Below the pieces are notes generated by a model. The model ran no database searches. It was not told the origin of the DNA and saw only the letters and a program-made list of their open reading frames with translations. This document shows, piece by piece, positions 1-64,000 of a stretch of DNA of 64,000 nt. Each line of letters starts with the position of its first letter. The stretch's first letter is position 1. The translations under genes were made by a program, and so were the position numbers. Location of the stretch: the NCBI GenBank assembly GCA_022823465.1, contig JAJEHX010000053.1, forward strand, positions 62,001 through 126,000. The letters are read 5' to 3'. The stretch is from Candidatus Latescibacterota bacterium (lineage in GTDB: Bacteria > JAAXHH01).

Positions 1-1
1 T

Positions 2-301
2 CTCCTCGAGGGGGCCATGGAGGAAATCCACCAGGTGGCCACCGCCCAGGGCGTGAACCTGCCGGACGACATCGTGCCCCAGACCCTCGCCATCCTGGAC
101 AGCGTCGAGTACGGCGGCACCGCCTCCATGCAGCGGGACGTCATGGAAGGCCGGTTTTCCGAACTCGAAGCCCAGACCGGCGCCCTGGTCCGCATGGGCG
201 AGGATGCGGGCGTGCCCACGCCGGTCAACAAACTGATCTACCACGCGCTGCGGCCCATGGAACTCCGCACCCGGGGGCAGGTTTCCTTCGAGGCGCCCTG
301 A
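2..301 (+). CDS. panE: 2-dehydropantoate 2-reductase, C-terminal part (5' end outside window)
   Basis: This is the C-terminal all-helical domain of a ketopantoate reductase (PanE/ApbA family), which reduces 2-dehydropantoate to pantoate with NADPH in coenzyme A synthesis. The frame is open from base 2, so the Rossmann half lies upstream of the window. Family hallmarks seen are SMQRDVMEGR followed by ELEAQTGALVR and the closing VPTPVNKLIYHALRPME block. In known PanE structures this region supplies substrate-binding and catalytic residues. The protein ends at TGA 299-301 and is followed by a 160-bp spacer containing a tandem repeat. Related ApbA-family reductases of other specificity cannot be excluded without the N-terminus. 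Confidence 0.85.
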   Translation, partial: LLEGAMEEIHQVATAQGVNLPDDIVPQTLAILDSVEYGGTASMQRDVMEGRFSELEAQTGALVRMGEDAGVPTPVNKLIYHALRPMELRTRGQVSFEAP

Positions 302-314
302 GGCTTTCTTAGTG

Positions 315-386
315 CAACCGGGTCGATAAGGCGACCTGGGGCAAAGACGACAACAGGGTCTACAAGGCGATCTGGGGCAAAGACCG
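315..386. repeat. Two-copy tandem repeat, 36-bp unit
   Basis: Copies at 315-350 and 351-386 agree at about 30 of 36 positions (shared core AAGGCGA then CTGGGGCAAAGAC). They fill most of the spacer between panE and the homocysteine methyltransferase gene. No gene is seen in the spacer 302-463. This is one of many spacer tandem duplications in the window. Confidence 0.8.
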
Positions 387-463
387 CGCCGTTCAAGGCA
401 TCCCGGTACCGGCGCTTCAATTCGACACCGCTCGAGATCGCACGGCGCGACAGAAACAGCCGG

Positions 464-1480
464 ATGGCCGGAGCATCCCGCATGAAACCCTTTCTTGAAC
501 GCATCGCCGAAGACCGGCCGCTCCTCTACGACGGCGGCCTCGGCACCGAACTCTTCGCCCGCGGCATCGAACTGGCCAACAGCGCCCTGGCCAACGAACT
601 GTACCCCGGCGTTGTCACGGATATCCATTTCGATTATATTGAATCAGGCTCCGAGGCGATCGGCACCAACACGTTCGTGGCGTCGTATCCCCACCTCGAA
701 ATGGCGGGGAAGGACGCCTCGGAATCCGACGGCCTGATCCGGCGGTCCGTGGATCACGCCCGGGCCGCGATCGAGCGCAGCGGCAGGGAGGTGTACCTCG
801 CCGGCTCCATCGGGCCCCTGCCGGGGGCCATTGAAGCCGACAGCGGCGACACGGAGTTCGGCATCGCGAACAGCATCGCCCGGGACGCCCACGTTCGGGT
901 GGGCACGACGCTGGCGGAAGCCGGTGTGGATTTCTTCTGCGTCGAGACCATGTTTTCCGCCAACGAGGCGGCCCTGGCCGTGAACGAGCTTGCCCAGTTC
1001 GGCTTGCCGATCGCCGTGAACCAGACGTACAAGTACACTAAGGACCGGGCCACGGGCGAGGTCATCTACAAGACGGACTGGGGCCATTCGGCGTCGGACC
1101 TGCTGGAGATCCTGGCGGGCGGGGCGCAGTCCGAAGGCCGCGACCTGCTCGGGCACGTGCAGATCGTCGGGCTGAATTGCGGGGCGGAATCCCGGCGGGA
1201 CGAGCACACGGGAATGCCCTACGCCATTAACGGCATCGGCCAGTTGAAACACGCCATGGCATCCAGGCCGGAACCGCCGAAGCGCATGATGGCCTACCCG
1301 AACGCCGGGAAGGCCCGCCTGGATGAGCAGCACCGGACTTATTACGCCAACACGCCGGAGGAGATGGCCGCCTTCGTGCCGGACCTCCTGGAGGCCGGCG
1401 CCTACTTCATCGGCGGATGTTGCGGCACGGGCGTCGCCCACATCCGGGCCTTCCGCGAGGCGATGGACAGGGCGGCATGA
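464..1480 (+). CDS. Homocysteine S-methyltransferase family protein
   Basis: This 338-residue protein is a TIM-barrel of the MetH-N/BHMT family (Pfam S-methyl_trans), which moves a methyl group to the Zn-bound thiolate of homocysteine. The three zinc ligands are visible: Cys239 in GLNCG and Cys319/Cys320 in GGCCGT. The N-terminal YDGGLGTEL motif is also typical. ATG 464 and the in-frame ATG 482 are both possible starts; neither has a strong Shine-Dalgarno, and 482 gives the tighter family length. It opens a run of co-directional genes including a corrinoid protein and its activator. That context suggests methylcobalamin as the methyl donor and methionine as product, which is inference. Confidence 0.88.
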   Translation: MAGASRMKPFLERIAEDRPLLYDGGLGTELFARGIELANSALANELYPGVVTDIHFDYIESGSEAIGTNTFVASYPHLEMAGKDASESDGLIRRSVDHARAAIERSGREVYLAGSIGPLPGAIEADSGDTEFGIANSIARDAHVRVGTTLAEAGVDFFCVETMFSANEAALAVNELAQFGLPIAVNQTYKYTKDRATGEVIYKTDWGHSASDLLEILAGGAQSEGRDLLGHVQIVGLNCGAESRRDEHTGMPYAINGIGQLKHAMASRPEPPKRMMAYPNAGKARLDEQHRTYYANTPEEMAAFVPDLLEAGAYFIGGCCGTGVAHIRAFREAMDRAA

Positions 1481-1512
1481 GGTCAGGTGCGAAAGGCACA
1501 GGATCGGCCGGC

Positions 1513-1788
1513 ATGACGACGTACCAGGTGCTCTACTGGCGTGACATCCCCGCGCAGGTGCGCGTCTTCGGAGGCCGGCGTCCACTTTCCCGGCAGATGC
1601 CGGACTGGTTTCAGCAGGAGATCGACCGGGTGGCCATGCGGGACGGGCTGACCGGGACCGACGCCTACCTGGACGAGTGGCAATGGTCCGAGAAGCGGGA
1701 ATGGACCGGCGGGGAATCTGAAGCCGGAGACGTGGCGGAAGCCCTGCTGAAGCAGCTTGAAGGCGAATACAAACAGGGACAATCCTGA
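1513..1788 (+). CDS. PF13769 'virulence factor' domain protein
   Basis: This 91-residue protein matches the small 'Virulence_fact' family: it begins MTTYQVLYWRDIPAQVRV, has the central FQQEIDRVAMRDG helix and a DAYLDEWQW segment. The biochemical role is unknown to me. In my recollection such genes often sit beside B12-dependent methyltransferase genes, as here. ATG 1513 is preferred because family members start there and AGGAT lies about 10 bases upstream. An upstream in-frame ATG at 1477 would overlap the previous stop (ATGA) and give 103 residues. The gene lies between the homocysteine methyltransferase and the duplicated Cys/His protein, probably in one operon. Confidence 0.72.
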   Translation: MTTYQVLYWRDIPAQVRVFGGRRPLSRQMPDWFQQEIDRVAMRDGLTGTDAYLDEWQWSEKREWTGGESEAGDVAEALLKQLEGEYKQGQS

Positions 1789-1805
1789 CCGTAATGAGGC
1801 GCTAT

Positions 1806-1861
1806 GCCGGCCGACGGGAAGAGGCCGGCCGACGGGACAAGCCGGTCGTAGATGGGAAGAG
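1806..1861. repeat. 18-bp tandem repeat, 3 degenerate copies
   Basis: Units GCCGGCCGACGGGAAGAG (1806-1823), a two-mismatch copy (1824-1841) and a more diverged third (1842-1861) lie in the spacer 1789-1917. No gene is evident in this spacer. Confidence 0.75.
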
Positions 1862-1917
1862 GCCGGAGTGGCCGGCCGCGACTGACTGAACGTAACGGAC
1901 GGAAACCGTTCAATAAT

Positions 1918-2556
1918 ATGGGACAGACGACAGACATAGGAAGACGCATCGAACTGGTTCCGCTCGATCCCCACTTCGGGGACGTCTCCATCGGCCTGTA
2001 CCGGCAGCAGTATGACGGGGAACCCGCCTACCGAGTTCACACCTACAGTCATCGGGCGGGCGCCGGGGACCGGATCGCCTCCGTGGTAAGGGCAATGGCA
2101 GTCCTGGGCGGGATGGAGCGGGACTCCGCCGACCGGCTGCGGTTTCCCTGCGGCCACGTACATAACCTGGCGGTCAAGCGCGTGTTCCTCGAAGCCTGCA
2201 AGCTGGAGCCGTCCGCCACCGCCGAACCGCGTCCCCTGGAGATCCTCGACAAGAAATCGGGCCTGCAGATCAAGGTGCTGAGCGAGGGCGACGGCGTCTA
2301 CCGGGTCACGGCCCACGGCGAGGGCAAAGACCGCGAAAGACGAATCTCATTCATCGCCGGCGGTCTGATGAAACTCGCCGAGATCGACGAGGTGAGCGGC
2401 ACGCTGGACCAGGTGGTCTTTCCCTGCGCCCACGTGCACGACGCGATGATTGGGCAGCTGCTGGTCCGCGCGCCGAACGTCAGGGCCGTGCTTCGCGAGC
2501 AGGAAGCGGCCGCGAGCCGGGGCGTCCTGGCGGCGCCGAGCCAGCAGGATGGATGA
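1918..2556 (+). CDS. Unrecognised protein with duplicated Cys/His (FPCxHVH) modules
   Basis: I do not recognise this 212-residue protein. It has two similar halves. Each contains a YRV segment near a His, an RI...M..L...E..S stretch, and then FPCGHVH (residues 76-82) or FPCAHVHD (168-175), followed by a leucine-rich helix. The paired Cys/His motifs look like metal or cofactor ligands, but this is inference. ATG 1918 is chosen because the residues upstream of it in the longer frame (from 1852) are encoded partly by spacer repeats. Its position inside the corrinoid methyl-transfer operon suggests a role in that pathway. It is soluble, with no signal peptide or membrane segment. Confidence 0.65.
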   Translation: MGQTTDIGRRIELVPLDPHFGDVSIGLYRQQYDGEPAYRVHTYSHRAGAGDRIASVVRAMAVLGGMERDSADRLRFPCGHVHNLAVKRVFLEACKLEPSATAEPRPLEILDKKSGLQIKVLSEGDGVYRVTAHGEGKDRERRISFIAGGLMKLAEIDEVSGTLDQVVFPCAHVHDAMIGQLLVRAPNVRAVLREQEAAASRGVLAAPSQQDG

Positions 2557-2563
2557 CAGTTCT

Positions 2564-2602
2564 CAGGCGCGGTATCCGACCGTGCCCAGGCGCGGTATCC
2601 GA
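2564..2602. repeat. 16-bp direct repeat, 23-bp period
   Basis: CAGGCGCGGTATCCGA occurs exactly at 2564-2579 and 2587-2602, between the duplicated Cys/His protein gene and the UroD-family gene. Confidence 0.8.
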
Positions 2603-2631
2603 ATGAACGCGCCGACGTCAAGGAGGCAATC

Positions 2632-3675
2632 ATGGAAACGAACGTCACCAGGCCGATGAAGGGCCGGGACCGGGTACTGGCCGCCCTGCGGAGGGAACCC
2701 GTGGACCGCACGCCCGTATGCAATCCGACGTCCGTCGCCACGGTGGAGCTGATGGACCTCGTCGACGCTCCCTTCCCGGACGCCAACCGGGACCCGGAAC
2801 TAATGGCCCGCCTGGCGGCCACCGGGTACACGGAACTGGGCTTCGACACCATAATGCCGGTCTTCACCATCATCCAGGAATCCTCCGCCCTGGGCTGCAA
2901 GATCCAGTGGGAGCAGAAGGACAACTGGCCCACGGTCAAGATGCGCGAGCCCATCTGGGAGGACGTGGACGACATCGGGCTTCCCCCTGATTTCCTGACG
3001 CACCAGGACACGAAATGCGTCCTCGACGCCATCAGCCTGCTCAAGAAGGAGTACGGCGACGAGGTGGCGATCATCGGCAAGACCATGGGTCCCTGGTCCC
3101 TGGGCTACCACTGCTTCGGCGTGGAACCCTTCCTGCTCATGTCTCTCGACGACCCGGGCAAGACCCATCTCGCCCTGGACCGCATGAAGGAGGCCACGGT
3201 GGAGTTCGGCATCGCGCAGATCGAGGCCGGGGCGGACGCCCTGACCCTGCCGGACCACGCCACGGGCGACCTGGTGAGCGGCGAATACTACCGCCGGTTC
3301 CTGCGGGACCTGCACATCGAGCTCGCCGAACGGATCCCCATCCCGCTGATCATGCACATCTGCGGGCGCACCGTGGACCGCATGGGCTACATTGCCGAGA
3401 CCGGCTTTGCCGCTTTTCACTACGATTCGAAGAACAAGCCCCAGGAGTCCATGGAGGCCGTCGACGGCAGGATCTCCCTCGTGGGCAACATCAACAATCC
3501 CGAGACCCTGTTCGCGCGGGGTCCCGAAGAGGTGGGGCAGGAAGTCTGCCAGAACCTGGAACACGGCATACACATGGTGGGACCGGAGTGCGCGGTACCC
3601 CTCCAGGCGTCCATCGAGAACCTGAAGGCGATCCCCCAGGCCGTGAAGGACTGGCATCGCACACACGCGGCGTAG
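2632..3675 (+). CDS. Uroporphyrinogen decarboxylase-family methyltransferase (MtaA/CmuA-like)
   Basis: This 347-residue protein belongs to the URO-D superfamily, in the branch of corrinoid-linked methyltransferases and not the heme enzyme. A zinc site of the MtaA/MtbA type is visible: His242-x-Cys244 in MHICG and Cys320 in GPECAVP. The opening GRDRVLAALRREPVDRTP is typical of this branch. The family moves methyl groups between a corrinoid protein and a thiol, or from a methylated substrate to the corrinoid. GGAGG at 2620-2624 precedes the ATG. The corrinoid protein gene follows, so it is probably the partner methyltransferase. Substrate is unknown, and no MttB- or MtaB-type methyltransferase is present in the window. 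Confidence 0.85.
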   Translation: METNVTRPMKGRDRVLAALRREPVDRTPVCNPTSVATVELMDLVDAPFPDANRDPELMARLAATGYTELGFDTIMPVFTIIQESSALGCKIQWEQKDNWPTVKMREPIWEDVDDIGLPPDFLTHQDTKCVLDAISLLKKEYGDEVAIIGKTMGPWSLGYHCFGVEPFLLMSLDDPGKTHLALDRMKEATVEFGIAQIEAGADALTLPDHATGDLVSGEYYRRFLRDLHIELAERIPIPLIMHICGRTVDRMGYIAETGFAAFHYDSKNKPQESMEAVDGRISLVGNINNPETLFARGPEEVGQEVCQNLEHGIHMVGPECAVPLQASIENLKAIPQAVKDWHRTHAA

Positions 3676-3770
3676 GAACGGGGCCGTAATGGCGCGTACC
3701 GTCGTCATAGCGCGACGCGGCGCGCACGACGCCCACGCGGCATGATCAAGGGAGGACCGGGCAGTAACGC

Positions 3771-4535
3771 ATGGCCGAACTCAACGATATAGCCAACGAC
3801 TTCCTGAAAGACGAAATCGAAGAATTCATCGAGCGTCCCGAAGAACGGACGCGGATCATCAACGCTTTCGCCCGGGCGACGCCCGACATGCAGGAGATAT
3901 CCGCGGCCCTCATCGACGGGGACAACGGGACGGTCGACACGCTGACCCGCAAGGCGCTGGACGAGGGCATCGAAGCGCTGGAGGTGATGGACGACGGCCT
4001 CATCAACGGCATGAGCGTCGTGGGCATCAAGTTCCGCGAGAACTTCATCTTCGTCCCGGAGGTCCTCGCCTGCGCAAGGGCCATGAAGGCCGGGATGGCC
4101 CACATCGAACCCATCCTCTCCGCTTCGGGCATTCAACCGGTCGGCACGGTGATCATGGGCACGGTCAAGGGCGACCTCCACGACATCGGCAAGAACCTCT
4201 GCATCATGATGCTGCGCGGCGCCGGGTTCGTGGTACACGACCTGGGTGTGGACACCTCCGAGGACGAGTTCATGGACGCGGTGGAGGAACACGAAGCGCC
4301 CCTGCTGGGCATGTCGGCCCTGCTGACCACGACCATGCCCAACATGGGCAAGACCATCGACGCCTTCATCGATAACGACATGCGGGAGGACGTCAAGATC
4401 ATGGTGGGCGGCGCGTCGGTCACCCAGGAATTCGCCGACGACATGGGCGCCGACGGCACGGCCGCCGACGCGGTGGGGTGCGTGGAACTGGCCCAGCGTC
4501 TCCTCGAAGAACTCAAGCAGGAGCAGGACGGCTGA
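3771..4535 (+). CDS. Corrinoid (B12-binding) methyl-carrier protein, MtaC/MttC-like
   Basis: This 254-residue protein carries a B12-binding-2 cap and a Rossmann cobalamin-binding domain. The base-off/His-on motif D135-x-H137-x-x-G140 (GDLHDIGKN) supplies the lower cobalt ligand, and the later GMSALLTTT and MVGGA loops complete the site. The cap helices include the ALIDGDNGTVDTLTRKAL segment near residue 46. About 40 residues precede the usual family start, a modest acidic extension. It carries methyl groups between the UroD-like and homocysteine methyltransferases encoded upstream, and the following gene encodes a corrinoid activator. AGGGAGG at 3749-3755 lies somewhat far from the ATG. Confidence 0.92.
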   Translation: MAELNDIANDFLKDEIEEFIERPEERTRIINAFARATPDMQEISAALIDGDNGTVDTLTRKALDEGIEALEVMDDGLINGMSVVGIKFRENFIFVPEVLACARAMKAGMAHIEPILSASGIQPVGTVIMGTVKGDLHDIGKNLCIMMLRGAGFVVHDLGVDTSEDEFMDAVEEHEAPLLGMSALLTTTMPNMGKTIDAFIDNDMREDVKIMVGGASVTQEFADDMGADGTAADAVGCVELAQRLLEELKQEQDG

Positions 4536-4586
4536 CGTGGCGGCCCGCACGCCTGATAGCCGCGGACCGCTCCCCAATTATCTCCC

Positions 4587-6575
4587 ATGAAGAAAATCGA
4601 CAAGGCGGCGTACCAGGAACGCCTGGACCGCATCACGGCCATCTTCAAGGACATGATGGCCCATGCAACCGAGCAGGCCAGGTACCGCTGTCCCTACAAG
4701 AACCGTTTCGACGAATGCACGGCCCAGTTCGGGTGCCGCAACCAGCGCAAGCCGCGGGAAACCGGCGGATTGCTCATGTGCGGCGGGGACGACAAGCTCG
4801 ACTACCGCATGGCGTGGGAGACGGAGGAGGCGCCCCGCGAACGGCCGGTCGAGGAAGCTGCCCAAAAAAGTGTGACGCAACCAGCCGGATCCAATTCAAA
4901 CGCGTCGAAACAGGATCAGGATTCCCCCGGGGCAGATTTTGCGACGCCGGACCGCGGATCGATCACCGACGGCACGACGACCCAGCCGCTGACCGCCGGC
5001 CGGACCCTCTTCGACTACGCCGACGATCTCGCCGTCCAGGTGCCCACCTCCTGCTTCCGCAACGGCATCTGCCACGAGTGCATCGTTGAAGTACAGGAAG
5101 GCATGGAGGGTCTCGTTCCGCGGACGGAAGCGGAATCCTTCCTGCGGGAGAACTACCGTCTCGCCTGCCAGGCCCGGGTCGACGACTCGGACGTGGACAT
5201 CGCCTTCTCCCCCCTGCGCCGAACGCCCAAGATCCTCACCGTTACCGAAGAGAAAGAAACGCCGCTGGATCCGATGGTCAGCAGGCAGGGCGACGTCGTG
5301 TTCTATGACGGCGAGGAGGTCGACGAGTACCGCGGACACCTCTATGGGCTCGCCATCGATCTCGGCACGACCACCGTAGTCATGGACTTCGTGGACCTGG
5401 AGACCGGGGAAAGCGTCCACCTCTGTTCCTTCGAAAACCCCCAGCGCTTCGGCGGCAGCGACGTGATGCACCGGATCTCCTACGACGGCGCGTACGAGGG
5501 AGAACTGTGGAACGCCATCATCAACGCCGTCAACCACGAGATCGTGGAATGGTGCGAGCGGACGGGAACCGCGCGGCAGGAGATCTACGAGATCGTCGTG
5601 GCGGGGAATTCCACCATGCGGGACCTTTTCTTCCGGCTTGACGTGCAGAGCATCGGCCAGAAGCCCTACAAATCCCTCGTCGAAAACGAATATCTCGCGG
5701 GCGAGCGGGAGACCACGGCGCTGACCATCGGCACCCGGCGCCTCGGCCTGCGGGCCAATCCGAAGGCGCGGGTCTACGGTATGCCCATCATTGCCAGCCA
5801 CGTGGGCGGCGACGTGGCGGCCGACCTGGCCACCGTCGACCTGGCGGTGCAGCCGGGCGTATCCATGCTGGTGGACGTGGGGACCAATACCGAGGTGGTC
5901 GTGGCGGGCAACGGACGCGTGATCACGGCTTCGTGCCCGGCCGGACCCGCCTTCGAGGGGGGCGGCATCAAGTACGGCATGCCCGGCTACGAAGGCGCCA
6001 TCGAAACGTTGAGGTGGGAAGATGGGCGGTTTGACTGGAACACCATCGGCGATACCCCGCCCCAGGGCATCTGCGGATCGGGCTTGATCGACCTCCTCGC
6101 CGACCTCCGCCGCCACGACATGATGACCCCCAAGGGCGTCTTCGCCGACCGGAAACAGTTCGAAGTGGCCGTCGTGCCCGAGTCCGGCATCACCCTCTCC
6201 CGCCAGGATGCCAGCAATCTGGCCCAGGCCAAGGCCGCCAATTACTGCGGACAGTATATCGTACTGCGCGCGTTCGGCGTTGCCCCGGGCGACGTGGACC
6301 GCCTCTTCCTGGCGGGAGGTTTCGCCAACTACGTGGACGTCCGCAACGCCATCGACATCGGGTTCCTGGCCCCCGTGCCCGAGGACCGCATCGTCAAGGT
6401 CGGCAACGCCGCCGTCCAGGGCGCCCGGGAGACCCTCCTCTCCCGCTCGCGCCGCAAGGAACTGGAGGCGCTGGTCAAGAACATCGAGCACATCGAACTC
6501 GAGACCACTCCCGACTTCTTCGAGGTCTTCGTCGAGGCCTGCCAGTTCAAGCCCATGCCGGGGGTGTTGGTGTAG
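4587..6575 (+). CDS. ASKHA-domain corrinoid activation protein with [2Fe-2S] ferredoxin domain and extra Cys-rich N-terminus
   Basis: This 662-residue protein is of the RACo/RamA-like class (DUF4445 C-terminus), which reactivates Co(II) corrinoid proteins by ATP-driven reduction. A plant-type [2Fe-2S] site is formed by Cys156, Cys162, Cys165 and Cys194. The ASKHA ATPase begins at AIDLGTTT (about 256-263), with DVGTNTE and GICGSGLIDLL further on. Unusually, residues 1-70 carry four more cysteines (35, 44, 50, 65) joined by a disordered Gln/Ser-rich linker (about 80-130), suggesting a second metal or redox module. It follows the corrinoid protein gene, its likely client. ATG 4587 is the first start in frame; no strong Shine-Dalgarno is seen. 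Confidence 0.9.
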   Translation: MKKIDKAAYQERLDRITAIFKDMMAHATEQARYRCPYKNRFDECTAQFGCRNQRKPRETGGLLMCGGDDKLDYRMAWETEEAPRERPVEEAAQKSVTQPAGSNSNASKQDQDSPGADFATPDRGSITDGTTTQPLTAGRTLFDYADDLAVQVPTSCFRNGICHECIVEVQEGMEGLVPRTEAESFLRENYRLACQARVDDSDVDIAFSPLRRTPKILTVTEEKETPLDPMVSRQGDVVFYDGEEVDEYRGHLYGLAIDLGTTTVVMDFVDLETGESVHLCSFENPQRFGGSDVMHRISYDGAYEGELWNAIINAVNHEIVEWCERTGTARQEIYEIVVAGNSTMRDLFFRLDVQSIGQKPYKSLVENEYLAGERETTALTIGTRRLGLRANPKARVYGMPIIASHVGGDVAADLATVDLAVQPGVSMLVDVGTNTEVVVAGNGRVITASCPAGPAFEGGGIKYGMPGYEGAIETLRWEDGRFDWNTIGDTPPQGICGSGLIDLLADLRRHDMMTPKGVFADRKQFEVAVVPESGITLSRQDASNLAQAKAANYCGQYIVLRAFGVAPGDVDRLFLAGGFANYVDVRNAIDIGFLAPVPEDRIVKVGNAAVQGARETLLSRSRRKELEALVKNIEHIELETTPDFFEVFVEACQFKPMPGVLV

Positions 6576-6613
6576 GGTGTCCCGATTCGATTACCCCCAG
6601 TTAGTTTCCTGAT

Positions 6614-7579
6614 ATGGCAACATCCGCCATGTTCCACCTCCGCCCCGCCCGTCCCTCCAACGATGAAGCGGGCATTGCTTCCGTCGTCAACGCCTTCGAA
6701 CAGAATCCCGTTTCAGAAGAGACCGTGCACGAATGGCTGACCCATACGGCGCCGGATCGGGTCAGTTACCGCCACGTGGCCGTGACCGGTGAGGATGATG
6801 TGGTGGGTTACGCGGTTTCGGTGCACGAGACCTGGGATCCGGAAGGGCAGTTCTACGCCTGGGCGGGCGTGGCGCCTTCGTGGCGGGGCCGTGGAATCGG
6901 ATCCGCGCTCTACTCGGATATGCTCAGGTTCCTCGAGCACCATTCCGCCACCATGATAACCAGCGAAGTCCGGGACGACTGTCCCGTTTCGCAGGCATTC
7001 GCGAGGCGTCGCGGATTTGAGAACGACCGTCATCTTTTTCAGTCGAGCCTGGACCTGGAACACTTCGACGAATCACCTTATTTGCGGACTCTTGAAGACT
7101 TCGCGGCGTCGGGATTACGCATACATGCTCTGTCAGACTTCGGGGATACGCCCGACGCGCGCCGGAAGCTCTATGAAGTCAACGCGATTACGGACGAGGA
7201 CGTGCCGGGGTGGACCGCCCCCGGGCTGTCCTTCGAGGAGTTCAACGAGTGGGTCTACGAGGCGGGCTGGTACCGGCCGGATGGACAATTGCTCGCGGCC
7301 GATGGGGATCATTGGGTGGGGATCTGCGCGGTGCGCCTCTACTCAGAGGCGAAGCAGGCATTCAACGTGCATACCGGGGTCACCCGGGCGTATCGAAGGC
7401 GCCATATCGCCCTCGCGCTGAAACTCGCCGCGATACGCTATGCCAGGAATCATTCCGTTCGATCGCTCAGCACGCACAACGATTCGACGAACGGCCCCAT
7501 GCTGGCGCTTAACCGGAAACTGGGATATGTCGCGGCACCGGGAAGGTATACGCTTCGCAGGACATTCAGGGCTGGGTAA
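6614..7579 (+). CDS. Tandem GNAT-family N-acetyltransferase
   Basis: This 321-residue protein holds two GNAT folds. The N-terminal copy has a well-formed acetyl-CoA loop (VAPSWRGRGIGSALY, about residues 90-104). The second copy (about 165-321) has a weaker loop (GVTRAYRRRHIALALKLAAIRYA) but ends in a typical GNAT tail, NGPMLALNRKLGY. Two-domain architecture resembles MshD-like and other tandem GNATs, where one domain is often non-catalytic. Substrate is unknown. Its 3' end overlaps the convergent hicB gene by 14 bases. Confidence 0.85.
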   Translation: MATSAMFHLRPARPSNDEAGIASVVNAFEQNPVSEETVHEWLTHTAPDRVSYRHVAVTGEDDVVGYAVSVHETWDPEGQFYAWAGVAPSWRGRGIGSALYSDMLRFLEHHSATMITSEVRDDCPVSQAFARRRGFENDRHLFQSSLDLEHFDESPYLRTLEDFAASGLRIHALSDFGDTPDARRKLYEVNAITDEDVPGWTAPGLSFEEFNEWVYEAGWYRPDGQLLAADGDHWVGICAVRLYSEAKQAFNVHTGVTRAYRRRHIALALKLAAIRYARNHSVRSLSTHNDSTNGPMLALNRKLGYVAAPGRYTLRRTFRAG

Positions 7580-7832
7580 TAAACGGAACAGTCGTCAGAA
7601 TCTGTCCTGATTCAGTTCTTATCTGCTCAATATTGCTTGGCTGTTTTGCTTCCTCACCGTCCGATTCTGCCTCGATCATGTAATCTCGCAGCGCCGCCTG
7701 AGCATTTAGCATTGCTTCCTCGATAGTCTTTCCCATCGCAACAATACCCGGAAGATCCGGAAACGAAACGCCATAAGCGCCTTTTTCCCCGTCGATTAAA
7801 GCCGGATACCGGATTGAGTTATTTCGGTTCAT
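7566..7832 (-). CDS. HicB-family antitoxin-like protein, no HicA seen
   Basis: This 88-residue protein has the HicB N-terminal fold: IRYPALIDGEKGAYGVSFPDLPGIVAMG then TIEEAMLNAQAALRDYM. HicB proteins normally neutralise the HicA mRNA interferase. No double-stranded-RNA-binding HicA-type ORF lies on either side, so this looks like an orphan. Start 7832 is supported by GGGAGG seven to eight bases upstream; the frame stays open to 7913 without a better start. No C-terminal HTH or RHH domain is evident, so it may not bind DNA itself. It is divergent from mazE and shares a repeat-containing intergenic region with it. Confidence 0.8.
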   Translation of the reverse strand: MNRNNSIRYPALIDGEKGAYGVSFPDLPGIVAMGKTIEEAMLNAQAALRDYMIEAESDGEEAKQPSNIEQIRTESGQILTTVPFITQP

Positions 7833-7944
7833 GTCAGTATCCTCCCGCCTTAGTTGATCAACCTGCCGATCTGCCTCCTTCGCCATTAATTCATTACAGT
7901 CGAGTTTATTCACAAAACCTCGACTAATGAGTTAACGAACAACG

Positions 7945-7998
7945 GTAGATACATCCATTTGCGGTGTATCTAGACAAAGTATCTACAATGTATCTACA
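7945..7998. promoter_or_regulatory. GTATCTA repeat cluster, candidate MazE operator
   Basis: The motif GTATCTA occurs three times on the plus strand (7966, 7979, 7990; spacings 13 and 11 bp) and once inverted as GTAGATAC at 7945-7952. All copies lie just upstream of the mazE Shine-Dalgarno. AbrB-fold antitoxins such as MazE commonly autorepress through alternating palindromes, so an operator role is likely but untested. Confidence 0.55.
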
Positions 7999-8008
7999 GG
8001 AGGCTCGG

Positions 8009-8248
8009 ATGAAATCCCGTGTGAAAAAGTGGGGCAACAGCCTTGCGCTGCGCATTCCGAAACCGGTCGCCGTCCAGATGGGCGTCGGGGACGATTCGCC
8101 GGTAGTGCTGGTGCTCCGCGGCAGGGAATTGGCCCTGGTTCCGCTGGAGCGTATCCATTTCAGACTTTCCGATCTGCTTTCGGGCGTCTCGAAACGCAAC
8201 TTGCACGGAAGAATAAGCATCGGGACCTCCGGTGGGGGAGAAGCCTGA
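8009..8248 (+). CDS. mazE: MazE-like antitoxin (AbrB/SpoVT swapped-hairpin)
   Basis: This 79-residue protein starts MKSRVKKWGNSLALRIPKPVAVQMG, the classic MazE AbrB-type DNA-binding hairpin. The C-terminal part (LERIHFRLSDLLSGV) would be the toxin-binding tail. AGGAGG at 7998-8003 sets ATG 8009 as the start. The stop codon overlaps the ATG of the next gene (TGATG), indicating translational coupling with mazF. It is expected to neutralise MazF and repress the operon from the repeats upstream. Confidence 0.9.
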   Translation: MKSRVKKWGNSLALRIPKPVAVQMGVGDDSPVVLVLRGRELALVPLERIHFRLSDLLSGVSKRNLHGRISIGTSGGGEA

Positions 8249-8604
8249 TGCGCACGCAAGACTATACCCCAGGCCGGGGCGACGTGGTTTGGATCTACTC
8301 CAGGGCAAGGAGTGGATCATACCTGCCTTCGGGGCGGCCCGCCGTCGTCGTATCGCCCGAGTCGTACAATCGCAGGGTCGGACTGGCGCTGTTCTGCCCG
8401 GTTACCGACGAAGAGAAGGGATATCCCTTCGAAGTGGTGATTCCCAGCGGGTTACGGGTCGCCGGGATCATCCTGGCCGATCAGCTTGAAAGCATGGCAT
8501 GGCGATCTGGCGCGGTGGAACGGATCTGCACATTGCCCGGGAAGACTGTGGACGACATGCTGCGAAAGGCCGCGGCGCTGCTGGATGGGGAAGACCGGCC
8601 TTGA
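8248..8604 (+). CDS. mazF: MazF-like mRNA interferase toxin (PemK/MazF family)
   Basis: This 118-residue protein matches MazF: PGRGDVVWI near residue 9, GRPAVVVSPESYN, then FCPVTDEEKGYPFEVVIP, and the helix DQLESMAWRSGAVERI. MazF enzymes cleave single-stranded RNA at short recognition sites and arrest translation. ATG 8248 overlaps the mazE stop, with GGGGGAG about eight bases upstream. The residues matching the conserved Arg and Thr/Ser active-site region (near RPAVVVSP) appear intact, so the toxin is probably functional. Confidence 0.92.
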   Translation: MRTQDYTPGRGDVVWIYSRARSGSYLPSGRPAVVVSPESYNRRVGLALFCPVTDEEKGYPFEVVIPSGLRVAGIILADQLESMAWRSGAVERICTLPGKTVDDMLRKAAALLDGEDRP

Positions 8605-8657
8605 CGGCTGGGCGTTAAACAGGCAATACTGTTCAGGAAGAACCTGGGGAGAATACA

Positions 8658-9035
8658 ATGAAGATGCTGAACGCTATCAGGGGTAACGCCTCGGAGATCG
8701 AAGTCAACGCGATCAGGGAGGAGTTCTCCAAGATCCTGATCGAGGACGAAAAACTGGTCAGGGTCTTCAAGCTGGTGAGAGGCTTGTTCGCCTTTACGGA
8801 CAAGCGGTTGATCGTGGTGGATAAACAGGGGATATCCGGCCGCAAGACCAAATACACCTCCATCCCGTACAAGTGGATCACTCACTTCTCCTTCGAGACC
8901 GCGGGGAAGGTCGATCTCGACTCCGAGATGAAGATCTGGATATCCGGCCATACTTTCCCGGTAAAGAAGGATTTCAAGCGGGGAATCGACGTCGTCGATG
9001 TTCAGAGAACCCTGGCGGGATTCGTCCTTGGTTAG
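8658..9035 (+). CDS. Bacterial PH-domain protein
   Basis: This 125-residue protein is mostly a bacterial PH domain (Pfam bPH_1, YvbH-like): GLFAFTDKRLIVVDKQGISGRKTKY followed by IPYKWITHFSFETAG and the strand pair KIWISG/TFPVKKDF. Such proteins are conserved but their role is largely uncharacterised. GGGGAG lies about nine bases before the ATG. No signal peptide or membrane helix is seen. It stands alone between mazEF and a dehydrogenase gene. Confidence 0.85.
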   Translation: MKMLNAIRGNASEIEVNAIREEFSKILIEDEKLVRVFKLVRGLFAFTDKRLIVVDKQGISGRKTKYTSIPYKWITHFSFETAGKVDLDSEMKIWISGHTFPVKKDFKRGIDVVDVQRTLAGFVLG

Positions 9036-9059
9036 TCCCTGGAAAGTCAACGATTCCCT

Positions 9060-10052
9060 ATGCCCGTTTCATCCATGAAACAAGTCGTCAAGCCCGAAGG
9101 CCGGCACCGGATCGAGATCGAGGAGGTGCCGATACCCGAACCGGGTACCGGAGAAATCCGGATCAAGGCGATGTGCAGCCTCATCAGCCGCGGTTCGGAA
9201 CTGGGCGGCCGGTACAGGCGTGAACATGCGGTGAGCCCGGATGTAATGGGCTACTCCATGGCGGGCATGGTGGATGCGCTCGGCGATGGCATCGATCACC
9301 TGGAAGTCGGCGACCGGGTCGTCGCCCTGGCGCCCCACGCCCAGTACGTGGTCCGGCCGGCCCGGCTCGTTTTTCCGTGGGACCAGACCGTCGTCATGCC
9401 CATGCCGGCGGACCTTTCCTTCGACAGCGCACCTTACTACCCGCTGACCGCGGGCGCGGTGACCTGGGTGGAAGTGGAGGACATCAGGCCCCAGGACACG
9501 GTCGTCGTGCTTGGCCAGGGTCTCGTGGGCAACCTGATCCTGCAGGTCATCAAGGCGAATGGGGTTGGCAGGGTGGTAGCGGTGGACGCGCTGGAAAACC
9601 GGTGCGAACTCGCGGCCGAATTCGGCGCAGACTCGGTGATCAACGCCCGCGAGGAAGATCCCGTCCGGGCCGTAAGGCGCCTGACCAACGGCCTCGGCGC
9701 CGACGTCGTGGTCTACGCCGTGGGCGGTCCGGCCGGTCCGGCGGCCTTCGAGCAGGGGCTCGACATGCTTGCTCTTGGCGGGTTGATCCACCTGATCGGG
9801 CTGTACGAGGACCAGCCGCTTTCGCTGTCTTCAGAGAAGATACAGGGCCGCAGACTGCTGGGAGGGTACTTCCGCACGCGAGCGGGCGCGCGCCAATCCC
9901 GACGGGCCATGGAACTCCTGGCCTCGGGCGCGATCCGCACCGGGCGTATGACTACCCACCGCTTTCCCTGGCACAAGGCAGCCGACGCCTTCGCGCTGCT
10001 TCACCAGCGGCCGGGCGATGCGCTGGGGGTCCTGCTCGACTGGCGGGACTGA
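9060..10052 (+). CDS. Medium-chain (zinc-type) alcohol dehydrogenase superfamily protein
   Basis: This 330-residue MDR oxidoreductase has an N-terminal GroES-like domain (GTGEIRIKAMCSLISRGSE; VGDRVVALAPHAQYV) and a Rossmann domain (VVVLGQGLVGNLILQVIKANG). The structural-zinc cysteine lobe is absent, as in the BchC/'zinc-binding dehydrogenase' branch with a short catalytic domain. Substrate is unknown. The 3' end faces the convergent DHDPS-family gene three bases away. ATG 9060 has no good Shine-Dalgarno, and ATG 9075 is an alternative. Confidence 0.85.
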   Translation: MPVSSMKQVVKPEGRHRIEIEEVPIPEPGTGEIRIKAMCSLISRGSELGGRYRREHAVSPDVMGYSMAGMVDALGDGIDHLEVGDRVVALAPHAQYVVRPARLVFPWDQTVVMPMPADLSFDSAPYYPLTAGAVTWVEVEDIRPQDTVVVLGQGLVGNLILQVIKANGVGRVVAVDALENRCELAAEFGADSVINAREEDPVRAVRRLTNGLGADVVVYAVGGPAGPAAFEQGLDMLALGGLIHLIGLYEDQPLSLSSEKIQGRRLLGGYFRTRAGARQSRRAMELLASGAIRTGRMTTHRFPWHKAADAFALLHQRPGDALGVLLDWRD

Positions 10053-10055
10053 GCG

Positions 10056-10949
10056 TTACGCCAACCCGAGTCTCGTCAACAGGTCGTTCAGGTCCGCCAG
10101 GGTTTCGTCGTCCAGGGGGACGAAGGGCTGGCGCGCCCGGGCGGTCTTGATGGCGCCGCGCCGCCGGTAGACGTTCTTGCGAATGGATAGCCCGATGCCG
10201 GGCTGGCCCTCGAAGCGGATCAGCGGGCAATACCGGTAAAAGGTCTCGGTGGCGCCGTCGACGTCGCCGGACATGTACTTCGTGTGGATGTCCTTCAGGA
10301 TATCGGGGTAGGCGAAGCCGGTCATGGTGCCCATGCACCCGTGGCGCAGTTCCTCCAAGAGCATGACGCCGCCCAGGCCGCCGAAGATTTCCACGTCAGG
10401 GTTCGCCGCGAGCACCTGGCTGGCCTTCCGCGGCGACGGTTCTTCTTCCAGCTTGAGAAAGCGGCACCGCGGGGATCGGTCGGCGATGGCCGCAATGAAA
10501 TCGATGCTCATCAGGACGCCGCTGCTTGTGGGATGGTCCTGGATCACGAGGGGGATCGATACGGCATCGGCCACCTTGAGGTAATGGGCGAGCAGCGCCT
10601 CGTCCGTGCCCTTGGCCAGCTTCGGCGGCGCCACCATGAGCGAAGAGGCGCCCAGCTCCTCCGCCCGCTTGCTCAACGCGACGCACCCGTCCGTCCCGGT
10701 ATGACTGGTTCCGGCGCAGACGGGGATGCGGCCATCCGCCGCTTCGACCACACCGGCAATGACCTGGTCCCGTTCGGCTTCGACCAGCTTGCTGGTTTCG
10801 CCCATGACGCCCAGCACGGTGATCCCGTCGATCCCAAGATCGATGAGGAAGTTGGTCAGGGTCGACAGGCTGCCCGTGTCCAGGCTGCCGTCCTCTTCAA
10901 AGGGCGTCGGCGCGATGGTGTATACGCCCTTAGGGTCCTGGTCTGCCAT
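10056..10949 (-). CDS. Dihydrodipicolinate synthase/N-acetylneuraminate lyase family aldolase
   Basis: This 297-residue class I aldolase of the DapA/NanA superfamily shows GVYTIAPTPFEEDGSLD at the N-terminus, GVMGETSKLVEAER (substrate-carboxylate loop) and the Schiff-base lysine in FLKLEEEP. The family cleaves or forms C-C bonds with pyruvate or related oxo acids. Specificity is not deducible, and a housekeeping DapA is less likely given the catabolic neighbourhood. Start 10949 is preferred over 10979 because AAGGA lies about seven bases upstream. It is followed upstream on the same strand by an amidohydrolase gene. Confidence 0.87.
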   Translation of the reverse strand: MADQDPKGVYTIAPTPFEEDGSLDTGSLSTLTNFLIDLGIDGITVLGVMGETSKLVEAERDQVIAGVVEAADGRIPVCAGTSHTGTDGCVALSKRAEELGASSLMVAPPKLAKGTDEALLAHYLKVADAVSIPLVIQDHPTSSGVLMSIDFIAAIADRSPRCRFLKLEEEPSPRKASQVLAANPDVEIFGGLGGVMLLEELRHGCMGTMTGFAYPDILKDIHTKYMSGDVDGATETFYRYCPLIRFEGQPGIGLSIRKNVYRRRGAIKTARARQPFVPLDDETLADLNDLLTRLGLA

Positions 10950-11017
10950 ACTTGTTCCTTTCGGAAATTGAATGCTCAAAACTCGAGGTGCTGAAGTTAG
11001 TCGCTGCTAACTGGTTT

Positions 11018-11076
11018 CTCGAAGGGCTTCTCTTGGACGGCGTCTCTCGAACGGCTTCTTTTGAACGGCTTCTTTG
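11018..11076. repeat. Degenerate ~16-bp tandem array after amidohydrolase gene
   Basis: Variants of GAACGGCTTCTTTT (11020, 11048 and 11063, plus partial copies between) are strung between the DHDPS-family start and the amidohydrolase stop. No gene lies here. Confidence 0.65.
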
Positions 11077-11077
11077 A

Positions 11078-12454
11078 TCAAAGGGGTTTCAGCCAGCGGC
11101 CGTGTCCCGGCTTGCCCGTGATCTTGCCGTCCTCGTATACCGTCTCCCCGCGCACCATGGTACGCTGGACACGGCCCTTCATGGGCATGCCGTGCACGAT
11201 GCGCATGACGTCCCTGGCCTTGGTGAAGCACGCGTTCCGGTCGAAGGTCCACCGCGCGTCCATGTCCACGAAGGTAAGGTCGGCGTCGTTTCCGATGGCG
11301 ATGCGGCCCTTGCCGGGGAGCCGGAACACCTCGGCCTGGCGCGTCGACATCAGCCGGACGAGGTCGGTGATGGTCAGGCGGCCGTCGTTGACCGCGGTCA
11401 GCATCAGGGGGACCATGGATTCGAGTCCAGGCAGGCCGGGCGGAATGGCAAATATGTCCTCGCCTTCTTTTTCCTCGGGCCGGAAGGGAGAATGGTCGCT
11501 GCCGACGAAGTCCAGTGTGCCGTCGTGCAGGTAGGGCCAGAGCGCCTCGACCTCTTCGGCGGGCCGCAGGGCGGGATTGCACTTGGCGAAGCCGCGGTGT
11601 ACCGAAAGCACCTGGTCGGTCAGGAAGAGATACTGGGGGCAGGTCTCGGCGATGACGTCGAGCCCCCGCTCTTTGGCTTCCTTCACGAGTTGCGCGGCCC
11701 GCGGGCTCGAAAGGTGCACCACTTCCACGGGTCCGCCGGCCTCGGCGGCCAGGCTCATCATGATGGCGACCGACGTGTCCTCTACGATGGCCGGCCGGCT
11801 TTCGGCGTGGGCCAGTCCGTCGTTGCGCCCCTGTGCGGACAGCCGTTCGATGAGCGTCTCGATCATGGGCCAGTTCTCGCAGTGGAAGCTGTGGCGCAGG
11901 CCCGTGGCGGCCGTGGCGGCCATGACGTCCCGCAGCAGCGAGTAGTCCAGGCACCAGAGGCCGAAGAACTCGCCCTCGCGGTGGGTCGGCGGCGCGGTCA
12001 GGAAGGTCTTGAAGGCCACGGCGCCCGCCTCGGCCACCTCGGCGATGAGGTCGACGTTCTGGTGTCCGGCCGCGCCGTAGAGGCCGAAGTCGATCAGCGA
12101 CTGCGCTCCGATGGCCTCGCCCCGCCTGCGAAGTCCCTCCGCCGAGCTGGCGGCAACCGGCGAGATGGGCATTTCCAGCAGCGTTGTGATGCCGCCCGCG
12201 GCCGCGGCGCTCGTGCCTGAGACGGGGTCTTCGCGCTCCTCGTGGCCGGGGGACCGGAGATGGACGTGGGGGTCGATCAGGCCCGGCAGGACGTGGAGGC
12301 CTTCCGCGGAGCACTGCGAGGCGCTCTCGGGCCGGGCATCGGGCTCGAGCACGCCGGCGATGCGTCCGTCTCGCACGGCGATCGTGGCCGCGATGACGCC
12401 GTCCTGGCTGACGACCAGGCCGTCGGTAATGATGAGGTCGAAGGTGGAAGCCAT
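11078..12454 (-). CDS. Cyclic amidohydrolase, dihydroorotase/allantoinase type
   Basis: This 458-residue TIM-barrel amidohydrolase has the metal-binding DPHVHLR near residue 60, the carboxylated-lysine strand AFKTFLTAPP, the HCEN and VVHLSS histidines, AETCPQYL, and the catalytic GSDHSPF. These are shared by dihydroorotase, allantoinase and hydantoinase. The C-terminal DADLTFVDMDARWTFD region favours allantoinase or dihydroorotase-like enzymes over dihydropyrimidinase. The adjacent aldolase and lactonase-like genes suggest catabolism, but pyrimidine or purine substrates are not proven. Start 12454 is the first ATG, giving MASTFDLIITDG, a normal family beginning. Confidence 0.87.
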   Translation of the reverse strand: MASTFDLIITDGLVVSQDGVIAATIAVRDGRIAGVLEPDARPESASQCSAEGLHVLPGLIDPHVHLRSPGHEEREDPVSGTSAAAAGGITTLLEMPISPVAASSAEGLRRRGEAIGAQSLIDFGLYGAAGHQNVDLIAEVAEAGAVAFKTFLTAPPTHREGEFFGLWCLDYSLLRDVMAATAATGLRHSFHCENWPMIETLIERLSAQGRNDGLAHAESRPAIVEDTSVAIMMSLAAEAGGPVEVVHLSSPRAAQLVKEAKERGLDVIAETCPQYLFLTDQVLSVHRGFAKCNPALRPAEEVEALWPYLHDGTLDFVGSDHSPFRPEEKEGEDIFAIPPGLPGLESMVPLMLTAVNDGRLTITDLVRLMSTRQAEVFRLPGKGRIAIGNDADLTFVDMDARWTFDRNACFTKARDVMRIVHGMPMKGRVQRTMVRGETVYEDGKITGKPGHGRWLKPL

Positions 12455-12480
12455 AGTACTTCTCCGGTTAAACGCATGTG

Positions 12481-12532
12481 GGACAGAGGCGTTGCCTGCT
12501 CAAATCGGACAGAGGCGATGCCCGCTCGGTAC
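12481..12532. repeat. 26-bp tandem repeat, two copies
   Basis: GGACAGAGGCGTTGCCTGCTC and its two-mismatch copy start at 12481 and 12507, upstream of the amidohydrolase start. The rest of the spacer 12455-12655 shows no gene. Confidence 0.75.
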
Positions 12533-12643
12533 TCAGGATCACGATCACCTACGGTCGTTCTCCAGCACGCTCATTTTCGGTGCGATGACGGCGAGGAAGC
12601 CGAGACGAAGTATCAACTCGGCGCCCGGACCGCTGTCATCCGA

Positions 12644-12678
12644 CCAAGTCCAGGATCACTCGTCCAAGTCCAGGATCA
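12644..12678. repeat. Duplicated 3' end of the lactonase gene, 20-bp period
   Basis: CCAAGTCCAGGATCA occurs exactly at 12644-12658 and 12664-12678. The second copy encodes the final Leu-Asp-Leu-Asp of the lactonase-like protein. The first copy starts at its stop codon (TGA at 12656-12658, minus strand) and runs outward. Confidence 0.8.
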
Positions 12679-13672
12679 TCACCCAGGCCGGTGACGGTCC
12701 GACATCGTATACGTCAAGGGGCGCAAGGACGCCTGTATTTTGGTCGACGCGATAGGCGGCCAGCTTTCCGTTTGCCTGCCCCGCGGCGTAAAGAAACCTT
12801 CCCCGTGGATCCAGGTTGAAGGCCCGCGGCGTCTCTTCTGTAGGCGCCTGGCCGATGGGGTCGAGCAGGCCCGTAACCGGATCGGTCGCGAAACCGGCGA
12901 TGCTGTCGTGCCCCCGGTTGCTGGCGTACACCCACCGTCCCGATGGATGGATATGGATCTGCGAGCAGGTGTTTTCACCGGTGAAGTCCGAAGGCAAAGT
13001 CGATACCGTCTGCAGCGCCTCCAGCGTCCCCCGCTCCGGGTCGAACCGGTAGGCCGTCATGCTGCTTCCCTGTTCATTGTCGGCGTAGAGCACGTTCAGC
13101 GTGGGATGGTGACAGTAATGCCTGGGCCCCGTATCCGGGGGCTGGACCACACGGGGCGGATCGTTCGGAGTCAGCTTACCCGTGCCTTCGTCGAACCTGA
13201 ACTGGCAGATCATGTTCGATTCGGCGACGTGGGGCACGAAGGCGAACCGGTTCGACGCGTCCGTCTGTATGTAGTGTGCGCATCGGGCCGTCTCCCGCCG
13301 GTCCACGGGCGGCGCCTGGACTATGCCGTCCGCTCCGATGGCATGAACACCCGCCACGGGGTGACCGTAGGACGCGGAGAGCAGAAAGCGCCCGGTATTG
13401 TCCAGGGCCATATAGGTCGTGTCCCAATCGAAGGGCGTGGAGCCCAGCAGGGAAATCCCTCCCGTCGTCCGGTCCAGGCTGTAGGTCTGTACCGAGGGCA
13501 CGCCCCGCAGTCCGGCGTAGAGACGCTGATGGGCCGCGTCCACCACGAGGGGCATCACGCCGGCGCCCGCGGCGACGTCCTCCCTGAAGGCGAGCCCTCC
13601 CGTGTCCGGGTCCATTTCGTATATGGCGATTTTACCCTCGCCGGTGATGGACAGGTACATATACGAGGCCAT
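12656..13672 (-). CDS. Lactonase (YbhE/6-phosphogluconolactonase-like) beta-propeller
   Basis: This 338-residue protein is a seven-bladed propeller of the Pgl/YbhE lactonase family. Repeated blades carry GRFLLSASYG, HPSGRWVYASNRGHDSIAGF, FNLDPRGRFLYAAGQ and NGKLAAYRVDQNTG. Family members hydrolyse 6-phosphogluconolactone or related sugar lactones, or act on unidentified metabolites. Start 13672 is chosen because GGAAGGGAG lies seven bases upstream and the protein then begins at blade one. The longer frame to 13783 adds unrelated residues. There is no signal peptide. Confidence 0.87.
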   Translation of the reverse strand: MASYMYLSITGEGKIAIYEMDPDTGGLAFREDVAAGAGVMPLVVDAAHQRLYAGLRGVPSVQTYSLDRTTGGISLLGSTPFDWDTTYMALDNTGRFLLSASYGHPVAGVHAIGADGIVQAPPVDRRETARCAHYIQTDASNRFAFVPHVAESNMICQFRFDEGTGKLTPNDPPRVVQPPDTGPRHYCHHPTLNVLYADNEQGSSMTAYRFDPERGTLEALQTVSTLPSDFTGENTCSQIHIHPSGRWVYASNRGHDSIAGFATDPVTGLLDPIGQAPTEETPRAFNLDPRGRFLYAAGQANGKLAAYRVDQNTGVLAPLDVYDVGPSPAWVMILDLDE

Positions 13673-13772
13673 CGAGCGCTCCCTTCCAGCACGGCCGCAT
13701 CCCGTCGTGTCGCGGCATTCAGAGTACGAAGTTTGATCGGAAAACAGAAAAGACAATGTGCAGGTCGTCCGG

Positions 13773-13864
13773 CGGACCGTCAAGCCTCAATTGCCCGGAT
13801 CAGCGCTTCCTGGCGATGCGGACCGTCAAGCCTCAGTTGCCCGGATCAGCGCTTCCTGGCGATG
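13773..13864. repeat. 46-bp perfect-period tandem duplication at the end of the DUF4382 gene
   Basis: Copies 13773-13818 and 13819-13864 differ at one base. The second includes the last codons and stop of the lipoprotein gene (stop at 13846, minus strand). The first is a non-coding copy beyond the stop. Confidence 0.92.
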
Positions 13865-14718
13865 GCGTCCTGGCGCGTCGTACTGGCGGTGGTCACCACG
13901 ACGTTCTCCGTTGCCCAGGCCTCGGTGTCCTCCGTGGGGGGACCGTACATGGCGTAGGATCCGGCGGGCATGAAGTAGGCCGAGTACTGGCCGTTTTCGT
14001 CGGAATAGACCGTCACCGAATCCGTCCTGCCGGGTTGAAACAGGGTTACGGGGTAGCCGCTCAGCGGCACGTCGTCCCGGAGGACCGACGGCGTGCCGTT
14101 GTCGTGCTTGACGCTCCCGGAAACCTGCCCGGAACTCGCCAGGTCGACCAGGCGGCCTACCGGCGTGAATCTCATCCCGGTAATGTCGTGGACCCGCTGG
14201 GTATCGCCCTCTAACGCGATCGAACGCACCAGGTCGAAATCGATCACGGCGTCCGCCTTCCTGCCGCGCTCGACGACCGCCGGGGTGTTTGTTTCGACGA
14301 TCATCTCCCTGCCCTGCGGATCCGTATACACCTCATTGAACTCAACGCCGTTCAGCAAGGTCACGGTGACTTCGTGGATGTTCAGGCGCGCGGCGTCGTA
14401 TCTGCCCTCGGCCAGGGAGAACACTTCCAGGACCCGCGTGCTGCTTCCCCCCAGTTCGAGCAGATCGACGGTATGGCGTAACGTGCCGGGCGTTCCGTAC
14501 TCGCTGTTCGCGGTGGACCGAACGGACACGCCCGACATGGCCACTACGACCGATCGGACGTGGCGCCGGACCGGTGTCTGAGCCGCCAGGCGCAACTGCA
14601 GGTCACTGATGACGTTCGAAGTCGATTTATCGCAACCGGAAGTAGCGATCATCGCGATCACCAGGAACGCGATCATCGGGAAAAGGACCAGAAGATAATG
14701 ATGGATTCGTTTATTCAT
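13846..14718 (-). CDS. DUF4382-type lipoprotein
   Basis: This 290-residue protein has a lipoprotein signal: hydrophobic stretch YLLVLFPMIAFLVIAMIA then lipobox ATSGC. The mature part fits DUF4382 (VRSVVVAMSGVSVR, VDLLEL, GRYDAARLNIHEVTVTLLNG) followed by a carboxypeptidase-regulatory-like beta-sandwich (PLSGYPVTLFQPG, DENGQYSAYFMPAGSYAMYG). It should be a surface- or periplasm-anchored protein of unknown function. A 46-bp tandem copy of its 3' end lies beyond the stop. The region upstream (14719-15034) holds a promoter and a 27-bp repeat but no gene. Confidence 0.8.
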   Translation of the reverse strand: MNKRIHHYLLVLFPMIAFLVIAMIATSGCDKSTSNVISDLQLRLAAQTPVRRHVRSVVVAMSGVSVRSTANSEYGTPGTLRHTVDLLELGGSSTRVLEVFSLAEGRYDAARLNIHEVTVTLLNGVEFNEVYTDPQGREMIVETNTPAVVERGRKADAVIDFDLVRSIALEGDTQRVHDITGMRFTPVGRLVDLASSGQVSGSVKHDNGTPSVLRDDVPLSGYPVTLFQPGRTDSVTVYSDENGQYSAYFMPAGSYAMYGPPTEDTEAWATENVVVTTASTTRQDAIARKR

Positions 14719-14823
14719 GGTCCGGAACGGCCCTGAAATCCTGCGCGGGCTGCTGATTCAAACCTGTTCTGTTAACGGTTCTGCAAACGGATCCGCCTGG
14801 AAGATACAGTTTCTAGACGTCTA

Positions 14824-14850
14824 TGTAAACTTATTCCTTTTAAGCAGTTA
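14824..14850. repeat. 27-bp direct repeat, left copy, flanking the ABC cassette
   Basis: TGTAAACTTATTCC followed by TTTTAAGCAGTTA recurs at 17744-17770 with one mismatch, 2,920 bp away. The sequences after both copies also share scattered similarity, including TTTCATTTT about 130 bp later. The two copies bracket the DUF3299-ATPase-permease cassette. Confidence 0.85.
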
Positions 14851-14970
14851 ACACGATTTTCCGGAGCTTCGGCCACCGTATCTCCGATCGCGGGCGGGTA
14901 AGGCGCCTGATAAGCCACAGAATCCTTTAAGCGTCTGTCGTATCAAATAACTTCGGGCTTTCATTTTGTA

Positions 14971-14999
14971 TTGCCAAAGCGTTCGCTTTTACCTATAAC
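14971..14999 (+). promoter_or_regulatory. Sigma-70-type promoter for the ABC cassette
   Basis: TTGCCA (14971-14976), a 17-bp spacer and TATAAC (14994-14999) sit about 35 bp before the DUF3299 gene, which starts at 15035 with GGAG in its leader. Confidence 0.6.
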
Positions 15000-15034
15000 T
15001 ATCGGACTGAGAACTTCACAACCGGAGTTTTTCG

Positions 15035-15526
15035 ATGGTCGACGCCAGCCGCATATTTCTCTTCACAACCGCCGCTATGCTGCTGCTGGTTACCCTTAGC
15101 GTTGCGGGCGACCCCCCGGAGTCTCCGGCCGACGTACCGCCTGCCGCATCGGCCGACGAACCCATCAAGGTGGGCTGGCACCTCCTGGCCAGCCTCAACT
15201 ACCGCACCGGCGAGCTGAGCGAGGAGTTGGCGGCTCTCGAGGGCAAACTCGTCAAGGTCCCCGGATATACGGTTACGCTTGAAGACTGGGCCTCCTCGGC
15301 GAAGGAATTCCTCCTCGTTCCTTATGTCGGCGCCTGCATCCACACACCGCCTCCCCCACCTAACCAACTCGTCTACATCAAGATGGAAAAGGGCAAGTGG
15401 GCATTTTTGAACGGGTGGAATCCGACGTGGGTCGAGGGCGTACTCAAGATCGAGATGACCAAGAGCGCGTACGGCTACGTCGGCTTCACCATCACTGGCA
15501 AGCGGGTCTATCCGTACGAGCACTGA
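15035..15526 (+). CDS. DUF3299 periplasmic protein
   Basis: This 163-residue secreted protein has a signal peptide (FLFTTAAMLLLVTLSVAG, cleavage near residue 25). Its DUF3299 domain has the typical EGKLVKVPGYTVTLE and FLLVPYVGACIHTPPPPPNQLVYIK blocks. DUF3299 genes commonly accompany an ABC ATPase and an FtsX-type permease, as here. I recall a similar arrangement in Vibrio zinc-regulated (Zrg) loci, so a metal-linked envelope function is plausible. The binding protein of those loci is not seen here. GGAG eight bases upstream supports the start. Confidence 0.85.
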   Translation: MVDASRIFLFTTAAMLLLVTLSVAGDPPESPADVPPAASADEPIKVGWHLLASLNYRTGELSEELAALEGKLVKVPGYTVTLEDWASSAKEFLLVPYVGACIHTPPPPPNQLVYIKMEKGKWAFLNGWNPTWVEGVLKIEMTKSAYGYVGFTITGKRVYPYEH

Positions 15527-15625
15527 TCCGCGATGCGGACACCTGCATGAATTGAGCGCGCGCACTCGCTGAGACGAGAACCCGCGGTTTTTTGTGGAGC
15601 TACGCTTCGCAGGGACAAACCATAG

Positions 15626-16309
15626 ATGGGTTTCACAGTAGACGTCCGGCACCTGCGCTTCCGCTACGGAGGCGGCCCCTGGGTGCTGGACATCCCCGAG
15701 CTGACCCTCGAGCGGGGGACGCGCGCGTTCCTGTTCGGCCCCAGCGGCAGCGGCAAGACGACGCTGCTCGGCGTGCTGACGGGGGTCCTGAAAGCGAACG
15801 CGGGCGAGGTCAGGGTGCTGGGCGAGGACCTTGCCTCGCGCTCGGGCGCACAGCGGGACGCCTTCCGGGCGGAGCACATCGGCTATGTGTTCCAGATGTT
15901 CAACCTCATCCCCTACCTGTCGGTGCTCGACAATATCACCCTTCCTGTGCGCATGCACGCGGGGCGCCGGGCCCGGCTGGACGGCAAGGGCGTAAAAGAG
16001 ACTGCCGCGCAGCTTGCCGACCACCTCCAGATCGGAGATCTGCTGAAGAAGCAGGTGACCGAACTCTCGGTGGGCCAGCAACAGCGGGTGGCGGCCTGCC
16101 GGGCGCTCATCGGGGCCCCGGAGCTCATCGTCGCCGATGAACCGACCTCCTCCCTGGACTTCGACCGCCGAGAAGCCTTCCTCGAGCTGCTTTTCCAGGA
16201 ATGCGAACGTGCCGGCGCAACGCTGGTGTTCGTGAGCCACGACCGCACCCTGGAAGGCCTGTTCTCCCGCACCATCTCGCTCCCCGACATCAACAAGGCG
16301 TTGCACTGA
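15626..16309 (+). CDS. ABC transporter ATP-binding protein, LolD/MacB type
   Basis: This 227-residue ATPase carries Walker A GPSGSGKTTL (about residues 38-47), the Q-loop FQMFNLIPYLSVLDNI, signature LSVGQQQRVAACRALIGAP, Walker B ELIVADEPTSSLD and the H-loop SHD. These place it in the LolD/MacB/FtsE group that partners FtsX-fold permeases in mechanotransmission-type transport and not substrate import. Its TGA overlaps the ATG of the permease gene (TGATG), so the two are translationally coupled. Confidence 0.92.
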   Translation: MGFTVDVRHLRFRYGGGPWVLDIPELTLERGTRAFLFGPSGSGKTTLLGVLTGVLKANAGEVRVLGEDLASRSGAQRDAFRAEHIGYVFQMFNLIPYLSVLDNITLPVRMHAGRRARLDGKGVKETAAQLADHLQIGDLLKKQVTELSVGQQQRVAACRALIGAPELIVADEPTSSLDFDRREAFLELLFQECERAGATLVFVSHDRTLEGLFSRTISLPDINKALH

Positions 16310-17697
16310 TGCTGGTTCTGGACCTCGCGCTCAAGTCGCTCCGAAATCGTGCCTTCAGCACCTCGCTCACGATAGGCTCCATCGCCCTCAGCGTCGCCCT
16401 CCTGGTCGGCGTCGAGAACGTGCGCACGGGCATGCGCGAGAGCTTCTCCAACACAATCAGCCAGACCGATCTGATCGTGGGTACCAAGGGCGGCACGATT
16501 CAGTTGCTGCTGTACTCGGTCTTCGGCATGGGAGCGTCGACGGAGAACGTTTCCTGGGAGGCCTACAGGCAGTGGGCGGAGCATCCCGCGGTCGCGTGGA
16601 CCATCCCTTACAGCCTCGGGGACAGCCACAGAGGATTCCGGGTCATCGGCACAAACGAGGACTTCCTTCGCCACTACCGCTACCGCGGGGGTCAGGAAAT
16701 CGCGCTGGCGGAGGGAAGGGCGAACGCGGCCTTGTTCGACGTGACCCTGGGCGCGGACGTGGCGGCCGAGCTGAACTACGCGCTGGGCGACGAGATTGCG
16801 GTGACGCACGGGCTCGGCGAGGTGGGTTTTCTGCACCACGACCACATGCCCTTCACGGTCGTGGGCGTCCTCGCCAGGACGTTCACCCCCGTCGACCGCG
16901 CCATCTACGTGACCCTCGAGGGCATGGAGGCCATCCACTGGGAGGGCGGTGCGCCTCCGGCGTCGGACGATGGCCATGCTCACGACGACGCGGAGGCGGC
17001 TCCCGCGGACGATGGCCACACCCACAACCAAGAGATGGAGGCGGCTCCTGCAGGCGACGGCCTCGACGAGGCTGATGCGGCCCCTGCGGACGACGGCCAC
17101 GCTCAAGAGGAGGCGGTGGAGGTCTCGATCGATGATGTCGAAGTTACGCAGGTGACGTCGTTCTTCGTGGGCATGACCAGCCGCCGGGACGTACTCCAGC
17201 TGCAGCGCCAGATCAACGACTTCGAAGACGAGCCCATGATGGCCGTGATCCCCGGAGTCGCCCTGAACGAGATGTGGCAGGGCCTGGGCTACGCCGAGAC
17301 CGGCCTCCGGCTGGTGACCGTCTTCGTCGTGCTGGTGGGATTGCTGGGCATGCTGGTCTCACTCTACACGTCGCTCGACGAGCGCCGCCGGGAGATGGCG
17401 ATCCTGCGCGCCGTCGGGGCCGGGCCCAGCCGGATCGTCTCGCTGCTGGTGCTCGAGTCGGTGTGCCTGGCCACGGCGGGGTCCATCGGCGGACTGGCCC
17501 TGGTGTACGTGTTGCTCTCAGCCGGACAGTCCCTTGTCGAGGCGCAGGTCGGGCTTTTCATCCCGATCCGGCCCCCCGGTACCATCGAGTTACTCTTCCT
17601 GGGCGCCGTGGTGTCGGCCGGGTTCCTGATGGGTTTTGTGCCCGCGCTCAAGGCCTACCGCACCGCACTCCACGACGGCCTGGCAGTGCGAGTGTAG
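16309..17697 (+). CDS. FtsX/MacB-type ABC permease with His/Asp-rich periplasmic loop
   Basis: This 462-residue permease has one N-terminal membrane helix (SLTIGSIALSVALLVGVENV), a large periplasmic MacB-PCD-like domain and an FtsX core with three C-terminal helices (LVTVFVVLVGLLGMLVSLYTSLDERRREMAILRAVG is the characteristic stretch). Residues about 213-275 form an acidic insertion with repeated DDGHAH, DDGHTH and DDGHAQ units, suggestive of divalent-metal binding. ATG 16309 is fixed by overlap with the ATPase stop. A role in metal-dependent envelope transport is inferred from the loop and the DUF3299 neighbour. Confidence 0.87.
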   Translation: MLVLDLALKSLRNRAFSTSLTIGSIALSVALLVGVENVRTGMRESFSNTISQTDLIVGTKGGTIQLLLYSVFGMGASTENVSWEAYRQWAEHPAVAWTIPYSLGDSHRGFRVIGTNEDFLRHYRYRGGQEIALAEGRANAALFDVTLGADVAAELNYALGDEIAVTHGLGEVGFLHHDHMPFTVVGVLARTFTPVDRAIYVTLEGMEAIHWEGGAPPASDDGHAHDDAEAAPADDGHTHNQEMEAAPAGDGLDEADAAPADDGHAQEEAVEVSIDDVEVTQVTSFFVGMTSRRDVLQLQRQINDFEDEPMMAVIPGVALNEMWQGLGYAETGLRLVTVFVVLVGLLGMLVSLYTSLDERRREMAILRAVGAGPSRIVSLLVLESVCLATAGSIGGLALVYVLLSAGQSLVEAQVGLFIPIRPPGTIELLFLGAVVSAGFLMGFVPALKAYRTALHDGLAVRV

Positions 17698-17743
17698 GGG
17701 CTCTTGGTTCGAATCCGGACGAGCCAAGGGTTCTTAAAATCTG

Positions 17744-17770
17744 TGTAAACTTATTCCTCTTAAGCAGTTA
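17744..17770. repeat. 27-bp direct repeat, right copy
   Basis: This copy matches 14824-14850 at 26 of 27 bases. It lies 47 bp after the permease stop and is followed, like the left copy, by an AT-rich segment ending in a promoter. Confidence 0.85.
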
Positions 17771-17884
17771 CCTCAGATCCGCCGGCGTATGATCTCGGGT
17801 TCCCGGTTAGCGGGCGGACAGCACCTTGAGTTGACCTGACAACCTTCGATTCAATACCAAACCTCCAACTTTTCATTTTAGCTG

Positions 17885-17913
17885 TTGACATTCCGTAATA
17901 TATACTACATAAT
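17885..17913 (+). promoter_or_regulatory. Near-consensus sigma-70 promoter
   Basis: TTGACA (17885-17890), 17-bp spacer, CATAAT (17908-17913). The next gene starts at 17960 with GGGGAGG upstream. Confidence 0.75.
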
Positions 17914-17959
17914 TCAGAGTAATCACTTTATAAAAGTTCTTGCTAATGGGGAGGATATC

Positions 17960-18529
17960 ATGACAAACATAGAAAAACTCAGGGAGGACCTGGCCTACGT
18001 CCGGGCCGCGGCGGACCGATCGGACGGCGTGCCCGTCCGATCGATCTACCTGCTCTGGGCCGCGATTGTCCTGTGCGGATTCACGCTGGTAGATTTTGTC
18101 CCAAATCCGAGGTGGATAAACCTGTATTGGCTCATAGCGTCTCCGGCAGGTTTTGCGATCAGCCTCTGGATCGGTGTGAGGGTGAGCTTAAACGCAGGCC
18201 AGGCCGATCGTCGACAAGGTATTCGAATCATGTCACACTGGCTGGCATTCATGGTCACGGGAGTGCTCGGAGGACTGCTGGTGGCAGGGGGGCATCTGAA
18301 CGGTCAGGGAATAGGTTCGCTCTGGGTGCTGCTGCTCGCCCTGACTTATTTCTATGCCGGACTGCACTTTGATCGCAGGCTTCTGCCGGTCGGCATCCTT
18401 GTGGGGCTCTGTTATCCCGTTACCATCTTCGTGGAGGGATTCGGATGGACGATCTCGGGGATTATCATTGCGGCGGCACTCACGGCGCAGGCCTTTCTTG
18501 GATCGAGGAAACAGAATGCCTCCATCTGA
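17960..18529 (+). CDS. Small multi-pass membrane protein
   Basis: This 189-residue protein has a short charged N-terminus (TNIEKLREDLAYVRAAADR) and about five hydrophobic helices, e.g. IYLLWAAIVLCGFTLVDFV, YWLIASPAGFAISLWIGV, WLAFMVTGVLGGLLVAGG and ISGIIIAAALTAQAFLG. I recognise the pattern as a membrane protein usually paired with a winged-helix regulator, but not its function. GGGGAGG just upstream sets ATG 17960. The 3' end overlaps the regulator gene by 14 bases. Confidence 0.75.
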   Translation: MTNIEKLREDLAYVRAAADRSDGVPVRSIYLLWAAIVLCGFTLVDFVPNPRWINLYWLIASPAGFAISLWIGVRVSLNAGQADRRQGIRIMSHWLAFMVTGVLGGLLVAGGHLNGQGIGSLWVLLLALTYFYAGLHFDRRLLPVGILVGLCYPVTIFVEGFGWTISGIIIAAALTAQAFLGSRKQNASI

Positions 18530-18842
18530 TCCGGACCTATCGTCCCTGGACGAACTCGAAGCGCTGTCGGGCCTCCTCGAACACCGGGTGCGTCTGGCCA
18601 TCTGCGTCCTGCTTTCGAAACACGACATGATGTCTTTCAGCCGGCTGAAAAACGTGCTCGATGAGAAGGACGGCAGCATAGGAACGCACCTGCGCAAGCT
18701 CGAGGACGCCGGTTACCTGTCGATCGAGAAAACTTTCCGGGACCGTCGCCCGGTGACCTGGTATCAACTCACCGAAGAGGGAAGGCGCCGCCTCAAGCTT
18801 CACGTGTCTAACCTGATGCGACTGATCAATCGGGCAGAGTAG
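18516..18842 (+). CDS. Winged-helix transcriptional regulator (MarR/ArsR-like, HTH_27)
   Basis: This 108-residue regulator has a single winged-helix domain: LLEHRVRLAICVLLSKHDMMSFSRLKNVL, recognition helix DGSIGTHLRKLEDAGYLSIEK and a wing with RRPVTWYQLTEEGRRRL. It lacks metal-binding cysteines. Its start lies inside the upstream membrane-protein gene, so the pair is co-translated, and it probably regulates that operon from the 17885 promoter. Confidence 0.85.
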   Translation: MPPSDPDLSSLDELEALSGLLEHRVRLAICVLLSKHDMMSFSRLKNVLDEKDGSIGTHLRKLEDAGYLSIEKTFRDRRPVTWYQLTEEGRRRLKLHVSNLMRLINRAE

Positions 18843-18929
18843 TATTGGCGTCCGGTCGCAGGAGGCCGCCAGCAAAACCGTGAAATACTCTCAGACGATT
18901 CGGAGTCATAAATACAAGACCAGGGGAAA

Positions 18930-18987
18930 CCGGGCGGTCCAGGCAGTCCAGGGAGTGCGGGCGATCCAGGCGGCCCAGGTGCTCCGG
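18930..18987. repeat. GGYCCAGGC-type short tandem array (collagen-like in one frame)
   Basis: Imperfect 9-bp units around CCAGGCGGT form a 58-bp array in the spacer before the tRNA-Ser pair. One frame would read Pro-Gly-Gly-Pro-Gly-Ser and similar Gly-x-y triplets, but a TAA lies just upstream with no start codon between, so it is not a gene. Confidence 0.65.
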
Positions 18988-18996
18988 TGAATTACA

Positions 18997-19026
18997 TTGA
19001 CACCCGCCGAGCCTTCAGCCTATATT
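18997..19026 (+). promoter_or_regulatory. Promoter of the tRNA-Ser pair
   Basis: TTGACA (18997-19002), 18-bp spacer and TATATT (19021-19026) end 12 bases before the first tRNA. Confidence 0.75.
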
Positions 19027-19038
19027 GCCAGCCTGCCA

Positions 19039-19125
19039 GGTGGGGTGTCTGAGTGGCCGAAAGAGACGGTCTTGAAAACCGTTGTACCTTTGCGGGTACC
19101 GTGGGTTCGAATCCCACCCCCACCG
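19039..19125 (+). tRNA. tRNA-Ser (anticodon TGA)
   Basis: A class II tRNA of 87 nt. The acceptor GGTGGGG pairs with CCCCACC before discriminator G, the anticodon loop CTTGAAA carries TGA, a long variable arm follows, and the T-arm is GTGGG-TTCGAAT-CCCAC. CCA is not encoded. Confidence 0.96.
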
Positions 19126-19147
19126 TCCAGCGGTGCGGAATCTCTTG

Positions 19148-19235
19148 GGAGAGGTGCGAGAGTGGCTGAATCGGATCGCCTGCTAAGCGATTGTGGGTCA
19201 AAAACCTACCGAGGGTTCGAATCCCTCCCTCTCCG
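19148..19235 (+). tRNA. tRNA-Ser (anticodon GCT)
   Basis: A class II tRNA of 88 nt. The acceptor GGAGAGG pairs with CCTCTCC, the anticodon loop CTGCTAA carries GCT, there is a long variable arm, and the T-arm is GAGGG-TTCGAAT-CCCTC. It lies 22 bases after the other tRNA-Ser and likely shares its transcript. CCA is not encoded. Confidence 0.96.
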
Positions 19236-19332
19236 TTAAACATCTTGTCATGACTCCCCGGCCAAAGGGTCGCGGATTCTTCCGCCGATGAGGCGTGGCA
19301 CTCTACCCCTTCGCATGCCAGGAGCACCATCC

Positions 19333-19779
19333 ATGAAGTACCAGTTGAAGCGAATCGACACGTGGTCCGCTGTCAAGATTACCTTTCTCATCGCCGGAGT
19401 AGTAGGGTTCGTGGTCGGGGCGCTCTACGCCGTGCTGATTACCCTGATGGCGAGTTTCATGGGCATGGTGGGAATGTCCGAAGGCATGCCCGAAGAGATG
19501 GGGTATATCGTGGGCGCCACGGGTTTCATTGCGGTTGTAGCCTGGATCGTTCTGACCATCCTGTACGCCGTGCTCGGTGCCCTGGTAGTCGCCCTGGCCA
19601 CCTGGCTGTATAATCTGTTGGCGGGCGCGATAGGCGGGGTGACCGTGACCTTCGAAGCCGTACCGTCAGTCGTGCCTGCTTCCGACGCAACTCCCGCACC
19701 ACCGGCCGCCGCGCCTCCTGCTTCCGACGCTTCGACCGCGGCGCAGGATGCTTCCGGCCCGGATCCCCAGTCGACGTAA
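19333..19779 (+). CDS. DUF3566-like small membrane protein
   Basis: This 148-residue protein starts MKYQLKRIDTWSAVKITFLIAG, has two or more membrane helices (VVGFVVGALYAVLITLM; IVLTILYAVLGALVVALATWLYNLLAG) and the closing GGVTVTFE typical of DUF3566. A low-complexity Ala/Pro/Ser tail of about 35 residues follows. AGGAG eight bases upstream sets ATG 19333. Function is unknown. It precedes gltX by six bases and may be co-transcribed. Confidence 0.75.
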   Translation: MKYQLKRIDTWSAVKITFLIAGVVGFVVGALYAVLITLMASFMGMVGMSEGMPEEMGYIVGATGFIAVVAWIVLTILYAVLGALVVALATWLYNLLAGAIGGVTVTFEAVPSVVPASDATPAPPAAAPPASDASTAAQDASGPDPQST

Positions 19780-19785
19780 CGACTC

Positions 19786-21270
19786 ATGCCCCGGCCCGTA
19801 CGCGTTCGCTTTGCCCCCAGCCCCACCGGATTGCTGCACATCGGCAGCGCCCACACGGGCCTGTTCAACTGGCTCTTCGCCCGCAGGGAGAAGGGCCGCT
19901 TTCTCCTGCGCATCGAAGATACCGACACCGCACGCTCCCGTCCGGAGTGGGTCGATGCCATATTCGAAGTGCTGGATTGGATGGGCATGGACTGGGACGA
20001 AGAGGCAGTCTACCAGTCCCAGAGGTTTGACCGGCACGTTTCACGGGCCGAGTCTCTGGTTGAAGCGGGAAAGGCCTACCGATGCTACTACCTGCCTGAA
20101 GAATTGGAAGCGAAGAAACGAGAAGCCCTTGCGGAAGGCCGGTCCTGGCGAAACGACCGCCGCTACGCGGACATCACGGCCGCCGAGGCGCAAACGCTGG
20201 AGGCCGAGGGCCGAAAGCCGGTCATCCGGCTCATGATCCCCGAAGGAAAAACCGTTTTTAAGGACCGGATACTCGGCGAGATCGAGGTGGAGAACGAGAC
20301 CATCGACGATTTCGTCATCGTCCGGTCCAACGGCACGCCCCTGTACCACCTGGCCGTGGTGGTCGACGACGTGGACATGAACGTGTCCCACGTCATCCGC
20401 GGCATCGACCATGTCACCAATACCACCAAGCACATCCACCTCTTCCAGGCTCTCGAAGCCGAATTGCCGGAATTCGCCCATCTGCCCAGCATCCTGGGGG
20501 AAGACAAGAAGAAGCTGTCCAAGCGGCACGGCGCCGTGTCCGTCTCCGAATACCGCGACGCCGGCTACCTGCCCGACGCCGTGGTCAATTTCCTCTCGCT
20601 GCTCGGATGGCAGACCGGCGACGACCAGGAATTCTTCACCCGCGCCGAGCTCATGAAGCGGTTCTCCCTGGACCAGGTCCACAAGCGGGACACCGTCTTC
20701 GACCTGCGAAAATTCGAATGGCTGAACGGGCAGCACATCATGGCCCTGTCCGAGGAGGAACTCTGGCCCCTGGCACAACCCTTCCTGCGGCAGGCGGGTC
20801 TCACAGGTGATGAGCAGGCCGACGGATCGGCCATTGACCACGGCTATGCGCTGGCGGTCTTCGGGCTGCTGCGGGAACGGTGCCGCACGCTGGCCGATTT
20901 TCCGGTCCAGGGCAAGTTCTTCTTCACGGACGACTTCGACTACAATCCCAAGGCCGTGCGAAAGCACTGGTCGAAGGAGCCCGAGGCCGTGTCCGAACGG
21001 ATCGGCTGGCTCCGCGATGAATTCGCGGCACTCGAAGCTTTCGACGTCGAAGCGGTGGAAGGCGTGGTCCGGGACCTGTCGGAACGTCACGGGCTCAAGG
21101 CGGCCCAGTTCATCCACCCCTGCCGCGTGGCCCTGACCGGCGAAATGGCCGGACCATCTCTTTTTCATTTGATCGCCGTACTGGGTAAAGAGGTGTGTAT
21201 CGACCGCCTGACCAGGGCCCGGGAGCGTCTTCCGGATGTCGTCGAGCAGGCGGCGGTTAGTGAGGGCTGA
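19786..21270 (+). CDS. gltX: Glutamate--tRNA ligase
   Basis: This 494-residue class I synthetase charges tRNA-Glu. It has FAPSPTGLLHIGSAHTGL with the HIGS motif at residues 18-21, and KKKLSKRHG near residue 243. The C-terminal helical anticodon-binding region (QFIHPCRVALTGEMAGPSLFHLIAVLGKE) is complete. Length is normal for bacterial GluRS. Whether it is discriminating or also charges tRNA-Gln cannot be told here. ATG 19786 follows the DUF3566-like gene almost directly. Confidence 0.96.
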   Translation: MPRPVRVRFAPSPTGLLHIGSAHTGLFNWLFARREKGRFLLRIEDTDTARSRPEWVDAIFEVLDWMGMDWDEEAVYQSQRFDRHVSRAESLVEAGKAYRCYYLPEELEAKKREALAEGRSWRNDRRYADITAAEAQTLEAEGRKPVIRLMIPEGKTVFKDRILGEIEVENETIDDFVIVRSNGTPLYHLAVVVDDVDMNVSHVIRGIDHVTNTTKHIHLFQALEAELPEFAHLPSILGEDKKKLSKRHGAVSVSEYRDAGYLPDAVVNFLSLLGWQTGDDQEFFTRAELMKRFSLDQVHKRDTVFDLRKFEWLNGQHIMALSEEELWPLAQPFLRQAGLTGDEQADGSAIDHGYALAVFGLLRERCRTLADFPVQGKFFFTDDFDYNPKAVRKHWSKEPEAVSERIGWLRDEFAALEAFDVEAVEGVVRDLSERHGLKAAQFIHPCRVALTGEMAGPSLFHLIAVLGKEVCIDRLTRARERLPDVVEQAAVSEG

Positions 21271-21336
21271 GTTGCAGTTGCAATTGTAATTTTGGCGAAG
21301 CGAAATCGTGACGAGACGAAGAGAAAGGATAGGACG

Positions 21337-21795
21337 ATGACCGAGCCCAATGCCACAGAGAAACTTACCTACTCGATTACCATTAACGCTTCGAAGGAAC
21401 AGGTGTGGCACGCCCTGTTCGATGACGAACCGTTCAGGAAGTGGTCGGGTATTTTTGCCGAGGGATCTCACTTCGTGGGTGACTGGAGCGAGGACAGTGA
21501 GATACGGTTCCTGACAAAGGACAACGACGGCATGGTCAGCATGATTGACAAGAACCGCCCGTACGAATTCATGTCTATCCGCCATATCGGATACATCAGG
21601 CAGGGCGTGGAGGATACGGAAAGCGACGAGGTGAAGTCGTGGACGCCGGCCTTTGAAAACTACACGCTGAAGGAGGCCGACGGGGGTACCCATTTGACCG
21701 TGGAAACGGACACGTTCAACGACTTCGTGGAGTATTTCAACGAAACCTGGCCCAAGGCGCTGGTGGTGGTCAAGGATGTCGCCGAGGCGGAATGA
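21337..21795 (+). CDS. SRPBCC/AHSA1-family protein
   Basis: This 152-residue protein is a START/Bet-v1-like fold of the AHSA1/CalC group: ITINASKEQVWHALFDDEPFRKWSG near the N-terminus and a C-terminal helix (FNDFVEYFNETWPKALVVVKDVAE). These proteins bind hydrophobic ligands or act as co-chaperones; the role here is unknown. AAAGGATAGGA before ATG 21337 supports the start. The longer frame to 21292 only adds basic residues. Confidence 0.85.
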   Translation: MTEPNATEKLTYSITINASKEQVWHALFDDEPFRKWSGIFAEGSHFVGDWSEDSEIRFLTKDNDGMVSMIDKNRPYEFMSIRHIGYIRQGVEDTESDEVKSWTPAFENYTLKEADGGTHLTVETDTFNDFVEYFNETWPKALVVVKDVAEAE

Positions 21796-21842
21796 TCAGG
21801 TTGCTCCAAACTGGACTGCCCCGACTGCAAGCGAAGCACCGG

Positions 21843-22250
21843 TCAAAGGTATTTCATCATACCAACGATCAGTGCGGACATGCTGATCATACAGACCAGC
21901 ATCTTGTTGACGGCGCTGCTGATCTGCTTTTCCAGGTCCGATTTCATCGCTGCCATCTCGGCTCTCAATACTTTCAGATCTTCCCTCGTTGCGAACCGTT
22001 CCATTTTCGCATTTAGCGAATCTTTAAGTACCTCCAGGTCTTCCTTGGTCGCAAACCCAGCCAGGTCTTCCTTGGTCGCAAACCCAGCCAGATCTTCCTT
22101 CGTCGCGAATTCGGCCAGATCTTCCTTCGTCACCAGGTCGTTCCGGCTCCACGCCATCGCATTGACGATGGCTTCCGCCTGCTTCGTCTCAATGCCCGCG
22201 GCTTCGAATTCGCGGACCGTGGCGTGCGTATCAATGGGATAGTAGGACAC
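21843..22250 (-). CDS. DUF1640-like coiled-coil membrane-anchored protein
   Basis: This 135-residue protein begins IDTHATVREFEAAGIETKQAEAIVNAM, the opening of the DUF1640/CCDC90-like family. It continues with a coiled coil made of repeated FATKEDLAG units (about residues 40-75) and a C-terminal membrane helix (KMLVCMISMSALIVGMMKYL). The coiled-coil repeats are encoded by near-identical 30-bp units (about 22035-22140). Related proteins in mitochondria regulate the calcium uniporter, but bacterial roles are unknown. Confidence 0.75.
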   Translation of the reverse strand: MSYYPIDTHATVREFEAAGIETKQAEAIVNAMAWSRNDLVTKEDLAEFATKEDLAGFATKEDLAGFATKEDLEVLKDSLNAKMERFATREDLKVLRAEMAAMKSDLEKQISSAVNKMLVCMISMSALIVGMMKYL

Positions 22251-22367
22251 GATGTCACCTGCACCTGGTGATTGCGGTAAATCGGATTGTTAAAGGATTA
22301 GTCGGATTGAGCGTCGGCATCTCGACGTTTAATTTCCTGGATCGTGATTGCCGCGGTCGAGCAATCC

Positions 22368-23552
22368 CTAATGCCTCTTCCGGTACCACCGGTATTCGAC
22401 GAGCATGCCCGCGATCAATACGACGCAGCAGAGCACATAGGGCATCCGAAGGCCGATGAGCTGGGCCAGCAGGCCGCCGACCAGGGGCCCCGACACCATG
22501 CCCATGCCGACGATCATCTCGTTGCGCGCGCCTTTTTCTCCTTTTCGTTCTTCCTGGAAAAAGGAATAGAACTGGCTGGCTGAAAAGGCGGCGCCCACCA
22601 GCAACCCGACGGTCCCGAAGGCGAAGGCCAGCACCACGGTCGAATCCTGCGTCGTGACGACGATCATGCCGACCACGGCGGCGATCTGGGGAATGACGAG
22701 CGGCCTGAGCCGGAACTGCCACCACGTCGTGTACCGCGCGACGAGAAAGACCAGCATCTGCAGGAGCCGGGGAATGGCCAGCAGTATGCCGAGCGTATCC
22801 GGCCGGATGAGGAGCACGGTGGCGAGCTTGGGGAACTGGTTGTTGAGCATGCCGATCATGAAGAAGGCCGTGAAATTGGCCGTCCAGGCGATCCAGCGGA
22901 AGCGGGCCGTGTCCACGTGTTCCCGCGGCTCCCCCGCCGGGTCCTCGTCCCGCACGGCCGAGGACTCGAACCGCAGCAAGAGAATCGCCAGCGTGAGCAC
23001 GACCATGCCGATCACGCCGGTGGCAAAGGGCACCCTGGGGCCCACGAGGTAGAGATAGCCCCCCGCCAGCGGTCCCAGCATGAATCCCAGGGTCCAGAAC
23101 ATGTTGAAGGTGCCGAGGGTCTTGACGAGTTGCGCCCGGCTGCGGCCCTCGGCCAGGATCGCCTGCACCGCCGGCCAGAAGAGGGCCAGCAATCCCCATC
23201 CCAGGGCCGCGCCCGCGAGAAGCATCCAGTAGTTCACCGCCAGGAAGAGCATGCCGAATACCAGCGCGGTCAGGCCGGCGGCGATGGCCAGGAGGCGGCG
23301 GCGGTCGAAGCGGTCGGCCAGTTTGCCCGTGAAGGTGCAGGCCACGGTGAAGCTGAGCGAGCCCGCGGTGCCGATGAATCCCAGTTCCACCACGGAAGCG
23401 CCCATGTCGAGGGCCCGCAGGGGCACGGCAAAGGACACCAGGCCCGTGCAGAAATCCATGGCAAAAGCGGCGATGAAGAGGAAGTAGTCGGAACGCTTGA
23501 GCACCGGTTTCGACGGGCTCCGAGTGGCATGGGTCATGGAAGGCGCCCGCAT
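22368..23552 (-). CDS. Major facilitator superfamily transporter
   Basis: This 394-residue transporter has about 12 membrane helices and the MFS A-motif region GKLADRFDRRRLL between helices 2 and 3. It follows the ferric-type ABC permease gene after six bases on the same strand, so it is probably the last gene of that operon. Substrate is unknown, and a siderophore or metabolite exporter is only a guess. The spacer 22251-22367 holds no gene. Confidence 0.88.
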   Translation of the reverse strand: MRAPSMTHATRSPSKPVLKRSDYFLFIAAFAMDFCTGLVSFAVPLRALDMGASVVELGFIGTAGSLSFTVACTFTGKLADRFDRRRLLAIAAGLTALVFGMLFLAVNYWMLLAGAALGWGLLALFWPAVQAILAEGRSRAQLVKTLGTFNMFWTLGFMLGPLAGGYLYLVGPRVPFATGVIGMVVLTLAILLLRFESSAVRDEDPAGEPREHVDTARFRWIAWTANFTAFFMIGMLNNQFPKLATVLLIRPDTLGILLAIPRLLQMLVFLVARYTTWWQFRLRPLVIPQIAAVVGMIVVTTQDSTVVLAFAFGTVGLLVGAAFSASQFYSFFQEERKGEKGARNEMIVGMGMVSGPLVGGLLAQLIGLRMPYVLCCVVLIAGMLVEYRWYRKRH

Positions 23553-23558
23553 GGCCGA

Positions 23559-25283
23559 TTACGACAGGCTCCGCTGCGCCGTGCCGCGGGAGAAGAAGTT
23601 GGAACCCAGAAGGACGACGGATACGAGGAGCAGGAGCAGGACGGCGTAGGCCGCGGCGCTGCCGATGTTGAACTGGCGCAGGTGGGACAGGATCTCCATG
23701 GCGATGGGCCGGTTGTCGTAGACGTACAGGAGAATGGACGCCACGAATTCGCCCAGGGCGGTGACGAAGGCGAGCAGGGTCCCGGCGAGCACGCCCGGAC
23801 CGATGAGCGGCAGGGTGACGCGGCGGAAGGCGTAGAACCATCCCGCGCCCAGGTTGCGCGCCGCCTCCTCCAGGGAGTCGTCCAGCTGCCTGAAGGCCGC
23901 CGAGGAGGCCCGGAAGACGATGGGCAGATGCCGGACGAAGTACGCGATGGGCAGGAGCCAGAAGGAACCTACCAGTATCTGGCCGAAGCTGAAGGGCGTG
24001 CCGTGGCTGAAGGCCACGATAAGGTTGATGGCCACCACTGTGCCCGGCAGCGCCCAGGGCACCATCACGAGGGCGTCGAGCAGCTTGCGTCCCCGGAACG
24101 TGCCCTTGACCACCAGGTAGGCCGCGGTGACGCCGATGGCCACGTCGGCCGCCGTGGAGATCACCGCCATGTTCAGGCTGTTGCGGATCGGTTCCCAGAA
24201 GGTGGGGTCCTGGAAGAGGCGGCCGTAGTTGTCCGATGTATATACCTGGGGCAGGATCTGGTGCGTCCACGTGCCGTCCTGGACGAAGGACAGCAAGAGG
24301 ATGGTCAGGTGGGGCAGCAGGAGCACGACCACCATGGCGATCCCGGCGGCGCCCGCGATCAAGCGCGCCCAGCGTCCCCGGATCTCGCGGCGGACGTTCG
24401 CCGTGCCCTTGGTGCTCATGGCGTACTGCCGCCGCCCTTCGTAACGGCGCATCCAGAACAGAAAGGCGATGGAAAAGGCGGAGAGGACCACGGTCTGCGT
24501 GACGGCCATGGCCATGTCGCCGTTCAGCTTGGACGTATAGATGTTCAGGCTCAGAAAGCGGAACCCTCCTGCGAAGATGAAAGGCGCGCTGAAGGAATTC
24601 ATGGACGTCATGAAGACCAGGAGCGTAGCCCCCACGAGGGCGGGCGTCAGCAGGGGCAGGGTGACCGTCCGGAAGCTGAACCAGGACGACGCGCCCAGGT
24701 TGCGGGCCGCCTCCATGACCGCGGGATCCATGCCTCGCAATGCGGCCGACGTGAAGAGGTAGAAGAAGACGTACATCGTGTAGCCGTGGACGAGCAGCAC
24801 GGCCCACACGCCGTTCAGCGAAAAGGGCGGGCGCTCCAGGCCCAGGGCCGCCTGGATGAGGCGCGGGATCATGCCGCTTTCGCTGTAGAGAAACAGGAAG
24901 GCGAGCACGCCCACCAGGGGCGGCAGGACAATGGGCAGTGTGGTCAGCGCAGAGAAGACGGACCGGCCGGGGAATTCGTAATGGGTGAAGATGAGGGCCA
25001 GGGGCACGCCGATGAGGGCCGAGAGCAGCACGCTGCCCACGGAGACCATGACGCTGTTGAAGAGGGCCTCCATGTAGGACGGGTAATCGGGATCGAAGAA
25101 CTCCCCGTAGTTGCCGAAGCCGAACTGTCCCTCGCGAAACAGGCTCTCCCAGAGCACGAGCGCGGCCGGATAGACGATGTATCCGAGTATGATGAATCCC
25201 AGGGGGATGAAGACGAGAACGCGGGGTTGCCGCATGAGGGCGTACAGGACGCGGGGCCGGCGGAGGGCGGCGTGCAGGGTCAT
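23559..25283 (-). CDS. Ferric-type ABC transporter permease, fused dimer (FbpB/ThiP-like)
   Basis: This 574-residue protein holds two BPD-transport inner-membrane domains in one chain, each with an EAA motif (EAARNLGASSWFSFRTVTLPLL and EEAARNLGAGWFYAFRRVTLPLI). This is the FbpB/SfuB/ThiP layout for Fe(III) or related importers. About 12 membrane helices are visible. The ATPase gene lies eight bases upstream and the binding-protein gene before it, forming a full importer. Confidence 0.92.
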   Translation of the reverse strand: MTLHAALRRPRVLYALMRQPRVLVFIPLGFIILGYIVYPAALVLWESLFREGQFGFGNYGEFFDPDYPSYMEALFNSVMVSVGSVLLSALIGVPLALIFTHYEFPGRSVFSALTTLPIVLPPLVGVLAFLFLYSESGMIPRLIQAALGLERPPFSLNGVWAVLLVHGYTMYVFFYLFTSAALRGMDPAVMEAARNLGASSWFSFRTVTLPLLTPALVGATLLVFMTSMNSFSAPFIFAGGFRFLSLNIYTSKLNGDMAMAVTQTVVLSAFSIAFLFWMRRYEGRRQYAMSTKGTANVRREIRGRWARLIAGAAGIAMVVVLLLPHLTILLLSFVQDGTWTHQILPQVYTSDNYGRLFQDPTFWEPIRNSLNMAVISTAADVAIGVTAAYLVVKGTFRGRKLLDALVMVPWALPGTVVAINLIVAFSHGTPFSFGQILVGSFWLLPIAYFVRHLPIVFRASSAAFRQLDDSLEEAARNLGAGWFYAFRRVTLPLIGPGVLAGTLLAFVTALGEFVASILLYVYDNRPIAMEILSHLRQFNIGSAAAYAVLLLLLVSVVLLGSNFFSRGTAQRSLS

Positions 25284-25291
25284 GGTCCGGT

Positions 25292-26449
25292 TCAGTCCCT
25301 CAGGATGATCGCCTGGTCGCCGGGAATGCGGACGCGCACCGACTCACCGGGCTGGCGCGTGGCCAGGGGACCCTCGGCGCTTTCGACGACCTGGATGGAC
25401 ACGCCCCCTGCGTCGACGGTAAACTCGACCGTTGCGCCCTTGAAACGCCGGGCGGACACGACGCCTCCGACCGTGCCTGCCGTATCGTCTTCGGTCAACC
25501 GTACGGTCTGGGGGTGCAGGGCCAGGTAAACGGTGCCTTCGGACGTTTCAACGTCATAGACCGGTTGCGCGTCATCGGGCGGTTCAACGTCTTCAAGCGG
25601 CGATGGCAGCGAATCCTGCGAGGTTGACCTGGGCGGCGAGGCCGTCGCGGCCGGCTTGGGCAGCACGACGGTCAGTCCGCTCGTGTGCCTAAAAACCGGT
25701 CTTCCCTCTTCGGTCGCCAGCACGCCCTCCCACAGGTTCATGTTGCCCATGAAGGCGGCCACGAAGCGGTTGGCCGGCCTGCGGTAGATCACGTCCGGGC
25801 GGTCCAGCTGCCGGCACACGCCTTCCTCCATCACCGCGATCCGGTCGGAAACGGCCAGCGCTTCCTCCTGGTCGTGGGTGACGTAGATGGCCGTGATGCC
25901 CAGCTTCGTCTGCAGTTCCCGGATCTGGTCCCGGGTCTCTTCCCGCAGCTTGGCGTCCAGGTTGGACAGCGGTTCGTCGAGCAGCAACAGGTCGGGTTCG
26001 ATGACCACGGCCCGGGCGAGGGCCACCCGCTGCTGCTGACCACCGGACAACTGGGGCACGGGCCGCTGTTCCAGCCCGGCCAGTCCCACGAGGCCGAGGG
26101 CGTGGGCAACGCGGTCCGCAATCTCCGGTCCGGACACCTTCCGGGTGCGCAGGCCGAAGGCCACGTTCTCGAAGACGGTCATGTGGGGGAACAGGGCATA
26201 GTTCTGAAACACCATCCCGGTGTTCCGCCGGTTGGCGGGCACGTGGGTGACGTCTTCGTCGTCGAAGCGCACCGTGCCGGAGGTGGGAAAGGTGAACCCG
26301 GCGATCATGCGGAGGATGGTCGTCTTGCCGCACCCGCTGGGTCCCAGGAGACTGAAGAACTCCCCGTCGGCCACCGTCAGGCTGATGCCCTTCACGACCG
26401 GGGTGTCATCGAAATGCTTGGTGAGGCGATTGAGGGTGACCTGGGCCAT
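25292..26449 (-). CDS. ABC transporter ATP-binding protein, FbpC/PotA-like
   Basis: This 385-residue ATPase has Walker [11 protein letters not shown], the Q-loop VFQNYALFPHMTVFENVAFGL, signature [16 protein letters not shown], Walker [13 protein letters not shown] and a C-terminal TOBE-like domain (about residues 270-385). It contains a disordered Ser/Pro-rich insertion near residues 275-305. It should drive the adjacent fused permease. ATG 26449 (MAQVTLNRLTKHF) matches the family start, and an upstream ATG at 26479 is possible; neither has a clear Shine-Dalgarno. Confidence 0.92.
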   Translation of the reverse strand: MAQVTLNRLTKHFDDTPVVKGISLTVADGEFFSLLGPSGCGKTTILRMIAGFTFPTSGTVRFDDEDVTHVPANRRNTGMVFQNYALFPHMTVFENVAFGLRTRKVSGPEIADRVAHALGLVGLAGLEQRPVPQLSGGQQQRVALARAVVIEPDLLLLDEPLSNLDAKLREETRDQIRELQTKLGITAIYVTHDQEEALAVSDRIAVMEEGVCRQLDRPDVIYRRPANRFVAAFMGNMNLWEGVLATEEGRPVFRHTSGLTVVLPKPAATASPPRSTSQDSLPSPLEDVEPPDDAQPVYDVETSEGTVYLALHPQTVRLTEDDTAGTVGGVVSARRFKGATVEFTVDAGGVSIQVVESAEGPLATRQPGESVRVRIPGDQAIILRD

Positions 26450-26506
26450 GGGCGTAGATCGATAGGGGACATGGGACATCGGCGGACCGCGCCAGGCCGA
26501 GAAGGA

Positions 26507-27538
26507 CTATCCCCGGTCCTTGATGTTGTCGTCCCAGTACTTCATCCAGGTTCTGGACTGTTCGGAGAAGACCTTCCAGTCGATGTCGAAGGGGGCCACG
26601 GAAAGATCGGCCATCCATGAAGGGAGGCGGTCTTTCGGAATGTCGCCGCGGGTAGGGATCCGGTAGTACTCGGCGGCCTGCAGGACGGTGTTGTCGACGT
26701 TGGTGACGAATTCATAGAACAGCCGGGCGTCCTCCGGATTCCTGCTGTTGGCGATGAGCGCGATGCCGTCGGTGAGCACGGGCGCGCCGCTGCTCGGTAC
26801 CACGAAATCGAAGGGATAGCCGTACCGGTCCACCTGGAGCATGATGTCGCTCATGAGCCAGATGGAAACCAGCCCCTCCTTGCGGGCCAGCTTCTGGAAC
26901 ATCATGTTCGGGTCGGCGGCGTAGTCCTTCGTGTTGGCGTCGAGCCGCGTGAGCCATTCATACCCCGCGTCGGGCAGGCCGGAGTCCCGGTACGTGCGCC
27001 AGATCATGCCCGAATAGACCGTCCGCATCGTGCCCGACGCGAGCGGGTAGCGGATCACGATCAGGTCCCGCCACTGGGGGTCGAGCAGCTCGTCCCAGTC
27101 CGCGGGCGCCGTCTCCTTCGTCAACTCGAGATTGTTGAAGGCGATGACCGGAATCAACTGTGCCGTGCCGTACCAGCGGTCTTGCTCATCCCGGAACTCC
27201 GGGAGCAAGGCGTCCGCCCAGGTCGGCCGGTAGGGACTCAGCAGGCCCTCGTCGGCGGCCTGGATAAAGTTGGTTGCCGGCGCGCCCCACCAGACATCGC
27301 CCTGGGGATTCGCCCGCTCGGAGCGGACGCGGTCGAGCACGTCCTGCGATCCCATGTCGAGCCACCGGACGTCGACTTCGGGGTGGGCGGCCTCGAAGAG
27401 CTTCTCGAACTCGGGCAGGATCGGCTTGCCGTGGGGCGAATAGACCGTCACTATGCGCTTGTCCGGATCGCCGCCGCCGCAGCCCAATGCCAGGAGGGCT
27501 GCGCAGAATGTTAGCAGGGTGAGACGTAGTCTGTACAT
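26507..27538 (-). CDS. ABC transporter substrate-binding lipoprotein, ferric/SBP type
   Basis: This 343-residue periplasmic binding protein has a lipoprotein signal (LRLTLLTFCAALLALGC, Cys about residue 17). The mature part resembles the Fbp/thiamine group: IVTVYSPHGKPILPEFEKLFEAAHPEVDVRWLDMGSQDVLDRV and GDVWWGAPATNFIQAADEGLL. Start 27538 has AAGG about seven bases upstream. The longer frame to 27640 would destroy the signal peptide. It opens the importer operon; ligand (iron, other cation or small organic) is not certain. Confidence 0.9.
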   Translation of the reverse strand: MYRLRLTLLTFCAALLALGCGGGDPDKRIVTVYSPHGKPILPEFEKLFEAAHPEVDVRWLDMGSQDVLDRVRSERANPQGDVWWGAPATNFIQAADEGLLSPYRPTWADALLPEFRDEQDRWYGTAQLIPVIAFNNLELTKETAPADWDELLDPQWRDLIVIRYPLASGTMRTVYSGMIWRTYRDSGLPDAGYEWLTRLDANTKDYAADPNMMFQKLARKEGLVSIWLMSDIMLQVDRYGYPFDFVVPSSGAPVLTDGIALIANSRNPEDARLFYEFVTNVDNTVLQAAEYYRIPTRGDIPKDRLPSWMADLSVAPFDIDWKVFSEQSRTWMKYWDDNIKDRG

Positions 27539-27710
27539 GAATTCAACCTTGTAGCGTATCAATCGCGAATGACGGCCCCGGCCAGGACGCTCCGCGTCCC
27601 GTAATCCACGCAGACTCGTGGCGTGGGTAGATAGTACCACGGAAGGGAATGGGTGTCAACGCGCATTTGACGAAGTGTCGGGGTGCGCGAGACGACGGAA
27701 ATCGGCGACG

Positions 27711-27761
27711 TCGGGGTCACGTCAGACTCGGGGTCACGCCAGACTCGGGATCACGCCAGCC
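27711..27761. repeat. 17-bp tandem repeat x3 at the yqeC 3' end
   Basis: Units at 27711, 27728 and 27745 (TCGGGGTCACGCCAGAC with 1-3 changes). The third contains the last codons and stop of yqeC (stop at 27751, minus strand) and the other two lie beyond it. Confidence 0.9.
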
Positions 27762-28533
27762 GGGCCACCACCGCCTTCGACCGCCGTATATCCCCGCCGT
27801 AGATCCCCTCGAAGACTGAACCGGGCACGGCTTCGACGATACGACGGGCCAAATTCAGGCTTTCCTCGTCGCCAGCACAAGACAGATACAGCGAAAGGGG
27901 CACGGCATCCGGGAAGGCCCGGCGGTAGGCCTCGGGATGACTGACCACCCCGGCAATCACCTCGGGTGTCACCGCCGCGTCCGGTCCCAGCCCCGACAGC
28001 ATCGCCACGCGCTCCGGCCGGTGCACCTGCCGGTCGTTCAGGCGAAGCCCCACGGATTTCAGGCTGGCGACGATCACCCCCCGCGTCGTCCCCACAGGCA
28101 CCACGGGTTCGTGGTCCCCGGGCGCCTTGAACAGCCGGGCGCGGGCGCCGTCGGCCTTCATGAGTAGCAGGTCGGGGGCGCAGACTTCCCGCAAAGTCCC
28201 CAGTTCCTCCGCGTCCAACCCCTTGAGCTTGTCGGGCCGGGGCCGGGCGCCCAGGACGGTCACGTGGCGGCGGGTTTTCAGTTCGCGGGGAACAACCGTT
28301 GGCCAGTCCGGCATTTCGTCGGTCACGTAGAACCCGCGCGTCTGCGTCGACGTGGGCGGATGCAGGTGCGTGGTGGACGTCGTGATGACCGCGTAACCCC
28401 GGTCGCCGGCCTCGCCGGCCAGCCGGTACATCAGCGTGGCCTTGCCTCCGCTGCCGACGATGGCCACGGCGTCTCCCCTGCGAATCCCGAGCGCGTCAAG
28501 AAAGGGCGTCTCCGGTGCCTGTCCACTCACCAT
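27751..28533 (-). CDS. yqeC: YqeC-family selenium-dependent molybdenum hydroxylase accessory protein
   Basis: This 260-residue protein matches YqeC: GDAVAIVGSGGKATLMYRLAGEA, TTSTTHLHPP, LLMKADGARARLFKAPGDHEPVVP and GVIVASLKSVGL. The family is linked genetically to selenium-dependent molybdenum hydroxylases. The P-loop position after Lys is usually Thr and is Ala here (GGKAT), which may affect nucleotide binding. No selenium, molybdenum-cofactor or hydroxylase gene is in the window. Its start codon overlaps a duplicated copy of the rhomboid gene's stop. Confidence 0.82.
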   Translation of the reverse strand: MVSGQAPETPFLDALGIRRGDAVAIVGSGGKATLMYRLAGEAGDRGYAVITTSTTHLHPPTSTQTRGFYVTDEMPDWPTVVPRELKTRRHVTVLGARPRPDKLKGLDAEELGTLREVCAPDLLLMKADGARARLFKAPGDHEPVVPVGTTRGVIVASLKSVGLRLNDRQVHRPERVAMLSGLGPDAAVTPEVIAGVVSHPEAYRRAFPDAVPLSLYLSCAGDEESLNLARRIVEAVPGSVFEGIYGGDIRRSKAVVARLA

Positions 28534-28622
28534 TCGCCCCCGGGATTGATATGGATCGCGTCCAGAAACGGCGTTTCCGCTGATTCAACGATCACCATTC
28601 GCCCCCGGGATTGATATGGATC
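28493..28622. repeat. 65-bp tandem duplication across the rhomboid-yqeC junction
   Basis: 28493-28557 and 28558-28622 align without gaps. The last 32 bases (28527-28558 versus 28592-28623) are identical and the first 34 agree at about 24. Each copy carries the 3' end of rhomboid (INPGGEW-stop) overlapping an ATG that reads into an ETPFLDA segment of yqeC. Confidence 0.92.
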
Positions 28623-29314
28623 GTCCGGGGCCGGCGCTGCAGGAAGCGCCGCACGAGGACCATCCCCACCAGGAATCCGCCGATATGGGCGTACCAGGCC
28701 ACGCCGTCGCTGCCGATGCCCAGGATCTGCCGCAGGAACCAGATCCCGAGTACGATGATCGCGGGGACGTGGATGATCTGGATGAAGATGAACAGCAGGA
28801 TGAAGGTCTTGATGTAGGCCCGGGGATACAGGATGAAGTAGGCGCCCAGGATACCCGCGATGGCCCCGCTGGCGCCGATCATCGGGATGGCGGAATCGGG
28901 CTCGGAGATCACGTGCACCATGGTGGCGCACAGGCCGGTCAGGATGTAGAAAAGCAGGTAGCGGACCGGGCCCATGGCGCTTTCCACGCTGTTGCCGAAG
29001 ATCCACAGGTACAGCATGTTGCCGGCAAGGTGCATGAAGCCCCCGTGCACGAACATGGCCGTGAACAGGGTCAGGGGGAAGGGCACGAGGGCGTCGGGAT
29101 AGAGCAGGGAAGTGCCCGGGATGGGAATGGTGTCCCGGTCGACGAAATGCGTAAGCTCCAGGGGAATGGCCGCCGTCTTGAAGATGAAGATCTGCTCGCC
29201 CACCGGGCCCTGTACCCACTGGAAGAGGAAGACGGCCACGTTGGCGGCGAGCAGCGCGTAGGTGACGACGGGCCGGGAAAAGGACGGGCTTTCAGCCTGG
29301 AGCGGTAGGAGCAT
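28592..29314 (-). CDS. Rhomboid-family intramembrane serine protease
   Basis: This 240-residue protein has at least six membrane helices. Rhomboid signatures are FVHGGFMHLAGNMLYLWIFGN (helix 2 His/Asn), the catalytic Ser in GASGAIAG and the catalytic His in YAHIGGFLVG. The N-terminal region includes a loop (ELTHFVDRDT) common in the GlpG-like group. It cleaves membrane substrates within the bilayer; targets are unknown. The stop overlaps an ATG, pointing to original translational coupling with yqeC before the 65-bp duplication intervened. Confidence 0.93.
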   Translation of the reverse strand: MLLPLQAESPSFSRPVVTYALLAANVAVFLFQWVQGPVGEQIFIFKTAAIPLELTHFVDRDTIPIPGTSLLYPDALVPFPLTLFTAMFVHGGFMHLAGNMLYLWIFGNSVESAMGPVRYLLFYILTGLCATMVHVISEPDSAIPMIGASGAIAGILGAYFILYPRAYIKTFILLFIFIQIIHVPAIIVLGIWFLRQILGIGSDGVAWYAHIGGFLVGMVLVRRFLQRRPRTIHINPGGEW

Positions 29315-29350
29315 GGGAAGGTGGACGGTCCATCGCCGGTTGGACGGCCT

Positions 29351-29390
29351 GGACGGAGGTGCGATCCGGACGGAGATGCGATCCGGACGG
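29351..29390. repeat. 17-bp tandem repeat, two full copies
   Basis: GGACGGAGGTGCGATCC at 29351-29367 and a one-mismatch copy at 29368-29384, then GGACGG, in the uvrB-rhomboid spacer. Confidence 0.8.
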
Positions 29391-29407
29391 CCAGAGAATG
29401 ACCCGCC

Positions 29408-31417
29408 TCATTTCACGGGCTGGGACTCCAGCCGGTTGATTTCGTCGCGCAGCCTGGCCGCCTTTTCGAACTCCAGGTTGGCGGCGGCCTCGTACATGGC
29501 GTGCTTGAGTTCTTCCAGGACGGTGCTCTGGTCCATCTTGGCGATGGTATTGAGGATCGGCATGTCGTCGTCCACCGCCTTCACGTCGGCCACGGCCGTG
29601 GTCTTGATGATCTCCTCGATGGACTTGTACACGGTCTCGGGTTCGATCCCGTTTAGTTCGTTGAACTCCTGCTGCAGCTTTCTGCGGCGGTTCGTCTCTT
29701 CCATGGCCCGGCGCATGGAGTCGGTGATATTGTCAGCGTAGAAGATCACTTCGCCACGCACGTTCCGCGCCGCCCGTCCCGCCGTCTGGATCAGCGAGCG
29801 TTCCGACCGCAGGAACCCCTCCTTGTCCGCGTCCAGGATGGCGACCAGGGAGACCTCCGGCAGGTCGAGCCCCTCGCGCAGAAGGTTGATTCCGACGAGG
29901 ACGTCGAACTTGCCGAGGCGCAGGTCGCGCAGGATTTCGACGCGCTCGATGGAATCGATGGTGGAATGGAGATACCGCACCCGGACGTTGAGCTGCCGGA
30001 GATAATCGGTCAGGTCCTCGGCCATCCGCTTGGTCAGCGTCGTCACCAGCACCCGTTCCTGCCGCTCCGCCCGCTCCCGGATGCGGACCAGCAGATCGTC
30101 CATCTGGTGCTCCACGGGCTGCACGGTGATCTCCGGATCCATCAGACCCGTAGGCCGGATGATCTGTTCGACCACGACGCCCTGGCACTGATTCAGCTCG
30201 TAGTCGGCCGGCGTCGCCGAAACGTAGATCACCTGGTTGACCATGGATTCGTATTCCTCGAAGGTCAGGGGGCGGTTGTCCAGGGCCGACGGAAGCCTGA
30301 ATCCGTGTTCGACCAGGGTAGTCTTCCGCGACCGGTCGCCGTTGTACATGGCCCGGAGCTGGGGCAGGGAGACGTGGGACTCGTCGATGACCAGCAGAAA
30401 ATCGCTGGGAAAGAAGTCGAAGAGGCAGAAGGGCCGTTCGCCCGGGGACCGCCCCGACAGGTGCATGGAGTAGTTCTCGATGCCGGCGCAGAACCCGATC
30501 TCCCGCATCATCTCCAGGTCGAAGCGCGTGCGCTGTTCCAGCCGCTGGGCTTCGAGCAGCTTGTTCTCGTCGTACAACACCCGAAGCCGCTCGTCCAGCT
30601 CCTCCTCGATGGCCTTCATGGCCTGCTCCAGGCGCGGCGCCGTGGTGACGAAGTGCCGGGCCGGGTAAATGGCGATGCGGTCCCGTTCCGCGATGACCTC
30701 GCCGGTGAGGGGATCGAACTCGGTAATGCGGTCGACCTCGTCCCCGAACATCTCTATGCGCAGGCCCTTCTCCTGGTCCGCGGGCAGGATGTCGAGGGTG
30801 TCTCCCCGCACGCGGAACGTCCCCCGGGCAAAATCGTAGTCGTTCCGGTTGTAGTGCATGTCGATCAGCTTTCGCATGATCATGTCCCGCTCATACACCT
30901 CGCCCTTTTCCACCAGGAGGATGAATTCCTTCCACTCGTCGGGGGATCCCAGGCTGTAGATGGAGGATACGGAGGCGACGATCACCACGTCCCGCCGTTC
31001 CAGCAGCGCGCTCGTCGCCCGCAGCCGGAGCTTGTCCAGGTCTTCGTTGACGGACGAGTCCTTCTCGATATAGGTGTCCGTCACCGGCATGTACGCTTCC
31101 GGCTGGTAGTAGTCGTAGTAGCTGATGAAGTACTCGACGGAGTTTTTCGGGAAGAAGCCCTTGAACTCGCCGTAGAGCTGGGCGGCCAGGGTCTTGTTGG
31201 GCGAAATGACCAGGGCCGGTTTCTGCAACTCGGCGATGACCTGGGCCATCGTGTAGGTCTTGCCGCTGCCCGTGATGCCGAGCAGGCACTGGTGCTTGTC
31301 CCCCCGGTACACGCCCTGGACGAGTTCTTCGATCGCCCTGGGCTGATCGCCCCGGGGTTCATATTCGGATACGACGGTAAAGGGAGGCATTCGGAAATCC
31401 GTCGAGAAGCGTGTCAT
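29408..31417 (-). CDS. uvrB: Excinuclease ABC subunit B
   Basis: This 669-residue helicase-like subunit of nucleotide excision repair has Walker [11 protein letters not shown] (47-56), the beta-hairpin region [16 protein letters not shown] box ([14 protein letters not shown]), motifs [27 protein letters not shown] and QTAGRAARN, and the C-terminal UVR motif ([26 protein letters not shown]). Length is normal. The ATG 31417 start reads MTRFSTDF, with ATG 31390 (MPPFTVV) an alternative. Confidence 0.97.
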
Positions 31418-31547
31418 AATTTCGACTGGCTAAAAGGGCGTCGGGACCCATATAATATACGCAGAGCAGGCGGTAAAAGCAACGGGGAATACCCCAATAC
31501 GGGACTACCCGCGGTCCCCAACGGGACCGGTGTGAAAAGGAGCAGAA

Positions 31548-32372
31548 ATGTCTCATCCACTGTTTGACCTGAGCGGACGCGTGGCCCTGGTCTCCGGCGC
31601 GGCCGCCGGCATGGGCCGGGCCACGTCCATCGGCTTCGCCGAGGCGGGGGCGGACCTCATGCTGGCCGATATCAACGAAGAAGGCATGCAGGAAACGGCC
31701 CGCGAGATCGAACGCCTGGGCCGCCGAGCCGAGCCGGTCGTGTGCGACGTCTCCAACGGCGCGCAGATCCGGGCGATGTTCGCAAAGCTGGACGAAGCCT
31801 ACGGACGCATCGACGTGCTGGCGAACATCGCCGGCGAGGGCGGTATCAACGAGTTGCCGCTGGAGATCACGGAAGCCGGGCTCATACAGACCCTGAACAA
31901 CCTGGTCGTCGGGCGGTACGTCTGCTGCCAGGAAGGCGCCCGGCGCATGATCGAGGCCGGCCGGGGCAGCATCTTCAACATCGTGTCCATCGCCGGGTTA
32001 TCGGCCCTCGGCCGCGGCCACATGGCCTACAGCATCGCCATGGGCGGCGTGGCCCAGATGACCCGGGAGATGAGCACCGAGTGGAGCGGCAAGGGCGTGC
32101 GCGTCAACGCCATCGTATGCGCCCAGATCATGAACGAAGGCCTGCGTAAGCGCATCGACGCCGATACCAAACTGGGTGACACCTACCTCCGCGGAATCCC
32201 CATCGGCCGGCTGGGTAAATCGGAAGACATCCAGGGCCTGGCCATCTTCCTCGCCTCCGACGCATCCAGCTGGGTCACCGGGGCGTTGATGCCCCTGGAC
32301 GGCGGCAACACGGCCAAGAACGCGGGCGGATCGCATCCGGGCCAGCCCAATGCGCCGGATGAGCAGAAGTAG
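31548..32372 (+). CDS. Short-chain dehydrogenase/reductase lacking the catalytic lysine
   Basis: This 274-residue SDR has the cofactor loop G17-AAA-G21-M-G23, NIAG (Asn93) and Ser147 in NIVSIAG. The active-site Tyr161 is present, but the YxxxK lysine is replaced by methionine (Y161-S-I-A-M165), so oxidoreductase activity is doubtful. The C-terminal GIPIGRLGKSEDIQGLAIFLASDASSWVTGALMPLDGG is standard. GAAAAGGAGC precedes the ATG. The Lys loss could be real divergence or an error in the read. Confidence 0.88.
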   Translation: MSHPLFDLSGRVALVSGAAAGMGRATSIGFAEAGADLMLADINEEGMQETAREIERLGRRAEPVVCDVSNGAQIRAMFAKLDEAYGRIDVLANIAGEGGINELPLEITEAGLIQTLNNLVVGRYVCCQEGARRMIEAGRGSIFNIVSIAGLSALGRGHMAYSIAMGGVAQMTREMSTEWSGKGVRVNAIVCAQIMNEGLRKRIDADTKLGDTYLRGIPIGRLGKSEDIQGLAIFLASDASSWVTGALMPLDGGNTAKNAGGSHPGQPNAPDEQK

Positions 32373-32407
32373 ACGTTTGGTGCCGTTGGGGCTTGTCGGG
32401 GAAGGTC

Positions 32408-33118
32408 TCAGTCATCTATTGACTGATGGTATCCTTCGTAGAGCCTGCCTCCTCTCAAGGCCAGAATGGCTTCAATATGCGAGACCAGGCCGTCCTTGTT
32501 CCCGGTCTTGTAAAACCCGGCGAGTTTCTCCATGAGTTGTCCTGCCAGCGGGTGATCGAGGCCTTGAAGCGCCCGGTACAACCATCGGCGCTCTCCGATC
32601 CAGTGGCCGTGCAGGGCTACTATGAACTCCGCTGCCTTCACCGTCAGGTCGTGGGCGATCAAAACTGCCTGATCGTACTCTGGCGCATCCAGGAAATCGT
32701 CAAGCCAGTCTGTCAATACGTAGCGATACGTATCGATATCCTGGCTTGTCAATGGCGGTGGGCCTTCATTCAGAATCGCCCGGGCTTTCTCCTGGAGTGT
32801 TTGGGCGAAATCTTCATCGTCCTTCAGTATGAGCCCCTCGGCGTAGGCGGTCAATGCGACCGGGCTTTGGTTTATAACCGGGTGCCGGACCGTTGCTTCG
32901 GCGTATCGCCGGGAAACGACCCAGACTTCGATGAACCAGCCATACTCACCGTACGATTCGCGGTATGGTTTAACGCCGTGAGGCATGACTACCAGAACAT
33001 CCAGATCGGAACGTGGTGAAACATTGCCCCTCGCCACGCTTCCGAACAACAAGGCCGAGCTGCAGCCCGGAAATCGAACGCTGATAAAAGTCCTTGCAGC
33101 CTGAATACCGTCCATCAC
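32408..33118 (-). CDS. Nucleotidyltransferase (Pol beta superfamily) with helical C-terminal domain
   Basis: This 236-residue protein has a minimal nucleotidyltransferase domain, GSVARGNVSPRSDLDVLVV near residues 26-44, with GS and DxD catalytic residues present. A helical C-terminal part (about 120-236) follows and could be a HEPN-like partner domain fused in the same chain. Such proteins modify RNA or proteins or act in toxin-antitoxin pairs. The substrate is unknown and no separate partner gene is next to it. Confidence 0.8.
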   Translation of the reverse strand: MMDGIQAARTFISVRFPGCSSALLFGSVARGNVSPRSDLDVLVVMPHGVKPYRESYGEYGWFIEVWVVSRRYAEATVRHPVINQSPVALTAYAEGLILKDDEDFAQTLQEKARAILNEGPPPLTSQDIDTYRYVLTDWLDDFLDAPEYDQAVLIAHDLTVKAAEFIVALHGHWIGERRWLYRALQGLDHPLAGQLMEKLAGFYKTGNKDGLVSHIEAILALRGGRLYEGYHQSIDD

Positions 33119-33172
33119 GATCCTCTTATTCCTACTGGAAAACCCTGCAGCAAACCTGGTACAAGTAGTATT

Positions 33173-33676
33173 TTAAAGCCCGGTCCGCTCTTTAATGCAG
33201 TCGACAAAGTCATCTGGCCTGTCCGGGGTGAGCACGATCGTCTGGTTCTGGAACTTCAAAACGACGGACCGCTTCGGATCTGTCGCATAAGCGCGATAGG
33301 CCCCAAGGCTCTTATTCCGAAAACGGCCGCAGAAACAGAATAGCCCGCCAACCCCGAGCGTACGGAGAGAACAGGCCATCGCCTCCGGATCGGCCTCGAC
33401 GGACACCAGATCCTTCAAGTCCAGTTTCGATTGCCAGCCCAGGCGTTGAACCAATATCATTTCGTCGGTTACCACGAAGCCCCGGATCATCCAGCATGCC
33501 GACACGACAAGGATTAGAGCAGGCAATACGACAGTGGCCAGGACATATAGAGTGCTGGTCCCGGACCCAACATCCTCCAACTGGGATACCCCAAAGATCG
33601 CTACGCAGACAAGCCCTGCGACTGCCAGCATCGTGATCCATTTTACGGAGGCACTCCATGGCGCGCCGAATCTCAT
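33173..33676 (-). CDS. Membrane protein with bacterial PH-like domain
   Basis: This 167-residue protein has two membrane helices (WITMLAVAGLVCVAIFGVSQL; YVLATVVLPALILVVSACWMI) followed by a short PH-like beta domain (GFVVTDEMILVQRLGWQSKLDLKDLVSVEADP; RSVVLKFQNQTIVLTPDRPDDFVDCI). GGGGAGG eight bases upstream fixes start 33676, which overlaps the stop of the upstream gene (ATGA). The pair forms an operon of unknown function. Confidence 0.8.
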   Translation of the reverse strand: MRFGAPWSASVKWITMLAVAGLVCVAIFGVSQLEDVGSGTSTLYVLATVVLPALILVVSACWMIRGFVVTDEMILVQRLGWQSKLDLKDLVSVEADPEAMACSLRTLGVGGLFCFCGRFRNKSLGAYRAYATDPKRSVVLKFQNQTIVLTPDRPDDFVDCIKERTGL

Positions 33677-34092
33677 TTTGAAATCCTCCCCACCATATCG
33701 ACCAGCAGTGCGGTCAGGCCCGATGCGATGGCGAATATCCCGATCCATATCCATTGGATGGGTGTATGACTCAAATTAACCTCCAGAACCTCCCGGAATA
33801 CTCCAATCATTCCCCCATAGAACATAAAGAAAACGTAAATGACCACAGCGGGCAGAACGTCTCCGATCTGGTGGACTATGCGATGGAAGACGCCGGCGTC
33901 AGCGGCTATCAACAGGAAAGTGAACAATATGAACAGCTCGCGACCCAACCACAGGTTCGGGTCGCCATCCAGGCTGAATTGGATGGCCACGTCAGCAGGA
34001 AACTGGCTCCTGAGCGTCAGGCAATAGAGCAGCCAGCAGCCTGCACTGGCCCATGCCAGTACCACCAATACGCGTTGTGATGTGGTGGTCAT
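33673..34092 (-). CDS. DUF1648-like membrane protein
   Basis: This 139-residue protein has about four membrane helices. Its first periplasmic loop (LRSQFPADVAIQFSLDGDPNLWLG) resembles DUF1648. Function unknown. The stop overlaps the start of the PH-like gene by four bases, so the two are translationally coupled. Confidence 0.7.
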   Translation of the reverse strand: MTTTSQRVLVVLAWASAGCWLLYCLTLRSQFPADVAIQFSLDGDPNLWLGRELFILFTFLLIAADAGVFHRIVHQIGDVLPAVVIYVFFMFYGGMIGVFREVLEVNLSHTPIQWIWIGIFAIASGLTALLVDMVGRISK

Positions 34093-34161
34093 ATACTGCC
34101 TCGAAGTCTTGATCCGGTGTAAGAAAAGGTGCCAACGAACACTTGGCGGGACGCCCTGGGT

Positions 34162-35310
34162 CTATAGATCAGGAATCAGGGACTCTCCGGTCTGCCCGTC
34201 GAAGAGGTGGATCTTCCCCGGATCGAAGAAAAGATCCAGTACGTCGCCTCTGTCCGCGGGGTTGTCGGGCCGGGTACGAACCTTGACGTTGGTGCCCCCG
34301 ACATCCACCGTCAGGTACAGATCACTGCCCATGGGTTCGCGGACCACGACCTCGGCACGACCGACCGACTGATCCTTGTTGCCCGTTCGGCCACCCGTCT
34401 CGGTGGCCGGTCCCGCTGACGACGGCGCCTCATCGATTCCTATATCCTCGGCCCGGACGCCCAGGGACACCTCCCGTCCTTCTGGCTGCTCCATCCGCTC
34501 GACCATGGACGTCGCCACCTCGCACGCGAAACCCTCGCCGACCACCCGCCAGCCGGAAGATCCGGACTGCTCCAGCACACCCTTCAGCAGGTTGATGGGC
34601 GGGCTTCCCACAAATCCAGCCACGAACGTATTGGCGGGACTGTCGTAGATGGACTCGGGCGTGCCGATCTGCTGGATCTTCCCATCCTTCATGACCACGA
34701 TCCGGTCAGAGAGGATGAGCGATTCGGCCTGGTCGTGGGTGACGTAGACGAAGGTCATTTCCAGATCGCCATGAAGGCGCTTCAGTTCCGTGCGCATCAC
34801 CACACGTAGCTGCGCGTCGAGGTTGGACAGCGGTTCATCGAGGAGAAACACCCCCGGATCGCGGACGATGGCACGGGCCAGGGCGACCCGCTGCCGCTGG
34901 CCGCCGCTGAGCGCACGGGGCTTGCGGTCAAGCAAGTGCCCGATCTCCATGGTCTTCGCCGCAGCCAGCACCAGTCTCTTCCGTTCCTCAGCGGGCACGC
35001 CGCGCATCTTGAGTCCGAAAGCGACGTTATCGAAAACGCTCATATGGGGATAGAGGGCGTAGGTCTGAAACACCATGGCGATGTCCCGACGCTCGGGTGG
35101 GACGGCCGTGACGTTCCGGTCGTCGAACCACACCTCGCCCGACGTCGGCGACTCCAGGCCCGCGATCATGTTGAGCAGGGTGGTCTTGCCGCAACCCGAT
35201 GGGCCCAGGAGGGTCAGGAACTCGCGGTCGGCGATGTCGAGCGTAACGTCGTCCACCGCCACCACGTCGCCGAAGTGCTTCGTTAGGTTTGTCAGCCGGA
35301 CTCGTGCCAA
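34162..35310 (-). CDS. Carbohydrate-type ABC transporter ATP-binding protein (MalK/UgpC-like)
   Basis: This 382-residue ATPase has Walker [15 protein letters not shown]-loop [21 protein letters not shown], signature [19 protein letters not shown], Walker [13 protein letters not shown] and a C-terminal TOBE/OB region (about 240-382). An insertion of Ser/Gly-rich residues lies near 300-320. It is the shared ATPase of the two permeases and the binding protein upstream on the same strand. Confidence 0.93.
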
Positions 35311-35417
35311 TGAAGTTACTCCTGGTTTATCCTGTGATTAGGCCTGCTGGCCGCGCGGCTGCCGCCATCCGGGCTGCTCAGCCATTCGAGACGCCTGCCA
35401 CCCGGACTGCCGATCAC

Positions 35418-35494
35418 CGGATTACCCTGCCACTGAATTGACCGGTTCGCCGGATCACGATGTCTCCTGTCCTCCAGATTACCCCGTCACCGAA
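35418..35494. repeat. Diverged copy of the permease 3' end
   Basis: 35418-35437 and 35475-35494 agree at 16 of 20 bases. The latter covers the stop region of the permease gene (stop at 35479, minus strand). Weaker than other gene-end duplications here. Confidence 0.5.
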
Positions 35495-36324
35495 CCTCCG
35501 ATGCCCTGGATGATGAGCCGCTGGAAGATGAAGGACAGGACCAGGGGCAGGAGGATGACCAGCACGCCTCCCGCCGCGATGACGGTGAATGGCACCTGCA
35601 GTTCCTGGGCGAAATCCGACGCCAGCACCGTCACCGGTCGGGAGGCGATGGTGGTGGTGAAGAGCAGGGCGAAGAGGAACTCCCCCCAGGACGCGATGAA
35701 GGCGAAGATGCCCACCGCGACTAAGCCCGGTGTGGTGACGGGCAGAAAGACCCGCACGAGCGCGCCCAGCGGCGTGCAGCCGTCGACCCGCGCGGCCCGT
35801 TCCAGGTCCAGCGGAACCGTCTGGAAGTAGCCCTTCAGGATCCAGATGGTAAAAGGCAGGGTGAAGGTCGTGTGGGACAGGATCACCGACAGGTGCGTAT
35901 CCAGCAGTCCGTAGCTCCGCATCAGCAGGTACATGGGGATCATGATGGCCACGCCGGGCACGCTCCGGGAGCCCAGGTAGAAGAGCAGGAGCAGCAGGTT
36001 GCCCCGGAAGGGCAGGCGCGCCAGGGCGTAGGCCGCCAGGGAACCGCAGGTCAGGTTGAGCAGCATCACTGCCGTGCCGATGATCAGGCTGTTGAAGATA
36101 GCCCGGGGAAACTGCCGGGCGATGGCGGCGCCCACGTCCGCCGACCGGCCTTCCACGTCGAAATAGAGGCTGTAATTCCCGACGGTGGGCTCCTCCGGCC
36201 ACCAGCGCTGCTGCGTCACCTCCCGTTCGGGCATGAAACTGACGGCCGCCACCCAGGCGAAGGGCAGGGTCAGGTAGATTACGGCCACAAGGGCGTAAAT
36301 GTAGAGCGCGGCGCGACGCCACAT
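35479..36324 (-). CDS. Carbohydrate ABC transporter permease (MalG-like)
   Basis: This 281-residue inner-membrane permease has about six helices and the EAA loop ERAARVDGCTPLGALVRVFLPVTTPGL. MalG-type features include the N-terminal periplasmic loop before helix 2 (VEGRSADVGAAIARQFPRAIFNSLIIG). It lies nine bases after the partner permease gene. Confidence 0.92.
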   Translation of the reverse strand: MWRRAALYIYALVAVIYLTLPFAWVAAVSFMPEREVTQQRWWPEEPTVGNYSLYFDVEGRSADVGAAIARQFPRAIFNSLIIGTAVMLLNLTCGSLAAYALARLPFRGNLLLLLFYLGSRSVPGVAIMIPMYLLMRSYGLLDTHLSVILSHTTFTLPFTIWILKGYFQTVPLDLERAARVDGCTPLGALVRVFLPVTTPGLVAVGIFAFIASWGEFLFALLFTTTIASRPVTVLASDFAQELQVPFTVIAAGGVLVILLPLVLSFIFQRLIIQGIGGSVTG

Positions 36325-36333
36325 GATCGTCCC

Positions 36334-37263
36334 CTATCCCTGTACCAGTCCGCGGCGGTACAGCAGCCGGATGTAGATGATGGCCAGGGTCATGGTAATC
36401 AGCGTGATCAGGTAGGAATAGGCGTTGGCGCCGCCGAAATCGAGGCGGGCGAAGGCTTCCTTGTAAGTCTGCCAGGCGATGACGTGGGTGGCGTCCCCGG
36501 GGCCGCCGCCGGTGAGCGCGTAGATCAGGTCAAAGGCCCGGAAGCCGTTCATCGTCTCGAAGATGGCCACGACGAGCACGGCATGGTAGAGCCAGGGCAG
36601 CGTGATGAAACGGAACCGGTTCCACGATGTGGCGCCGTCCACCCGGGCGGCGCGGTACTGTTCGGTCGGAATGGCCTGTATCGCCGCCAGGAAGATGATG
36701 CAGGCAAAGGGCACGCTGCGCCAGACGTGGGCGCCGATGGCGGCGTTCAGCGCGACAAAGGGCGAGGCCATGCCAGTGTATACAATGTTGATACCAAACA
36801 GGTAATTGATGGCGGCGACCGAGTCCTCCAGCATGGCGTTGAAGGCGCCGTAATCCCCGAGCAGGCCCACCCACATGAGGCCGTTGACCACGCCCGGTAT
36901 GGCCCAGGGAATGAGCAGCAGGGCCCGCACCACGCCGCGGCCTCGAAAAGACTCGTGGAGCAGTAGGGCGATGGCCATGGCGATCACGATGACCAGCAGC
37001 ACGGCCATGAAGGTGAAGTACAGCGAGATCCACAGGGCGTTCCAGAACTCGGAGCTTGCCAGGATGTTCGCGTAGTTCTCCAGGCCGTGGAAGTACACCT
37101 GGTCGGGCCGGCGCAGGTTGTACCGGTGCAGGCTCATCCAGAAGGAGATGCCGATGGGGTAGGCGATGAAGGCGAGGAGCAGGATCACCGCCGGCAGGTT
37201 CAGCAGCAGGGGCAGGACGTCCCGCGTCCGCGCCATGAGATGGAATGGCTTGATTACGGTCAT
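36334..37263 (-). CDS. Carbohydrate ABC transporter permease (MalF/UgpA-like)
   Basis: This 309-residue permease has six helices with the EAA loop YRAARVDGATSWNRFRFITLPWL. N-terminal FIAYPIGISFWMSLHRYNLR is typical. ATG 37263 is used. A TTG at 37284 with GGAG nearby is an alternative start. Together with the downstream permease and ATPase it forms the importer for the adjacent binding protein. Confidence 0.9.
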   Translation of the reverse strand: MTVIKPFHLMARTRDVLPLLLNLPAVILLLAFIAYPIGISFWMSLHRYNLRRPDQVYFHGLENYANILASSEFWNALWISLYFTFMAVLLVIVIAMAIALLLHESFRGRGVVRALLLIPWAIPGVVNGLMWVGLLGDYGAFNAMLEDSVAAINYLFGINIVYTGMASPFVALNAAIGAHVWRSVPFACIIFLAAIQAIPTEQYRAARVDGATSWNRFRFITLPWLYHAVLVVAIFETMNGFRAFDLIYALTGGGPGDATHVIAWQTYKEAFARLDFGGANAYSYLITLITMTLAIIYIRLLYRRGLVQG

Positions 37264-37300
37264 GGCTGACTGGCTCGACTCCAATTCATGTACATCAGAA

Positions 37301-37420
37301 CGCGGCTCCTCTTACAAGGCGTGACCCTTCTTGCAGGACGCGGCTCCTCCTACGACCATTCCGCGATCAACTGGCGGCAGCGCAACTCAACTCCATTCCG
37401 TGATCAACTGGCGACAGCGC
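37301..37420. repeat. Duplicated 3' end of the binding-protein gene, plus a 38-bp spacer repeat
   Basis: 37356-37383 and 37393-37420 match at 26 of 28 bases. The second lies in the coding 3' end (stop at 37387, minus strand) and the first lies beyond it. CGCGGCTCCT also recurs at 37301 and 37339. Confidence 0.88.
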
Positions 37421-38766
37421 CGCGCGATCCGGGCGAGGCCGTCGCGGGGAGATTGCTGCCCCAGGAGGACCTTCTGAATCTCCGGCTGGTAGTAGATCTT
37501 GAAATCGGGGAACCAGGGCGCCTTGATGTTCTCCCGCGGCCGGACGTGCAGGGCCTGCTCCCGGATCTTGTCGATCTCGCCCCACTGCTCGGTCTGGGCG
37601 ATCACCTCCGGATCGTCCAGCAGCGACCGGTAGGCGAAACCCAGTCCCCGCAGCCGGAACCAGCGCCGCGCGGTGTAGTATTCTCCAGCCGCGTCTTTCG
37701 CGCCCAGGAACTTCATCAACGCCCACGCGTCCTGCATCCGGTCTTCCCGGCACCGCGACGTCAGGCTGTACATGCGCGTCCAGCCGAGGGTGCCATGCTG
37801 CTCCGCCGAGATCGAGGGGACCGGCGCCATCCGGTACACCTTCGCGTGCAGCGCGTCGGAACCTCTTCGCTTCAGTTCCTCGTCCGCGGCGACTGAATTC
37901 CGGCGGTTGTTCGCGTACTCCAGGTCGTACTTGTTGAGGATGCCGTATACCTGCCGCCCGCCCGCGACATGATCCCGCATCTGGCCCACGGTCAGCGAGG
38001 AGGGAGAGATGATGCGGTGACGGTTGATCCCGTCCGTGAGCCATTGAAGGATCGTCTCGGCCCGGCGGTCTTCGTCATCGGGAAACGTGGGGTTGAGATC
38101 GTCGTCGAACAGCGATATCTCGCTGGCGTAGTTGAGGGTCCACCAGTCTGCGAACCCGAGCACGCTCTGCCGGAAGTTCAGCATGATCGGATACTCGATG
38201 ACGTCCCCGTCCGGCGTGCGGACCCGGGCTTCCCGGACCTTGATGGCTTGCTCCGTCAATTCGTCCAGCGTGCGGGCCGGCGCGTCGAACCCCGCCGCCT
38301 CCAGCATGGACGCGTTGTATATCCAGATGTTGAAATCGGTATAGTAAGGCAGCCCGTACCGTTTCCCGCCGTAGGTCATGGACGACAGGTTGTAGGGAAA
38401 AAGATCCGCGGTCGTCTCCGACGTGTCGGGATCGGCGGCCAGGAGGTCGTCGCAGGGCCGCAGCCAGCCGGCTTCGACCCATTCGGCGAAATCGTCGTCG
38501 CGGACGTAACAGCATTCCATGGGCGCCCCGCCCACGTGCAGCGCCACCATTTTGTCGTGGTAGTTGCCCGACACCGCGTTGTAGTCCACCTTGATGCCGG
38601 TCTGCCGTTCGAAGTAGTCCAGGTTTTCCCGGACCAGGCCGGGCTCGTAGACCCAGCCCTTGAAGATGACGCCGGGCGACGGCGACGGGCTGCAGCCGGC
38701 CATCAGGCCCAGGCCCGCGGCGGTCGAGGACTGGAGAAATGTACGGCGCGTCATCCGGGATTTCAC
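37387..38766 (-). CDS. Extracellular solute-binding protein, Tat-secreted lipoprotein
   Basis: This 459-residue protein has a Tat motif (RRTFLQSSTAAGLGLMAGC, residues about 7-25) and a lipobox ending in Cys, so it is exported folded and lipid-anchored. The mature part fits carbohydrate-type binding proteins: LDYFERQTGIKVDYNAVSGNYHDKMVALHVGGAPMECCYV and GLPYYTDFNIWIYNASML. It is the ligand receptor of the following permeases and ATPase. Sugar identity is unknown. Confidence 0.92.
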   Translation of the reverse strand: MKSRMTRRTFLQSSTAAGLGLMAGCSPSPSPGVIFKGWVYEPGLVRENLDYFERQTGIKVDYNAVSGNYHDKMVALHVGGAPMECCYVRDDDFAEWVEAGWLRPCDDLLAADPDTSETTADLFPYNLSSMTYGGKRYGLPYYTDFNIWIYNASMLEAAGFDAPARTLDELTEQAIKVREARVRTPDGDVIEYPIMLNFRQSVLGFADWWTLNYASEISLFDDDLNPTFPDDEDRRAETILQWLTDGINRHRIISPSSLTVGQMRDHVAGGRQVYGILNKYDLEYANNRRNSVAADEELKRRGSDALHAKVYRMAPVPSISAEQHGTLGWTRMYSLTSRCREDRMQDAWALMKFLGAKDAAGEYYTARRWFRLRGLGFAYRSLLDDPEVIAQTEQWGEIDKIREQALHVRPRENIKAPWFPDFKIYYQPEIQKVLLGQQSPRDGLARIARRCRQLITEWS

Positions 38767-38781
38767 GGGCGGTCGGTTCCT

Positions 38782-38813
38782 TTGGAATCGAGTCTTATTG
38801 GAATCGAGTCTTG
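38782..38813. repeat. 16-bp tandem repeat upstream of the binding-protein gene
   Basis: TTGGAATCGAGTCTTA and TTGGAATCGAGTCTTG at 38782 and 38798 lie in the leader of the binding-protein gene. No other gene is seen in 38767-38901. Confidence 0.85.
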
Positions 38814-38874
38814 TTCCAGGTGATCAAGCAGCCGGGCGATCGGCATCCTGAATCAGGAGATCTCGATTCAGCCC

Positions 38875-38930
38875 GCGCACGCCGGACAGAGGTCGGTGTT
38901 ATCAAGCGCAGGCTGGACAGCGGTCCGTGT
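38875..38930. repeat. Duplicated 3' end of the MORN-protein gene
   Basis: 38875-38899 repeats 38906-38930 at 21 of 25 bases. The latter encodes the last CPAC knuckle and precedes the stop (38902, minus strand). The former would spell another CPAC beyond the stop. Confidence 0.8.
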
Positions 38931-39354
38931 CGGGGTCGTGGATGGGATCGCCGCAGGCGGAGCACGGTCCAAGGGGATGCTCGTCGGGCTGAGTGCGCGT
39001 GCCGTGCTTGTACGTGATGGTCCGCCAGACCGTCTCACCGTCCTTCGCCGAATAGCACAGCCACCGGCCTTCCTTCTTGCCGTCGTAGGATTTGCCCAGG
39101 TGGGGGCCGTAGTCGCCTTCCCACTGCCTGGTCCCGTTCTCGTGCCAGCAGGTGTACCAGCCTTCGTTGAGGCCGTTCTTGAACCTGCCCTCGCTCTTCT
39201 TGTTGCCGTTACTGAAGTACTGGATCCAGTTCCCGTCCTTCACGCCCATCTCGTAATTGCCCTCGCTACGCTTGTTGCCGTTGGCGTAGTAGGTGATCCA
39301 GTAGCCGTGTTTTTTACCGTTTACAGTCTTGCCTTCGGAAAGGGCCATGGTCAT
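38902..39354 (-). CDS. MORN/YwqK-repeat protein with C-terminal zinc ribbon
   Basis: This 150-residue protein has about four MORN-type repeats (GKKHGYWITYYANGNKRSEGNY; GVKDGNWIQYFSNGNKKSEGRF; GLNEGWYTCWHENGTRQWEGDY; GKKEGRWLCYSAKDGETVW). It ends with two Cys-x-x-Cys knuckles (CSACG and CPAC), a probable zinc ribbon. MORN/YwqK proteins are often toxin-immunity or binding scaffolds; the role here is unknown. ATG 39354 or 39348 begins the repeat region. The longer frame to 39399 has another CTTC motif but a poor start. Confidence 0.75.
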   Translation of the reverse strand: MTMALSEGKTVNGKKHGYWITYYANGNKRSEGNYEMGVKDGNWIQYFSNGNKKSEGRFKNGLNEGWYTCWHENGTRQWEGDYGPHLGKSYDGKKEGRWLCYSAKDGETVWRTITYKHGTRTQPDEHPLGPCSACGDPIHDPDTDRCPACA

Positions 39355-39528
39355 TGCATCCTGTGATGGGCAGGTCGTGCAGGGGACGGCGCGCCACACG
39401 AGTTACATGTCTGATTGGATAAGCCTTGCGATGTGCAATGACCCATGTTATTAAGAATACGGCTCTTGTTCAAGACCTTCTTGTGACGCGCTTCAGACAC
39501 AGGCCGGCAGATACCAGGGGATCCCGCC

Positions 39529-40317
39529 ATGCTGACGGAAGATCAGATACATCATTTCCGGGTGTTCGGGTTTATCGTGCTCCGGCAGGCTTTCAATGCG
39601 GGAGAGATCGAGGCGCTCGGTCGACACGCGGACGAGATCTGGACGGCGGAGCTGGGCCACGCGCCCGTAGAGGAGGAGCATGTGTCCATGGCGCCTTTTC
39701 TCGAACTGCGCACCACCACCCTTTCGCTGATCGAGGACGACCGGCTCTATACCCCCATGGTGCAGTTGCTTGGCCAGGACATGATCTGGTCCGGATCAGA
39801 AGGGGTGCAGGGCACCATGACCCGGCGACTCTTCCACCACTGGCACGCGGATCGTCCCGGACCAAAAGAACTCGGTTACCTACGCATAAAGATCATGATG
39901 TACCTGGATCCGATGCGGAAAGACGCGGGCGCCCTGCGCGTCATCCCCGGGTCACACCGGTCGCCCTTCCACGAGGAACTCGCGCCGTTCCAGCAGCGGC
40001 ACGGACTCGATGACCCGGCGTTTTTTGGCTCTCCCGGAAGCGAGGTACCCAGTCACGCCGTGGAGACGGACCCTGGAGATGCGCTGGTCTTCAACCAGAG
40101 TCTGTATCACGCTGTATACGGCAAGGCGGGGCGGCGGCGTTACATCGCGCTGAAATACGCAGCCCGGCCCACCTCGGACGCCCACCTAGCGTCGCTCAAG
40201 CGCTTTAGTCCCTATACGCTGACGCCCCACGAACGGATTGTACAGTCAGAAAGCCCGCGCCTGCGGGCCATGACGGAGGGAGTGTGCGACCTCAGGGCGC
40301 GGGCGGAAGCGCTGTAA
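39529..40317 (+). CDS. Phytanoyl-CoA dioxygenase family (PhyH) oxygenase
   Basis: This 262-residue protein is a Fe(II)/2-oxoglutarate oxygenase of the PhyH group. The metal ligands are visible: HWHAD (His-x-Asp) and the distal His in QSLYHAVYG, followed by the 2-oxoglutarate Arg near AGRRRYIALKY. PhyH members hydroxylate diverse small molecules in bacteria, so the name does not imply phytanic acid. It stands alone between the MORN gene and PII. Confidence 0.9.
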   Translation: MLTEDQIHHFRVFGFIVLRQAFNAGEIEALGRHADEIWTAELGHAPVEEEHVSMAPFLELRTTTLSLIEDDRLYTPMVQLLGQDMIWSGSEGVQGTMTRRLFHHWHADRPGPKELGYLRIKIMMYLDPMRKDAGALRVIPGSHRSPFHEELAPFQQRHGLDDPAFFGSPGSEVPSHAVETDPGDALVFNQSLYHAVYGKAGRRRYIALKYAARPTSDAHLASLKRFSPYTLTPHERIVQSESPRLRAMTEGVCDLRARAEAL

Positions 40318-40415
40318 GATCCACCGATAGAGAACCGCCGGCCCGATGAAGCCACCGGACCGGCGGATTTGAACATTGATATCGCAGGACGACATCCTGC
40401 CGCAGCTTAGCTCAG

Positions 40416-40503
40416 CCGCTGCTGATGCGGACGCGCTCCTCCCTACACCACTCTCCTAAACCGCGTCCTCTCCCCGTTCCCCGCTGCTGATGCGGACGCT
40501 CTC
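40416..40503. repeat. Duplicated 3' end of the PII gene, 65-bp period
   Basis: 40416-40438 and 40481-40503 match at 22 of 23 bases. The second encodes the SVRISS region of PII and the first lies beyond its stop (40456, minus strand). Confidence 0.88.
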
Positions 40504-40800
40504 TTCCACGGGAACGACGAAGATCTTTCCGTCTCCCGTCCGGTCGCCTCCGGACTGGGCAGCCTTCCAAATCACATCGACGATCTCGTCCTTCTGATCG
40601 TTGGTGACCGCGATCTCCATGCGGATCTTGGCCGCGAGGGGGATATCGACTTCCTGCCCCCGGTAGAGACCCCTGCGGTGGGCGGTGCGGCCATGCCCCG
40701 ACACCCTGGACAGGGTCATGCCGGGGATACCTTTCTCGACGAGCGCGTTCCGGACGTCGTCGAGCTTCTCCGGTCTGATGATGGCTATGATCAGTTTCAT
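40456..40800 (-). CDS. Nitrogen regulatory protein P-II, lacking Tyr51
   Basis: This 114-residue PII protein has the family core: MKLIIAIIRPEKLDDVRNAL, GMTLSRVSGHGR, a T-loop (RTAHRRGLYRGQEVDIPLAAK) and GDGKIFVVPVEESVRI. The position that is uridylylated in E. coli GlnB (Tyr51, after RGAE) is Val51 here; Tyr46 is present. Covalent control by GlnD at that site is therefore unlikely, leaving ATP/ADP/2-oxoglutarate sensing. It is followed upstream by amtB, the usual partner it would block. Confidence 0.93.
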   Translation of the reverse strand: MKLIIAIIRPEKLDDVRNALVEKGIPGMTLSRVSGHGRTAHRRGLYRGQEVDIPLAAKIRMEIAVTNDQKDEIVDVIWKAAQSGGDRTGDGKIFVVPVEESVRISSGERGEDAV

Positions 40801-40886
40801 GTGTCTGACGACTCCTGACGTTGTTGTCCTTTAGTAGAATCGGGCAGCTTCGTACTGCCCGAGAACCGCGCTGATTCCGTGGCCGA

Positions 40887-42188
40887 CTACAGGTGAGTCA
40901 GACCGTAGCCATCCTCTCCGTGCTGGGAATGGTCCAGGCCGACCTGCTGCTCGTCTTCCGTGGCGCGCAGACCGATGGTACGATCGATCAACCAGACGAG
41001 TACGCCCGTACCGACCGCCGAAAGCGCGATGGCGATGACCACGCCCTTGATCTGGATCAGGAACTGCGACCACCCTCCGACGTCGGTGGCGACCAGGCCG
41101 ACCAGCAGTGCCCCGAACATGCCGCCGACGCCGTGGATGGCGAAGACGTCGAGGGTATCATCGTAGCCCAGCTTGCCCTTGAGCTGCACCATCAGGAAGC
41201 ATACCACGGCGGCGCCGAAACCGAATACCAGGGCCCAGGCCGGGGTCACGCTGCCCGCGGCAGGCGTAATGGCGACCAGGCCGGCCAGGATACCGGAGAC
41301 GATACCGAGACTCGAGGCCCTGCCGTGATGTATGAGCTCCGTGACGATCCAGCCCACCGCTCCGGCCGCCGCGGAGATCTGGGTCACCGTCAGCGCCTGA
41401 ACGGCTGTTTCACCGGCGGACACGGCGGAACCGGCGTTGAAGCCGAACCAGCCGATCCAGAGCAGGCCGGCGCCGATGAGCGTCATGGTCAGGTTGTTGG
41501 GCTTCATGGCCCGGGAAGGATAACCGAGCCGGGGACCGAGGACCATCGCGGCTACCAGGCCGGCGACGCCCGATGATATGTGCACCACGGTGCCGCCGGC
41601 GAAGTCGATTGCGCCATCCTTGAAGAGCATGCCGTCCGCGTTCCATACCATGTAGCACAGGGGTTCGTATACCACGAATCCCCAGAGCAGGATCAAAAGG
41701 CAGTAGGCGCCGAACTTGACGCGTTCGGCGATGGCCCCGGCGATCAGGGCGGGGGTGATGATGGCGAACATGCCCTGGAACATGGCGAACAGATAGGTGG
41801 GGATATTCGTGCCGTCCCAGATCGTACCGGGATCAACCCCATTCAAAAGAAAGTAGTCGGAGCTCCAGCCGAGAACGCCCGGTATGATCGCGCTCGCGCC
41901 GAAGGCCAGGGCGAATCCGAAGATCACCCACTGCACGCCCATGATGCCCATGGCCGCGAAGCTGTGCATCATGGTGCCCAGCACGTTCCGGGTGCGGGTG
42001 AGCCCGCCGTAGAACATGGCCAGGCCGGGCAGCATGAGCAGCACCAGGGCGCAGCTGACGAGCATCCAGGCGGTATCCCCGGTGTTCAGCACGGCCGCCG
42101 GGGCAGCCGCCTCTTCCTGCGCTAGGGCCAGGCCGGGAATACCAAGCGCCAGGCACGCAGCGATACGTAATATGCCACTAAGGGACAT
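40887..42188 (-). CDS. amtB: Ammonium transporter
   Basis: This 433-residue Amt/Rh-type channel has a signal peptide and about 11 membrane helices. The pore-lining twin histidines are visible in GGTVVHISSG and FAIHGVGGMFGALL. The phenylalanine gate region and the C-terminal RATEDEQQVGLDHSQHGEDGYG tail that contacts PII are typical. It lies 86 bp upstream of the PII gene on the same strand, a glnK-amtB-like pair in reverse order. Confidence 0.96.
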   Translation of the reverse strand: MSLSGILRIAACLALGIPGLALAQEEAAAPAAVLNTGDTAWMLVSCALVLLMLPGLAMFYGGLTRTRNVLGTMMHSFAAMGIMGVQWVIFGFALAFGASAIIPGVLGWSSDYFLLNGVDPGTIWDGTNIPTYLFAMFQGMFAIITPALIAGAIAERVKFGAYCLLILLWGFVVYEPLCYMVWNADGMLFKDGAIDFAGGTVVHISSGVAGLVAAMVLGPRLGYPSRAMKPNNLTMTLIGAGLLWIGWFGFNAGSAVSAGETAVQALTVTQISAAAGAVGWIVTELIHHGRASSLGIVSGILAGLVAITPAAGSVTPAWALVFGFGAAVVCFLMVQLKGKLGYDDTLDVFAIHGVGGMFGALLVGLVATDVGGWSQFLIQIKGVVIAIALSAVGTGVLVWLIDRTIGLRATEDEQQVGLDHSQHGEDGYGLTHL

Positions 42189-42427
42189 ACGGAAATCCTC
42201 CCTGTTGTGATGAAAAAGATACGACCATTTCGAAAAATGAAATCCTAATATAACCCCCGTCTGTTACAGGGATATTTCCCGGAGGTTAAATCCTTGTAAA
42301 ATGTGGTGAGCTACGAAAAAAAGCGTGCGGACTTCCGGGTATATCGAAGCGCTTCAAAGCGAAGCGTCGCGTGGCGCCTTTGAGAACGGGTTAGAGGGAG
42401 CTTCGTCCGTCGAACCCTGAGGCCGGG

Positions 42428-44179
42428 CTAGAAGGGAAAGTCGCCCGTCGGGTCGTTGACGTACCGCGAAGTGCCGATCGCGAGGCGCGCGCCGGCCCCG
42501 GGCGCCAGTTCCACGTTCAGCACCCGGTCGTGCACGGGGTGTTCCTCGCCGCCGTCGACCCGGACCGTCGTCCACTGGTGCTCCCCGTAGGTACCGCCCT
42601 GCACCACGACCGTCCGCGGCTCGAGCTGGTTGACGTTGACGAGACTAATCCGCGTCTCGTCCGCCGTCAGTCCATCTACCAGGGCGCCGACGTCGGGCGG
42701 CAGGCCCGGCCGGGCCCGTTTCGGATCGAAGTAGCGCAGGCGGGTGTGGAGCGGCCGCCCCACCCGGGGGATCGTTCCGCCCATGGTCAGTTCGACGAGC
42801 GCGTCGACGGTGGCGGGACGAAACATGTTCGGGTTGTCCGACAGACGGGTGTCGGGCGTGGTGGGATCGTCGTACATGTCCTGCACTTTCCGGCGGACCA
42901 CGCCGATGTCCGCCTGCAACGTCTCGACGGGGTAGCCGGGGTTGTTCCCTTCGAGAAAATCGATCCAGGGACTGTTCACCCGCCCGCGGTCCGCTTCGTC
43001 CATGGACCAGTAGTAGATCTCGAGCGCCCCGTCGTCGTAGGGTTCGGGCATCCACTCGTACCAGCCGTCGTCGTTGTGCATGCGGGGGTACATCTCGACG
43101 CCGTCGATCTTCCGGCTGTTCGCGTTTACTCCGTCGAGGGTCGTGCGCCAGGGTTCGAGGTAGCGCCTGTCGCCCGTGAGTATGAGCGCGTTGCCGAATC
43201 CGTCCAGGCACCGGGCGACCCCGAGGCGGCTCTTGGGTTCCCCGGTGTGAGGCGTGATCGTCGTATGGGCCCAGCCGTACACGCCGCCCCACCAGCGTCC
43301 GCCCGCGGCGCCGCCGATCGTGCCGTCCAGCCCGATGTTCGAGGGGATGATCCCGCCGTTGGCGCGGGTCCGCTCCACCCACGCGTCGGCGTACTCGAGC
43401 AGCCAGTCCCTGTACTTCGGGTCCTTCGTGTGGACGTAGGCGTTGAAGGCCATGCAGGTGGCGGCCAGGTTCAGCGGATGATCCCCGGCCACGTCTTCGT
43501 AACCGATATAGTGGTCCAGCATGTCCTGGTAGTGCCGCTCGCCGTGGGCCAGGATGAAGCGGCCGTCCTCGATGCGGTCGCCGGCCCAGTCGAGGGGCGT
43601 GGTCCTGCGCAGGAGCGATCCGCGGCTGCCGTTGAACATGCTGCGGATGAGCCTGTGCTCCGGGTCCCAGTTGGGCACTTCGATCTGCCCGGGCAGGTCG
43701 TCGCCTTCCATGAAGAAGCCCGCAAAACGCCGAAGCCGCCGGATATGCCGGTCGTCGCCGGGATCGCACAGCCCGATGGTCCCCGTCACCGCGTTGCCCT
43801 CCTGGTGGTGGGCCCAGTCGAACATTACGGGGAACTCCCGGTAGTACATGCCCTCGCGGGCGAATTCAACCTCCTCGGTCCGGGCCTCGGTGTATTGCCG
43901 GAAGTGGCCCTCCTGGGCCTTCTGGCACATGGCCACGAGGTCGTCCGATCCCCCGATCAGGTAGAGAGCCGGCACGTTCGTCAGGTTCTCGATGGCGTCG
44001 TCGGGGCCGTCCAGGGCGCCCCAGCGCTCGACGCAGAGCAGGTAGCCCCGCTCGTCGAAGTACCGGTCGAAAAACGCCCTCGTGTGCTCGTTATTGGCCC
44101 GGATCAGTTCGCGTTCGAGCAGGGCCCAGGGCGGCGGGGGCATGGGGGTGGTGATCGAAATCGCGGCGTTCCTCGACAT
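42428..44179 (-). CDS. Large soluble protein of unknown function, possible (alpha/alpha) toroid enzyme
   Basis: I do not recognise a named family for this 583-residue protein. Repeating helical segments with aromatic and Gly-rich loops (YIGYEDVAGDHPLNLAATCMAFNAYVHTKDPKYRDWLLEYADAW; NGGIIPSNIGLDGTIGGAAGGRWWGGVYGW) suggest an (alpha/alpha)-toroid as in six-hairpin glycosidases or lyases. The last 100 residues look like beta-sandwich. There is no signal peptide. CGGGAGC seven bases upstream supports start 44179. A carbohydrate-active role is only suggested by the fold impression and the ABC importer nearby. Confidence 0.6.
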   Translation of the reverse strand: MSRNAAISITTPMPPPPWALLERELIRANNEHTRAFFDRYFDERGYLLCVERWGALDGPDDAIENLTNVPALYLIGGSDDLVAMCQKAQEGHFRQYTEARTEEVEFAREGMYYREFPVMFDWAHHQEGNAVTGTIGLCDPGDDRHIRRLRRFAGFFMEGDDLPGQIEVPNWDPEHRLIRSMFNGSRGSLLRRTTPLDWAGDRIEDGRFILAHGERHYQDMLDHYIGYEDVAGDHPLNLAATCMAFNAYVHTKDPKYRDWLLEYADAWVERTRANGGIIPSNIGLDGTIGGAAGGRWWGGVYGWAHTTITPHTGEPKSRLGVARCLDGFGNALILTGDRRYLEPWRTTLDGVNANSRKIDGVEMYPRMHNDDGWYEWMPEPYDDGALEIYYWSMDEADRGRVNSPWIDFLEGNNPGYPVETLQADIGVVRRKVQDMYDDPTTPDTRLSDNPNMFRPATVDALVELTMGGTIPRVGRPLHTRLRYFDPKRARPGLPPDVGALVDGLTADETRISLVNVNQLEPRTVVVQGGTYGEHQWTTVRVDGGEEHPVHDRVLNVELAPGAGARLAIGTSRYVNDPTGDFPF

Positions 44180-44224
44180 GGATTGCTCCCGGTCTGGCAA
44201 GTCGGTTGAACGGAAAGGCGCAGT

Positions 44225-44272
44225 CGCCCTGAGGCGCGGTCACTCTGAAGCGCGATCATTCTGAGGCGCGGT
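44225..44272. repeat. 16-bp tandem repeat x3
   Basis: Variants of CNCNCTGAGGCGCGGT start at 44225, 44241 and 44257, upstream of the large unknown gene. Confidence 0.8.
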
Positions 44273-44332
44273 ATGTAAGTCGCGGTCGCACTGGGTTCGG
44301 AGAAACGGCAAGAACATATAACCGGCGGGAAC

Positions 44333-44518
44333 GGGTGTCAACCGCGGCATGGCCTGTCAATCGCGGACGCAGTAGTCAACCGCGCCATCGGATGTCGACT
44401 GCGGTCGTGGGTGTCGACTGCGGCTTCGGGTGTCAACGGCTTGCTGGAAGGATGGCGGCGCTGCTAGAGAAACGCGGCCTCGGGTATCGACTGCGATCTT
44501 GGTTGTCGACCGCTCACC
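44333..44518. repeat. Long degenerate array of ~18-bp GGGTGTCRACYGCGG units
   Basis: At least eight units, e.g. at 44333, 44390, 44409, 44428, 44482 and 44501, with spacings of about 18-21 bp and one interruption. The array fills most of the 550-bp gap between the divergent unknown gene and the second PhyH gene. No ORF of substance is seen there. Confidence 0.75.
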
Positions 44519-44732
44519 GGACAGAGGCGGCGTGGTTCGAGAACCGGAATGTTGACGGGTCGGGCGCCGGTTTCTATATTTGGCAGACCCGGCCGCAATT
44601 TGCACGGGCCCGTCCGGGGACATGAACGTACGAGCGCCCGTACCGAGTGCCTATGCCGGGTTCCGTGCCGGGTGCAACGCCGAATGCAATGCCACCGGAA
44701 TCCTTGTTACGCCCTTCCAGGAAAAGATATCC

Positions 44733-45560
44733 ATGGAGTTCACGCCTCTTACCCCGGACCAGCGTGAACACTTCCGGGAACACGGTTACCTGATCGTCAA
44801 GGACGCCCTCGCCGACGATCTGCGAAACCGGGTGGTGGCTGTCGGCGACCGGTTCATGGAGACCGCGGGGCCGATACACAATTATTACGCCAACCGGTAT
44901 ATCGACCTGGCCCTGGACGACGCCCTGGTCGAACTCACCACCAACAGCCGTACGGTACCCCTGGTGGTGCAGCTGCTCTCCTACAACATCCATCTCATGC
45001 GGGGACATCTCATCTACAAGTATCCCCAGCCCGCATCCGACGAACCGCTCTATCCCGACGGCGACGGCCGGTCCTTCCGGAACTGGCATCGCGACCTGAA
45101 CAACTTCACGCCCGATCACCCCATACGGGGGACGGTGGCGGTTCGCGTCGGCTACTGCCTGACGGACTTCCCATCGCCCGACGCGGGGGCGACCATGCTC
45201 GTGCCCGGAAGCCACAAGCTGAACGAAGCCCTGCGGTTCAAAGAGGGTTCCCTCGATCCGCCGGAATTCATCGAGCCGGTGCTGGAAGCGGGCGACGCCT
45301 ACATCTTCAGTACCAGCACTTATCACACCCCCGCCGTCAACTTCACCGGCGTCACCACCAAGGTCCTGCTCGTCAGCTATGCCTACCGCTGGTGGGCCCA
45401 GCAGCATCCGACACCGCCGGGCGAGGTGCTCGAACGCATGGATCCCATCACGGCGCAGCTCTTCTGCAAACCCTGGGAAGGCGACGACGTGCCCCTGCGC
45501 GCGTGGGCGGCGGAACATGGCCTGCCGGTGGAAGATCCGCCCATGCGGGTGTTCGAGTAG
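44733..45560 (+). CDS. Phytanoyl-CoA dioxygenase family (PhyH) oxygenase
   Basis: This 275-residue protein is the second PhyH-type Fe(II)/2-oxoglutarate oxygenase in the window. The ligand motif is WHRD (His-x-Asp) in RNWHRDLNNF, with DAGATMLVPGSHK and a distal His in STYHTPAVN. AGGAAAAG upstream sets ATG 44733. Members are numerous in some FCB and related marine/soil lineages. Substrate unknown. Confidence 0.9.
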   Translation: MEFTPLTPDQREHFREHGYLIVKDALADDLRNRVVAVGDRFMETAGPIHNYYANRYIDLALDDALVELTTNSRTVPLVVQLLSYNIHLMRGHLIYKYPQPASDEPLYPDGDGRSFRNWHRDLNNFTPDHPIRGTVAVRVGYCLTDFPSPDAGATMLVPGSHKLNEALRFKEGSLDPPEFIEPVLEAGDAYIFSTSTYHTPAVNFTGVTTKVLLVSYAYRWWAQQHPTPPGEVLERMDPITAQLFCKPWEGDDVPLRAWAAEHGLPVEDPPMRVFE

Positions 45561-45660
45561 GACGTGTTTCCGGTACCCTGACCAGATCGTGAGTAGTGTT
45601 CGAAGCGATGATGGTCCCGGACGAGCTTGGGCCTGACCGGGACTGCAAAAAGGAGCGACC

Positions 45661-46524
45661 ATGTCCAAATCAGACTGGCCTGAACTGGCCGAAGAAGCGC
45701 AGCAGAGATGGAATCAGAACGCGGCGTTCTGGGACGACTACATGGGCGACGAGAGCAACACGTTCCACAATCTGCTGGTACGGCCGGCCATGGAAAAGCT
45801 GCTTGCCGTGCAGTCCGGTGACAAGGTGCTCGACATCGGTTGCGGAAACGGGAACTTCTCGCGATTTCTTGCCGGGCTTGGCGCCCGGGTCACGGCGATC
45901 GACGGCAGCGCGGTGATGATCGAAAGGGCGCGGGCACGGACACGGACGGGGGCGCGTTCAGAGGGACTTGCGAAAGAAGAGGGCGCGGCCTGTAACGAGG
46001 AATCCGCGGGCAGCATAGATTACCGGGTGATCGACGTGACGGATTCGGAGCGGCTGGAAGAGTTGGGTAGCGATTCCTTCGACGCGGCCGTGTCGAACAT
46101 GGCCGTCATGGACATGGCCGTGATTGGATCGATGTTCGAGGCCGTTCACGGCCTACTCAAGCCGGGCGGCGTCTTCGTCTGCAGCCTGACCCATCCGTGC
46201 TTCCAGGCGCCTTACGCGACGCGCTACGCGGAACAGGAAGACCGCGACGGGGAGATGGTAAAGAAGTTCGGGATCAAGATCGAGCGTTACCTGACGCCGC
46301 AACCCTTCGAGGGCCTGGGCATCGTGGGACAGCCCGTGCCACAATACTATTTCCACCGCCCCATTTCGGTACTGCTGTCCGCGTGTTTCGAAGCGGGGTT
46401 CGTCCTGGACGGATTCGAGGAGCGCGCCTTCGACGAAAGCGTTGAGGCCAACCACGCGTTTTCATGGGCGAACTTCAAGGAAACTCCGCCCATGATGGCC
46501 ATGCGTCTGCGGCGGCCGATGTAG
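45661..46524 (+). CDS. Class I SAM-dependent methyltransferase
   Basis: This 287-residue protein has the SAM-binding motif VLDIGCGNGNFSRFLAGLGARVTAIDGS, then DAAVSNMAVMDM (motif II/III region) and LLKPGGVFVCSLTHPCF. An acidic insertion of about 25 residues follows motif I (around 110-130). Substrate unknown. GGAG precedes the ATG. Confidence 0.88.
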   Translation: MSKSDWPELAEEAQQRWNQNAAFWDDYMGDESNTFHNLLVRPAMEKLLAVQSGDKVLDIGCGNGNFSRFLAGLGARVTAIDGSAVMIERARARTRTGARSEGLAKEEGAACNEESAGSIDYRVIDVTDSERLEELGSDSFDAAVSNMAVMDMAVIGSMFEAVHGLLKPGGVFVCSLTHPCFQAPYATRYAEQEDRDGEMVKKFGIKIERYLTPQPFEGLGIVGQPVPQYYFHRPISVLLSACFEAGFVLDGFEERAFDESVEANHAFSWANFKETPPMMAMRLRRPM

Positions 46525-46585
46525 AATCCGCTTCCGCCGGCCTGGTATTCAATCGACCGGCATGGCCCCGCGCATATTGATCTGC

Positions 46586-47272
46586 CTACAGTTGTACCGA
46601 TTCGCCCGGCTTCAATACGACGCACCGGGCCAGGTCGCCCACCTTTTCCACAAATTCGGCCGGATCCTGCTCGATTACGGGGAAGGTATTGTAGTGGACC
46701 GGGATCACGGTCCCTGCGCCGATCATCCGTACCGCCTCCACGGCGTCGTCGATGCCCATGGTGTAGTTGTCCCCGATGGGCATGATCACCACGTCCGGCT
46801 TCTCCAGCCGGCCGATCAGGGCCATGTCGCCGAAAAGACCCGTATCGCCCGTGTTGTAGATCCTCTTCCCGTCGAAGTCGACGATGATGCCCGCGGGATT
46901 GCCCAGGTACACGATGGTACCGTCGTCCGCAGTGACGGAAGAACTGTGGGTCGCCTGGGTCAGCTTCACCCGCCCAAAGGGGAAGGTGTTCGACCCGCCG
47001 ATCCCCAGGTCGTGCGTGGCGGCGCCCTGCGCCTCGCAGTAATTGGCCAGTTCGAAGGAGGCGATGATCGTCGCGCCGCAGCGCGTGGCGATGGGCACGG
47101 CGTCGGCGATATGGTCGGAATGTCCGTGGGTCAGCAGAACGTAGTCGGGGTTCAGATCGTCTGCTGAAATCGTCGCCATCGGATTGCCGGTGATAAAGGG
47201 ATCGAAAAGCAGGTCATGGCTGCCGTCGGACAGGGAAAAACTGGCGTGCGCGTGATAGGTGAGCTCGGCCAT
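46586..47272 (-). CDS. UPF0173-type metal-dependent hydrolase
   Basis: This 228-residue metallo-beta-lactamase-fold protein has LTHGHSDHIADA (metal site), a further THSSS, and TGDTGLFGDM and HYNTFP. It belongs to the UPF0173/YtkL group of uncertain substrate. GAGGAACG eight bases upstream sets start 47272. It is downstream of tpx on the same strand with a terminator-like hairpin between. Confidence 0.9.
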   Translation of the reverse strand: MAELTYHAHASFSLSDGSHDLLFDPFITGNPMATISADDLNPDYVLLTHGHSDHIADAVPIATRCGATIIASFELANYCEAQGAATHDLGIGGSNTFPFGRVKLTQATHSSSVTADDGTIVYLGNPAGIIVDFDGKRIYNTGDTGLFGDMALIGRLEKPDVVIMPIGDNYTMGIDDAVEAVRMIGAGTVIPVHYNTFPVIEQDPAEFVEKVGDLARCVVLKPGESVQL

Positions 47273-47303
47273 GGTCTCGTTCCTCGTTCGGAAGTGAGCA
47301 TCA

Positions 47304-47339
47304 AATAAAACGGCCGGGGCGGATAACGACCCCGGCCGC
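47304..47339 (-). terminator. Rho-independent terminator after tpx
   Basis: On the minus strand CGGCCGGGG and CCCCGGCCG (nine pairs) surround a ten-base loop, followed by TTTTATTT. It lies 30 bp after the tpx stop and before the hydrolase start. Confidence 0.85.
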
Positions 47340-47368
47340 TTCACTGGATTGGGCTGGTCCTTCGATCC

Positions 47369-47887
47369 TCAGACGGCGGCCCGGGCGGCCGCGAGGGCGG
47401 CGTCGTAATCGGGCTCTTCGGTGATTTCCTTCACGTACTCCGCGTAACGGACCGTGTTGGAGGCGTCGACAACGAAGACGGCGCGCGACAACAGGCGCAG
47501 TTCCTTGATCACCGCGCCGTAGGCTACGCCCAGCGAAGTGTCCCGGTGGTCGGACAGGGCGGTCACGTTGTCGGCGCCCGCGTCGCCGCACCAGCGCTTC
47601 TGGGCGAAGGGCAGGTCCGTGCTGACCGCCAGCACCGCGACGTTGTCGCCGAGTCCCGCGGCCGATTCGTTGAAGCGGCGGATTTCGGTGTCGCAAACCG
47701 GCGTGTCCAGGGACGGCACGAGGCAGATGACCTTCACCTTGCCTTCGTAATCCGCCAGAGTAACGGCGGACAGGTCGCCGCCGAGCACGGAAAAGTCCGG
47801 CGCCGCGTCTCCAACCTTCACTTCGTCACCGACCAGGGTCAATCCGTTGCCTTGAAAGGTCGCCGCACCGGCTCTTTCGGTCGCCAT
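47369..47887 (-). CDS. tpx: Thiol peroxidase (atypical 2-Cys peroxiredoxin)
   Basis: This 172-residue peroxidase has GDAAPDFSVLGGDLSAVTL and the peroxidatic Cys in PSLDTPVCDTEIRRFNE. The resolving Cys is in FAQKRWCGDAG. Tpx reduces peroxides with thioredoxin. A 13-bp tandem repeat (from 47908) lies in its leader. Length and motifs are complete. Confidence 0.95.
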   Translation of the reverse strand: MATERAGAATFQGNGLTLVGDEVKVGDAAPDFSVLGGDLSAVTLADYEGKVKVICLVPSLDTPVCDTEIRRFNESAAGLGDNVAVLAVSTDLPFAQKRWCGDAGADNVTALSDHRDTSLGVAYGAVIKELRLLSRAVFVVDASNTVRYAEYVKEITEEPDYDAALAAARAAV

Positions 47888-47907
47888 GATGTCTTCTCTC
47901 CTTGATC

Positions 47908-47946
47908 AAACGGTTACTCGAAACGGTTACTCGAAATGGTTGCTGG
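47908..47946. repeat. 13-bp tandem repeat x3 in the tpx leader
   Basis: AAACGGTTACTCG at 47908 and 47921, with a diverged third copy at 47934. Confidence 0.85.
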
Positions 47947-48137
47947 AAACAGTGCTAAATCAGGTACAAACAAAGGTTTTTGGGCATGTCTGTCACGCCG
48001 CGCGTCGAATCTCACACGGTTTCCTCAATCTCGCGCGTGCTTCCTCAAAGGGCGGACACCCTCAAACTAGCGGCTTCCTCCAAGGGCGGGAGTGGTCTGC
48101 CGACACCGGCGCAACCTAAGCGCGGGCGCCACCGCTG

Positions 48138-49451
48138 TCAAGCGATTATGCCGTCCTGCTTCAGCAACGAAATCGCGCCGTCGAAGGCCTCCGCCGTACG
48201 CTCCACGTCCTCGGTGGTATGGACCGATGAGGTAAGTCCATCGACCCCCATGCAATCCACGCCGTTCAGGAGCAGCGCCTGCCGTATCGCGTGCAGCATA
48301 TCCGCGTCGCCTCGACGGTCCGCGGTGGCCGTTCCCGCCGACAGAATCTTGAAACCGGAGAAGGAGCCGTAGACCCGCCAGCCGTCCAGCCGGTTGGCAG
48401 CCAGCACCTCCGACATTTTCTCGCGCAACTCTACTGCCCGTTCGTTGGCCGTGGCGATGTCCCGGCCATCGGCGATGCGTTTCAGCATGGCGATACCCGC
48501 GGCCGCGGAGAGGGGATTGGCATTGAAGGTCCCGTAGTGCAGCATCTTCTTTTCCGACTGCCATTCCGAGTCGTCCCGAAGCTCCAGCAGTTCCATGATG
48601 TCCGCCCGGCCGACCAGGGCGCCGCCATTCAGCCCCGCAGCCACGATCTTGGCCAGCGTGCTCAGGTCCGGCTTGACTCCGTAATGCTCCTGCGCCCCGC
48701 CCGGCGCGCACCGAAATCCCGTAACGACCTCGTCCATGATGAAGATCACACCGTACCGTTCGGTGAGCTCCCGCAGACCCGGAATGATGTCATCGGACAG
48801 CTCCACGCCCCCGAACATGGCGCCCGTGGGTTCCAGGATGAGGCAGGCGACGTCGTTGTCGCGCTTCAGGACGTCCGCCACGCGGTCCAGGTTGACTTCG
48901 GGCAGGCTGATCAGCGTGTCGAACACCTCCCGAAGCACGCCGGGCATGGGCCGGTTGTTGCCGGGCCCCACGCCGTCCAGCACCTGGTCGTGCCAGCCGT
49001 GGTAATGCCCCCGGAACTTGATGACCTTGCGCCGTCCGGTGAAGGTCCGCGCCAGCCGGATGGCCATGAGCGTGGCTTCCGTACCGGACGAAACGAACCG
49101 GACCGTCTCCGCGGAGGGCATCAGTTGCCGGATCAGGTCCGCCCACTCGATTTCGAGTTCGTGGCACGCCCCGTAGTGGGTGCCGCGGGCCGCCTGCTCC
49201 GCGATCGCCTGTACGATTACCGGATGACTGTGGCCCAGGATCAGGGATCCGTGCCCCATCCAGTAATCGATGATCTCCCGACCCTCTACCGACCATTTCC
49301 GCGATCCCTGTGCCCGGTCGATGTAAACCGGGAAGGGGCGCATGAACCGGCCGTCGTGGGTTACGCCGTTCGGGAACCGCTCGAGCGCCCGCTCGTACAG
49401 CGCGGCCGACTGGTCGAAGGTCTGCCGGTATGTTGTTTCAAGCATCGTCAT
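48138..49451 (-). CDS. Class III aminotransferase, glutamate-1-semialdehyde aminomutase-like
   Basis: This 437-residue PLP enzyme matches the GSA-aminotransferase branch: ALERFPNGVTHDGRFM, FVSSGTEATLMAIRLARTFTGRRKVIKFRGHYHGWHD, FIMDEVVTGFR and the PLP lysine in TLAKIVAAGLNGGALVG. It may be HemL or a related decarboxylating/transaminating enzyme; no other heme genes are here. ATG 49451 follows GAGG; ATG 49445 is also possible. The longer frame to 49508 includes repeat sequence. Confidence 0.88.
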   Translation of the reverse strand: MTMLETTYRQTFDQSAALYERALERFPNGVTHDGRFMRPFPVYIDRAQGSRKWSVEGREIIDYWMGHGSLILGHSHPVIVQAIAEQAARGTHYGACHELEIEWADLIRQLMPSAETVRFVSSGTEATLMAIRLARTFTGRRKVIKFRGHYHGWHDQVLDGVGPGNNRPMPGVLREVFDTLISLPEVNLDRVADVLKRDNDVACLILEPTGAMFGGVELSDDIIPGLRELTERYGVIFIMDEVVTGFRCAPGGAQEHYGVKPDLSTLAKIVAAGLNGGALVGRADIMELLELRDDSEWQSEKKMLHYGTFNANPLSAAAGIAMLKRIADGRDIATANERAVELREKMSEVLAANRLDGWRVYGSFSGFKILSAGTATADRRGDADMLHAIRQALLLNGVDCMGVDGLTSSVHTTEDVERTAEAFDGAISLLKQDGIIA

Positions 49452-49500
49452 GGACGCCGCCTCACGGAACCTGCTGTGTGCCGGATAGCTGTAGATCAAG

Positions 49501-49575
49501 AATGCCACAACTGGCAGAAGTGCGCAGCCAGCGGAAATGCCGCAACTGGCAGAAGCACCGCAGCTGGCAGTTATT
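49501..49575. repeat. CCRCAACTGGCAG tandem repeats, upstream of the aminotransferase
   Basis: Diverged units around GCCACAACTGGCAGAAG recur at 49504, 49539 and 49558 in the spacer 49452-49762. No gene is seen there. Confidence 0.65.
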
Positions 49576-49762
49576 GCCGTACTGCATTTATCGAATCCCT
49601 AATAATACCGGGAGGGCAGGGGGATGACAAGCCCTATCTCGGTGGGTTCGAACAGGGGTTTCGGCTTGACTTTCGGCCTGGGATCGGTAGGTTATAGGAA
49701 CGGCAACCCCTACTGCGCTGTGTTGCTTTAATCGGCGCTTCATCTCCTCGAGAATTCACATC

Positions 49763-50347
49763 ATGGTGTACGAAGCGGTAGACAGATTCACACAAGTTTT
49801 CAAATCAGGAACATTCGCGCGGTGGCAGAGCGCTACCCTCGCCGCCTTGCTGGCCGTAGTCTTCGGTATGACAATCGGTACCGCGGACGCCTCAGCCGGG
49901 GACAGGAACGAAGAAAAGGCGGCGGAGCCCAACTGGCAACGGCTCGACAAAGCCCTGGCGCTGGCCAAAGACTCCGGCAAGCTCATCATCGTCAACTTCT
50001 ACACCGACTGGTGCCCCAACTGCAAAAGGATGAACGAGAAGACTTATCGTGACGAGGGCGTGCTGAAGCAACTGAGCAAATCCTTCATCTCCGTGAAGCT
50101 GAACGCGGAGTCCTCCCGCCCGCTGATTATCGAAGGCCAGGCCATCAGCGAAGCACAGGTGGCCCTGATGTTCCGGGTGAACATGTATCCCACCACGTGG
50201 TTCATCTCCTCGGAAGGCCGCCCCATCTTACCCGTCAGAGGGTATTACGGGCCAGAACTCTTCGCTCCCATGTTGCGTTTTGTCGAAGGCGGATGGTACG
50301 AGAAAATGGACTTCGACATGTACATGGAGCGGGAGAAGAAGCGCTGA
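49763..50347 (+). CDS. Secreted thioredoxin-fold protein
   Basis: This 194-residue protein has an N-terminal hydrophobic segment (ATLAALLAVVFGMTIGTADASA, a signal peptide or anchor) and a thioredoxin domain with the active site WCPNC (Cys84, Cys87), followed by the cis-Pro loop MYPTTWFI. It should reduce or shuffle disulfides outside the cytoplasm, like DsbD-gamma/SoxW relatives. The spacer after it (50348-50552) is AT-rich with no gene seen. Confidence 0.88.
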   Translation: MVYEAVDRFTQVFKSGTFARWQSATLAALLAVVFGMTIGTADASAGDRNEEKAAEPNWQRLDKALALAKDSGKLIIVNFYTDWCPNCKRMNEKTYRDEGVLKQLSKSFISVKLNAESSRPLIIEGQAISEAQVALMFRVNMYPTTWFISSEGRPILPVRGYYGPELFAPMLRFVEGGWYEKMDFDMYMEREKKR

Positions 50348-50552
50348 AGTACCTTCTCAGATTTGCAATACCCAATACTCTGTGTTCTTCAAGAACAGAA
50401 CGATTCGGCGGAACATCCGAACTGATGTTATTGCTTAACGTGAAGAACATGGGCGAAGGTATTTGTATTTCATAACGCCAGCGAGCCCGAAATACCACAC
50501 TGACCATTTGAATATTGTTTTTGGTAAAGCTGTCTGGACAAAAGAGGTATCC

Positions 50553-51605
50553 ATGCCGATTTACAAAATACACGATAAACAGCTCGTAAAACTTGATGAG
50601 ACTACATTCAAAGACCAGAATCTTAAAGAAATAGATCTGCAGAAAATGCTTAAGTCTCAGATCAGTGCGATTTCTCCAGATACTCTAATTGTATCCGAGG
50701 AATTCAGTGACTGGGAGGATAATAGAAACCGGATTGATCTGTTGGGTATCGACAAAGACGCCAGTTTGGTTGTGATCGAACTCAAACGCACAACCGATGG
50801 CGGATACATGGAACTTCAGGCTCTGAGATATGCAGCTATGATTTCGGCGCTGACCTTCGACAAGCTTGTGGAAATATACGGAAATTACCTAAGCAAAAAC
50901 GGCAGTGAGACCAATCCAGAAGAGGGTTTGTTGGATTTTCTGGGTTGGGAAGATCAGCGTGAAGAAGAGTTCGCTCAGGATGTGAGAATCGTGCTTGCCT
51001 CCGCGGAATTCTCAAGGGAACTCTATACATCAGTAATGTGGCTAAATAACCTTGGCCTGGATATCCGTTGCGTACGTATGAATCCGTATGCGAACAGGGA
51101 TGGTACATTCCTCGATATCCAAACGGTCATTCCGTTGCCGGAAGCAGAGGAATATCAGGTAAGGATTCGTGAGAAAACGATGAAAGAGCGGGAGGTTAGA
51201 AAGAGGTCGAGGGATACTGCACGTTTCGAGGTAACAACGGAAGGAAACGAACAACCAAACCTGAGCAGTAATAGAATGATCCATCACGTCACGCGATACG
51301 TGATTTCAAAGGGAAAGCCAATAAAAGATGTAATCAAATTAATAGAACAGATCAGGCCAAATTCATTCCATGTAATAGACGGAACAATAAGTCCGAGAGA
51401 TTTCAAGCGCGAACTACGCTCAATTTCGAAAGATCGACCGAAGCGGTTCTATATTGACGAAAATGAATTGTTCGAGGTAGACGGAAAAACTTACGCGTTG
51501 ACAAAGAACTGGTATACGCGGGACGCGATAAACGCTGCTGAGTCCTTGTCATCACAATACGCTGATCTAGGTATTCAGATTAATCGATTCGATTCTCAGA
51601 CATAA
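50553..51605 (+). CDS. PD-(D/E)xK nuclease-like protein, AT-rich (likely acquired)
   Basis: This 350-residue protein has a restriction-endonuclease-fold core: NRNRIDLLGIDKDASLVVIELKRTTDGGYMELQALRYAAMI, with Asp62, Glu76-x-Lys78 and Gln89 as candidate catalytic residues (EndoMS/NucS/RecB-like). The C-terminal ~120 residues form a separate basic domain I do not recognise. AGAGG before ATG 50553 supports the start. Base composition is clearly poorer in G+C than its neighbours, which suggests transfer. DNA repair or anti-phage defence are possible roles. Confidence 0.75.
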   Translation: MPIYKIHDKQLVKLDETTFKDQNLKEIDLQKMLKSQISAISPDTLIVSEEFSDWEDNRNRIDLLGIDKDASLVVIELKRTTDGGYMELQALRYAAMISALTFDKLVEIYGNYLSKNGSETNPEEGLLDFLGWEDQREEEFAQDVRIVLASAEFSRELYTSVMWLNNLGLDIRCVRMNPYANRDGTFLDIQTVIPLPEAEEYQVRIREKTMKEREVRKRSRDTARFEVTTEGNEQPNLSSNRMIHHVTRYVISKGKPIKDVIKLIEQIRPNSFHVIDGTISPRDFKRELRSISKDRPKRFYIDENELFEVDGKTYALTKNWYTRDAINAAESLSSQYADLGIQINRFDSQT

Positions 51606-51839
51606 CATCTTCACTGCTGGCTTAGTCCACACGCGTAGAACTCCACAATATAAACAGAAAAGCGGCGCCGGTAAACTCCCGCCGGGGCAACGGCAGACGG
51701 ATCATGGTCAGGTCCGCACAAGAGTTCACGCGACGCCGCTATTTCCTAAAGCGTGCGGTCGCTATATCTGTCATTGGCCGGTTTGTACCGTGCGGCCGGC
51801 CGAATCCCGCGCCAGCCGGCTACATCCGGCCCGACTCCT

Positions 51840-51899
51840 TCAATCCGCGCAGGCGGTGAGGCGACCGCCTCCCAGTCAGTCCGCGTAGGCGGCCAGGCG
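51840..51899. repeat. Duplicated 3' end of the sigma-70 gene
   Basis: 51840-51863 and 51876-51899 match at 20 of 24 bases. The latter holds the last codons and stop (51876, minus strand) and the former lies beyond it. A hairpin AGGCGGT/ACCGCCT at 51851-51870 lacks a U-tract. Confidence 0.82.
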
Positions 51900-52742
51900 C
51901 GTGCCTTTGCGGGTGTGGCGCAGTTTGTTGATGGCCTTCTGCTTGATCTGGCGGATCCGTTCCCGCGTCAGGCCGAACCGCACCCCGATCTCCTCGAGGG
52001 TGTAGGTCCGGTCGGAATTCAGACCGAAGTAGAGGTTCAACACTTCGCTCTCGCGGTCGGACAGGGTCGAAACCGCGCGCCTCACCTCGTTCCGCAACAG
52101 CGCTTCCTGCAGTTCCTCGTCCGGCATCTTGCTGTCCTGGTCCCTGAGCCGGTCCATCAGGGTATAGGCGTCCTGGTCGCCGATCGGCGCGTCCAGCGAG
52201 AGCGGCGTGCTCGCCCATTCCGGCATGGCGGGATGGCGGCCGAGGTCCGCGCCCGGCTCCTCGTTCGCGTCGGACCCATCGTCGGAAGCGGCCTGCGCGT
52301 TCGCCCGCTCGGTTTCCTTTTTCTTGATGGAACGCTCGATCCGGCGCAACTCCTCGATCTTGTTGACGGGGAGACGGATCAACCGGGCCTGTTCGGCCAG
52401 GGCGTGGAGAATGGCCTGCCGGATCCACCAGACGGCGTAGGAGATGAATTTGAATCCCTTCTTCTCGTCGAACCGCCGGGCGGCCTTCATCAGGCCCATG
52501 TTCCCTTCGCTGATCAGGTCGGAAAGGGCAAGCCCCTGGTTCTGGTATTGCTTCGCCACGGCCACGACGAAACGCAAGTTCGCGTGGACCATGGTCTCCA
52601 GGGCCTTCTCGTCCCCATCCCGGATGCGACGGGCGAGTTCCTCCTCATCCTCTGGTGTAAGCAGTTCCGTATCCCCGATTTCCTTCAGGTAGATGTCCAG
52701 GGCCTGGTCATCTCGAACCTGGATCTTCTTGGTCAGCTTCAT
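51876..52742 (-). CDS. rpoD: RNA polymerase sigma-70 factor (primary-type), atypical region 3
   Basis: This 288-residue sigma factor has region 1.2 (DDQALDIYLKEIGDTELLTPEDEEELARRI), 2.1-2.4 (ANLRFVVAVAKQYQNQGLALSDLISEGNMGLMKAARRFDEKKGFKFISYAVWWIRQAI) and region 4 (EVLNLYFGLNSDRTYTLEEIGVRFGLTRERIRQIKQKAINKLR). Region 3 is abnormal: the usual 'P-x-EEIA' helix-turn-helix is replaced by an acidic low-complexity linker (about 145-178). The short N-terminus fits FCB-type RpoD. AGGAGGT precedes the ATG. It is either the housekeeping sigma or a group 2 paralogue. Confidence 0.92.
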   Translation of the reverse strand: MKLTKKIQVRDDQALDIYLKEIGDTELLTPEDEEELARRIRDGDEKALETMVHANLRFVVAVAKQYQNQGLALSDLISEGNMGLMKAARRFDEKKGFKFISYAVWWIRQAILHALAEQARLIRLPVNKIEELRRIERSIKKKETERANAQAASDDGSDANEEPGADLGRHPAMPEWASTPLSLDAPIGDQDAYTLMDRLRDQDSKMPDEELQEALLRNEVRRAVSTLSDRESEVLNLYFGLNSDRTYTLEEIGVRFGLTRERIRQIKQKAINKLRHTRKGTRLAAYAD

Positions 52743-52775
52743 GTGGTCTCACCTCCTGCCCTCAAATTCGTCCGT

Positions 52776-52831
52776 ATGCTATTGGCAGCCGCGATATGCC
52801 ATTTTGTCATATTCTGCCAAATTGGCATATT
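52776..52831. promoter_or_regulatory. Repeated inverted-repeat sites upstream of the sigma-54 promoter (candidate enhancer)
   Basis: TGCCAAATTGGCATATT (52815-52831) contains the perfect palindrome TGCCAA-A-TTGGCA. A related copy TGCCATTTTGTCATATT lies at 52797-52813 and a third, TGCTATTGGCA, at 52777-52787. They sit about 130-190 bp before the sigma-54 element, the usual distance for an enhancer-binding protein. Binding factor unknown. Confidence 0.55.
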
Positions 52832-52961
52832 TTATGTGGTCATACCCCAATAGTCGAATCTTCCGGGTATTTCTCGAATTCCCTCTGTTTTGCCCTAACC
52901 GTCTTGGAATCAACATGTTACGGTTCTTTTTCTACTTTCTTTCGGATGCATTTTTTCAAAC

Positions 52962-52977
52962 TGGCACGGTCTTTGCA
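52962..52977 (+). promoter_or_regulatory. Consensus sigma-54 (-24/-12) promoter
   Basis: TGGCACG-N4-TTGCA at 52962-52977 matches the RpoN consensus exactly, with GG and GC 12 bp apart. It points toward hsp20 (start 53117) and perhaps dnaK. No rpoN gene is in the window. Confidence 0.8.
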
Positions 52978-53116
52978 ATAACTATACTGCGGATGCCAGT
53001 TCAGCCGCATCGCCTGGGTTGCTTAACTAATGTACGCCGGCGACGGCCATTCGGTTCCGAAAGACAGCAAAGAGTATACAAAGCGTTTACCGTGTATCTT
53101 TAAAAGGGGGAGCATC

Positions 53117-53539
53117 ATGAGAGCGACAACCATTCTGCCGCTGCGTAACCTGCACAACCTGCAGACCGAGCTGGACGGCATGTTCCAGCATTTCCCGTTC
53201 CGTTCCGGACTCACGACCCGCTGGTCGCCCCGCGTGGACACGCACGAAACCGAGGACGCCTTCCTGGTCGCGGTGGACCTGCCGGGCGTGGCTTCCGACG
53301 ACGTGGCGATCAACTTGGAGAAGGGCGTGCTGACCGTAAGCGGCGAGCGCAAGAGTCCCTTCGGCCTCAATGGCGACGCGGAGCCGCAGTCCCGCGGCAA
53401 GTTCGAGCACGCTTTCCCGGTGCCCGACGCGGTGGATACCGAATCGATCGACGCGACGTACAAGGACGGCGTCATGACGATCACGCTGCGGAAGTCGAAG
53501 GAGTCGCAGCCCAGGCAGATTCCGATTACCGTGGCCTGA
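53117..53539 (+). CDS. hsp20: Small heat shock protein (Hsp20/alpha-crystallin)
   Basis: This 140-residue chaperone has the alpha-crystallin domain: WSPRVDTHETEDAFLVAVDLPGVASDDVAINLEKGVLTVSGERK, and the C-terminal FEHAFPVPDAVDTESIDATYKDGVMTITLRKSKESQPRQIPITV (I-x-I type tail). It holds unfolding proteins without ATP. AGGGGGAGC sets ATG 53117. The only strong promoter seen upstream is sigma-54-type. Four degenerate 54-bp repeats separate it from dnaK. Confidence 0.93.
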   Translation: MRATTILPLRNLHNLQTELDGMFQHFPFRSGLTTRWSPRVDTHETEDAFLVAVDLPGVASDDVAINLEKGVLTVSGERKSPFGLNGDAEPQSRGKFEHAFPVPDAVDTESIDATYKDGVMTITLRKSKESQPRQIPITVA

Positions 53540-53599
53540 GACCGCGGTCGGAGTGGACGAACCGCCGGGACGGGGCGAACCGCCTCGTCACGGAAAAGG

Positions 53600-53811
53600 G
53601 CATGGTCCGCCTCTGAACAAGGGGCGGACCGGTCCATTTTCTGGTTGAAGCGGGCACAGTCCGCCTCTATTCTGGGGCGGGCATGACCCGTTTTATTCAC
53701 GAGGGCCGGCCGGACTTGACCAACTGAAGGGTCTAGCGCGGCTTGCCTTTTCAAGAGGGCAGCCGGACTTGACTGTTTCAAAGGTCGAGCCCGGTCCGCC
53801 TTTTCCTGTTC
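53600..53811. repeat. Four degenerate ~54-bp tandem repeats between hsp20 and dnaK
   Basis: Copies begin near 53600, 53654, 53707 and 53761. The first two share GTCCGCCTCT and the last two share CCGGACTTGAC. The 300-bp spacer is otherwise empty. GCGTTTAC-type heat-shock operators (CIRCE) were not seen. Confidence 0.75.
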
Positions 53812-53839
53812 AAGGTAGTTTTCTTAGGAGCAACAACTC

Positions 53840-55819
<1,980 letters not shown>

Positions 55820-55833
55820 GGGTGGAAAAGCAG

Positions 55834-55870
55834 AAACGCGGGGCTCGATGTGAGTCCCGCGTTTTTATTT
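55834..55870 (+). terminator. Rho-independent terminator of dnaK
   Basis: AAACGCGGG pairs with CCCGCGTTT, with an inner CTC/GAG pair, followed by TTATTTT. It lies 15 bp after the dnaK stop. Confidence 0.85.
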
Positions 55871-55894
55871 TGCCCCGTGGAGTCCGGAGATCCA

Positions 55895-56449
55895 TCACCC
55901 CCCAAAACGAAACGTAACACCCAGGTTCGCATATCTCCACAGATCGTTACTCATGCCAAATGACGCGACGACGCCTAATCGCCGCGAAATCAATATGCCG
56001 CCGCCGACAGACGCGACCGGATCCATCGCATACGTCTCGTCCTTAAAGTCGAAGTCGTCAAAGTCGCCCCGCTTGATCTCCACGCCGCCAAGCCCCTCGA
56101 CAAAGAACTTCCTGGCCTGGCCGTAATACATTCTAACCCCCGCGGTGATCGGAATCCCCTGGTATGCCGCGTCGATGTCAACCTGGATATCGCCCTCGAA
56201 GAGGAGTTCCTCTTTGCGCGTACCATAGTGATTGAAACCGGCCTTCCCGACCAGATCAAGCACATTCCAAGACTCGAGCGGATAGGTAACGGCCACGGAA
56301 CCGCCGAATCCTGTCCCGTCCGCCAGTATGCTCAGGTCTTCCAGGGCGAAGGATGCATGTCCTTCGATTTCGATTGAAACCTGGGCGTTTGATTTACCGG
56401 TTACAGCCATCAGGCAGGGAATCAGCAGAAGCAAGAGTACAGGTCGCAT
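55895..56449 (-). CDS. Secreted outer-membrane-type beta-barrel protein
   Basis: This 184-residue protein has a signal peptide (LLLLLIPCLMAVTGKSNA) and alternating strands ending in an aromatic (LGVTFRFGG), typical of an eight-stranded outer-membrane barrel. I cannot name the family. Convergent with dnaK, whose terminator separates them. The GGAAAAC upstream of ATG 56449 is a weak Shine-Dalgarno. Confidence 0.68.
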   Translation of the reverse strand: MRPVLLLLLIPCLMAVTGKSNAQVSIEIEGHASFALEDLSILADGTGFGGSVAVTYPLESWNVLDLVGKAGFNHYGTRKEELLFEGDIQVDIDAAYQGIPITAGVRMYYGQARKFFVEGLGGVEIKRGDFDDFDFKDETYAMDPVASVGGGILISRRLGVVASFGMSNDLWRYANLGVTFRFGG

Positions 56450-56464
56450 GTTGTTTTCCTTTAC

Positions 56465-56659
56465 TTAACGTGAAGATCGCCTGACAATCCCAACGACGTG
56501 TTGCATGGGGGCATCGACTTTGTTTCCATATACTTGTCGGCGAAGGTATTGGACCGCAGCAATCCGTTCTTCCGGCGTTTTATTCATCCAATAAGCCAGA
56601 TCGTCCGACGAGGCAGATTCATCCTTGAGGGGTCGTATTTGTACTGTTTTCTTTATCAC
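56465..56659 (-). CDS. Small 64-residue protein (GTG start), YLRRQ-type, possible TA-related antitoxin
   Basis: This short protein, starting at GTG 56659 with GGAGG nine bases upstream, reads as IRPLKDESASSDDLAYWMNKTPEERIAAVQYLRRQVYG. I recognise the 'W-x-TPEERIAAV-x-x-LRRQ' helix as a small family often seen next to nucleotidyltransferase genes. No such partner is adjacent here. The frame continues upstream to 56713, but the GTG with its Shine-Dalgarno is the likelier start. Confidence 0.65.
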   Translation of the reverse strand: MIKKTVQIRPLKDESASSDDLAYWMNKTPEERIAAVQYLRRQVYGNKVDAPMQHVVGIVRRSSR

Positions 56660-56840
56660 GGAGGACGGCCTCCAGCGTACTGGTGGGTCTATCCAAGTTA
56701 GCTCCGAAATCATGCCATGTCAACCTGATAGACCGTACGATCAGACCAAAGAATATCGTTCAGCGTTCGAGAAATCGAAGGTTATTCATACTATACTAAC
56801 AGTAATGAACTAACCCTATTCTAACTTACTTGCGCCCCAT

Positions 56841-56869
56841 GTACTGCCGATGAGGGTACTGCCGATGAG
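56841..56869. repeat. Duplicated start region of the RHH gene, 15-bp period
   Basis: GTACTGCCGATGAG occurs exactly at 56841-56854 and 56856-56869. The second includes ATG 56865. Confidence 0.85.
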
Positions 56870-57086
56870 CAAAATCACAGCAACGGTCCCGGACAGCCTC
56901 CTTGAAGCACTGGATGCGGTCGCTACGGAACTTGAGATCAGCCGATCCACTCTGGTTCGCCAGGCGCTTCATCGTTACCTCGACGACTATGGCGATCTAA
57001 ACGTAGCTATCGAGCGTCTGCGAGATTCCTCGGACAGAACAATGAACTGGCACGAAGTGAGGAAGGCGTTGCTCGATACAAGTTGA
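56865..57086 (+). CDS. Ribbon-helix-helix (CopG/ParD-like) protein
   Basis: This 73-residue protein is a typical RHH regulator: SKITATVPDSLLEALDAVATELEISRSTLVRQALHRYLDDY, followed by a tail (NWHEVRKALLDTS) like those that bind a toxin. No ParE/VapC-type toxin follows; the next gene is a ligase. The start region is duplicated. Likely an orphan antitoxin or a small repressor. Confidence 0.85.
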   Translation: MSKITATVPDSLLEALDAVATELEISRSTLVRQALHRYLDDYGDLNVAIERLRDSSDRTMNWHEVRKALLDTS

Positions 57087-57138
57087 CTCCGGGTTCCCGG
57101 CCATGTAAAATCTCCCCGAATCCAGCACGGGAGACAAC

Positions 57139-58311
57139 ATGGCACAAGACCGCACCGCAGATCCCTTCGCCATCACGCTCGGCGTCGAGGAAGAGTTCTT
57201 CCTGGTCGATCCGAAAACGCGGGACCTGCTGTCCGACCCCGATCCTCGGATCTTCCAGGAGTGCGAAAAGAACCGCGGGGACCACCAGGTCGTGGCGGAA
57301 TTCCTCCGGTCCCAGATCGAAACCACGACGCGGGTCTGCTCGTCCGTGGCGGACGTGCAGGCCGCTCTGATCGAAACCCGCCGCCTCGTCATCGACGCTG
57401 CGGCGAAACACGGCGCCTCCGTCATGGCGGCGTCCACCCACCCCTTCGCCGCCTGGCATCAGCAGGTCCCTACGGCGGAACAGCGCTACGAACAGTTCGC
57501 CATGACCTACCAGCAGGCCGTCCGGGAACTGCTCGTGGGCGGGATGCACATCCACGCGGGGTTCGGCGACGGAAACAGCCGTGTGCGGGTCATGACGGCG
57601 ATGCGGCGATACCTGCCCCTGCTTCACGCGCTCTCCGCCTCTTCCCCTTTCAGCAGCGGGCGGGAAACCGGTTTCAAGTCCTACCGCCTGACCCTCTTCG
57701 GCAGCATGCCGCGCACGGGGCTGCCCGGGCCGCTGCACTCCTGGGCGGAATTCGAGAACCTGGTCGAAGACTACCGGAGGATGGAGTTCATTCAGGACAG
57801 CAGCGAACTCTGGTGGGACATCCGTCCTTCCCGGGCCTTCCCCACCCTGGAACTGCGCATCTGCGACATCTGCCAGACCGTGGACGACGCCCTGTGCGTG
57901 GTGGCGCTCTACGCCTGCCTGGTAAGGTACCTGCTCAGACTGGATATGGAGAACCGCCTTCCGCCCGAACCACCGACGGAACTGATCAAGGAGAACTGCT
58001 GGCTCGCCCAGCGGTACGGCGTGGTCGCCTTCCTGGGCGACACCGAGGGATCGGGCCGCCTGGATATCGACGAGTACGCCGGCGCCCTGGTCGATGAACT
58101 GTCCGACGACGCAAAGGCCCTGGGGTGCGCGGACGAACTGCGCCACCTCCTGGACCTCATCCGGTACGGTACCGGGTCGGACCGGCAGATCGACCACTAC
58201 CGCCTGCGCCGCCTCGAAGGGGATTCGGAGGAGGAAGCCCTGCGCGCCGTGGTGGATCTCGTGGTCGAAGAGACCGGAAGCGGCCTGGATCGAAAGGGGA
58301 CCGAATCATGA
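57139..58311 (+). CDS. YbdK-family carboxylate-amine ligase (GCS2)
   Basis: This 390-residue protein belongs to the glutamate-cysteine ligase type 2 / YbdK family: ITLGVEEEFFLVDPKTRDL, GMHIHAGFGDGNSRVRVM, SSELWWDIRPSRAFPTLELRICD. It ligates an amine to a carboxylate with ATP; natural substrate is uncertain. The stop overlaps the ATG of the next gene (ATGA). Confidence 0.92.
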   Translation: MAQDRTADPFAITLGVEEEFFLVDPKTRDLLSDPDPRIFQECEKNRGDHQVVAEFLRSQIETTTRVCSSVADVQAALIETRRLVIDAAAKHGASVMAASTHPFAAWHQQVPTAEQRYEQFAMTYQQAVRELLVGGMHIHAGFGDGNSRVRVMTAMRRYLPLLHALSASSPFSSGRETGFKSYRLTLFGSMPRTGLPGPLHSWAEFENLVEDYRRMEFIQDSSELWWDIRPSRAFPTLELRICDICQTVDDALCVVALYACLVRYLLRLDMENRLPPEPPTELIKENCWLAQRYGVVAFLGDTEGSGRLDIDEYAGALVDELSDDAKALGCADELRHLLDLIRYGTGSDRQIDHYRLRRLEGDSEEEALRAVVDLVVEETGSGLDRKGTES

Positions 58312-58346
58312 AATATCGCGTTGCGATCATGAAGTATAACATTGCG
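58305..58346. repeat. In-frame 21-bp duplication of the OMP start region
   Basis: 58305-58325 and 58326-58346 match at 17 of 21 bases, giving ATC-ATG-AA(A/G)-TAT twice. The OMP therefore has two possible starts (58308 and 58329). Confidence 0.8.
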
Positions 58347-59225
58347 GCCATAGCCCTCTGCCTGGCGATGGTTTCTATCACTGGCCGCGCAGCCGCCCAG
58401 GACGGCTGGTACCTTCGGACCAATCTGGGCGTCGCCGTGGCGCCCGGCCTGACGCTCGACGCCCGGGACAACGACTGGAGCACCCGGTGCGACAAGATTT
58501 CCAATCCGGGACTGGGCGAGACGAGCGCGGATGAATGCGCGAGCGTACCGCCGATCACGGCGTGGAGCCACGAAGTCGGCGGAGGCAACGGGGTGCAGAG
58601 CGTGCTTGCCCTGGGTTACGGTTGGAGCGGGCTGCGGGTCGAAGGGGAGTACATCTACCGGACCACGACCTATGGACAAGGCGCGGGCGAGTCGCAGGTT
58701 ATCGACGAGATAACGCAGCAGAAGCAGCGCCAGGAAATCGAAACGATCGACGGCGGACTCGAGGACCTGCTAGCCCATGGCGTCTTCGCCAACGTGTATT
58801 ACGACTTCCAGACGAGCACCGCCTGGACGCCCTACTTCGGGGTCGGCGTGGGGCTCGCCAGCACTTCCCTTGACTATTACGGGCGTTTCAAACGCAATGA
58901 CGATCCGGACGCAATCTCGACCTTCGAAGATCCCCTGCGGAAGGCGCGGATTGCCGGAACGACCACCATAGGCCGGCACAAGCTGAACGATACGCTGACC
59001 GCCTACCAGGCTGTCCTGGGCGCGGACTATGCGCTGAGCGAAAAAGTGGGAATAGGCCTCAAGGTCCGCTGGGCGAAGTTCAGCGAATTCGACGCCGGGG
59101 ACAGGTGGACGCAGCTCCGCAGCCACGAGTCGTCGGTCGGACGGGGTTTCGACGTCATATACTACGTCTCGACCGACAAAATCATGCTGTTCGGCGCCAG
59201 CCTGAACATGACGTATAACTTCTGA
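58308..59225 (+). CDS. Outer-membrane beta-barrel protein (OmpW/opacity-like)
   Basis: This 305-residue protein has a signal peptide (IAAIALCLAMVSITGRAAAQ, from the second start) and amphipathic strands ending in LNMTYNF with a terminal Phe, the usual Bam signal. Two cysteines near the N-terminus (TRCDK and DECAS) may form a disulfide. ATG 58308 overlaps the ligase stop; ATG 58329 begins the cleaner signal peptide. Function unknown. Confidence 0.8.
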   Translation: MKYRVAIMKYNIAAIALCLAMVSITGRAAAQDGWYLRTNLGVAVAPGLTLDARDNDWSTRCDKISNPGLGETSADECASVPPITAWSHEVGGGNGVQSVLALGYGWSGLRVEGEYIYRTTTYGQGAGESQVIDEITQQKQRQEIETIDGGLEDLLAHGVFANVYYDFQTSTAWTPYFGVGVGLASTSLDYYGRFKRNDDPDAISTFEDPLRKARIAGTTTIGRHKLNDTLTAYQAVLGADYALSEKVGIGLKVRWAKFSEFDAGDRWTQLRSHESSVGRGFDVIYYVSTDKIMLFGASLNMTYNF

Positions 59226-59268
59226 TGCGGTCACCCTGAATATGACGTACAGCTTCTGATTCGGTCAC
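59201..59268. repeat. 34-bp tandem duplication of the OMP 3' end
   Basis: 59201-59234 and 59235-59268 match at 30 of 34 bases. The first holds the last OMP codons and TGA; the second would spell LNMTYSF and a stop again. Confidence 0.92.
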
Positions 59269-59419
59269 CCTGCAGGCGAATCTGTTGCCGCCACCTGTGG
59301 ATCAGCGTGAGATGGTCCTGATGCTCACGGACGAACTGACTGATCGTCCTGCCCGAATCTGTTTCCTGGAGCACCTGGAGCTTGAACTCGCGGGTGAACT
59401 GACGGCGTTTCAGGGACAT
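59231..59419 (-). pseudogene. IS3/IS911-type transposase OrfA remnant
   Basis: The 62-residue frame starts MSLKRRQFTREFKLQVLQE and contains the helix-turn-helix of IS3-family OrfA (REHQDHLTLIHRWRQQ). Normal OrfA is about 100 residues with a leucine zipper; this one runs into the duplicated OMP end after residue 48 and lacks it. No OrfB or terminal inverted repeats are seen, so it is a decayed fragment. The AT-rich spacer 59420-59686 beyond it shows no gene. Confidence 0.8.
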
Positions 59420-59686
59420 GGGGCGCCTCCTCGTTCAGAAGGAAGCTTAACTCTGTGTCCCGGTCGAGCGTGCAGTACAGATTGGTATGAAATGGTAACA
59501 GATGGAAGAGAAAACGACTTGAAAATGGTACCTGAAGTGTTATTTATGTAAATACCATAATAACGCTTATAAACTAATATGTCTTTGCTACACTTCTCTC
59601 AATGCTGCCGCGTGAACATTTTGTAACTTGCTACCAGAGAAACAACATTATTCCGAAAATCGGGGTATTTCCCCCAGGCTGTTAAT

Positions 59687-61384
59687 ATGGATGGACTCTC
59701 GCTTCAAGGGATAGCCGAACTGTTTGGTATCCAGAGCGCACTGGATCACCAGGGATCCTTGCTGTCCCTGGGGTTGTTGATCATAGTCGCCAAGTTGATC
59801 GAGGGCGTATTCCGCCGTTTGCGCCTGAAGTCGATTGTCGCCTACGCGACGGCGGGCATCCTCCTGGGTCCCGTTCTCAAGTTGTCCGGCGTCTGGTGGA
59901 TCGAGTCTTCACTGCCCCTCGAATTGATGCTGACGCTGGGCATTTTCCTGTTCTTTTTCCTGATTGGAATCGACGAGGTTGACATATCCAGCTTCATGTC
60001 CTCCATCGGCGGACGCTACTTCATCGCCGCCATTCTATCCGTAGTCTGCTCTTTGGGGACCGCCCTGCTGGTCACTACGGAATTCGTTTTCGATTTCGGA
60101 CTACGACTGAGTTTCATGGAATCGCTGGCCCTGGCCGGCGTGCTGTCGATGACCAGCCTGGGCATTGTGGCCAAAGTGCTTACCGACGACGGTCAACTGA
60201 ACAAACCGATCGGGCTGCAGATTTTCACGGTGGTGATCATCGCCGAGCTGCTCGTGTTGCTGGTGATCGGGTTCAGCATAGGGGAACACACTCAGGAGGT
60301 ATCCGCAGTCGGGATACTGGTTTTGCTGGCGAAAATCGCCGGCTTCACGGTGGTGTCCTGGGTTTTTATGTCCCGGGGACTGCCTCCGGTGATCGCGTTG
60401 CTGCAGCGGGTAATCCAGGTACCGCAGCTTTCGCTGGGCCTGCTGCTCGGCGTGCTGTTCCTGATGGTCTTCGGTGCTGAAATGGTGGGCTTGCACGGCA
60501 CACTGGGGGCATTGCTGTTCGGCGCATCGCTGTCGGGGTTGTCCTTTCACGTGCGGCGTGAGATCATCCCCGGGCTCCGCAGCGTCGCGGACGGTCTGTT
60601 CGTACCCCTCTTCTTCGCTTCGGCCGGATTGAGCTTCAGTTTCTCTTTCGCGGCCTTGCCGCCATGGACAATGGCCGGATTGGCGCTGATCCCGTTGCTG
60701 GGAAACTTCGCCGGCGCTTTCATCGGCGCCTATGTTTCCCGCCTCACGGTCCCGTACGCCGTCGCTACCGGGCTGATGGGGAAAGGCGTGGCGGAGATCG
60801 CCCTGCTGCTTGTCCTGTGGAATTCGGGAATCATCGACGAGGACGTGTTCTCCTTCCTGGTGCTGGTGATGATCGGTTACATCTTTCTCATGCCGCCGGT
60901 GATCAGCTACACGGTAAACCGGGCCAGTCGCCGGATCGACGTGCCGAACGAGCTGGACGACCTTCCGCAGGGCATCTCCCGGTTCGTGTTGGATCACATC
61001 ACGGTTGACGACATCCTGGACCGGACGCAGCGGCATCCGACCCCCGAACTCTCGGTGGGCGACCTCGCCGAACATTGGATGTCCTCCCAGCAGCACGACT
61101 ATGTTGTGGTCGATGGTGACGGTATGGTCGGCATCGTCTCCGTGGAGATGCTCAGATACCTGCCCAAGGGTTCGTGGTCCGAAACCCCCCTCGAAAACGT
61201 AATGCGCCGGGAACCCCCGCTGGCCTGGCCCGACGAGCAAATCGAAGATGTGTTGCAACGAATGTCCGAGCACTCCGTTTCCGTGATGCCGGTCGTGGAA
61301 CGGGAATCCGAAGCGTTTCTGGGATCCATTACCAGAAGCGATATCGTGGAACTCATGGTCGCGCAGGCCACCGGCGAGCATTAG
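59687..61384 (+). CDS. CPA2-family cation:proton antiporter with CBS-domain pair
   Basis: This 565-residue protein has about 12 membrane helices of the KefB/Na+-H+ exchanger type (AYATAGILLGPVLKLSG; FLFFFLIGIDEVD; LSMTSLGIVAKVL; GLMGKGVAEIALLLVLWNSG). It then has two cytoplasmic CBS motifs (about 445-560; WMSSQQHDYVVVDGDGMVGIVSVEML and VMPVVERESEAFLGSITRSDIVELMV) that may sense adenine nucleotides. The preceding 270 bp are AT-rich. Confidence 0.9.
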   Translation: MDGLSLQGIAELFGIQSALDHQGSLLSLGLLIIVAKLIEGVFRRLRLKSIVAYATAGILLGPVLKLSGVWWIESSLPLELMLTLGIFLFFFLIGIDEVDISSFMSSIGGRYFIAAILSVVCSLGTALLVTTEFVFDFGLRLSFMESLALAGVLSMTSLGIVAKVLTDDGQLNKPIGLQIFTVVIIAELLVLLVIGFSIGEHTQEVSAVGILVLLAKIAGFTVVSWVFMSRGLPPVIALLQRVIQVPQLSLGLLLGVLFLMVFGAEMVGLHGTLGALLFGASLSGLSFHVRREIIPGLRSVADGLFVPLFFASAGLSFSFSFAALPPWTMAGLALIPLLGNFAGAFIGAYVSRLTVPYAVATGLMGKGVAEIALLLVLWNSGIIDEDVFSFLVLVMIGYIFLMPPVISYTVNRASRRIDVPNELDDLPQGISRFVLDHITVDDILDRTQRHPTPELSVGDLAEHWMSSQQHDYVVVDGDGMVGIVSVEMLRYLPKGSWSETPLENVMRREPPLAWPDEQIEDVLQRMSEHSVSVMPVVERESEAFLGSITRSDIVELMVAQATGEH

Positions 61385-61501
61385 GGTGACGGCTTCTCCC
61401 ACATTGCCAGCTCGATTTCCGATGTCGCCGGAATGGTCTCCGCAAGGCAATCCGAAACGCCGTCACAATTGATCTGAGCTCAACCAGGGAGGACGGTAGC
61501 A

Positions 61502-62905
61502 ATGTTGACACGATGTCAGATCTTCCGGCCGATATCCCTGGTGACGGCGGCGGGCTTGCTGGTGGCAACCCTGGGCATGGCGTGTCGGGACGGGCAGGAA
61601 GAAACCACGCAAAACAACAGCGCGGGAGCAACGACTTCGCCGCCCAACGCAACGACTGCGCCGCCGGAGGCAACGACCGCGCCGCCTAGTGCAACGACTG
61701 CGCCGCCGGAGGCAGCGACTGCGCCGCCGGAGGCAACGACTGCGCCGCCTAGCGCAACAACGGAGCATGAACGCGTAAGAAGTCCGGGGGTTTCCGACGC
61801 CCAAGTCCTATTCGGCCAGTCCGCCGCTTTCTCCGGGCCGGCCCGGGAACTGGGCAGGCAGATGCGCCTGGGCATCGAGGCGGCGTTTCACGAGGCCAAT
61901 CAGGCGGGCGGCGTCCATGGCCGCCGGTTGAAGCTCGAGACCATGGACGATGCATACGAAGACGACTATGCCTATACCAACACCGAGCAGTTGATCGAGA
62001 ACAACGAGGTATTCGCCCTTGTCGGAGCCGTCGGTACGCCCACCTCCCGTGCGGCATCCCCGCTGGCGCACGCGGCCGGGGTGCCCTTTCTGGGCCCGTT
62101 TACCGGCGCGGAGTTCCTGCGAGACCCACGCCTGGACAACGTGCTCAACTTCCGCGCCTCGTACTACCAGGAAACCGAGGAGATGGTGGCCCGTCTCACC
62201 GCGGACCTGGGCGTAACGCGCGTCGCCGTGCTCTACCAGGACGATTCTTACGGCCAGAACGGACTGGAGGGTACGCGGCTGGCTCTGGAACGCCGGGAAC
62301 TGAAACCGGTCGCGTCCTGGCACTACCCGCGCAATACCAGCGCCGTGAAGGGGGCCGCACTCAGGATCATTGCGGCAAATCCGGAGGCCGTCATCATGAT
62401 TGGCTCCTATGCCCCGGTCGTCAGGACGATCGAATTGGTACGGCGCGAATTGGACCCGGTACTTATGGCCGTTTCATTCGTGGGCAGCAACGCGCTGGCC
62501 GACGCCCTGGGCGAGGACGGCGCCGGCGTCTACGTTACGCAAGTGGTTCCGTTGCCGCGAGACGGCGGCATCCCGGTGGTCGCCCGCTATCACAGCGCGA
62601 TATCCGAGTACGAGCCCGGGGCGGAGCCAGGGTTCGTTTCGCTGGAGGGCTACCTGGCAGGCCGTCTGGCCGTCGCCGGTCTCGAAACCTGCGGCCCGGA
62701 ACTCAGTCGCGAATGTTTCCTCCGATCTTTGCAGGACGCTGAAACCATAGATATCGACGGCATTCAACTGAAATACGGTCCCGGCGACAACCAGGGTTCC
62801 GATACCGTGTTCCTGACCGTAATCGGCGCCGATGGGAAGTACCACCAGGTCGAGAAACTCGGAGACCCTTATCCGGGAAGTCCCAGGACTACTCCAGCAC
62901 CTTGA
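61502..62905 (+). CDS. Branched-chain-amino-acid-type ABC substrate-binding lipoprotein
   Basis: This 467-residue protein has a lipoprotein signal (ISLVTAAGLLVATLGMAC), then a Thr/Pro/Ala-rich linker with eight-residue repeats (TTAPPSA/TTAPPEA, about 40-90), and a Peripla_BP_6 ligand domain (VLFGQSAAFSGPARELGRQMRLGIEAAFHEANQAGGVHGRRLKLETMDD). No permease or ATPase gene is adjacent, so it is an orphan receptor. GGAGG before ATG 61502 is good. Confidence 0.9.
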   Translation: MLTRCQIFRPISLVTAAGLLVATLGMACRDGQEETTQNNSAGATTSPPNATTAPPEATTAPPSATTAPPEAATAPPEATTAPPSATTEHERVRSPGVSDAQVLFGQSAAFSGPARELGRQMRLGIEAAFHEANQAGGVHGRRLKLETMDDAYEDDYAYTNTEQLIENNEVFALVGAVGTPTSRAASPLAHAAGVPFLGPFTGAEFLRDPRLDNVLNFRASYYQETEEMVARLTADLGVTRVAVLYQDDSYGQNGLEGTRLALERRELKPVASWHYPRNTSAVKGAALRIIAANPEAVIMIGSYAPVVRTIELVRRELDPVLMAVSFVGSNALADALGEDGAGVYVTQVVPLPRDGGIPVVARYHSAISEYEPGAEPGFVSLEGYLAGRLAVAGLETCGPELSRECFLRSLQDAETIDIDGIQLKYGPGDNQGSDTVFLTVIGADGKYHQVEKLGDPYPGSPRTTPAP

Positions 62906-62926
62906 TGGACTAGGACTACTACAGCA
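62885..62926. repeat. Duplicated 3' end of the binding-lipoprotein gene
   Basis: AGGACTACTCCAGCA at 62885-62899 recurs with one change at 62912-62926. The gene's TGA lies between (62903-62905). Confidence 0.82.
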
Positions 62927-62938
62927 GTTTCCAGTGCA

Positions 62939-63067
62939 ATGACGGACCGGACGCTACTCGACGTGGACGATGCGTTTGATCTGACGATGATCGGACCCGT
63001 AGAAGAAACCGCTCAGGGGACGCTGAATCCGGTGTTGGTCGAGGCGCTTTCGGATGTTGGCTACTAG
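62939..63067 (+). CDS. Short ORF, 42 residues, uncertain
   Basis: MTDRTLLDVDDAFDLTM to DVGY-stop. It has codon use like its neighbours but no recognised family and no clear ribosome-binding site. It may be a remnant. Confidence 0.25.
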   Translation: MTDRTLLDVDDAFDLTMIGPVEETAQGTLNPVLVEALSDVGY

Positions 63068-63078
63068 CGACAAACTAC

Positions 63079-63107
63079 TTGACACTAGAGGACTGGAAAC
63101 CTATATT
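63079..63107 (+). promoter_or_regulatory. Promoter of tRNA-Asn
   Basis: TTGACA (63079-63084), 17-bp spacer, TATATT (63102-63107), 25 bp before the tRNA. Confidence 0.75.
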
Positions 63108-63132
63108 TTGTTGCTGTTTTGAACGGCAACAT

Positions 63133-63204
63133 TCCTCGGTAGCTCAATGGCAGAGCGGGTGGCTGTTAACCACTAGGTTGTTGGTTCGAATCCAACCCGA
63201 GGAG
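63133..63204 (+). tRNA. tRNA-Asn (anticodon GTT)
   Basis: A 72-nt cloverleaf: acceptor TCCTCGG/CCGAGGA, anticodon loop CTGTTAA with GTT, T-arm GTTGG-TTCGAAT-CCAAC, discriminator G. CCA is not encoded. The sequence after it is AT-richer, and 63205-63630 holds no convincing gene. Confidence 0.95.
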
Positions 63205-63630
63205 TCCCCTTGTTTTTATAGTCCTTGTAAACTCCTTTAGACTTACGTAGCCCACCGATTTTCTTGTCCTGCCAATTATCCTACTCTCCTGACCCAAAGG
63301 AAGTATGATGAAAGTCGGCTTTTGGCGGAAACTCAAATTGAAACGATTGGAGTTGACCCGTTTTAGCGGACATGGGATATGGAGTGCCATGAATGTATAT
63401 ACGTATTTTGGTTTCAATAAGTGTTCTAAGATTGAAACTGTCAAGATTCCCATGCCTTAAGCGCGTAGCGGACTCAACTGTATGTTCAGTAACTGGTGTT
63501 GTTTAAATCTTCGTTTGCTGTTACCTTATATTTCACTTCATCTGTGGCTGAATAGTAAGGCACATGTGAAAGAGGAACCTGACGGCCTCTTGGAATAGCG
63601 CAATATTGAGAATATGTGGAGTTCCCAAAC

Positions 63631-63968
63631 ATGGGAGTTGATCGCGAAGTAGATCTAGTCGCCCAAATACAAAAAAGATCAGGAATGGTCGCTACGAATA
63701 TTCTCAACATGCGACGGATCAAAGCATCATTCGGAATATCTCCGTTGAGGAGGTTTTCGACGCCATCGCAAGGTGCGAGCTTATCGAAACCTATCCCGAT
63801 GACAAATTCGGTCCGAGTTGCCTGGTGCTCGGGTTCACGGCGGCGAACAGGCCTTTGCATATACATTGTAGCTACCCATCAAGGGCGATCATAAAGCTCA
63901 TCACCCTGTACGAACCCGATCCGGCTAGATGGATCGACTTCAGGGTAAGGAGATCAGGTCATGGCTGA
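63631..63968 (+). pseudogene. DUF4258 protein gene with a one-base frameshift
   Basis: MGVDREVDLVAQIQK reads from ATG 63631 (GGAG nine bases upstream) up to a run of six A at 63671-63676. The conserved remainder is in the next frame: IRNGRYEYSQHATDQSIIRNISVEEVFDAIARCELIETYPDDKFGPSCLVLGFTAANRPLHIHCSYPSRAIIKLITLYEPD, then a TGA at 63966-63968. A seventh A would restore a normal DUF4258 protein. DUF4258 proteins often pair with an MqsA/YgiT-type antitoxin gene, and a new gene begins at 63961. Confidence 0.8.
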
Positions 63969-64000
63969 CAAAGCAGACTGGAACGAGACTTTGGTAGAAA
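63961..64000 (+). CDS. Start of a gene overlapping DUF4258 (partial, cut by window end)
   Basis: ATG 63961 overlaps the DUF4258 stop by eight bases and reads MADKADWNETLVE before the window ends. The overlap and DUF4258 context suggest a YgiT/MqsA-type zinc-finger antitoxin partner, which only the next bases can settle. Confidence 0.5.
   Translation, partial: MADKADWNETLVE

What the first reader, a model, noticed from the sequence alone, without database searches (positions are those of the whole stretch)
12644..62926. Window-wide habit: gene 3' ends tandemly duplicated beyond the stop codon
In at least ten genes a 15-46 bp segment at or spanning the stop recurs just beyond it: lactonase (12644-12678), DUF4382 (13773-13864), yqeC (27711-27761), rhomboid (28493-28622), binding protein (37356-37420), MORN (38875-38930), PII (40416-40503), rpoD (51840-51899), OMP (59201-59268) and binding lipoprotein (62885-62926). 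Periods range from 17 to 65 bp and copies are diverged, so events are independent and of different ages. Many other spacers hold similar arrays (36, 26, 18, 17, 16 and 13 bp). I know of no described mechanism that targets gene ends this way.
Basis: seen in the sequence. Interest (0 to 1): 0.8.

Follow-up and report, generated by a model that had tools for sequence, protein, structure and literature searches.

The report
Tandem duplications surviving at gene ends
This group of bacteria carries many more short back-to-back DNA copies than most other bacteria sampled, and copies that straddle the end of a gene survive because the gene still stops at the first copy, so the gene-end pattern is real but probably not a device that aims at gene ends.

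Summary
All ten listed gene ends carry a tandem copy across or beside the stop (0 of 300 shuffles each at penalty 2); 7 of 10 pass a stricter cut-off. It is not confined to the window: 82 of 1,267 stops (6.5%) versus 14 of 1,264 starts (1.1%) in samples of six genomes of the genus, against 8 of 1,626 and 2 of 1,630 in controls. Copy number differs between orthologues, also in two relatives assembled in 7 and 9 contigs.

Targeting of gene ends is not supported. Coverage shows no spike at the stop; it is highest 15-90 bp downstream and runs a little into the coding end. Spacer, in-gene, stop and start duplications are all above control. Inside genes 98 of 103 periods are multiples of three; at stops 16 of 60: selection filters. 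Copies are direct, local, and in 23 of 51 recent cases flanked by 4 bp or more of homology, as in ABA-to-ABABA slippage. MutS, MutL, RecJ, ExoVII and the PolA 5' nuclease are present in the genus members checked; SbcD reaches its cut-off in 0 of 12 genus genomes but in 4 of 4 family/order relatives, a correlate only.

The parts
12644..12678 (-). lactonase (12656-13672 -) 3' end: 20-bp tandem copy; the stop is made at the junction with copy 2
   Evidence: by eye single in G001, G005, G007, G010
13772..13864 (-). DUF4382 gene (13846-14718 -) 3' end: two 46-bp copies, 46 of 47 matches
   Evidence: by eye different duplications at the same end in G005, G007 and G010, single in G001
27711..27759 (-). 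yqeC gene (27751-28533 -) 3' end: about three copies of 17 bp
   Evidence: by eye not in G001, G005, G007, G008, G010
28527..28623 (-). rhomboid stop / yqeC start junction: 32 bp repeated exactly with period 65
   Evidence: by eye about three copies of the junction in G001, a 9-bp array in G005, single in G007, G008, G010
37356..37420 (-). SBP_bac_1 gene (37387-38766 -) 3' end: two copies of a 37-bp unit, 26 of 28 matches
   Evidence: about three copies in G001 and G005, one in G007, G008, G010
38875..38930 (-). MORN_2 gene (38902-39354 -) 3' end: diverged copy, period 31, 21 of 25 matches
   Evidence: 0 of 300 shuffles at penalty 2, 7 of 300 at penalty 3
40416..40507 (-). P-II gene (40456-40800 -) 3' end: 19 bp exact (25 of 27 extended), period 65
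   Evidence: by eye shared with G009, absent in G001, G005, G007, G008, G010
51840..51899 (-). sigma-70 gene (51876-52742 -) 3' end: diverged copy, period 36, 20 of 24 matches
   Evidence: 0 of 300 at penalty 2, 8 of 300 at penalty 3; by eye not in G001, G005, G007, G008, G009; G010 has a short repeat of its own there
59201..59272 (+). outer-membrane barrel gene (58308-59225 +) 3' end: 34-bp unit, 34 of 38 matches, 4 bp shared at the ends
   Evidence: by eye single in G001, G005, G008, G010
62885..62926 (+). Peripla_BP_6 gene (61862-62905 +) 3' end: 14 of 15 matches, period 27
   Evidence: no match in the fetched stretches of relatives
315..384 (.). spacer duplication, 36-bp unit, 13 bp after a stop
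2564..2602 (.). spacer duplication, period 23, 7 bp after a stop
29351..29390 (.). spacer array, 17-bp unit
38782..38812 (.). spacer duplication, 16-bp unit
47908..47950 (.). spacer array, 13-bp unit

Best explanation
An unusually frequent slippage-type tandem duplication process (ABA to ABABA, units roughly 10-80 bp, often bridged by a few bases of homology) acts along the genomes of this genus, and selection decides where products persist. Inside genes mainly in-frame units survive; around starts they upset start and ribosome-site spacing and are mostly lost; across a stop the ribosome still meets an intact gene end and stop in the first copy, so any unit length is tolerated and the second copy becomes 3' untranslated spacer that drifts, expands or is lost. 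Shown: the excess, placement, frame rule, direct-only orientation, flanking homology, and copy-number differences between species. Inferred: replication slippage as the molecular step, neutrality of the copies, selection as the cause of the depletion at starts, and loss of the SbcCD nuclease as a possible contributor.
For: Excess in every class: genus (1,368,533 bp, cut-off 14) 127 spacer, 60 stop-spanning (one also spans a start), 4 start-only, 129 in-gene repeats versus 18, 3, 0, 19 in 1,331,514 bp of 71 loci from other bacteria. Stops 82 of 1,267 versus 8 of 1,626, starts 14 of 1,264 versus 2 of 1,630; one shuffle per boundary gave 0 and 0 in the genus, 1 and 1 in controls. Frame filter: in-gene periods divisible by three 98 of 103 near-tandem repeats; stop-spanning 16 of 60. 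The stop lies in the first copy in 44 of 60, between copies in 7, in the second copy in 9. No spike at the stop; depletion within 30 bp upstream of starts. Direct 194, inverted 0, in 952 spacers (loops of 12 or more only; the same function found 50 of 50 planted inverted repeats). Three within-genome spacer-spacer matches in the sampled stretches of three genomes, so not a dispersed element. Flanking homology: 23 of 51 recent two-copy events have 4 bp or more, 0.8 expected with equal base frequencies. Turnover: 22 and 19 stop-spanning repeats at 331 orthologous ends of G001 and G005, 4 in common, 2 of these with the same period. Size and homology match yeast rad27 insertions: earlier work quoted in PMC5677150 gives 5-108 bp mediated by repeats of 3-12 bp (passages).
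Against: The excess over control is larger at stops (about 13-fold) than in spacers (about 7-fold). Genus END:SPACER 60:127 exceeds the pooled controls 4:45 (Fisher p=0.0005, control counts pooled by hand, one contig counted in both pools), though control repeats may be of other kinds. Duplications are densest in the first 90-120 bp after stops even in long spacers, which a uniform rate explains only if those stretches are the least constrained. Fifteen of 51 recent events show no flanking homology. At the rhomboid junction 32 bp are identical while the rest of the 65-bp unit has diverged, which a single duplication does not explain. No causal gene defect is shown. Density varies inside the genus (2.5 to 13.4 per 100 kb at cut-off 18); stop-spanning repeats are scarce in G007 (1 of 70) and G008 (0 of 47). 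Two distant genomes, G018 (7.9) and G031 (8.8 per 100 kb), reach similar non-coding densities in 50 and 80 kb, with no stop-spanning repeat at cut-off 14, so the excess is not unique to the genus.
Confidence: 0.72

Rival explanations
1. Duplications are made preferentially near transcript 3' ends, for example where transcription termination, hairpins or collisions with RNA polymerase stall the replication fork, giving a mutational hotspot rather than survival bias.
For: Coverage is highest 15-90 bp after stops and falls further out, also in convergent and long spacers. The END fraction exceeds pooled controls. By eye, different duplications occur at the same gene ends in different species: DUF4382 end, rhomboid/yqeC junction.
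Against: In-gene and start-side duplications are raised too. Between G001 and G005 ends with repeats in both are few: 4 versus 1.3 expected, 2 of them with the same period and probably inherited. Weak constraint on 3' untranslated DNA gives the same profile.
Confidence: 0.15
2. The copies are kept because they do something: a spare stop codon, RNA stability, or spacing of neighbouring genes.
For: In 44 of 60 stop-spanning repeats the second copy covers the stop position; orthologous spacer lengths differ by a median of 26 bp between G001 and G005.
Against: Period mod 3 is free (16, 22, 22); many copies are diverged and most are not shared between G001 and G005.
Confidence: 0.06
3. Assembly artefact, or scars of a mobile or repeat element.
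For: Most genomes here are draft assemblies, and repeats are a known assembly risk.
Against: Most copies diverge by point changes; the pattern recurs in assemblies of 7 and 9 contigs and in all three large samples of the genus; almost no spacer sequence recurs elsewhere in the sampled stretches and there are no inverted copies.
Confidence: 0.03

Closest known systems
Tandem repeats of archaeal Borg elements (PMC9879509, passages seen)
   Same: Pervasive direct tandem repeats that arise independently and evolve fast; [quoted passage not shown] units inside ORFs divisible by three; virtually absent from host genomes.
   Different: Borgs are extrachromosomal elements of archaea; that paper counts regions of 3 or more units and 50 nt or more, described as perfect and A-enriched. 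Here 44 of 60 stop-spanning repeats have fewer than 2.5 copies, many are imperfect, A is 19% in and beside them, and the DNA is 62% G+C with housekeeping genes, hence chromosomal (inferred).
Insertions mediated by short direct repeats in yeast rad27/FEN1 mutants (PMC5677150, passages seen)
   Same: ABA to ABABA; B of 1-91 bp and repeat A of 1-21 bp in that paper, 5-108 bp and 3-12 bp in the earlier work it quotes; gains and losses at one locus.
   Different: Laboratory mutant of a eukaryote that also shows simple-repeat and palindrome events; here the PolA 5' nuclease domain is present, its acidic motifs look intact by eye in one genus member (G003; motifs recalled), and no inverted copies were found.
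Bacterial VNTR loci / minisatellites (recalled)
   Same: Tandem units of tens of bp with copy-number change.
   Different: Those are usually few loci with several copies (recalled); here 191 mostly unrelated non-coding repeats in 1.37 Mb, 60 of them across a stop.

Membership tests
Slippage-type (ABA to ABABA) tandem duplication | head-to-tail direct orientation only | tested here: met
   194 direct, 0 inverted in 952 spacers; function checked with planted repeats, 50 of 50 found
Slippage-type (ABA to ABABA) tandem duplication | short homology at the ends of the unit | tested here: met
   23 of 51 recent events with 4 bp or more, 0.8 expected; 15 of 51 have none
Slippage-type (ABA to ABABA) tandem duplication | single-copy state in relatives and copy-number change | tested here: met
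   SBP_bac_1 end has 1, 2 or about 3 copies in six genomes; several other ends are single in relatives, by eye. The exact ABA precursor was not reconstructed
Slippage-type (ABA to ABABA) tandem duplication | arises during replication, independent of RecA | not testable with these tools
   needs mutation accumulation or genetics
   59 versus 35.0; about 1.3-fold once starts are set aside
   maximum 15-90 bp downstream; spread-out position of the stop in the unit
   spacer, in-gene and start classes all raised
Borg-type tandem repeats | three or more perfect, A-rich units on an extrachromosomal element | tested here: not met
   44 of 60 stop-spanning repeats have fewer than 2.5 copies, A 19%; imperfect copies beside housekeeping genes
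Dispersed repeat or mobile element | the same sequence at several places in a genome | tested here: not met
   3 spacer pairs in the sampled stretches of three genomes

The most novel reading that the evidence does not exclude
A bacterial genus in which short tandem duplications are generated preferentially in the 3' untranslated zone of genes by a process tied to transcription termination (perhaps unmasked by loss of SbcCD), so that intergenic DNA grows outward from gene ends.
Probability: 0.13. Interest if true: 0.8.

Novelty: new variant of a known kind. Interest (0 to 1): 0.47.

Why it matters
It points to a natural bacterial lineage with roughly a ten-fold excess of one mutation class over 71 control loci and at least 12 genomes of the genus to compare, so the question of what sets the rate of short tandem duplication in bacteria becomes testable. 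It also shows a simple route by which spacers and 3' untranslated regions may grow: copies of gene ends that cost little because the first stop is kept. It warns annotators that such gene-end copies need no function.

Tried and rejected
Templated (template-switch) insertion was considered because some repeats have an unmatched middle. Inverted copies were absent, and reading the lactonase case against G007 suggested an ordinary duplication with later point changes, so it was dropped. Dispersed elements: rejected. A frame-keeping function of the second copy: rejected by free period mod 3. Repair defects: MutS over its cut-off in 9 of 10 genus genomes searched (the exception G004 is a fragmented draft with a partial hit), MutL, RecJ and ExoVII in 5 of 5 genus genomes searched, PolA 5' nuclease domain in 11 of 12 (exception G004). 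Ku is absent in all 12 genomes searched, so not distinctive. SbcD: over the cut-off in 0 of 12 genus genomes (11 of 12 without any match at E 0.01; G006 a weak one), in 4 of 4 family/order relatives and in 1 of 7 more distant genomes. SbcC reaches its cut-off in 0 of 23, but full-length matches occur in the same 4 relatives and none in the genus; in most genomes only 21 of the first-look candidates were scored. G019, G027 and G038 also lack an over-cut-off SbcD and have few repeats, so loss is not sufficient; it stays a correlate on one branch. In the unit-based null both units were tested against a one-unit expectation, which inflates its END ratio; I use the span-based null instead and take only the frame counts and the stop positions. 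Gene calls come from my own hexamer caller, not a published one; starts are less certain than stops. Periods above 100 bp (80, 120) were not searched. The control loci include L034, which is the same contig as L180 of G013 used; it is left out. Literature: ten searches (one search found nothing, one search listed 15 of 564) showed in their listings no paper on bacterial tandem duplications at gene ends; two papers were opened, by passages only.
Full report
Observation. The ten listed gene ends were read and scored. All ten have a direct repeat across or touching the stop that 0 of 300 shuffles reach at mismatch penalty 2; at penalty 3 MORN (7 of 300) and rpoD (8 of 300) are weaker. Seven of ten pass a stricter cut-off: the window holds 23 such repeats, of which 7 span a gene end by my gene calls. 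Gene names are supported by Pfam.

Is it the genome, the genus, or bacteria at large? The window is G000:C26:62001-126000 of a 3.86-Mb, 55-contig genome. With 20 more stretches (412,533 bp in all) and 478,000 bp each of G001 and G005 of the same genus, stops carry a spanning repeat in 25 of 340, 28 of 366 and 25 of 375; starts in 1 of 338, 6 of 370 and 4 of 370. Smaller samples: G007 1 of 70 stops and 0 of 70 starts, G008 0 of 47 and 1 of 46, G010 3 of 69 and 2 of 70. Genus total 82 of 1,267 stops and 14 of 1,264 starts; controls (nine genomes of other genera and 70 loci of named records) 8 of 1,626 and 2 of 1,630. One shuffle per boundary reached the cut-off 0 times in the genus and once each for stops and starts in the controls. 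Without the window G000 still has 17 of 278 stops.

Enrichment over spacer position. Each repeat not wholly inside a gene was placed at random under the same condition. Seen versus expected: G000 spacer 28/25.5, stop 20/9.9, start 0/10.7, both 1/2.9; G001 62/50.3, 21/15.1, 2/15.7, 0/3.9; G005 37/33.5, 18/10.0, 2/10.4, 0/3.1. The strongest departure is the lack of start-spanning repeats: 59 stops to 4 starts (binomial p about 1e-13). If starts are set aside, the stop excess is about 1.3-fold (59 of 186 against 24%). Some G001 and G005 repeats are inherited from a common ancestor, so rows are not all independent.

Where exactly. Coverage by non-coding repeats relative to the stop is 2.0% at -30 to -15, 3.9% at -15 to 0, 6.5% at 0-15, about 10% at 15-60, 8.9% at 60-90, 6.8% at 90-120 and 4.5% at 120-180. 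Upstream of starts it is 1.0% at 0-15, 3.0% at 15-30, 5.5% at 30-45, about 7% at 45-120, then 5.6% and 4.1%. So there is no spike at the stop; stop-spanning copies are the tail of a 3' zone that is rich in duplications. In spacers of 200-600 bp, at least 50 bp from the next start, coverage is 5-9% in the first 90 bp and 3-4% beyond 120 bp. This bias could be weak constraint or a hotspot; my data do not separate them.

Anatomy. Of 60 stop-spanning repeats the stop is in the first copy in 44, between copies in 7, in the second in 9; periods mod 3 are 16, 22, 22; 44 have fewer than 2.5 copies. In-gene near-tandem repeats are in frame in 98 of 103. This is what selection would leave: frame matters inside a gene and not after its stop. 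Repeats are direct (194) and never inverted (0, loops of 12 or more) in 952 spacers, and spacer sequence hardly recurs elsewhere in the sampled stretches: 3 pairs. The inverted-repeat function found 50 of 50 planted cases. Recent two-copy events have 4 bp or more of shared bases at the ends in 23 of 51, against 0.8 expected; 15 of 51 have none.

Turnover. At the SBP_bac_1 end the window has two 37-bp copies, G001 and G005 about three, G007, G008 and G010 one. At the DUF4382 end the window, G010, G005 and G007 have different duplications and G001 none, by eye. The P-II copy is seen in the window and G009 only. The rpoD copy is in the window and not in G009. Of 331 orthologous ends in G001 and G005 (median protein identity 91.5%), 22 and 19 carry repeats and 4 carry them in both, two with equal period; orthologous spacers differ by a median of 26 bp.

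Rate, not target. At cut-off 18 non-coding repeats number 137 in 1.37 Mb of the genus and 11 in 1.33 Mb of 71 other loci. At cut-off 14 every class is raised: spacer 127 versus 18, stop 60 versus 3, start-only 4 versus 0, in-gene 129 versus 19. Family and order relatives are lower at cut-off 18: G012 0.8, G013 4.5, G014 0 and G015 0 per 100 kb, against 7.0, 13.4 and 9.2 in G000, G001 and G005; G007 has 2.5. G018 (7.9) and G031 (8.8) are unrelated genomes with similar density but no stop-spanning repeat at cut-off 14; at the more sensitive scoring G031 has 1 of 58.

Cause. MutS (9 of 10 genus genomes searched), MutL, RecJ and ExoVII (5 of 5 each) and the PolA 5' nuclease (11 of 12) are present; the exception is the fragmented draft G004. 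SbcD reaches its cut-off in 0 of 12 genus genomes, in 4 of 4 family and order relatives and in 1 of 7 more distant genomes; SbcC shows the same split by full-length matches, none over its cut-off. That is one loss on one branch, and other genomes without an over-cut-off SbcD have few repeats, so it is a lead. A direct effect of SbcCD on such duplications is my hypothesis, not taken from a paper.

Comparison with print. Borg elements show tandem repeats in spacers or starting inside gene ends, in-gene units divisible by three, fast independent origin (PMC9879509, passages). Yeast rad27 mutants gain insertions of the form ABA to ABABA, in earlier work 5-108 bp between repeats of 3-12 bp (PMC5677150, passages). 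The present case works like the second and looks like the first, in bacterial DNA that is chromosomal by its gene content (inferred).

Verdict. Real, found in all three large samples of the genus and strong as a pattern; best read as a high rate of short tandem duplication filtered by selection, which tolerates copies across stops and removes them at starts. A dedicated gene-end mechanism is not needed, though a modest 3' hotspot is not excluded.

Noticed in passing
G000-G011 versus G012-G015: SbcD is below its cut-off in all 12 genus genomes and full-length SbcC matches are missing too, while four family/order relatives have both.
   Followed up: partly
G006:C39:90805-92198: G006 alone in the genus has a weak SbcD-like hit next to a weak SbcC-like hit, perhaps an acquired related nuclease pair.
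   Followed up: no
MutS1 loci, e.g. G005:C3:94935-97646: In G001, G002, G003, G005, G006 and G008 the MutS1 profile match stops near position 784-789 of 840 in frames of 833-979 aa, whereas G000, G007 and G009 match to 840; an insertion or change near the C-terminus is possible.
   Followed up: no
window 28527-28623: 32 bp of the rhomboid/yqeC repeat are identical while the rest of the 65-bp unit has diverged strongly, which suggests nested events or conversion between copies.
   Followed up: no
window 22034-22131 and 61621-61758: Tandem arrays with periods of 27 bp and 21/63 bp, multiples of three; the first lies inside a called gene, the second inside an open frame upstream of my called start.
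   Followed up: no
L034 / G013:C158 (L180): The nearest named record, CAJXCW010000158.1 (uncultured bacterium ERR599008_bin.45, 66% sigma identity), is letter for letter contig C158 of G013.
   Followed up: yes
G012, G015: MutL has no match in G012 and only a fragment in G015, although both show few tandem repeats.
   Followed up: no

Follow-up and report, generated by a model that had tools for sequence, protein, structure and literature searches.

The control of heat-shock genes in bacteria is usually described as following one of two routes, sigma replacement (RpoH, SigB, RpoE) or the release of a repressor (HrcA, HspR, CtsR). Cases in which sigma-54 or its activators meet these genes are on record, according to the accounts quoted here: E. 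coli ibpB carries a sigma-54 promoter beside its sigma-32 promoter (Kuczynska-Wisnik 2001, in PMC4316790); in Myxococcus xanthus the NtrC-like HsfA activates lonD (Ueki and Inouye 2002, in PMC9109919), and hetero-oligomers of enhancer-binding proteins have been reported (PMC9109919). In Chlamydia, hrcA-grpE has tandem sigma-66/sigma-54 promoters (PMC8762339). A survey with promoter matrices published in 2025 predicts sigma-54 chaperone genes in Planctomycetota and Bacteroidota, the sites preceding groES, groEL, dnaK, dnaJ, grpE and hsp20 and also Lon- and Clp-type COGs, and it describes grpE and groES of B. thetaiotaomicron as sigma-54-dependent (PMC12316311). The name Latescibacterota does not occur in that survey, and a literature search combining this phylum with sigma factors and heat shock gave nothing on the subject, as judged by title. 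The initial annotation of the locus described here had called sigma-54 control of a small heat-shock gene uncommon, and this was a fair statement, the precedents being isolated (E. coli ibpB, and in silico predictions in other phyla).

The DNA analysed here (64,000 nt, "the window") comes from a Candidatus Latescibacterota genome (55 contigs, 3.86 Mb, 98% completeness). Its hsp20 gene, the subject of the initial annotation, looks like a single member of what is apparently a whole regulon. Judging from the sites themselves, their conservation, their restriction to five genes, their phasing and the presence of rpoN and of activators, we consider it very probable that this is a functional sigma-54 regulon of proteostasis genes which includes the hsp20 of the window. 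The features of the locus are collected in Table 1.

Table 1. Features of the hsp20 locus, in coordinates of the window
Feature	Position	Strand	Basis
Divergent RpoD-like sigma factor gene, 288 aa	51876..52742	-	PF00140, PF04542, PF04545
Extra half-site, TGGCA-N9-TGCCA, its right half common with palindrome 1	52783..52801	strand-less	sequence
Enhancer palindrome 1, TGCCATTTTGTCA (TGCCA-TTT-TGTCA)	52797..52809	strand-less	sequence, alignment
Enhancer palindrome 2, TGCCAAATTGGCA (TGCCA-AAT-TGGCA)	52815..52827	strand-less	sequence, alignment
Sigma-54 -24/-12 element of hsp20, TGGCACGGTCTTTGCA (TGGCACG-GTCT-TTGCA)	52962..52977	+	pattern match, alignment
Predicted transcription start of hsp20	52988	+	12 nt after the -12 GC; from sigma-54 promoter geometry
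Predicted 5' leader of hsp20	52988..53116	+	alignment
hsp20, small heat-shock protein, 140 aa	53117..53539	+	PF00011, E 1.6e-19
dnaK, 659 aa	53840..55819	+	TIGR02350, 1012 bits, above cut-off

The full match to the RpoN consensus TGGCACG-N4-TTGCA that had been noticed in front of hsp20 is present exactly as described and is the sole exact match within the window; when two mismatches are allowed, one further match appears, against 5.5 expected. The element scores 11/11 on TGGCAC-N5-TTGC, with GG and GC 10 bp apart. Sigma-54 transcripts start about 12 nt after the -12 GC, which gives the predicted start in Table 1. The initial annotation had also pointed to related palindromic sites 130-190 bp upstream, and here again we agree with it: there are two palindromes, plus a TGGCA-N9-TGCCA arrangement that shares a half-site with the first of them, and the palindromes are centred about 141-160 bp ahead of the -24 element (about 141 bp for palindrome 2). 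The two palindromes are 18 bp apart, a distance that is constant in 11 genomes of the genus, and the TTGGCAG of the extra half-site is kept in 10/10 aligned genus genomes. The genome has the exact sequence TGCCAAWTTGGCA at just two loci, before this hsp20 and, twice, before clpB on contig C39.

One could object that a consensus match before a single gene may be due to chance. Taken alone, the promoter motif is indeed at chance level genome-wide (3 exact TGGCACG-N4-TTGC in 3.86 Mb, and 50 sites with one mismatch against 87 for the reversed control), and what makes it significant is its conservation together with its recurrence at other chaperone genes. The three exact sites precede this hsp20, the second hsp20 (contig C47) and a TonB-like gene (C8:47785), the last of which was rejected as a member of the regulon since its upstream block is different. 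The 10 aligned genus genomes show no change in the -24/-12 core or in the half-sites of either palindrome, while the spacer has diverged. The order sigma gene, hsp20, dnaK, dnaJ, with the sigma gene divergent, is kept in two other genera of the family (G012 and G013), where hsp20 also carries the -24/-12 element and is preceded by TGGCACAGGGTTTGC and TGGCACGGTGTTTGC; G013 retains one exact palindrome, TGCCAATATGGCA. A shared unit, made of a -24/-12 element (10-11/11) and two TGNCA-N3-TGNCA palindromes, also precedes the second hsp20, clpB, groES-groEL and lon. With such conservation in the genus and beyond it, and recurrence at four further proteostasis operons, we regard a chance match as ruled out for all practical purposes, and the proposed sigma-54 control of hsp20 gains support from the same observations.

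The recurrence can be given in numbers. We scored 54 upstream regions (five genes, 12 genus genomes and 4 outgroups) against dinucleotide shuffles, and found an element of at least 10/11 in 53 (0.3 expected) and at least two exact palindromes in 41 (0.01 expected), in a set that is biased to the extent that part of it was fetched by motif. The groES and hsp20 loci, which were picked by protein family alone, are free of this selection: the element is present at groES in 10/10 genomes (nine at 10-11/11, G013 at 9/11) and at hsp20 in the genus genomes where the gene was found. Sigma-54-like elements at groES are kept in all five genera sampled. Searching the 12 genus genomes for two palindromes within 30 bp gave 43 sites, of which 42 lie at the five genes, the exception (G003:C26:9513) being not palindromic; the reversed pattern gave 0 sites in the same genomes. 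The double pattern has 0 sites in the four outgroup genomes; what the outgroup genera have is a lone palindrome or degenerate copies. ClpB, Lon and DnaK score above the NCBIfam cut-offs. At the second hsp20 of the present genome (L127, G000 C47) the enhancers have decayed, with one or two mismatches (TGCCAAAATAGCA, TGACAATTTGAAA), and the -24/-12 element has no mismatch. The search of this assembly gave no full-length groES, probably because of an assembly gap; a sigma-54 match at C25:44102, first taken as the groES promoter of this genome, falls within a coding region. A single palindrome in G005 (C1:1446829) was likewise set aside as a chance occurrence, lying within coding sequence and having no -24/-12 element.

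The palindromes are separated by 17 bp at clpB, 18 and 19 bp at the two hsp20 genes, 27 bp at groES and 30-32 bp at lon. How far the -24 element lies from the nearer palindrome differs among genomes (94, 103, 114, 126 or 156 bp at clpB; 93, 103, 114 or 134 at lon; 122 or 133 at groES), with three lon promoters where it is just 28-29 bp. These enhancer-promoter distances vary by whole helical turns: among the periods scanned (6 to 15.5 bp), 10.5 bp gave the highest phase coherence (R 0.67 for 15 distances, Rayleigh p about 0.001; R 0.87 within genes), in a test made after the numbers had been seen and on a small set from related genomes. Such phasing fits an activator that would need to face the polymerase across a loop, and the whole-turn drift may be read as a natural record of activation by DNA looping.

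The palindromes might instead serve a repressor or a sigma-70 activator as operators, with sigma-54 elements that are secondary or unused. As 13-bp palindromes with TGNCA half-sites they resemble ordinary dimer sites, and sigma-70-like hexamers overlap them (TTGTCA-16-CATATT at 52804). They also precede the divergent sigma gene, whose start codon is 40-85 bp away, and their activator might affect this gene too. However, nearly every copy is followed, 80-160 bp downstream, by a conserved -24/-12 element, with the spacing drift just described, and an operator acting at the promoter would not yield the observed rate of -24/-12 matches. We therefore find this explanation very improbable.

The divergent gene itself codes for an RpoD-like sigma factor (260 bits; RpoH score 160, against a cut-off of 323) whose nearest solved chains are SigA/RpoD. 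It has no recognisable region 3, in place of which the genus shows a variable, acidic stretch of low complexity, which is shorter in G012 and G013. A further possibility is that HrcA/CIRCE or an RpoH-type sigma exerts the main control and that sigma-54 is auxiliary, as at E. coli ibpB. In favour of it, hrcA was found in 12/12 genomes searched, and it shares with grpE and dnaJ a separate operon that has no sigma-54 element. Yet the sigma factor beside hsp20 is below the RpoH cut-off, and CIRCE (TTAGCACTC-N9-GAGTGCTAA), sought before groES and hrcA, gave best matches with at least 6 mismatches out of 18, that is, no CIRCE-like site within 5 mismatches; HrcA/CIRCE control of groES-groEL was rejected for want of an operator. 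We consider this possibility quite improbable. Upstream of hrcA, a motif TTTTCGCTTGACA is kept across the family (L197 = G000 C8; L188-L195).

A ribosome-binding site, AAAGGGGGAG, precedes hsp20, and a weak hairpin can cover it. Much of the leader has changed in the 10 aligned genomes; its first 85 nt vary hardly at all across the genus. The leader contains a conserved short reading frame, ATG TAC GCC GGC GAY GGC CAT TCG GTT CCG AAA (MYAGDGHSVPK); its ends vary, and it lacks a clear ribosome-binding site. An RNA thermometer was considered and is not claimed, Rfam giving nothing relevant and the consensus fold having almost no covariation support. Downstream, the gap of 300 bp between hsp20 and dnaK (53540-53839) holds G+C-rich hairpins with terminator-like tails, which bear on whether the sigma-54 promoter reads into dnaK; a second sigma-54 site was sought in this gap and none was found. 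An hsp20-dnaK operon, with read-through into dnaK, is putative.

The initial reading depends on an rpoN gene and on enhancer-binding proteins encoded away from the locus, and the genome provides both. It encodes one RpoN, with AID, CBD and DBD (PF04552 E 6.9e-53; TIGR02395 414 bits against a cut-off of 277), and four enhancer-binding proteins, all outside the window: EBP1 and EBP2, in tandem on contig C39, the response regulator of contig C6, and an activator on C49. The last (no receiver, PspF-like) was rejected as the regulator since it does not belong to the core of the genus: only three strong activators occur in genomes like G001 and G005, which leaves the C6 regulator, EBP1 and EBP2 as the core. 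EBP1 and EBP2 both carry Sigma54_activat (PF00158, E about 1e-67) and a Fis-type HTH (PF02954), are core to the genus and have orthologues at 61-69% identity in other genera. The receiver of EBP1 has lost the acidic pair, and its phosphoacceptor Asp is replaced by Glu in G008, G012 and G013; that of EBP2 keeps the Asp and is partly intact. No kinase gene was seen beside the pair among the ORFs listed for G000, G001, G012, G013 and G014, and this, together with the degenerate receiver of EBP1, makes a phosphorylation-independent signal plausible. Behind its first AAA-lid-like stretch, EBP1 (L124 5884-9285) has another (PF25601, two stretches). A hetero-oligomer of EBP1 and EBP2 like HrpR/HrpS is conceivable.

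It may be, on the other hand, that the regulon is real and that its activator is the C6 regulator, phosphorylated by the neighbouring kinase, in which case the trigger would be an outside signal and not internal misfolding. The C6 protein is canonical, with a full receiver motif and a GAYTGA loop, it adjoins a dCache-HAMP-HisKA kinase, and it is as conserved as EBP1 and EBP2 (orthologues at 63-73% in other genera). Within the genus, the loop GAFTGA reads GAFTNA in EBP1 and GAFTDA in EBP2 (some outgroups have GAFTGA or GAFSGA), a point against the pair as activator. Against it stands the TonB/carboxypeptidase-like gene already mentioned (L009, L075, L077, L080, L086, L090, L093, L097), which has a conserved sigma-54 promoter of its own (TGGCACGTTGTTTGC or TGGCACGCTGTTTGC) and another conserved upstream block, containing GAAATTTATTTCGTGTT and free of TGNCA palindromes, so that at least two enhancer specificities are present. 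A paralogue of this gene adjoins the C6 pair, which is thus more likely to serve that class, and the TonB-like gene is perhaps its target; EBP1 and EBP2 have no other obvious target. All in all, we think the C6 alternative unlikely, and by elimination EBP1/EBP2, at somewhat better than even odds, are the leading candidates for the activator of the chaperone enhancers. An exact sigma-54 promoter lacking the palindromes also precedes an outer-membrane-like protein gene in G001 and G005 (L091, L104).

With EBP1/EBP2 as activator, the system might operate as follows. RNA polymerase with sigma-54 would form a closed complex before hsp20, at the -24/-12 element, an AAA+ enhancer-binding protein that assembles into hexamers would bind the two TGNCA-N3-TGNCA palindromes, the DNA would loop back, and ATP hydrolysis would open the promoter. 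Since the same enhancer-promoter unit would drive the second hsp20, clpB, groES-groEL and lon, one activator could raise all major chaperones and Lon jointly under proteotoxic stress. The orphan pair may be held off by free chaperone rather than switched by phosphorylation. The activity of these promoters, their induction by heat, the identity of the bound activator and the sensing of stress are what we infer from the data given above, the link with heat being suggested by the gene content of the regulon. PspF and PspA offer an analogy for the inhibition of an activator. That misfolding is sensed through chaperone titration is speculation, which we put forward as a possibility only. In its widest form, the idea would be that the principal heat-shock response of Latescibacterota is a sigma-54 response: the orphan pair, with its degenerate receiver, would itself detect misfolding, for instance on being let go by free DnaK, GroEL or Hsp20, and would then act from distant enhancers to induce every major chaperone and Lon, replacing sigma-32 and HrcA/CIRCE; we propose this tentatively.

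If true, a core chaperone regulon under sigma-54 would represent a third logic of heat-shock control, silent without an ATP-driven activator, with no leak and a steep response, and sigma-54 would gain a housekeeping-stress role in a phylum without a cultured model. The analysis names a testable enhancer code (paired TGNCA-N3-TGNCA) and a candidate pair of activators, and leads one to ask how misfolded protein would be sensed by an activator of this kind.

How does this compare with what has been described? Sigma-54/bEBP regulons of the NtrC, PspF and NifA type have the same -24/-12 promoter, upstream palindromes, AAA+ activator (PF00158, Fis-type HTH) and RpoN domains, but their targets are nitrogen, flagella, transport or envelope genes, whereas here they are core chaperones and Lon. 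The HrcA/CIRCE and sigma-32 (RpoH) regulons have the same target genes; in contrast to them, the present one has another promoter class, no CIRCE that we could find, and predicted activation from a distance instead of repression or sigma replacement. E. coli ibpB likewise has a sigma-54 promoter before a small heat-shock gene, which from the account quoted is one auxiliary promoter, whereas we find five proteostasis operons with a common enhancer code and no CIRCE. The survey predictions (PMC12316311) place promoters before chaperone genes, as here, with neither common enhancer sites nor a candidate activator given in the portion of that source drawn on. The HsfBA/lonD system of Myxococcus likewise joins an NtrC-like regulator to a heat-shock lon gene; as far as its quoted description goes, HsfA is phosphorylated by the hybrid kinase HsfB, whereas EBP1/EBP2 are orphans and the receiver of EBP1 is degenerate, and the regulon here also holds groES-groEL, clpB, two hsp20 genes and, putatively via hsp20, dnaK. 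The parts, then, are already known, and what appears to be new is the compact regulon, with a paired enhancer of its own, helical phasing and an orphan pair of activators.
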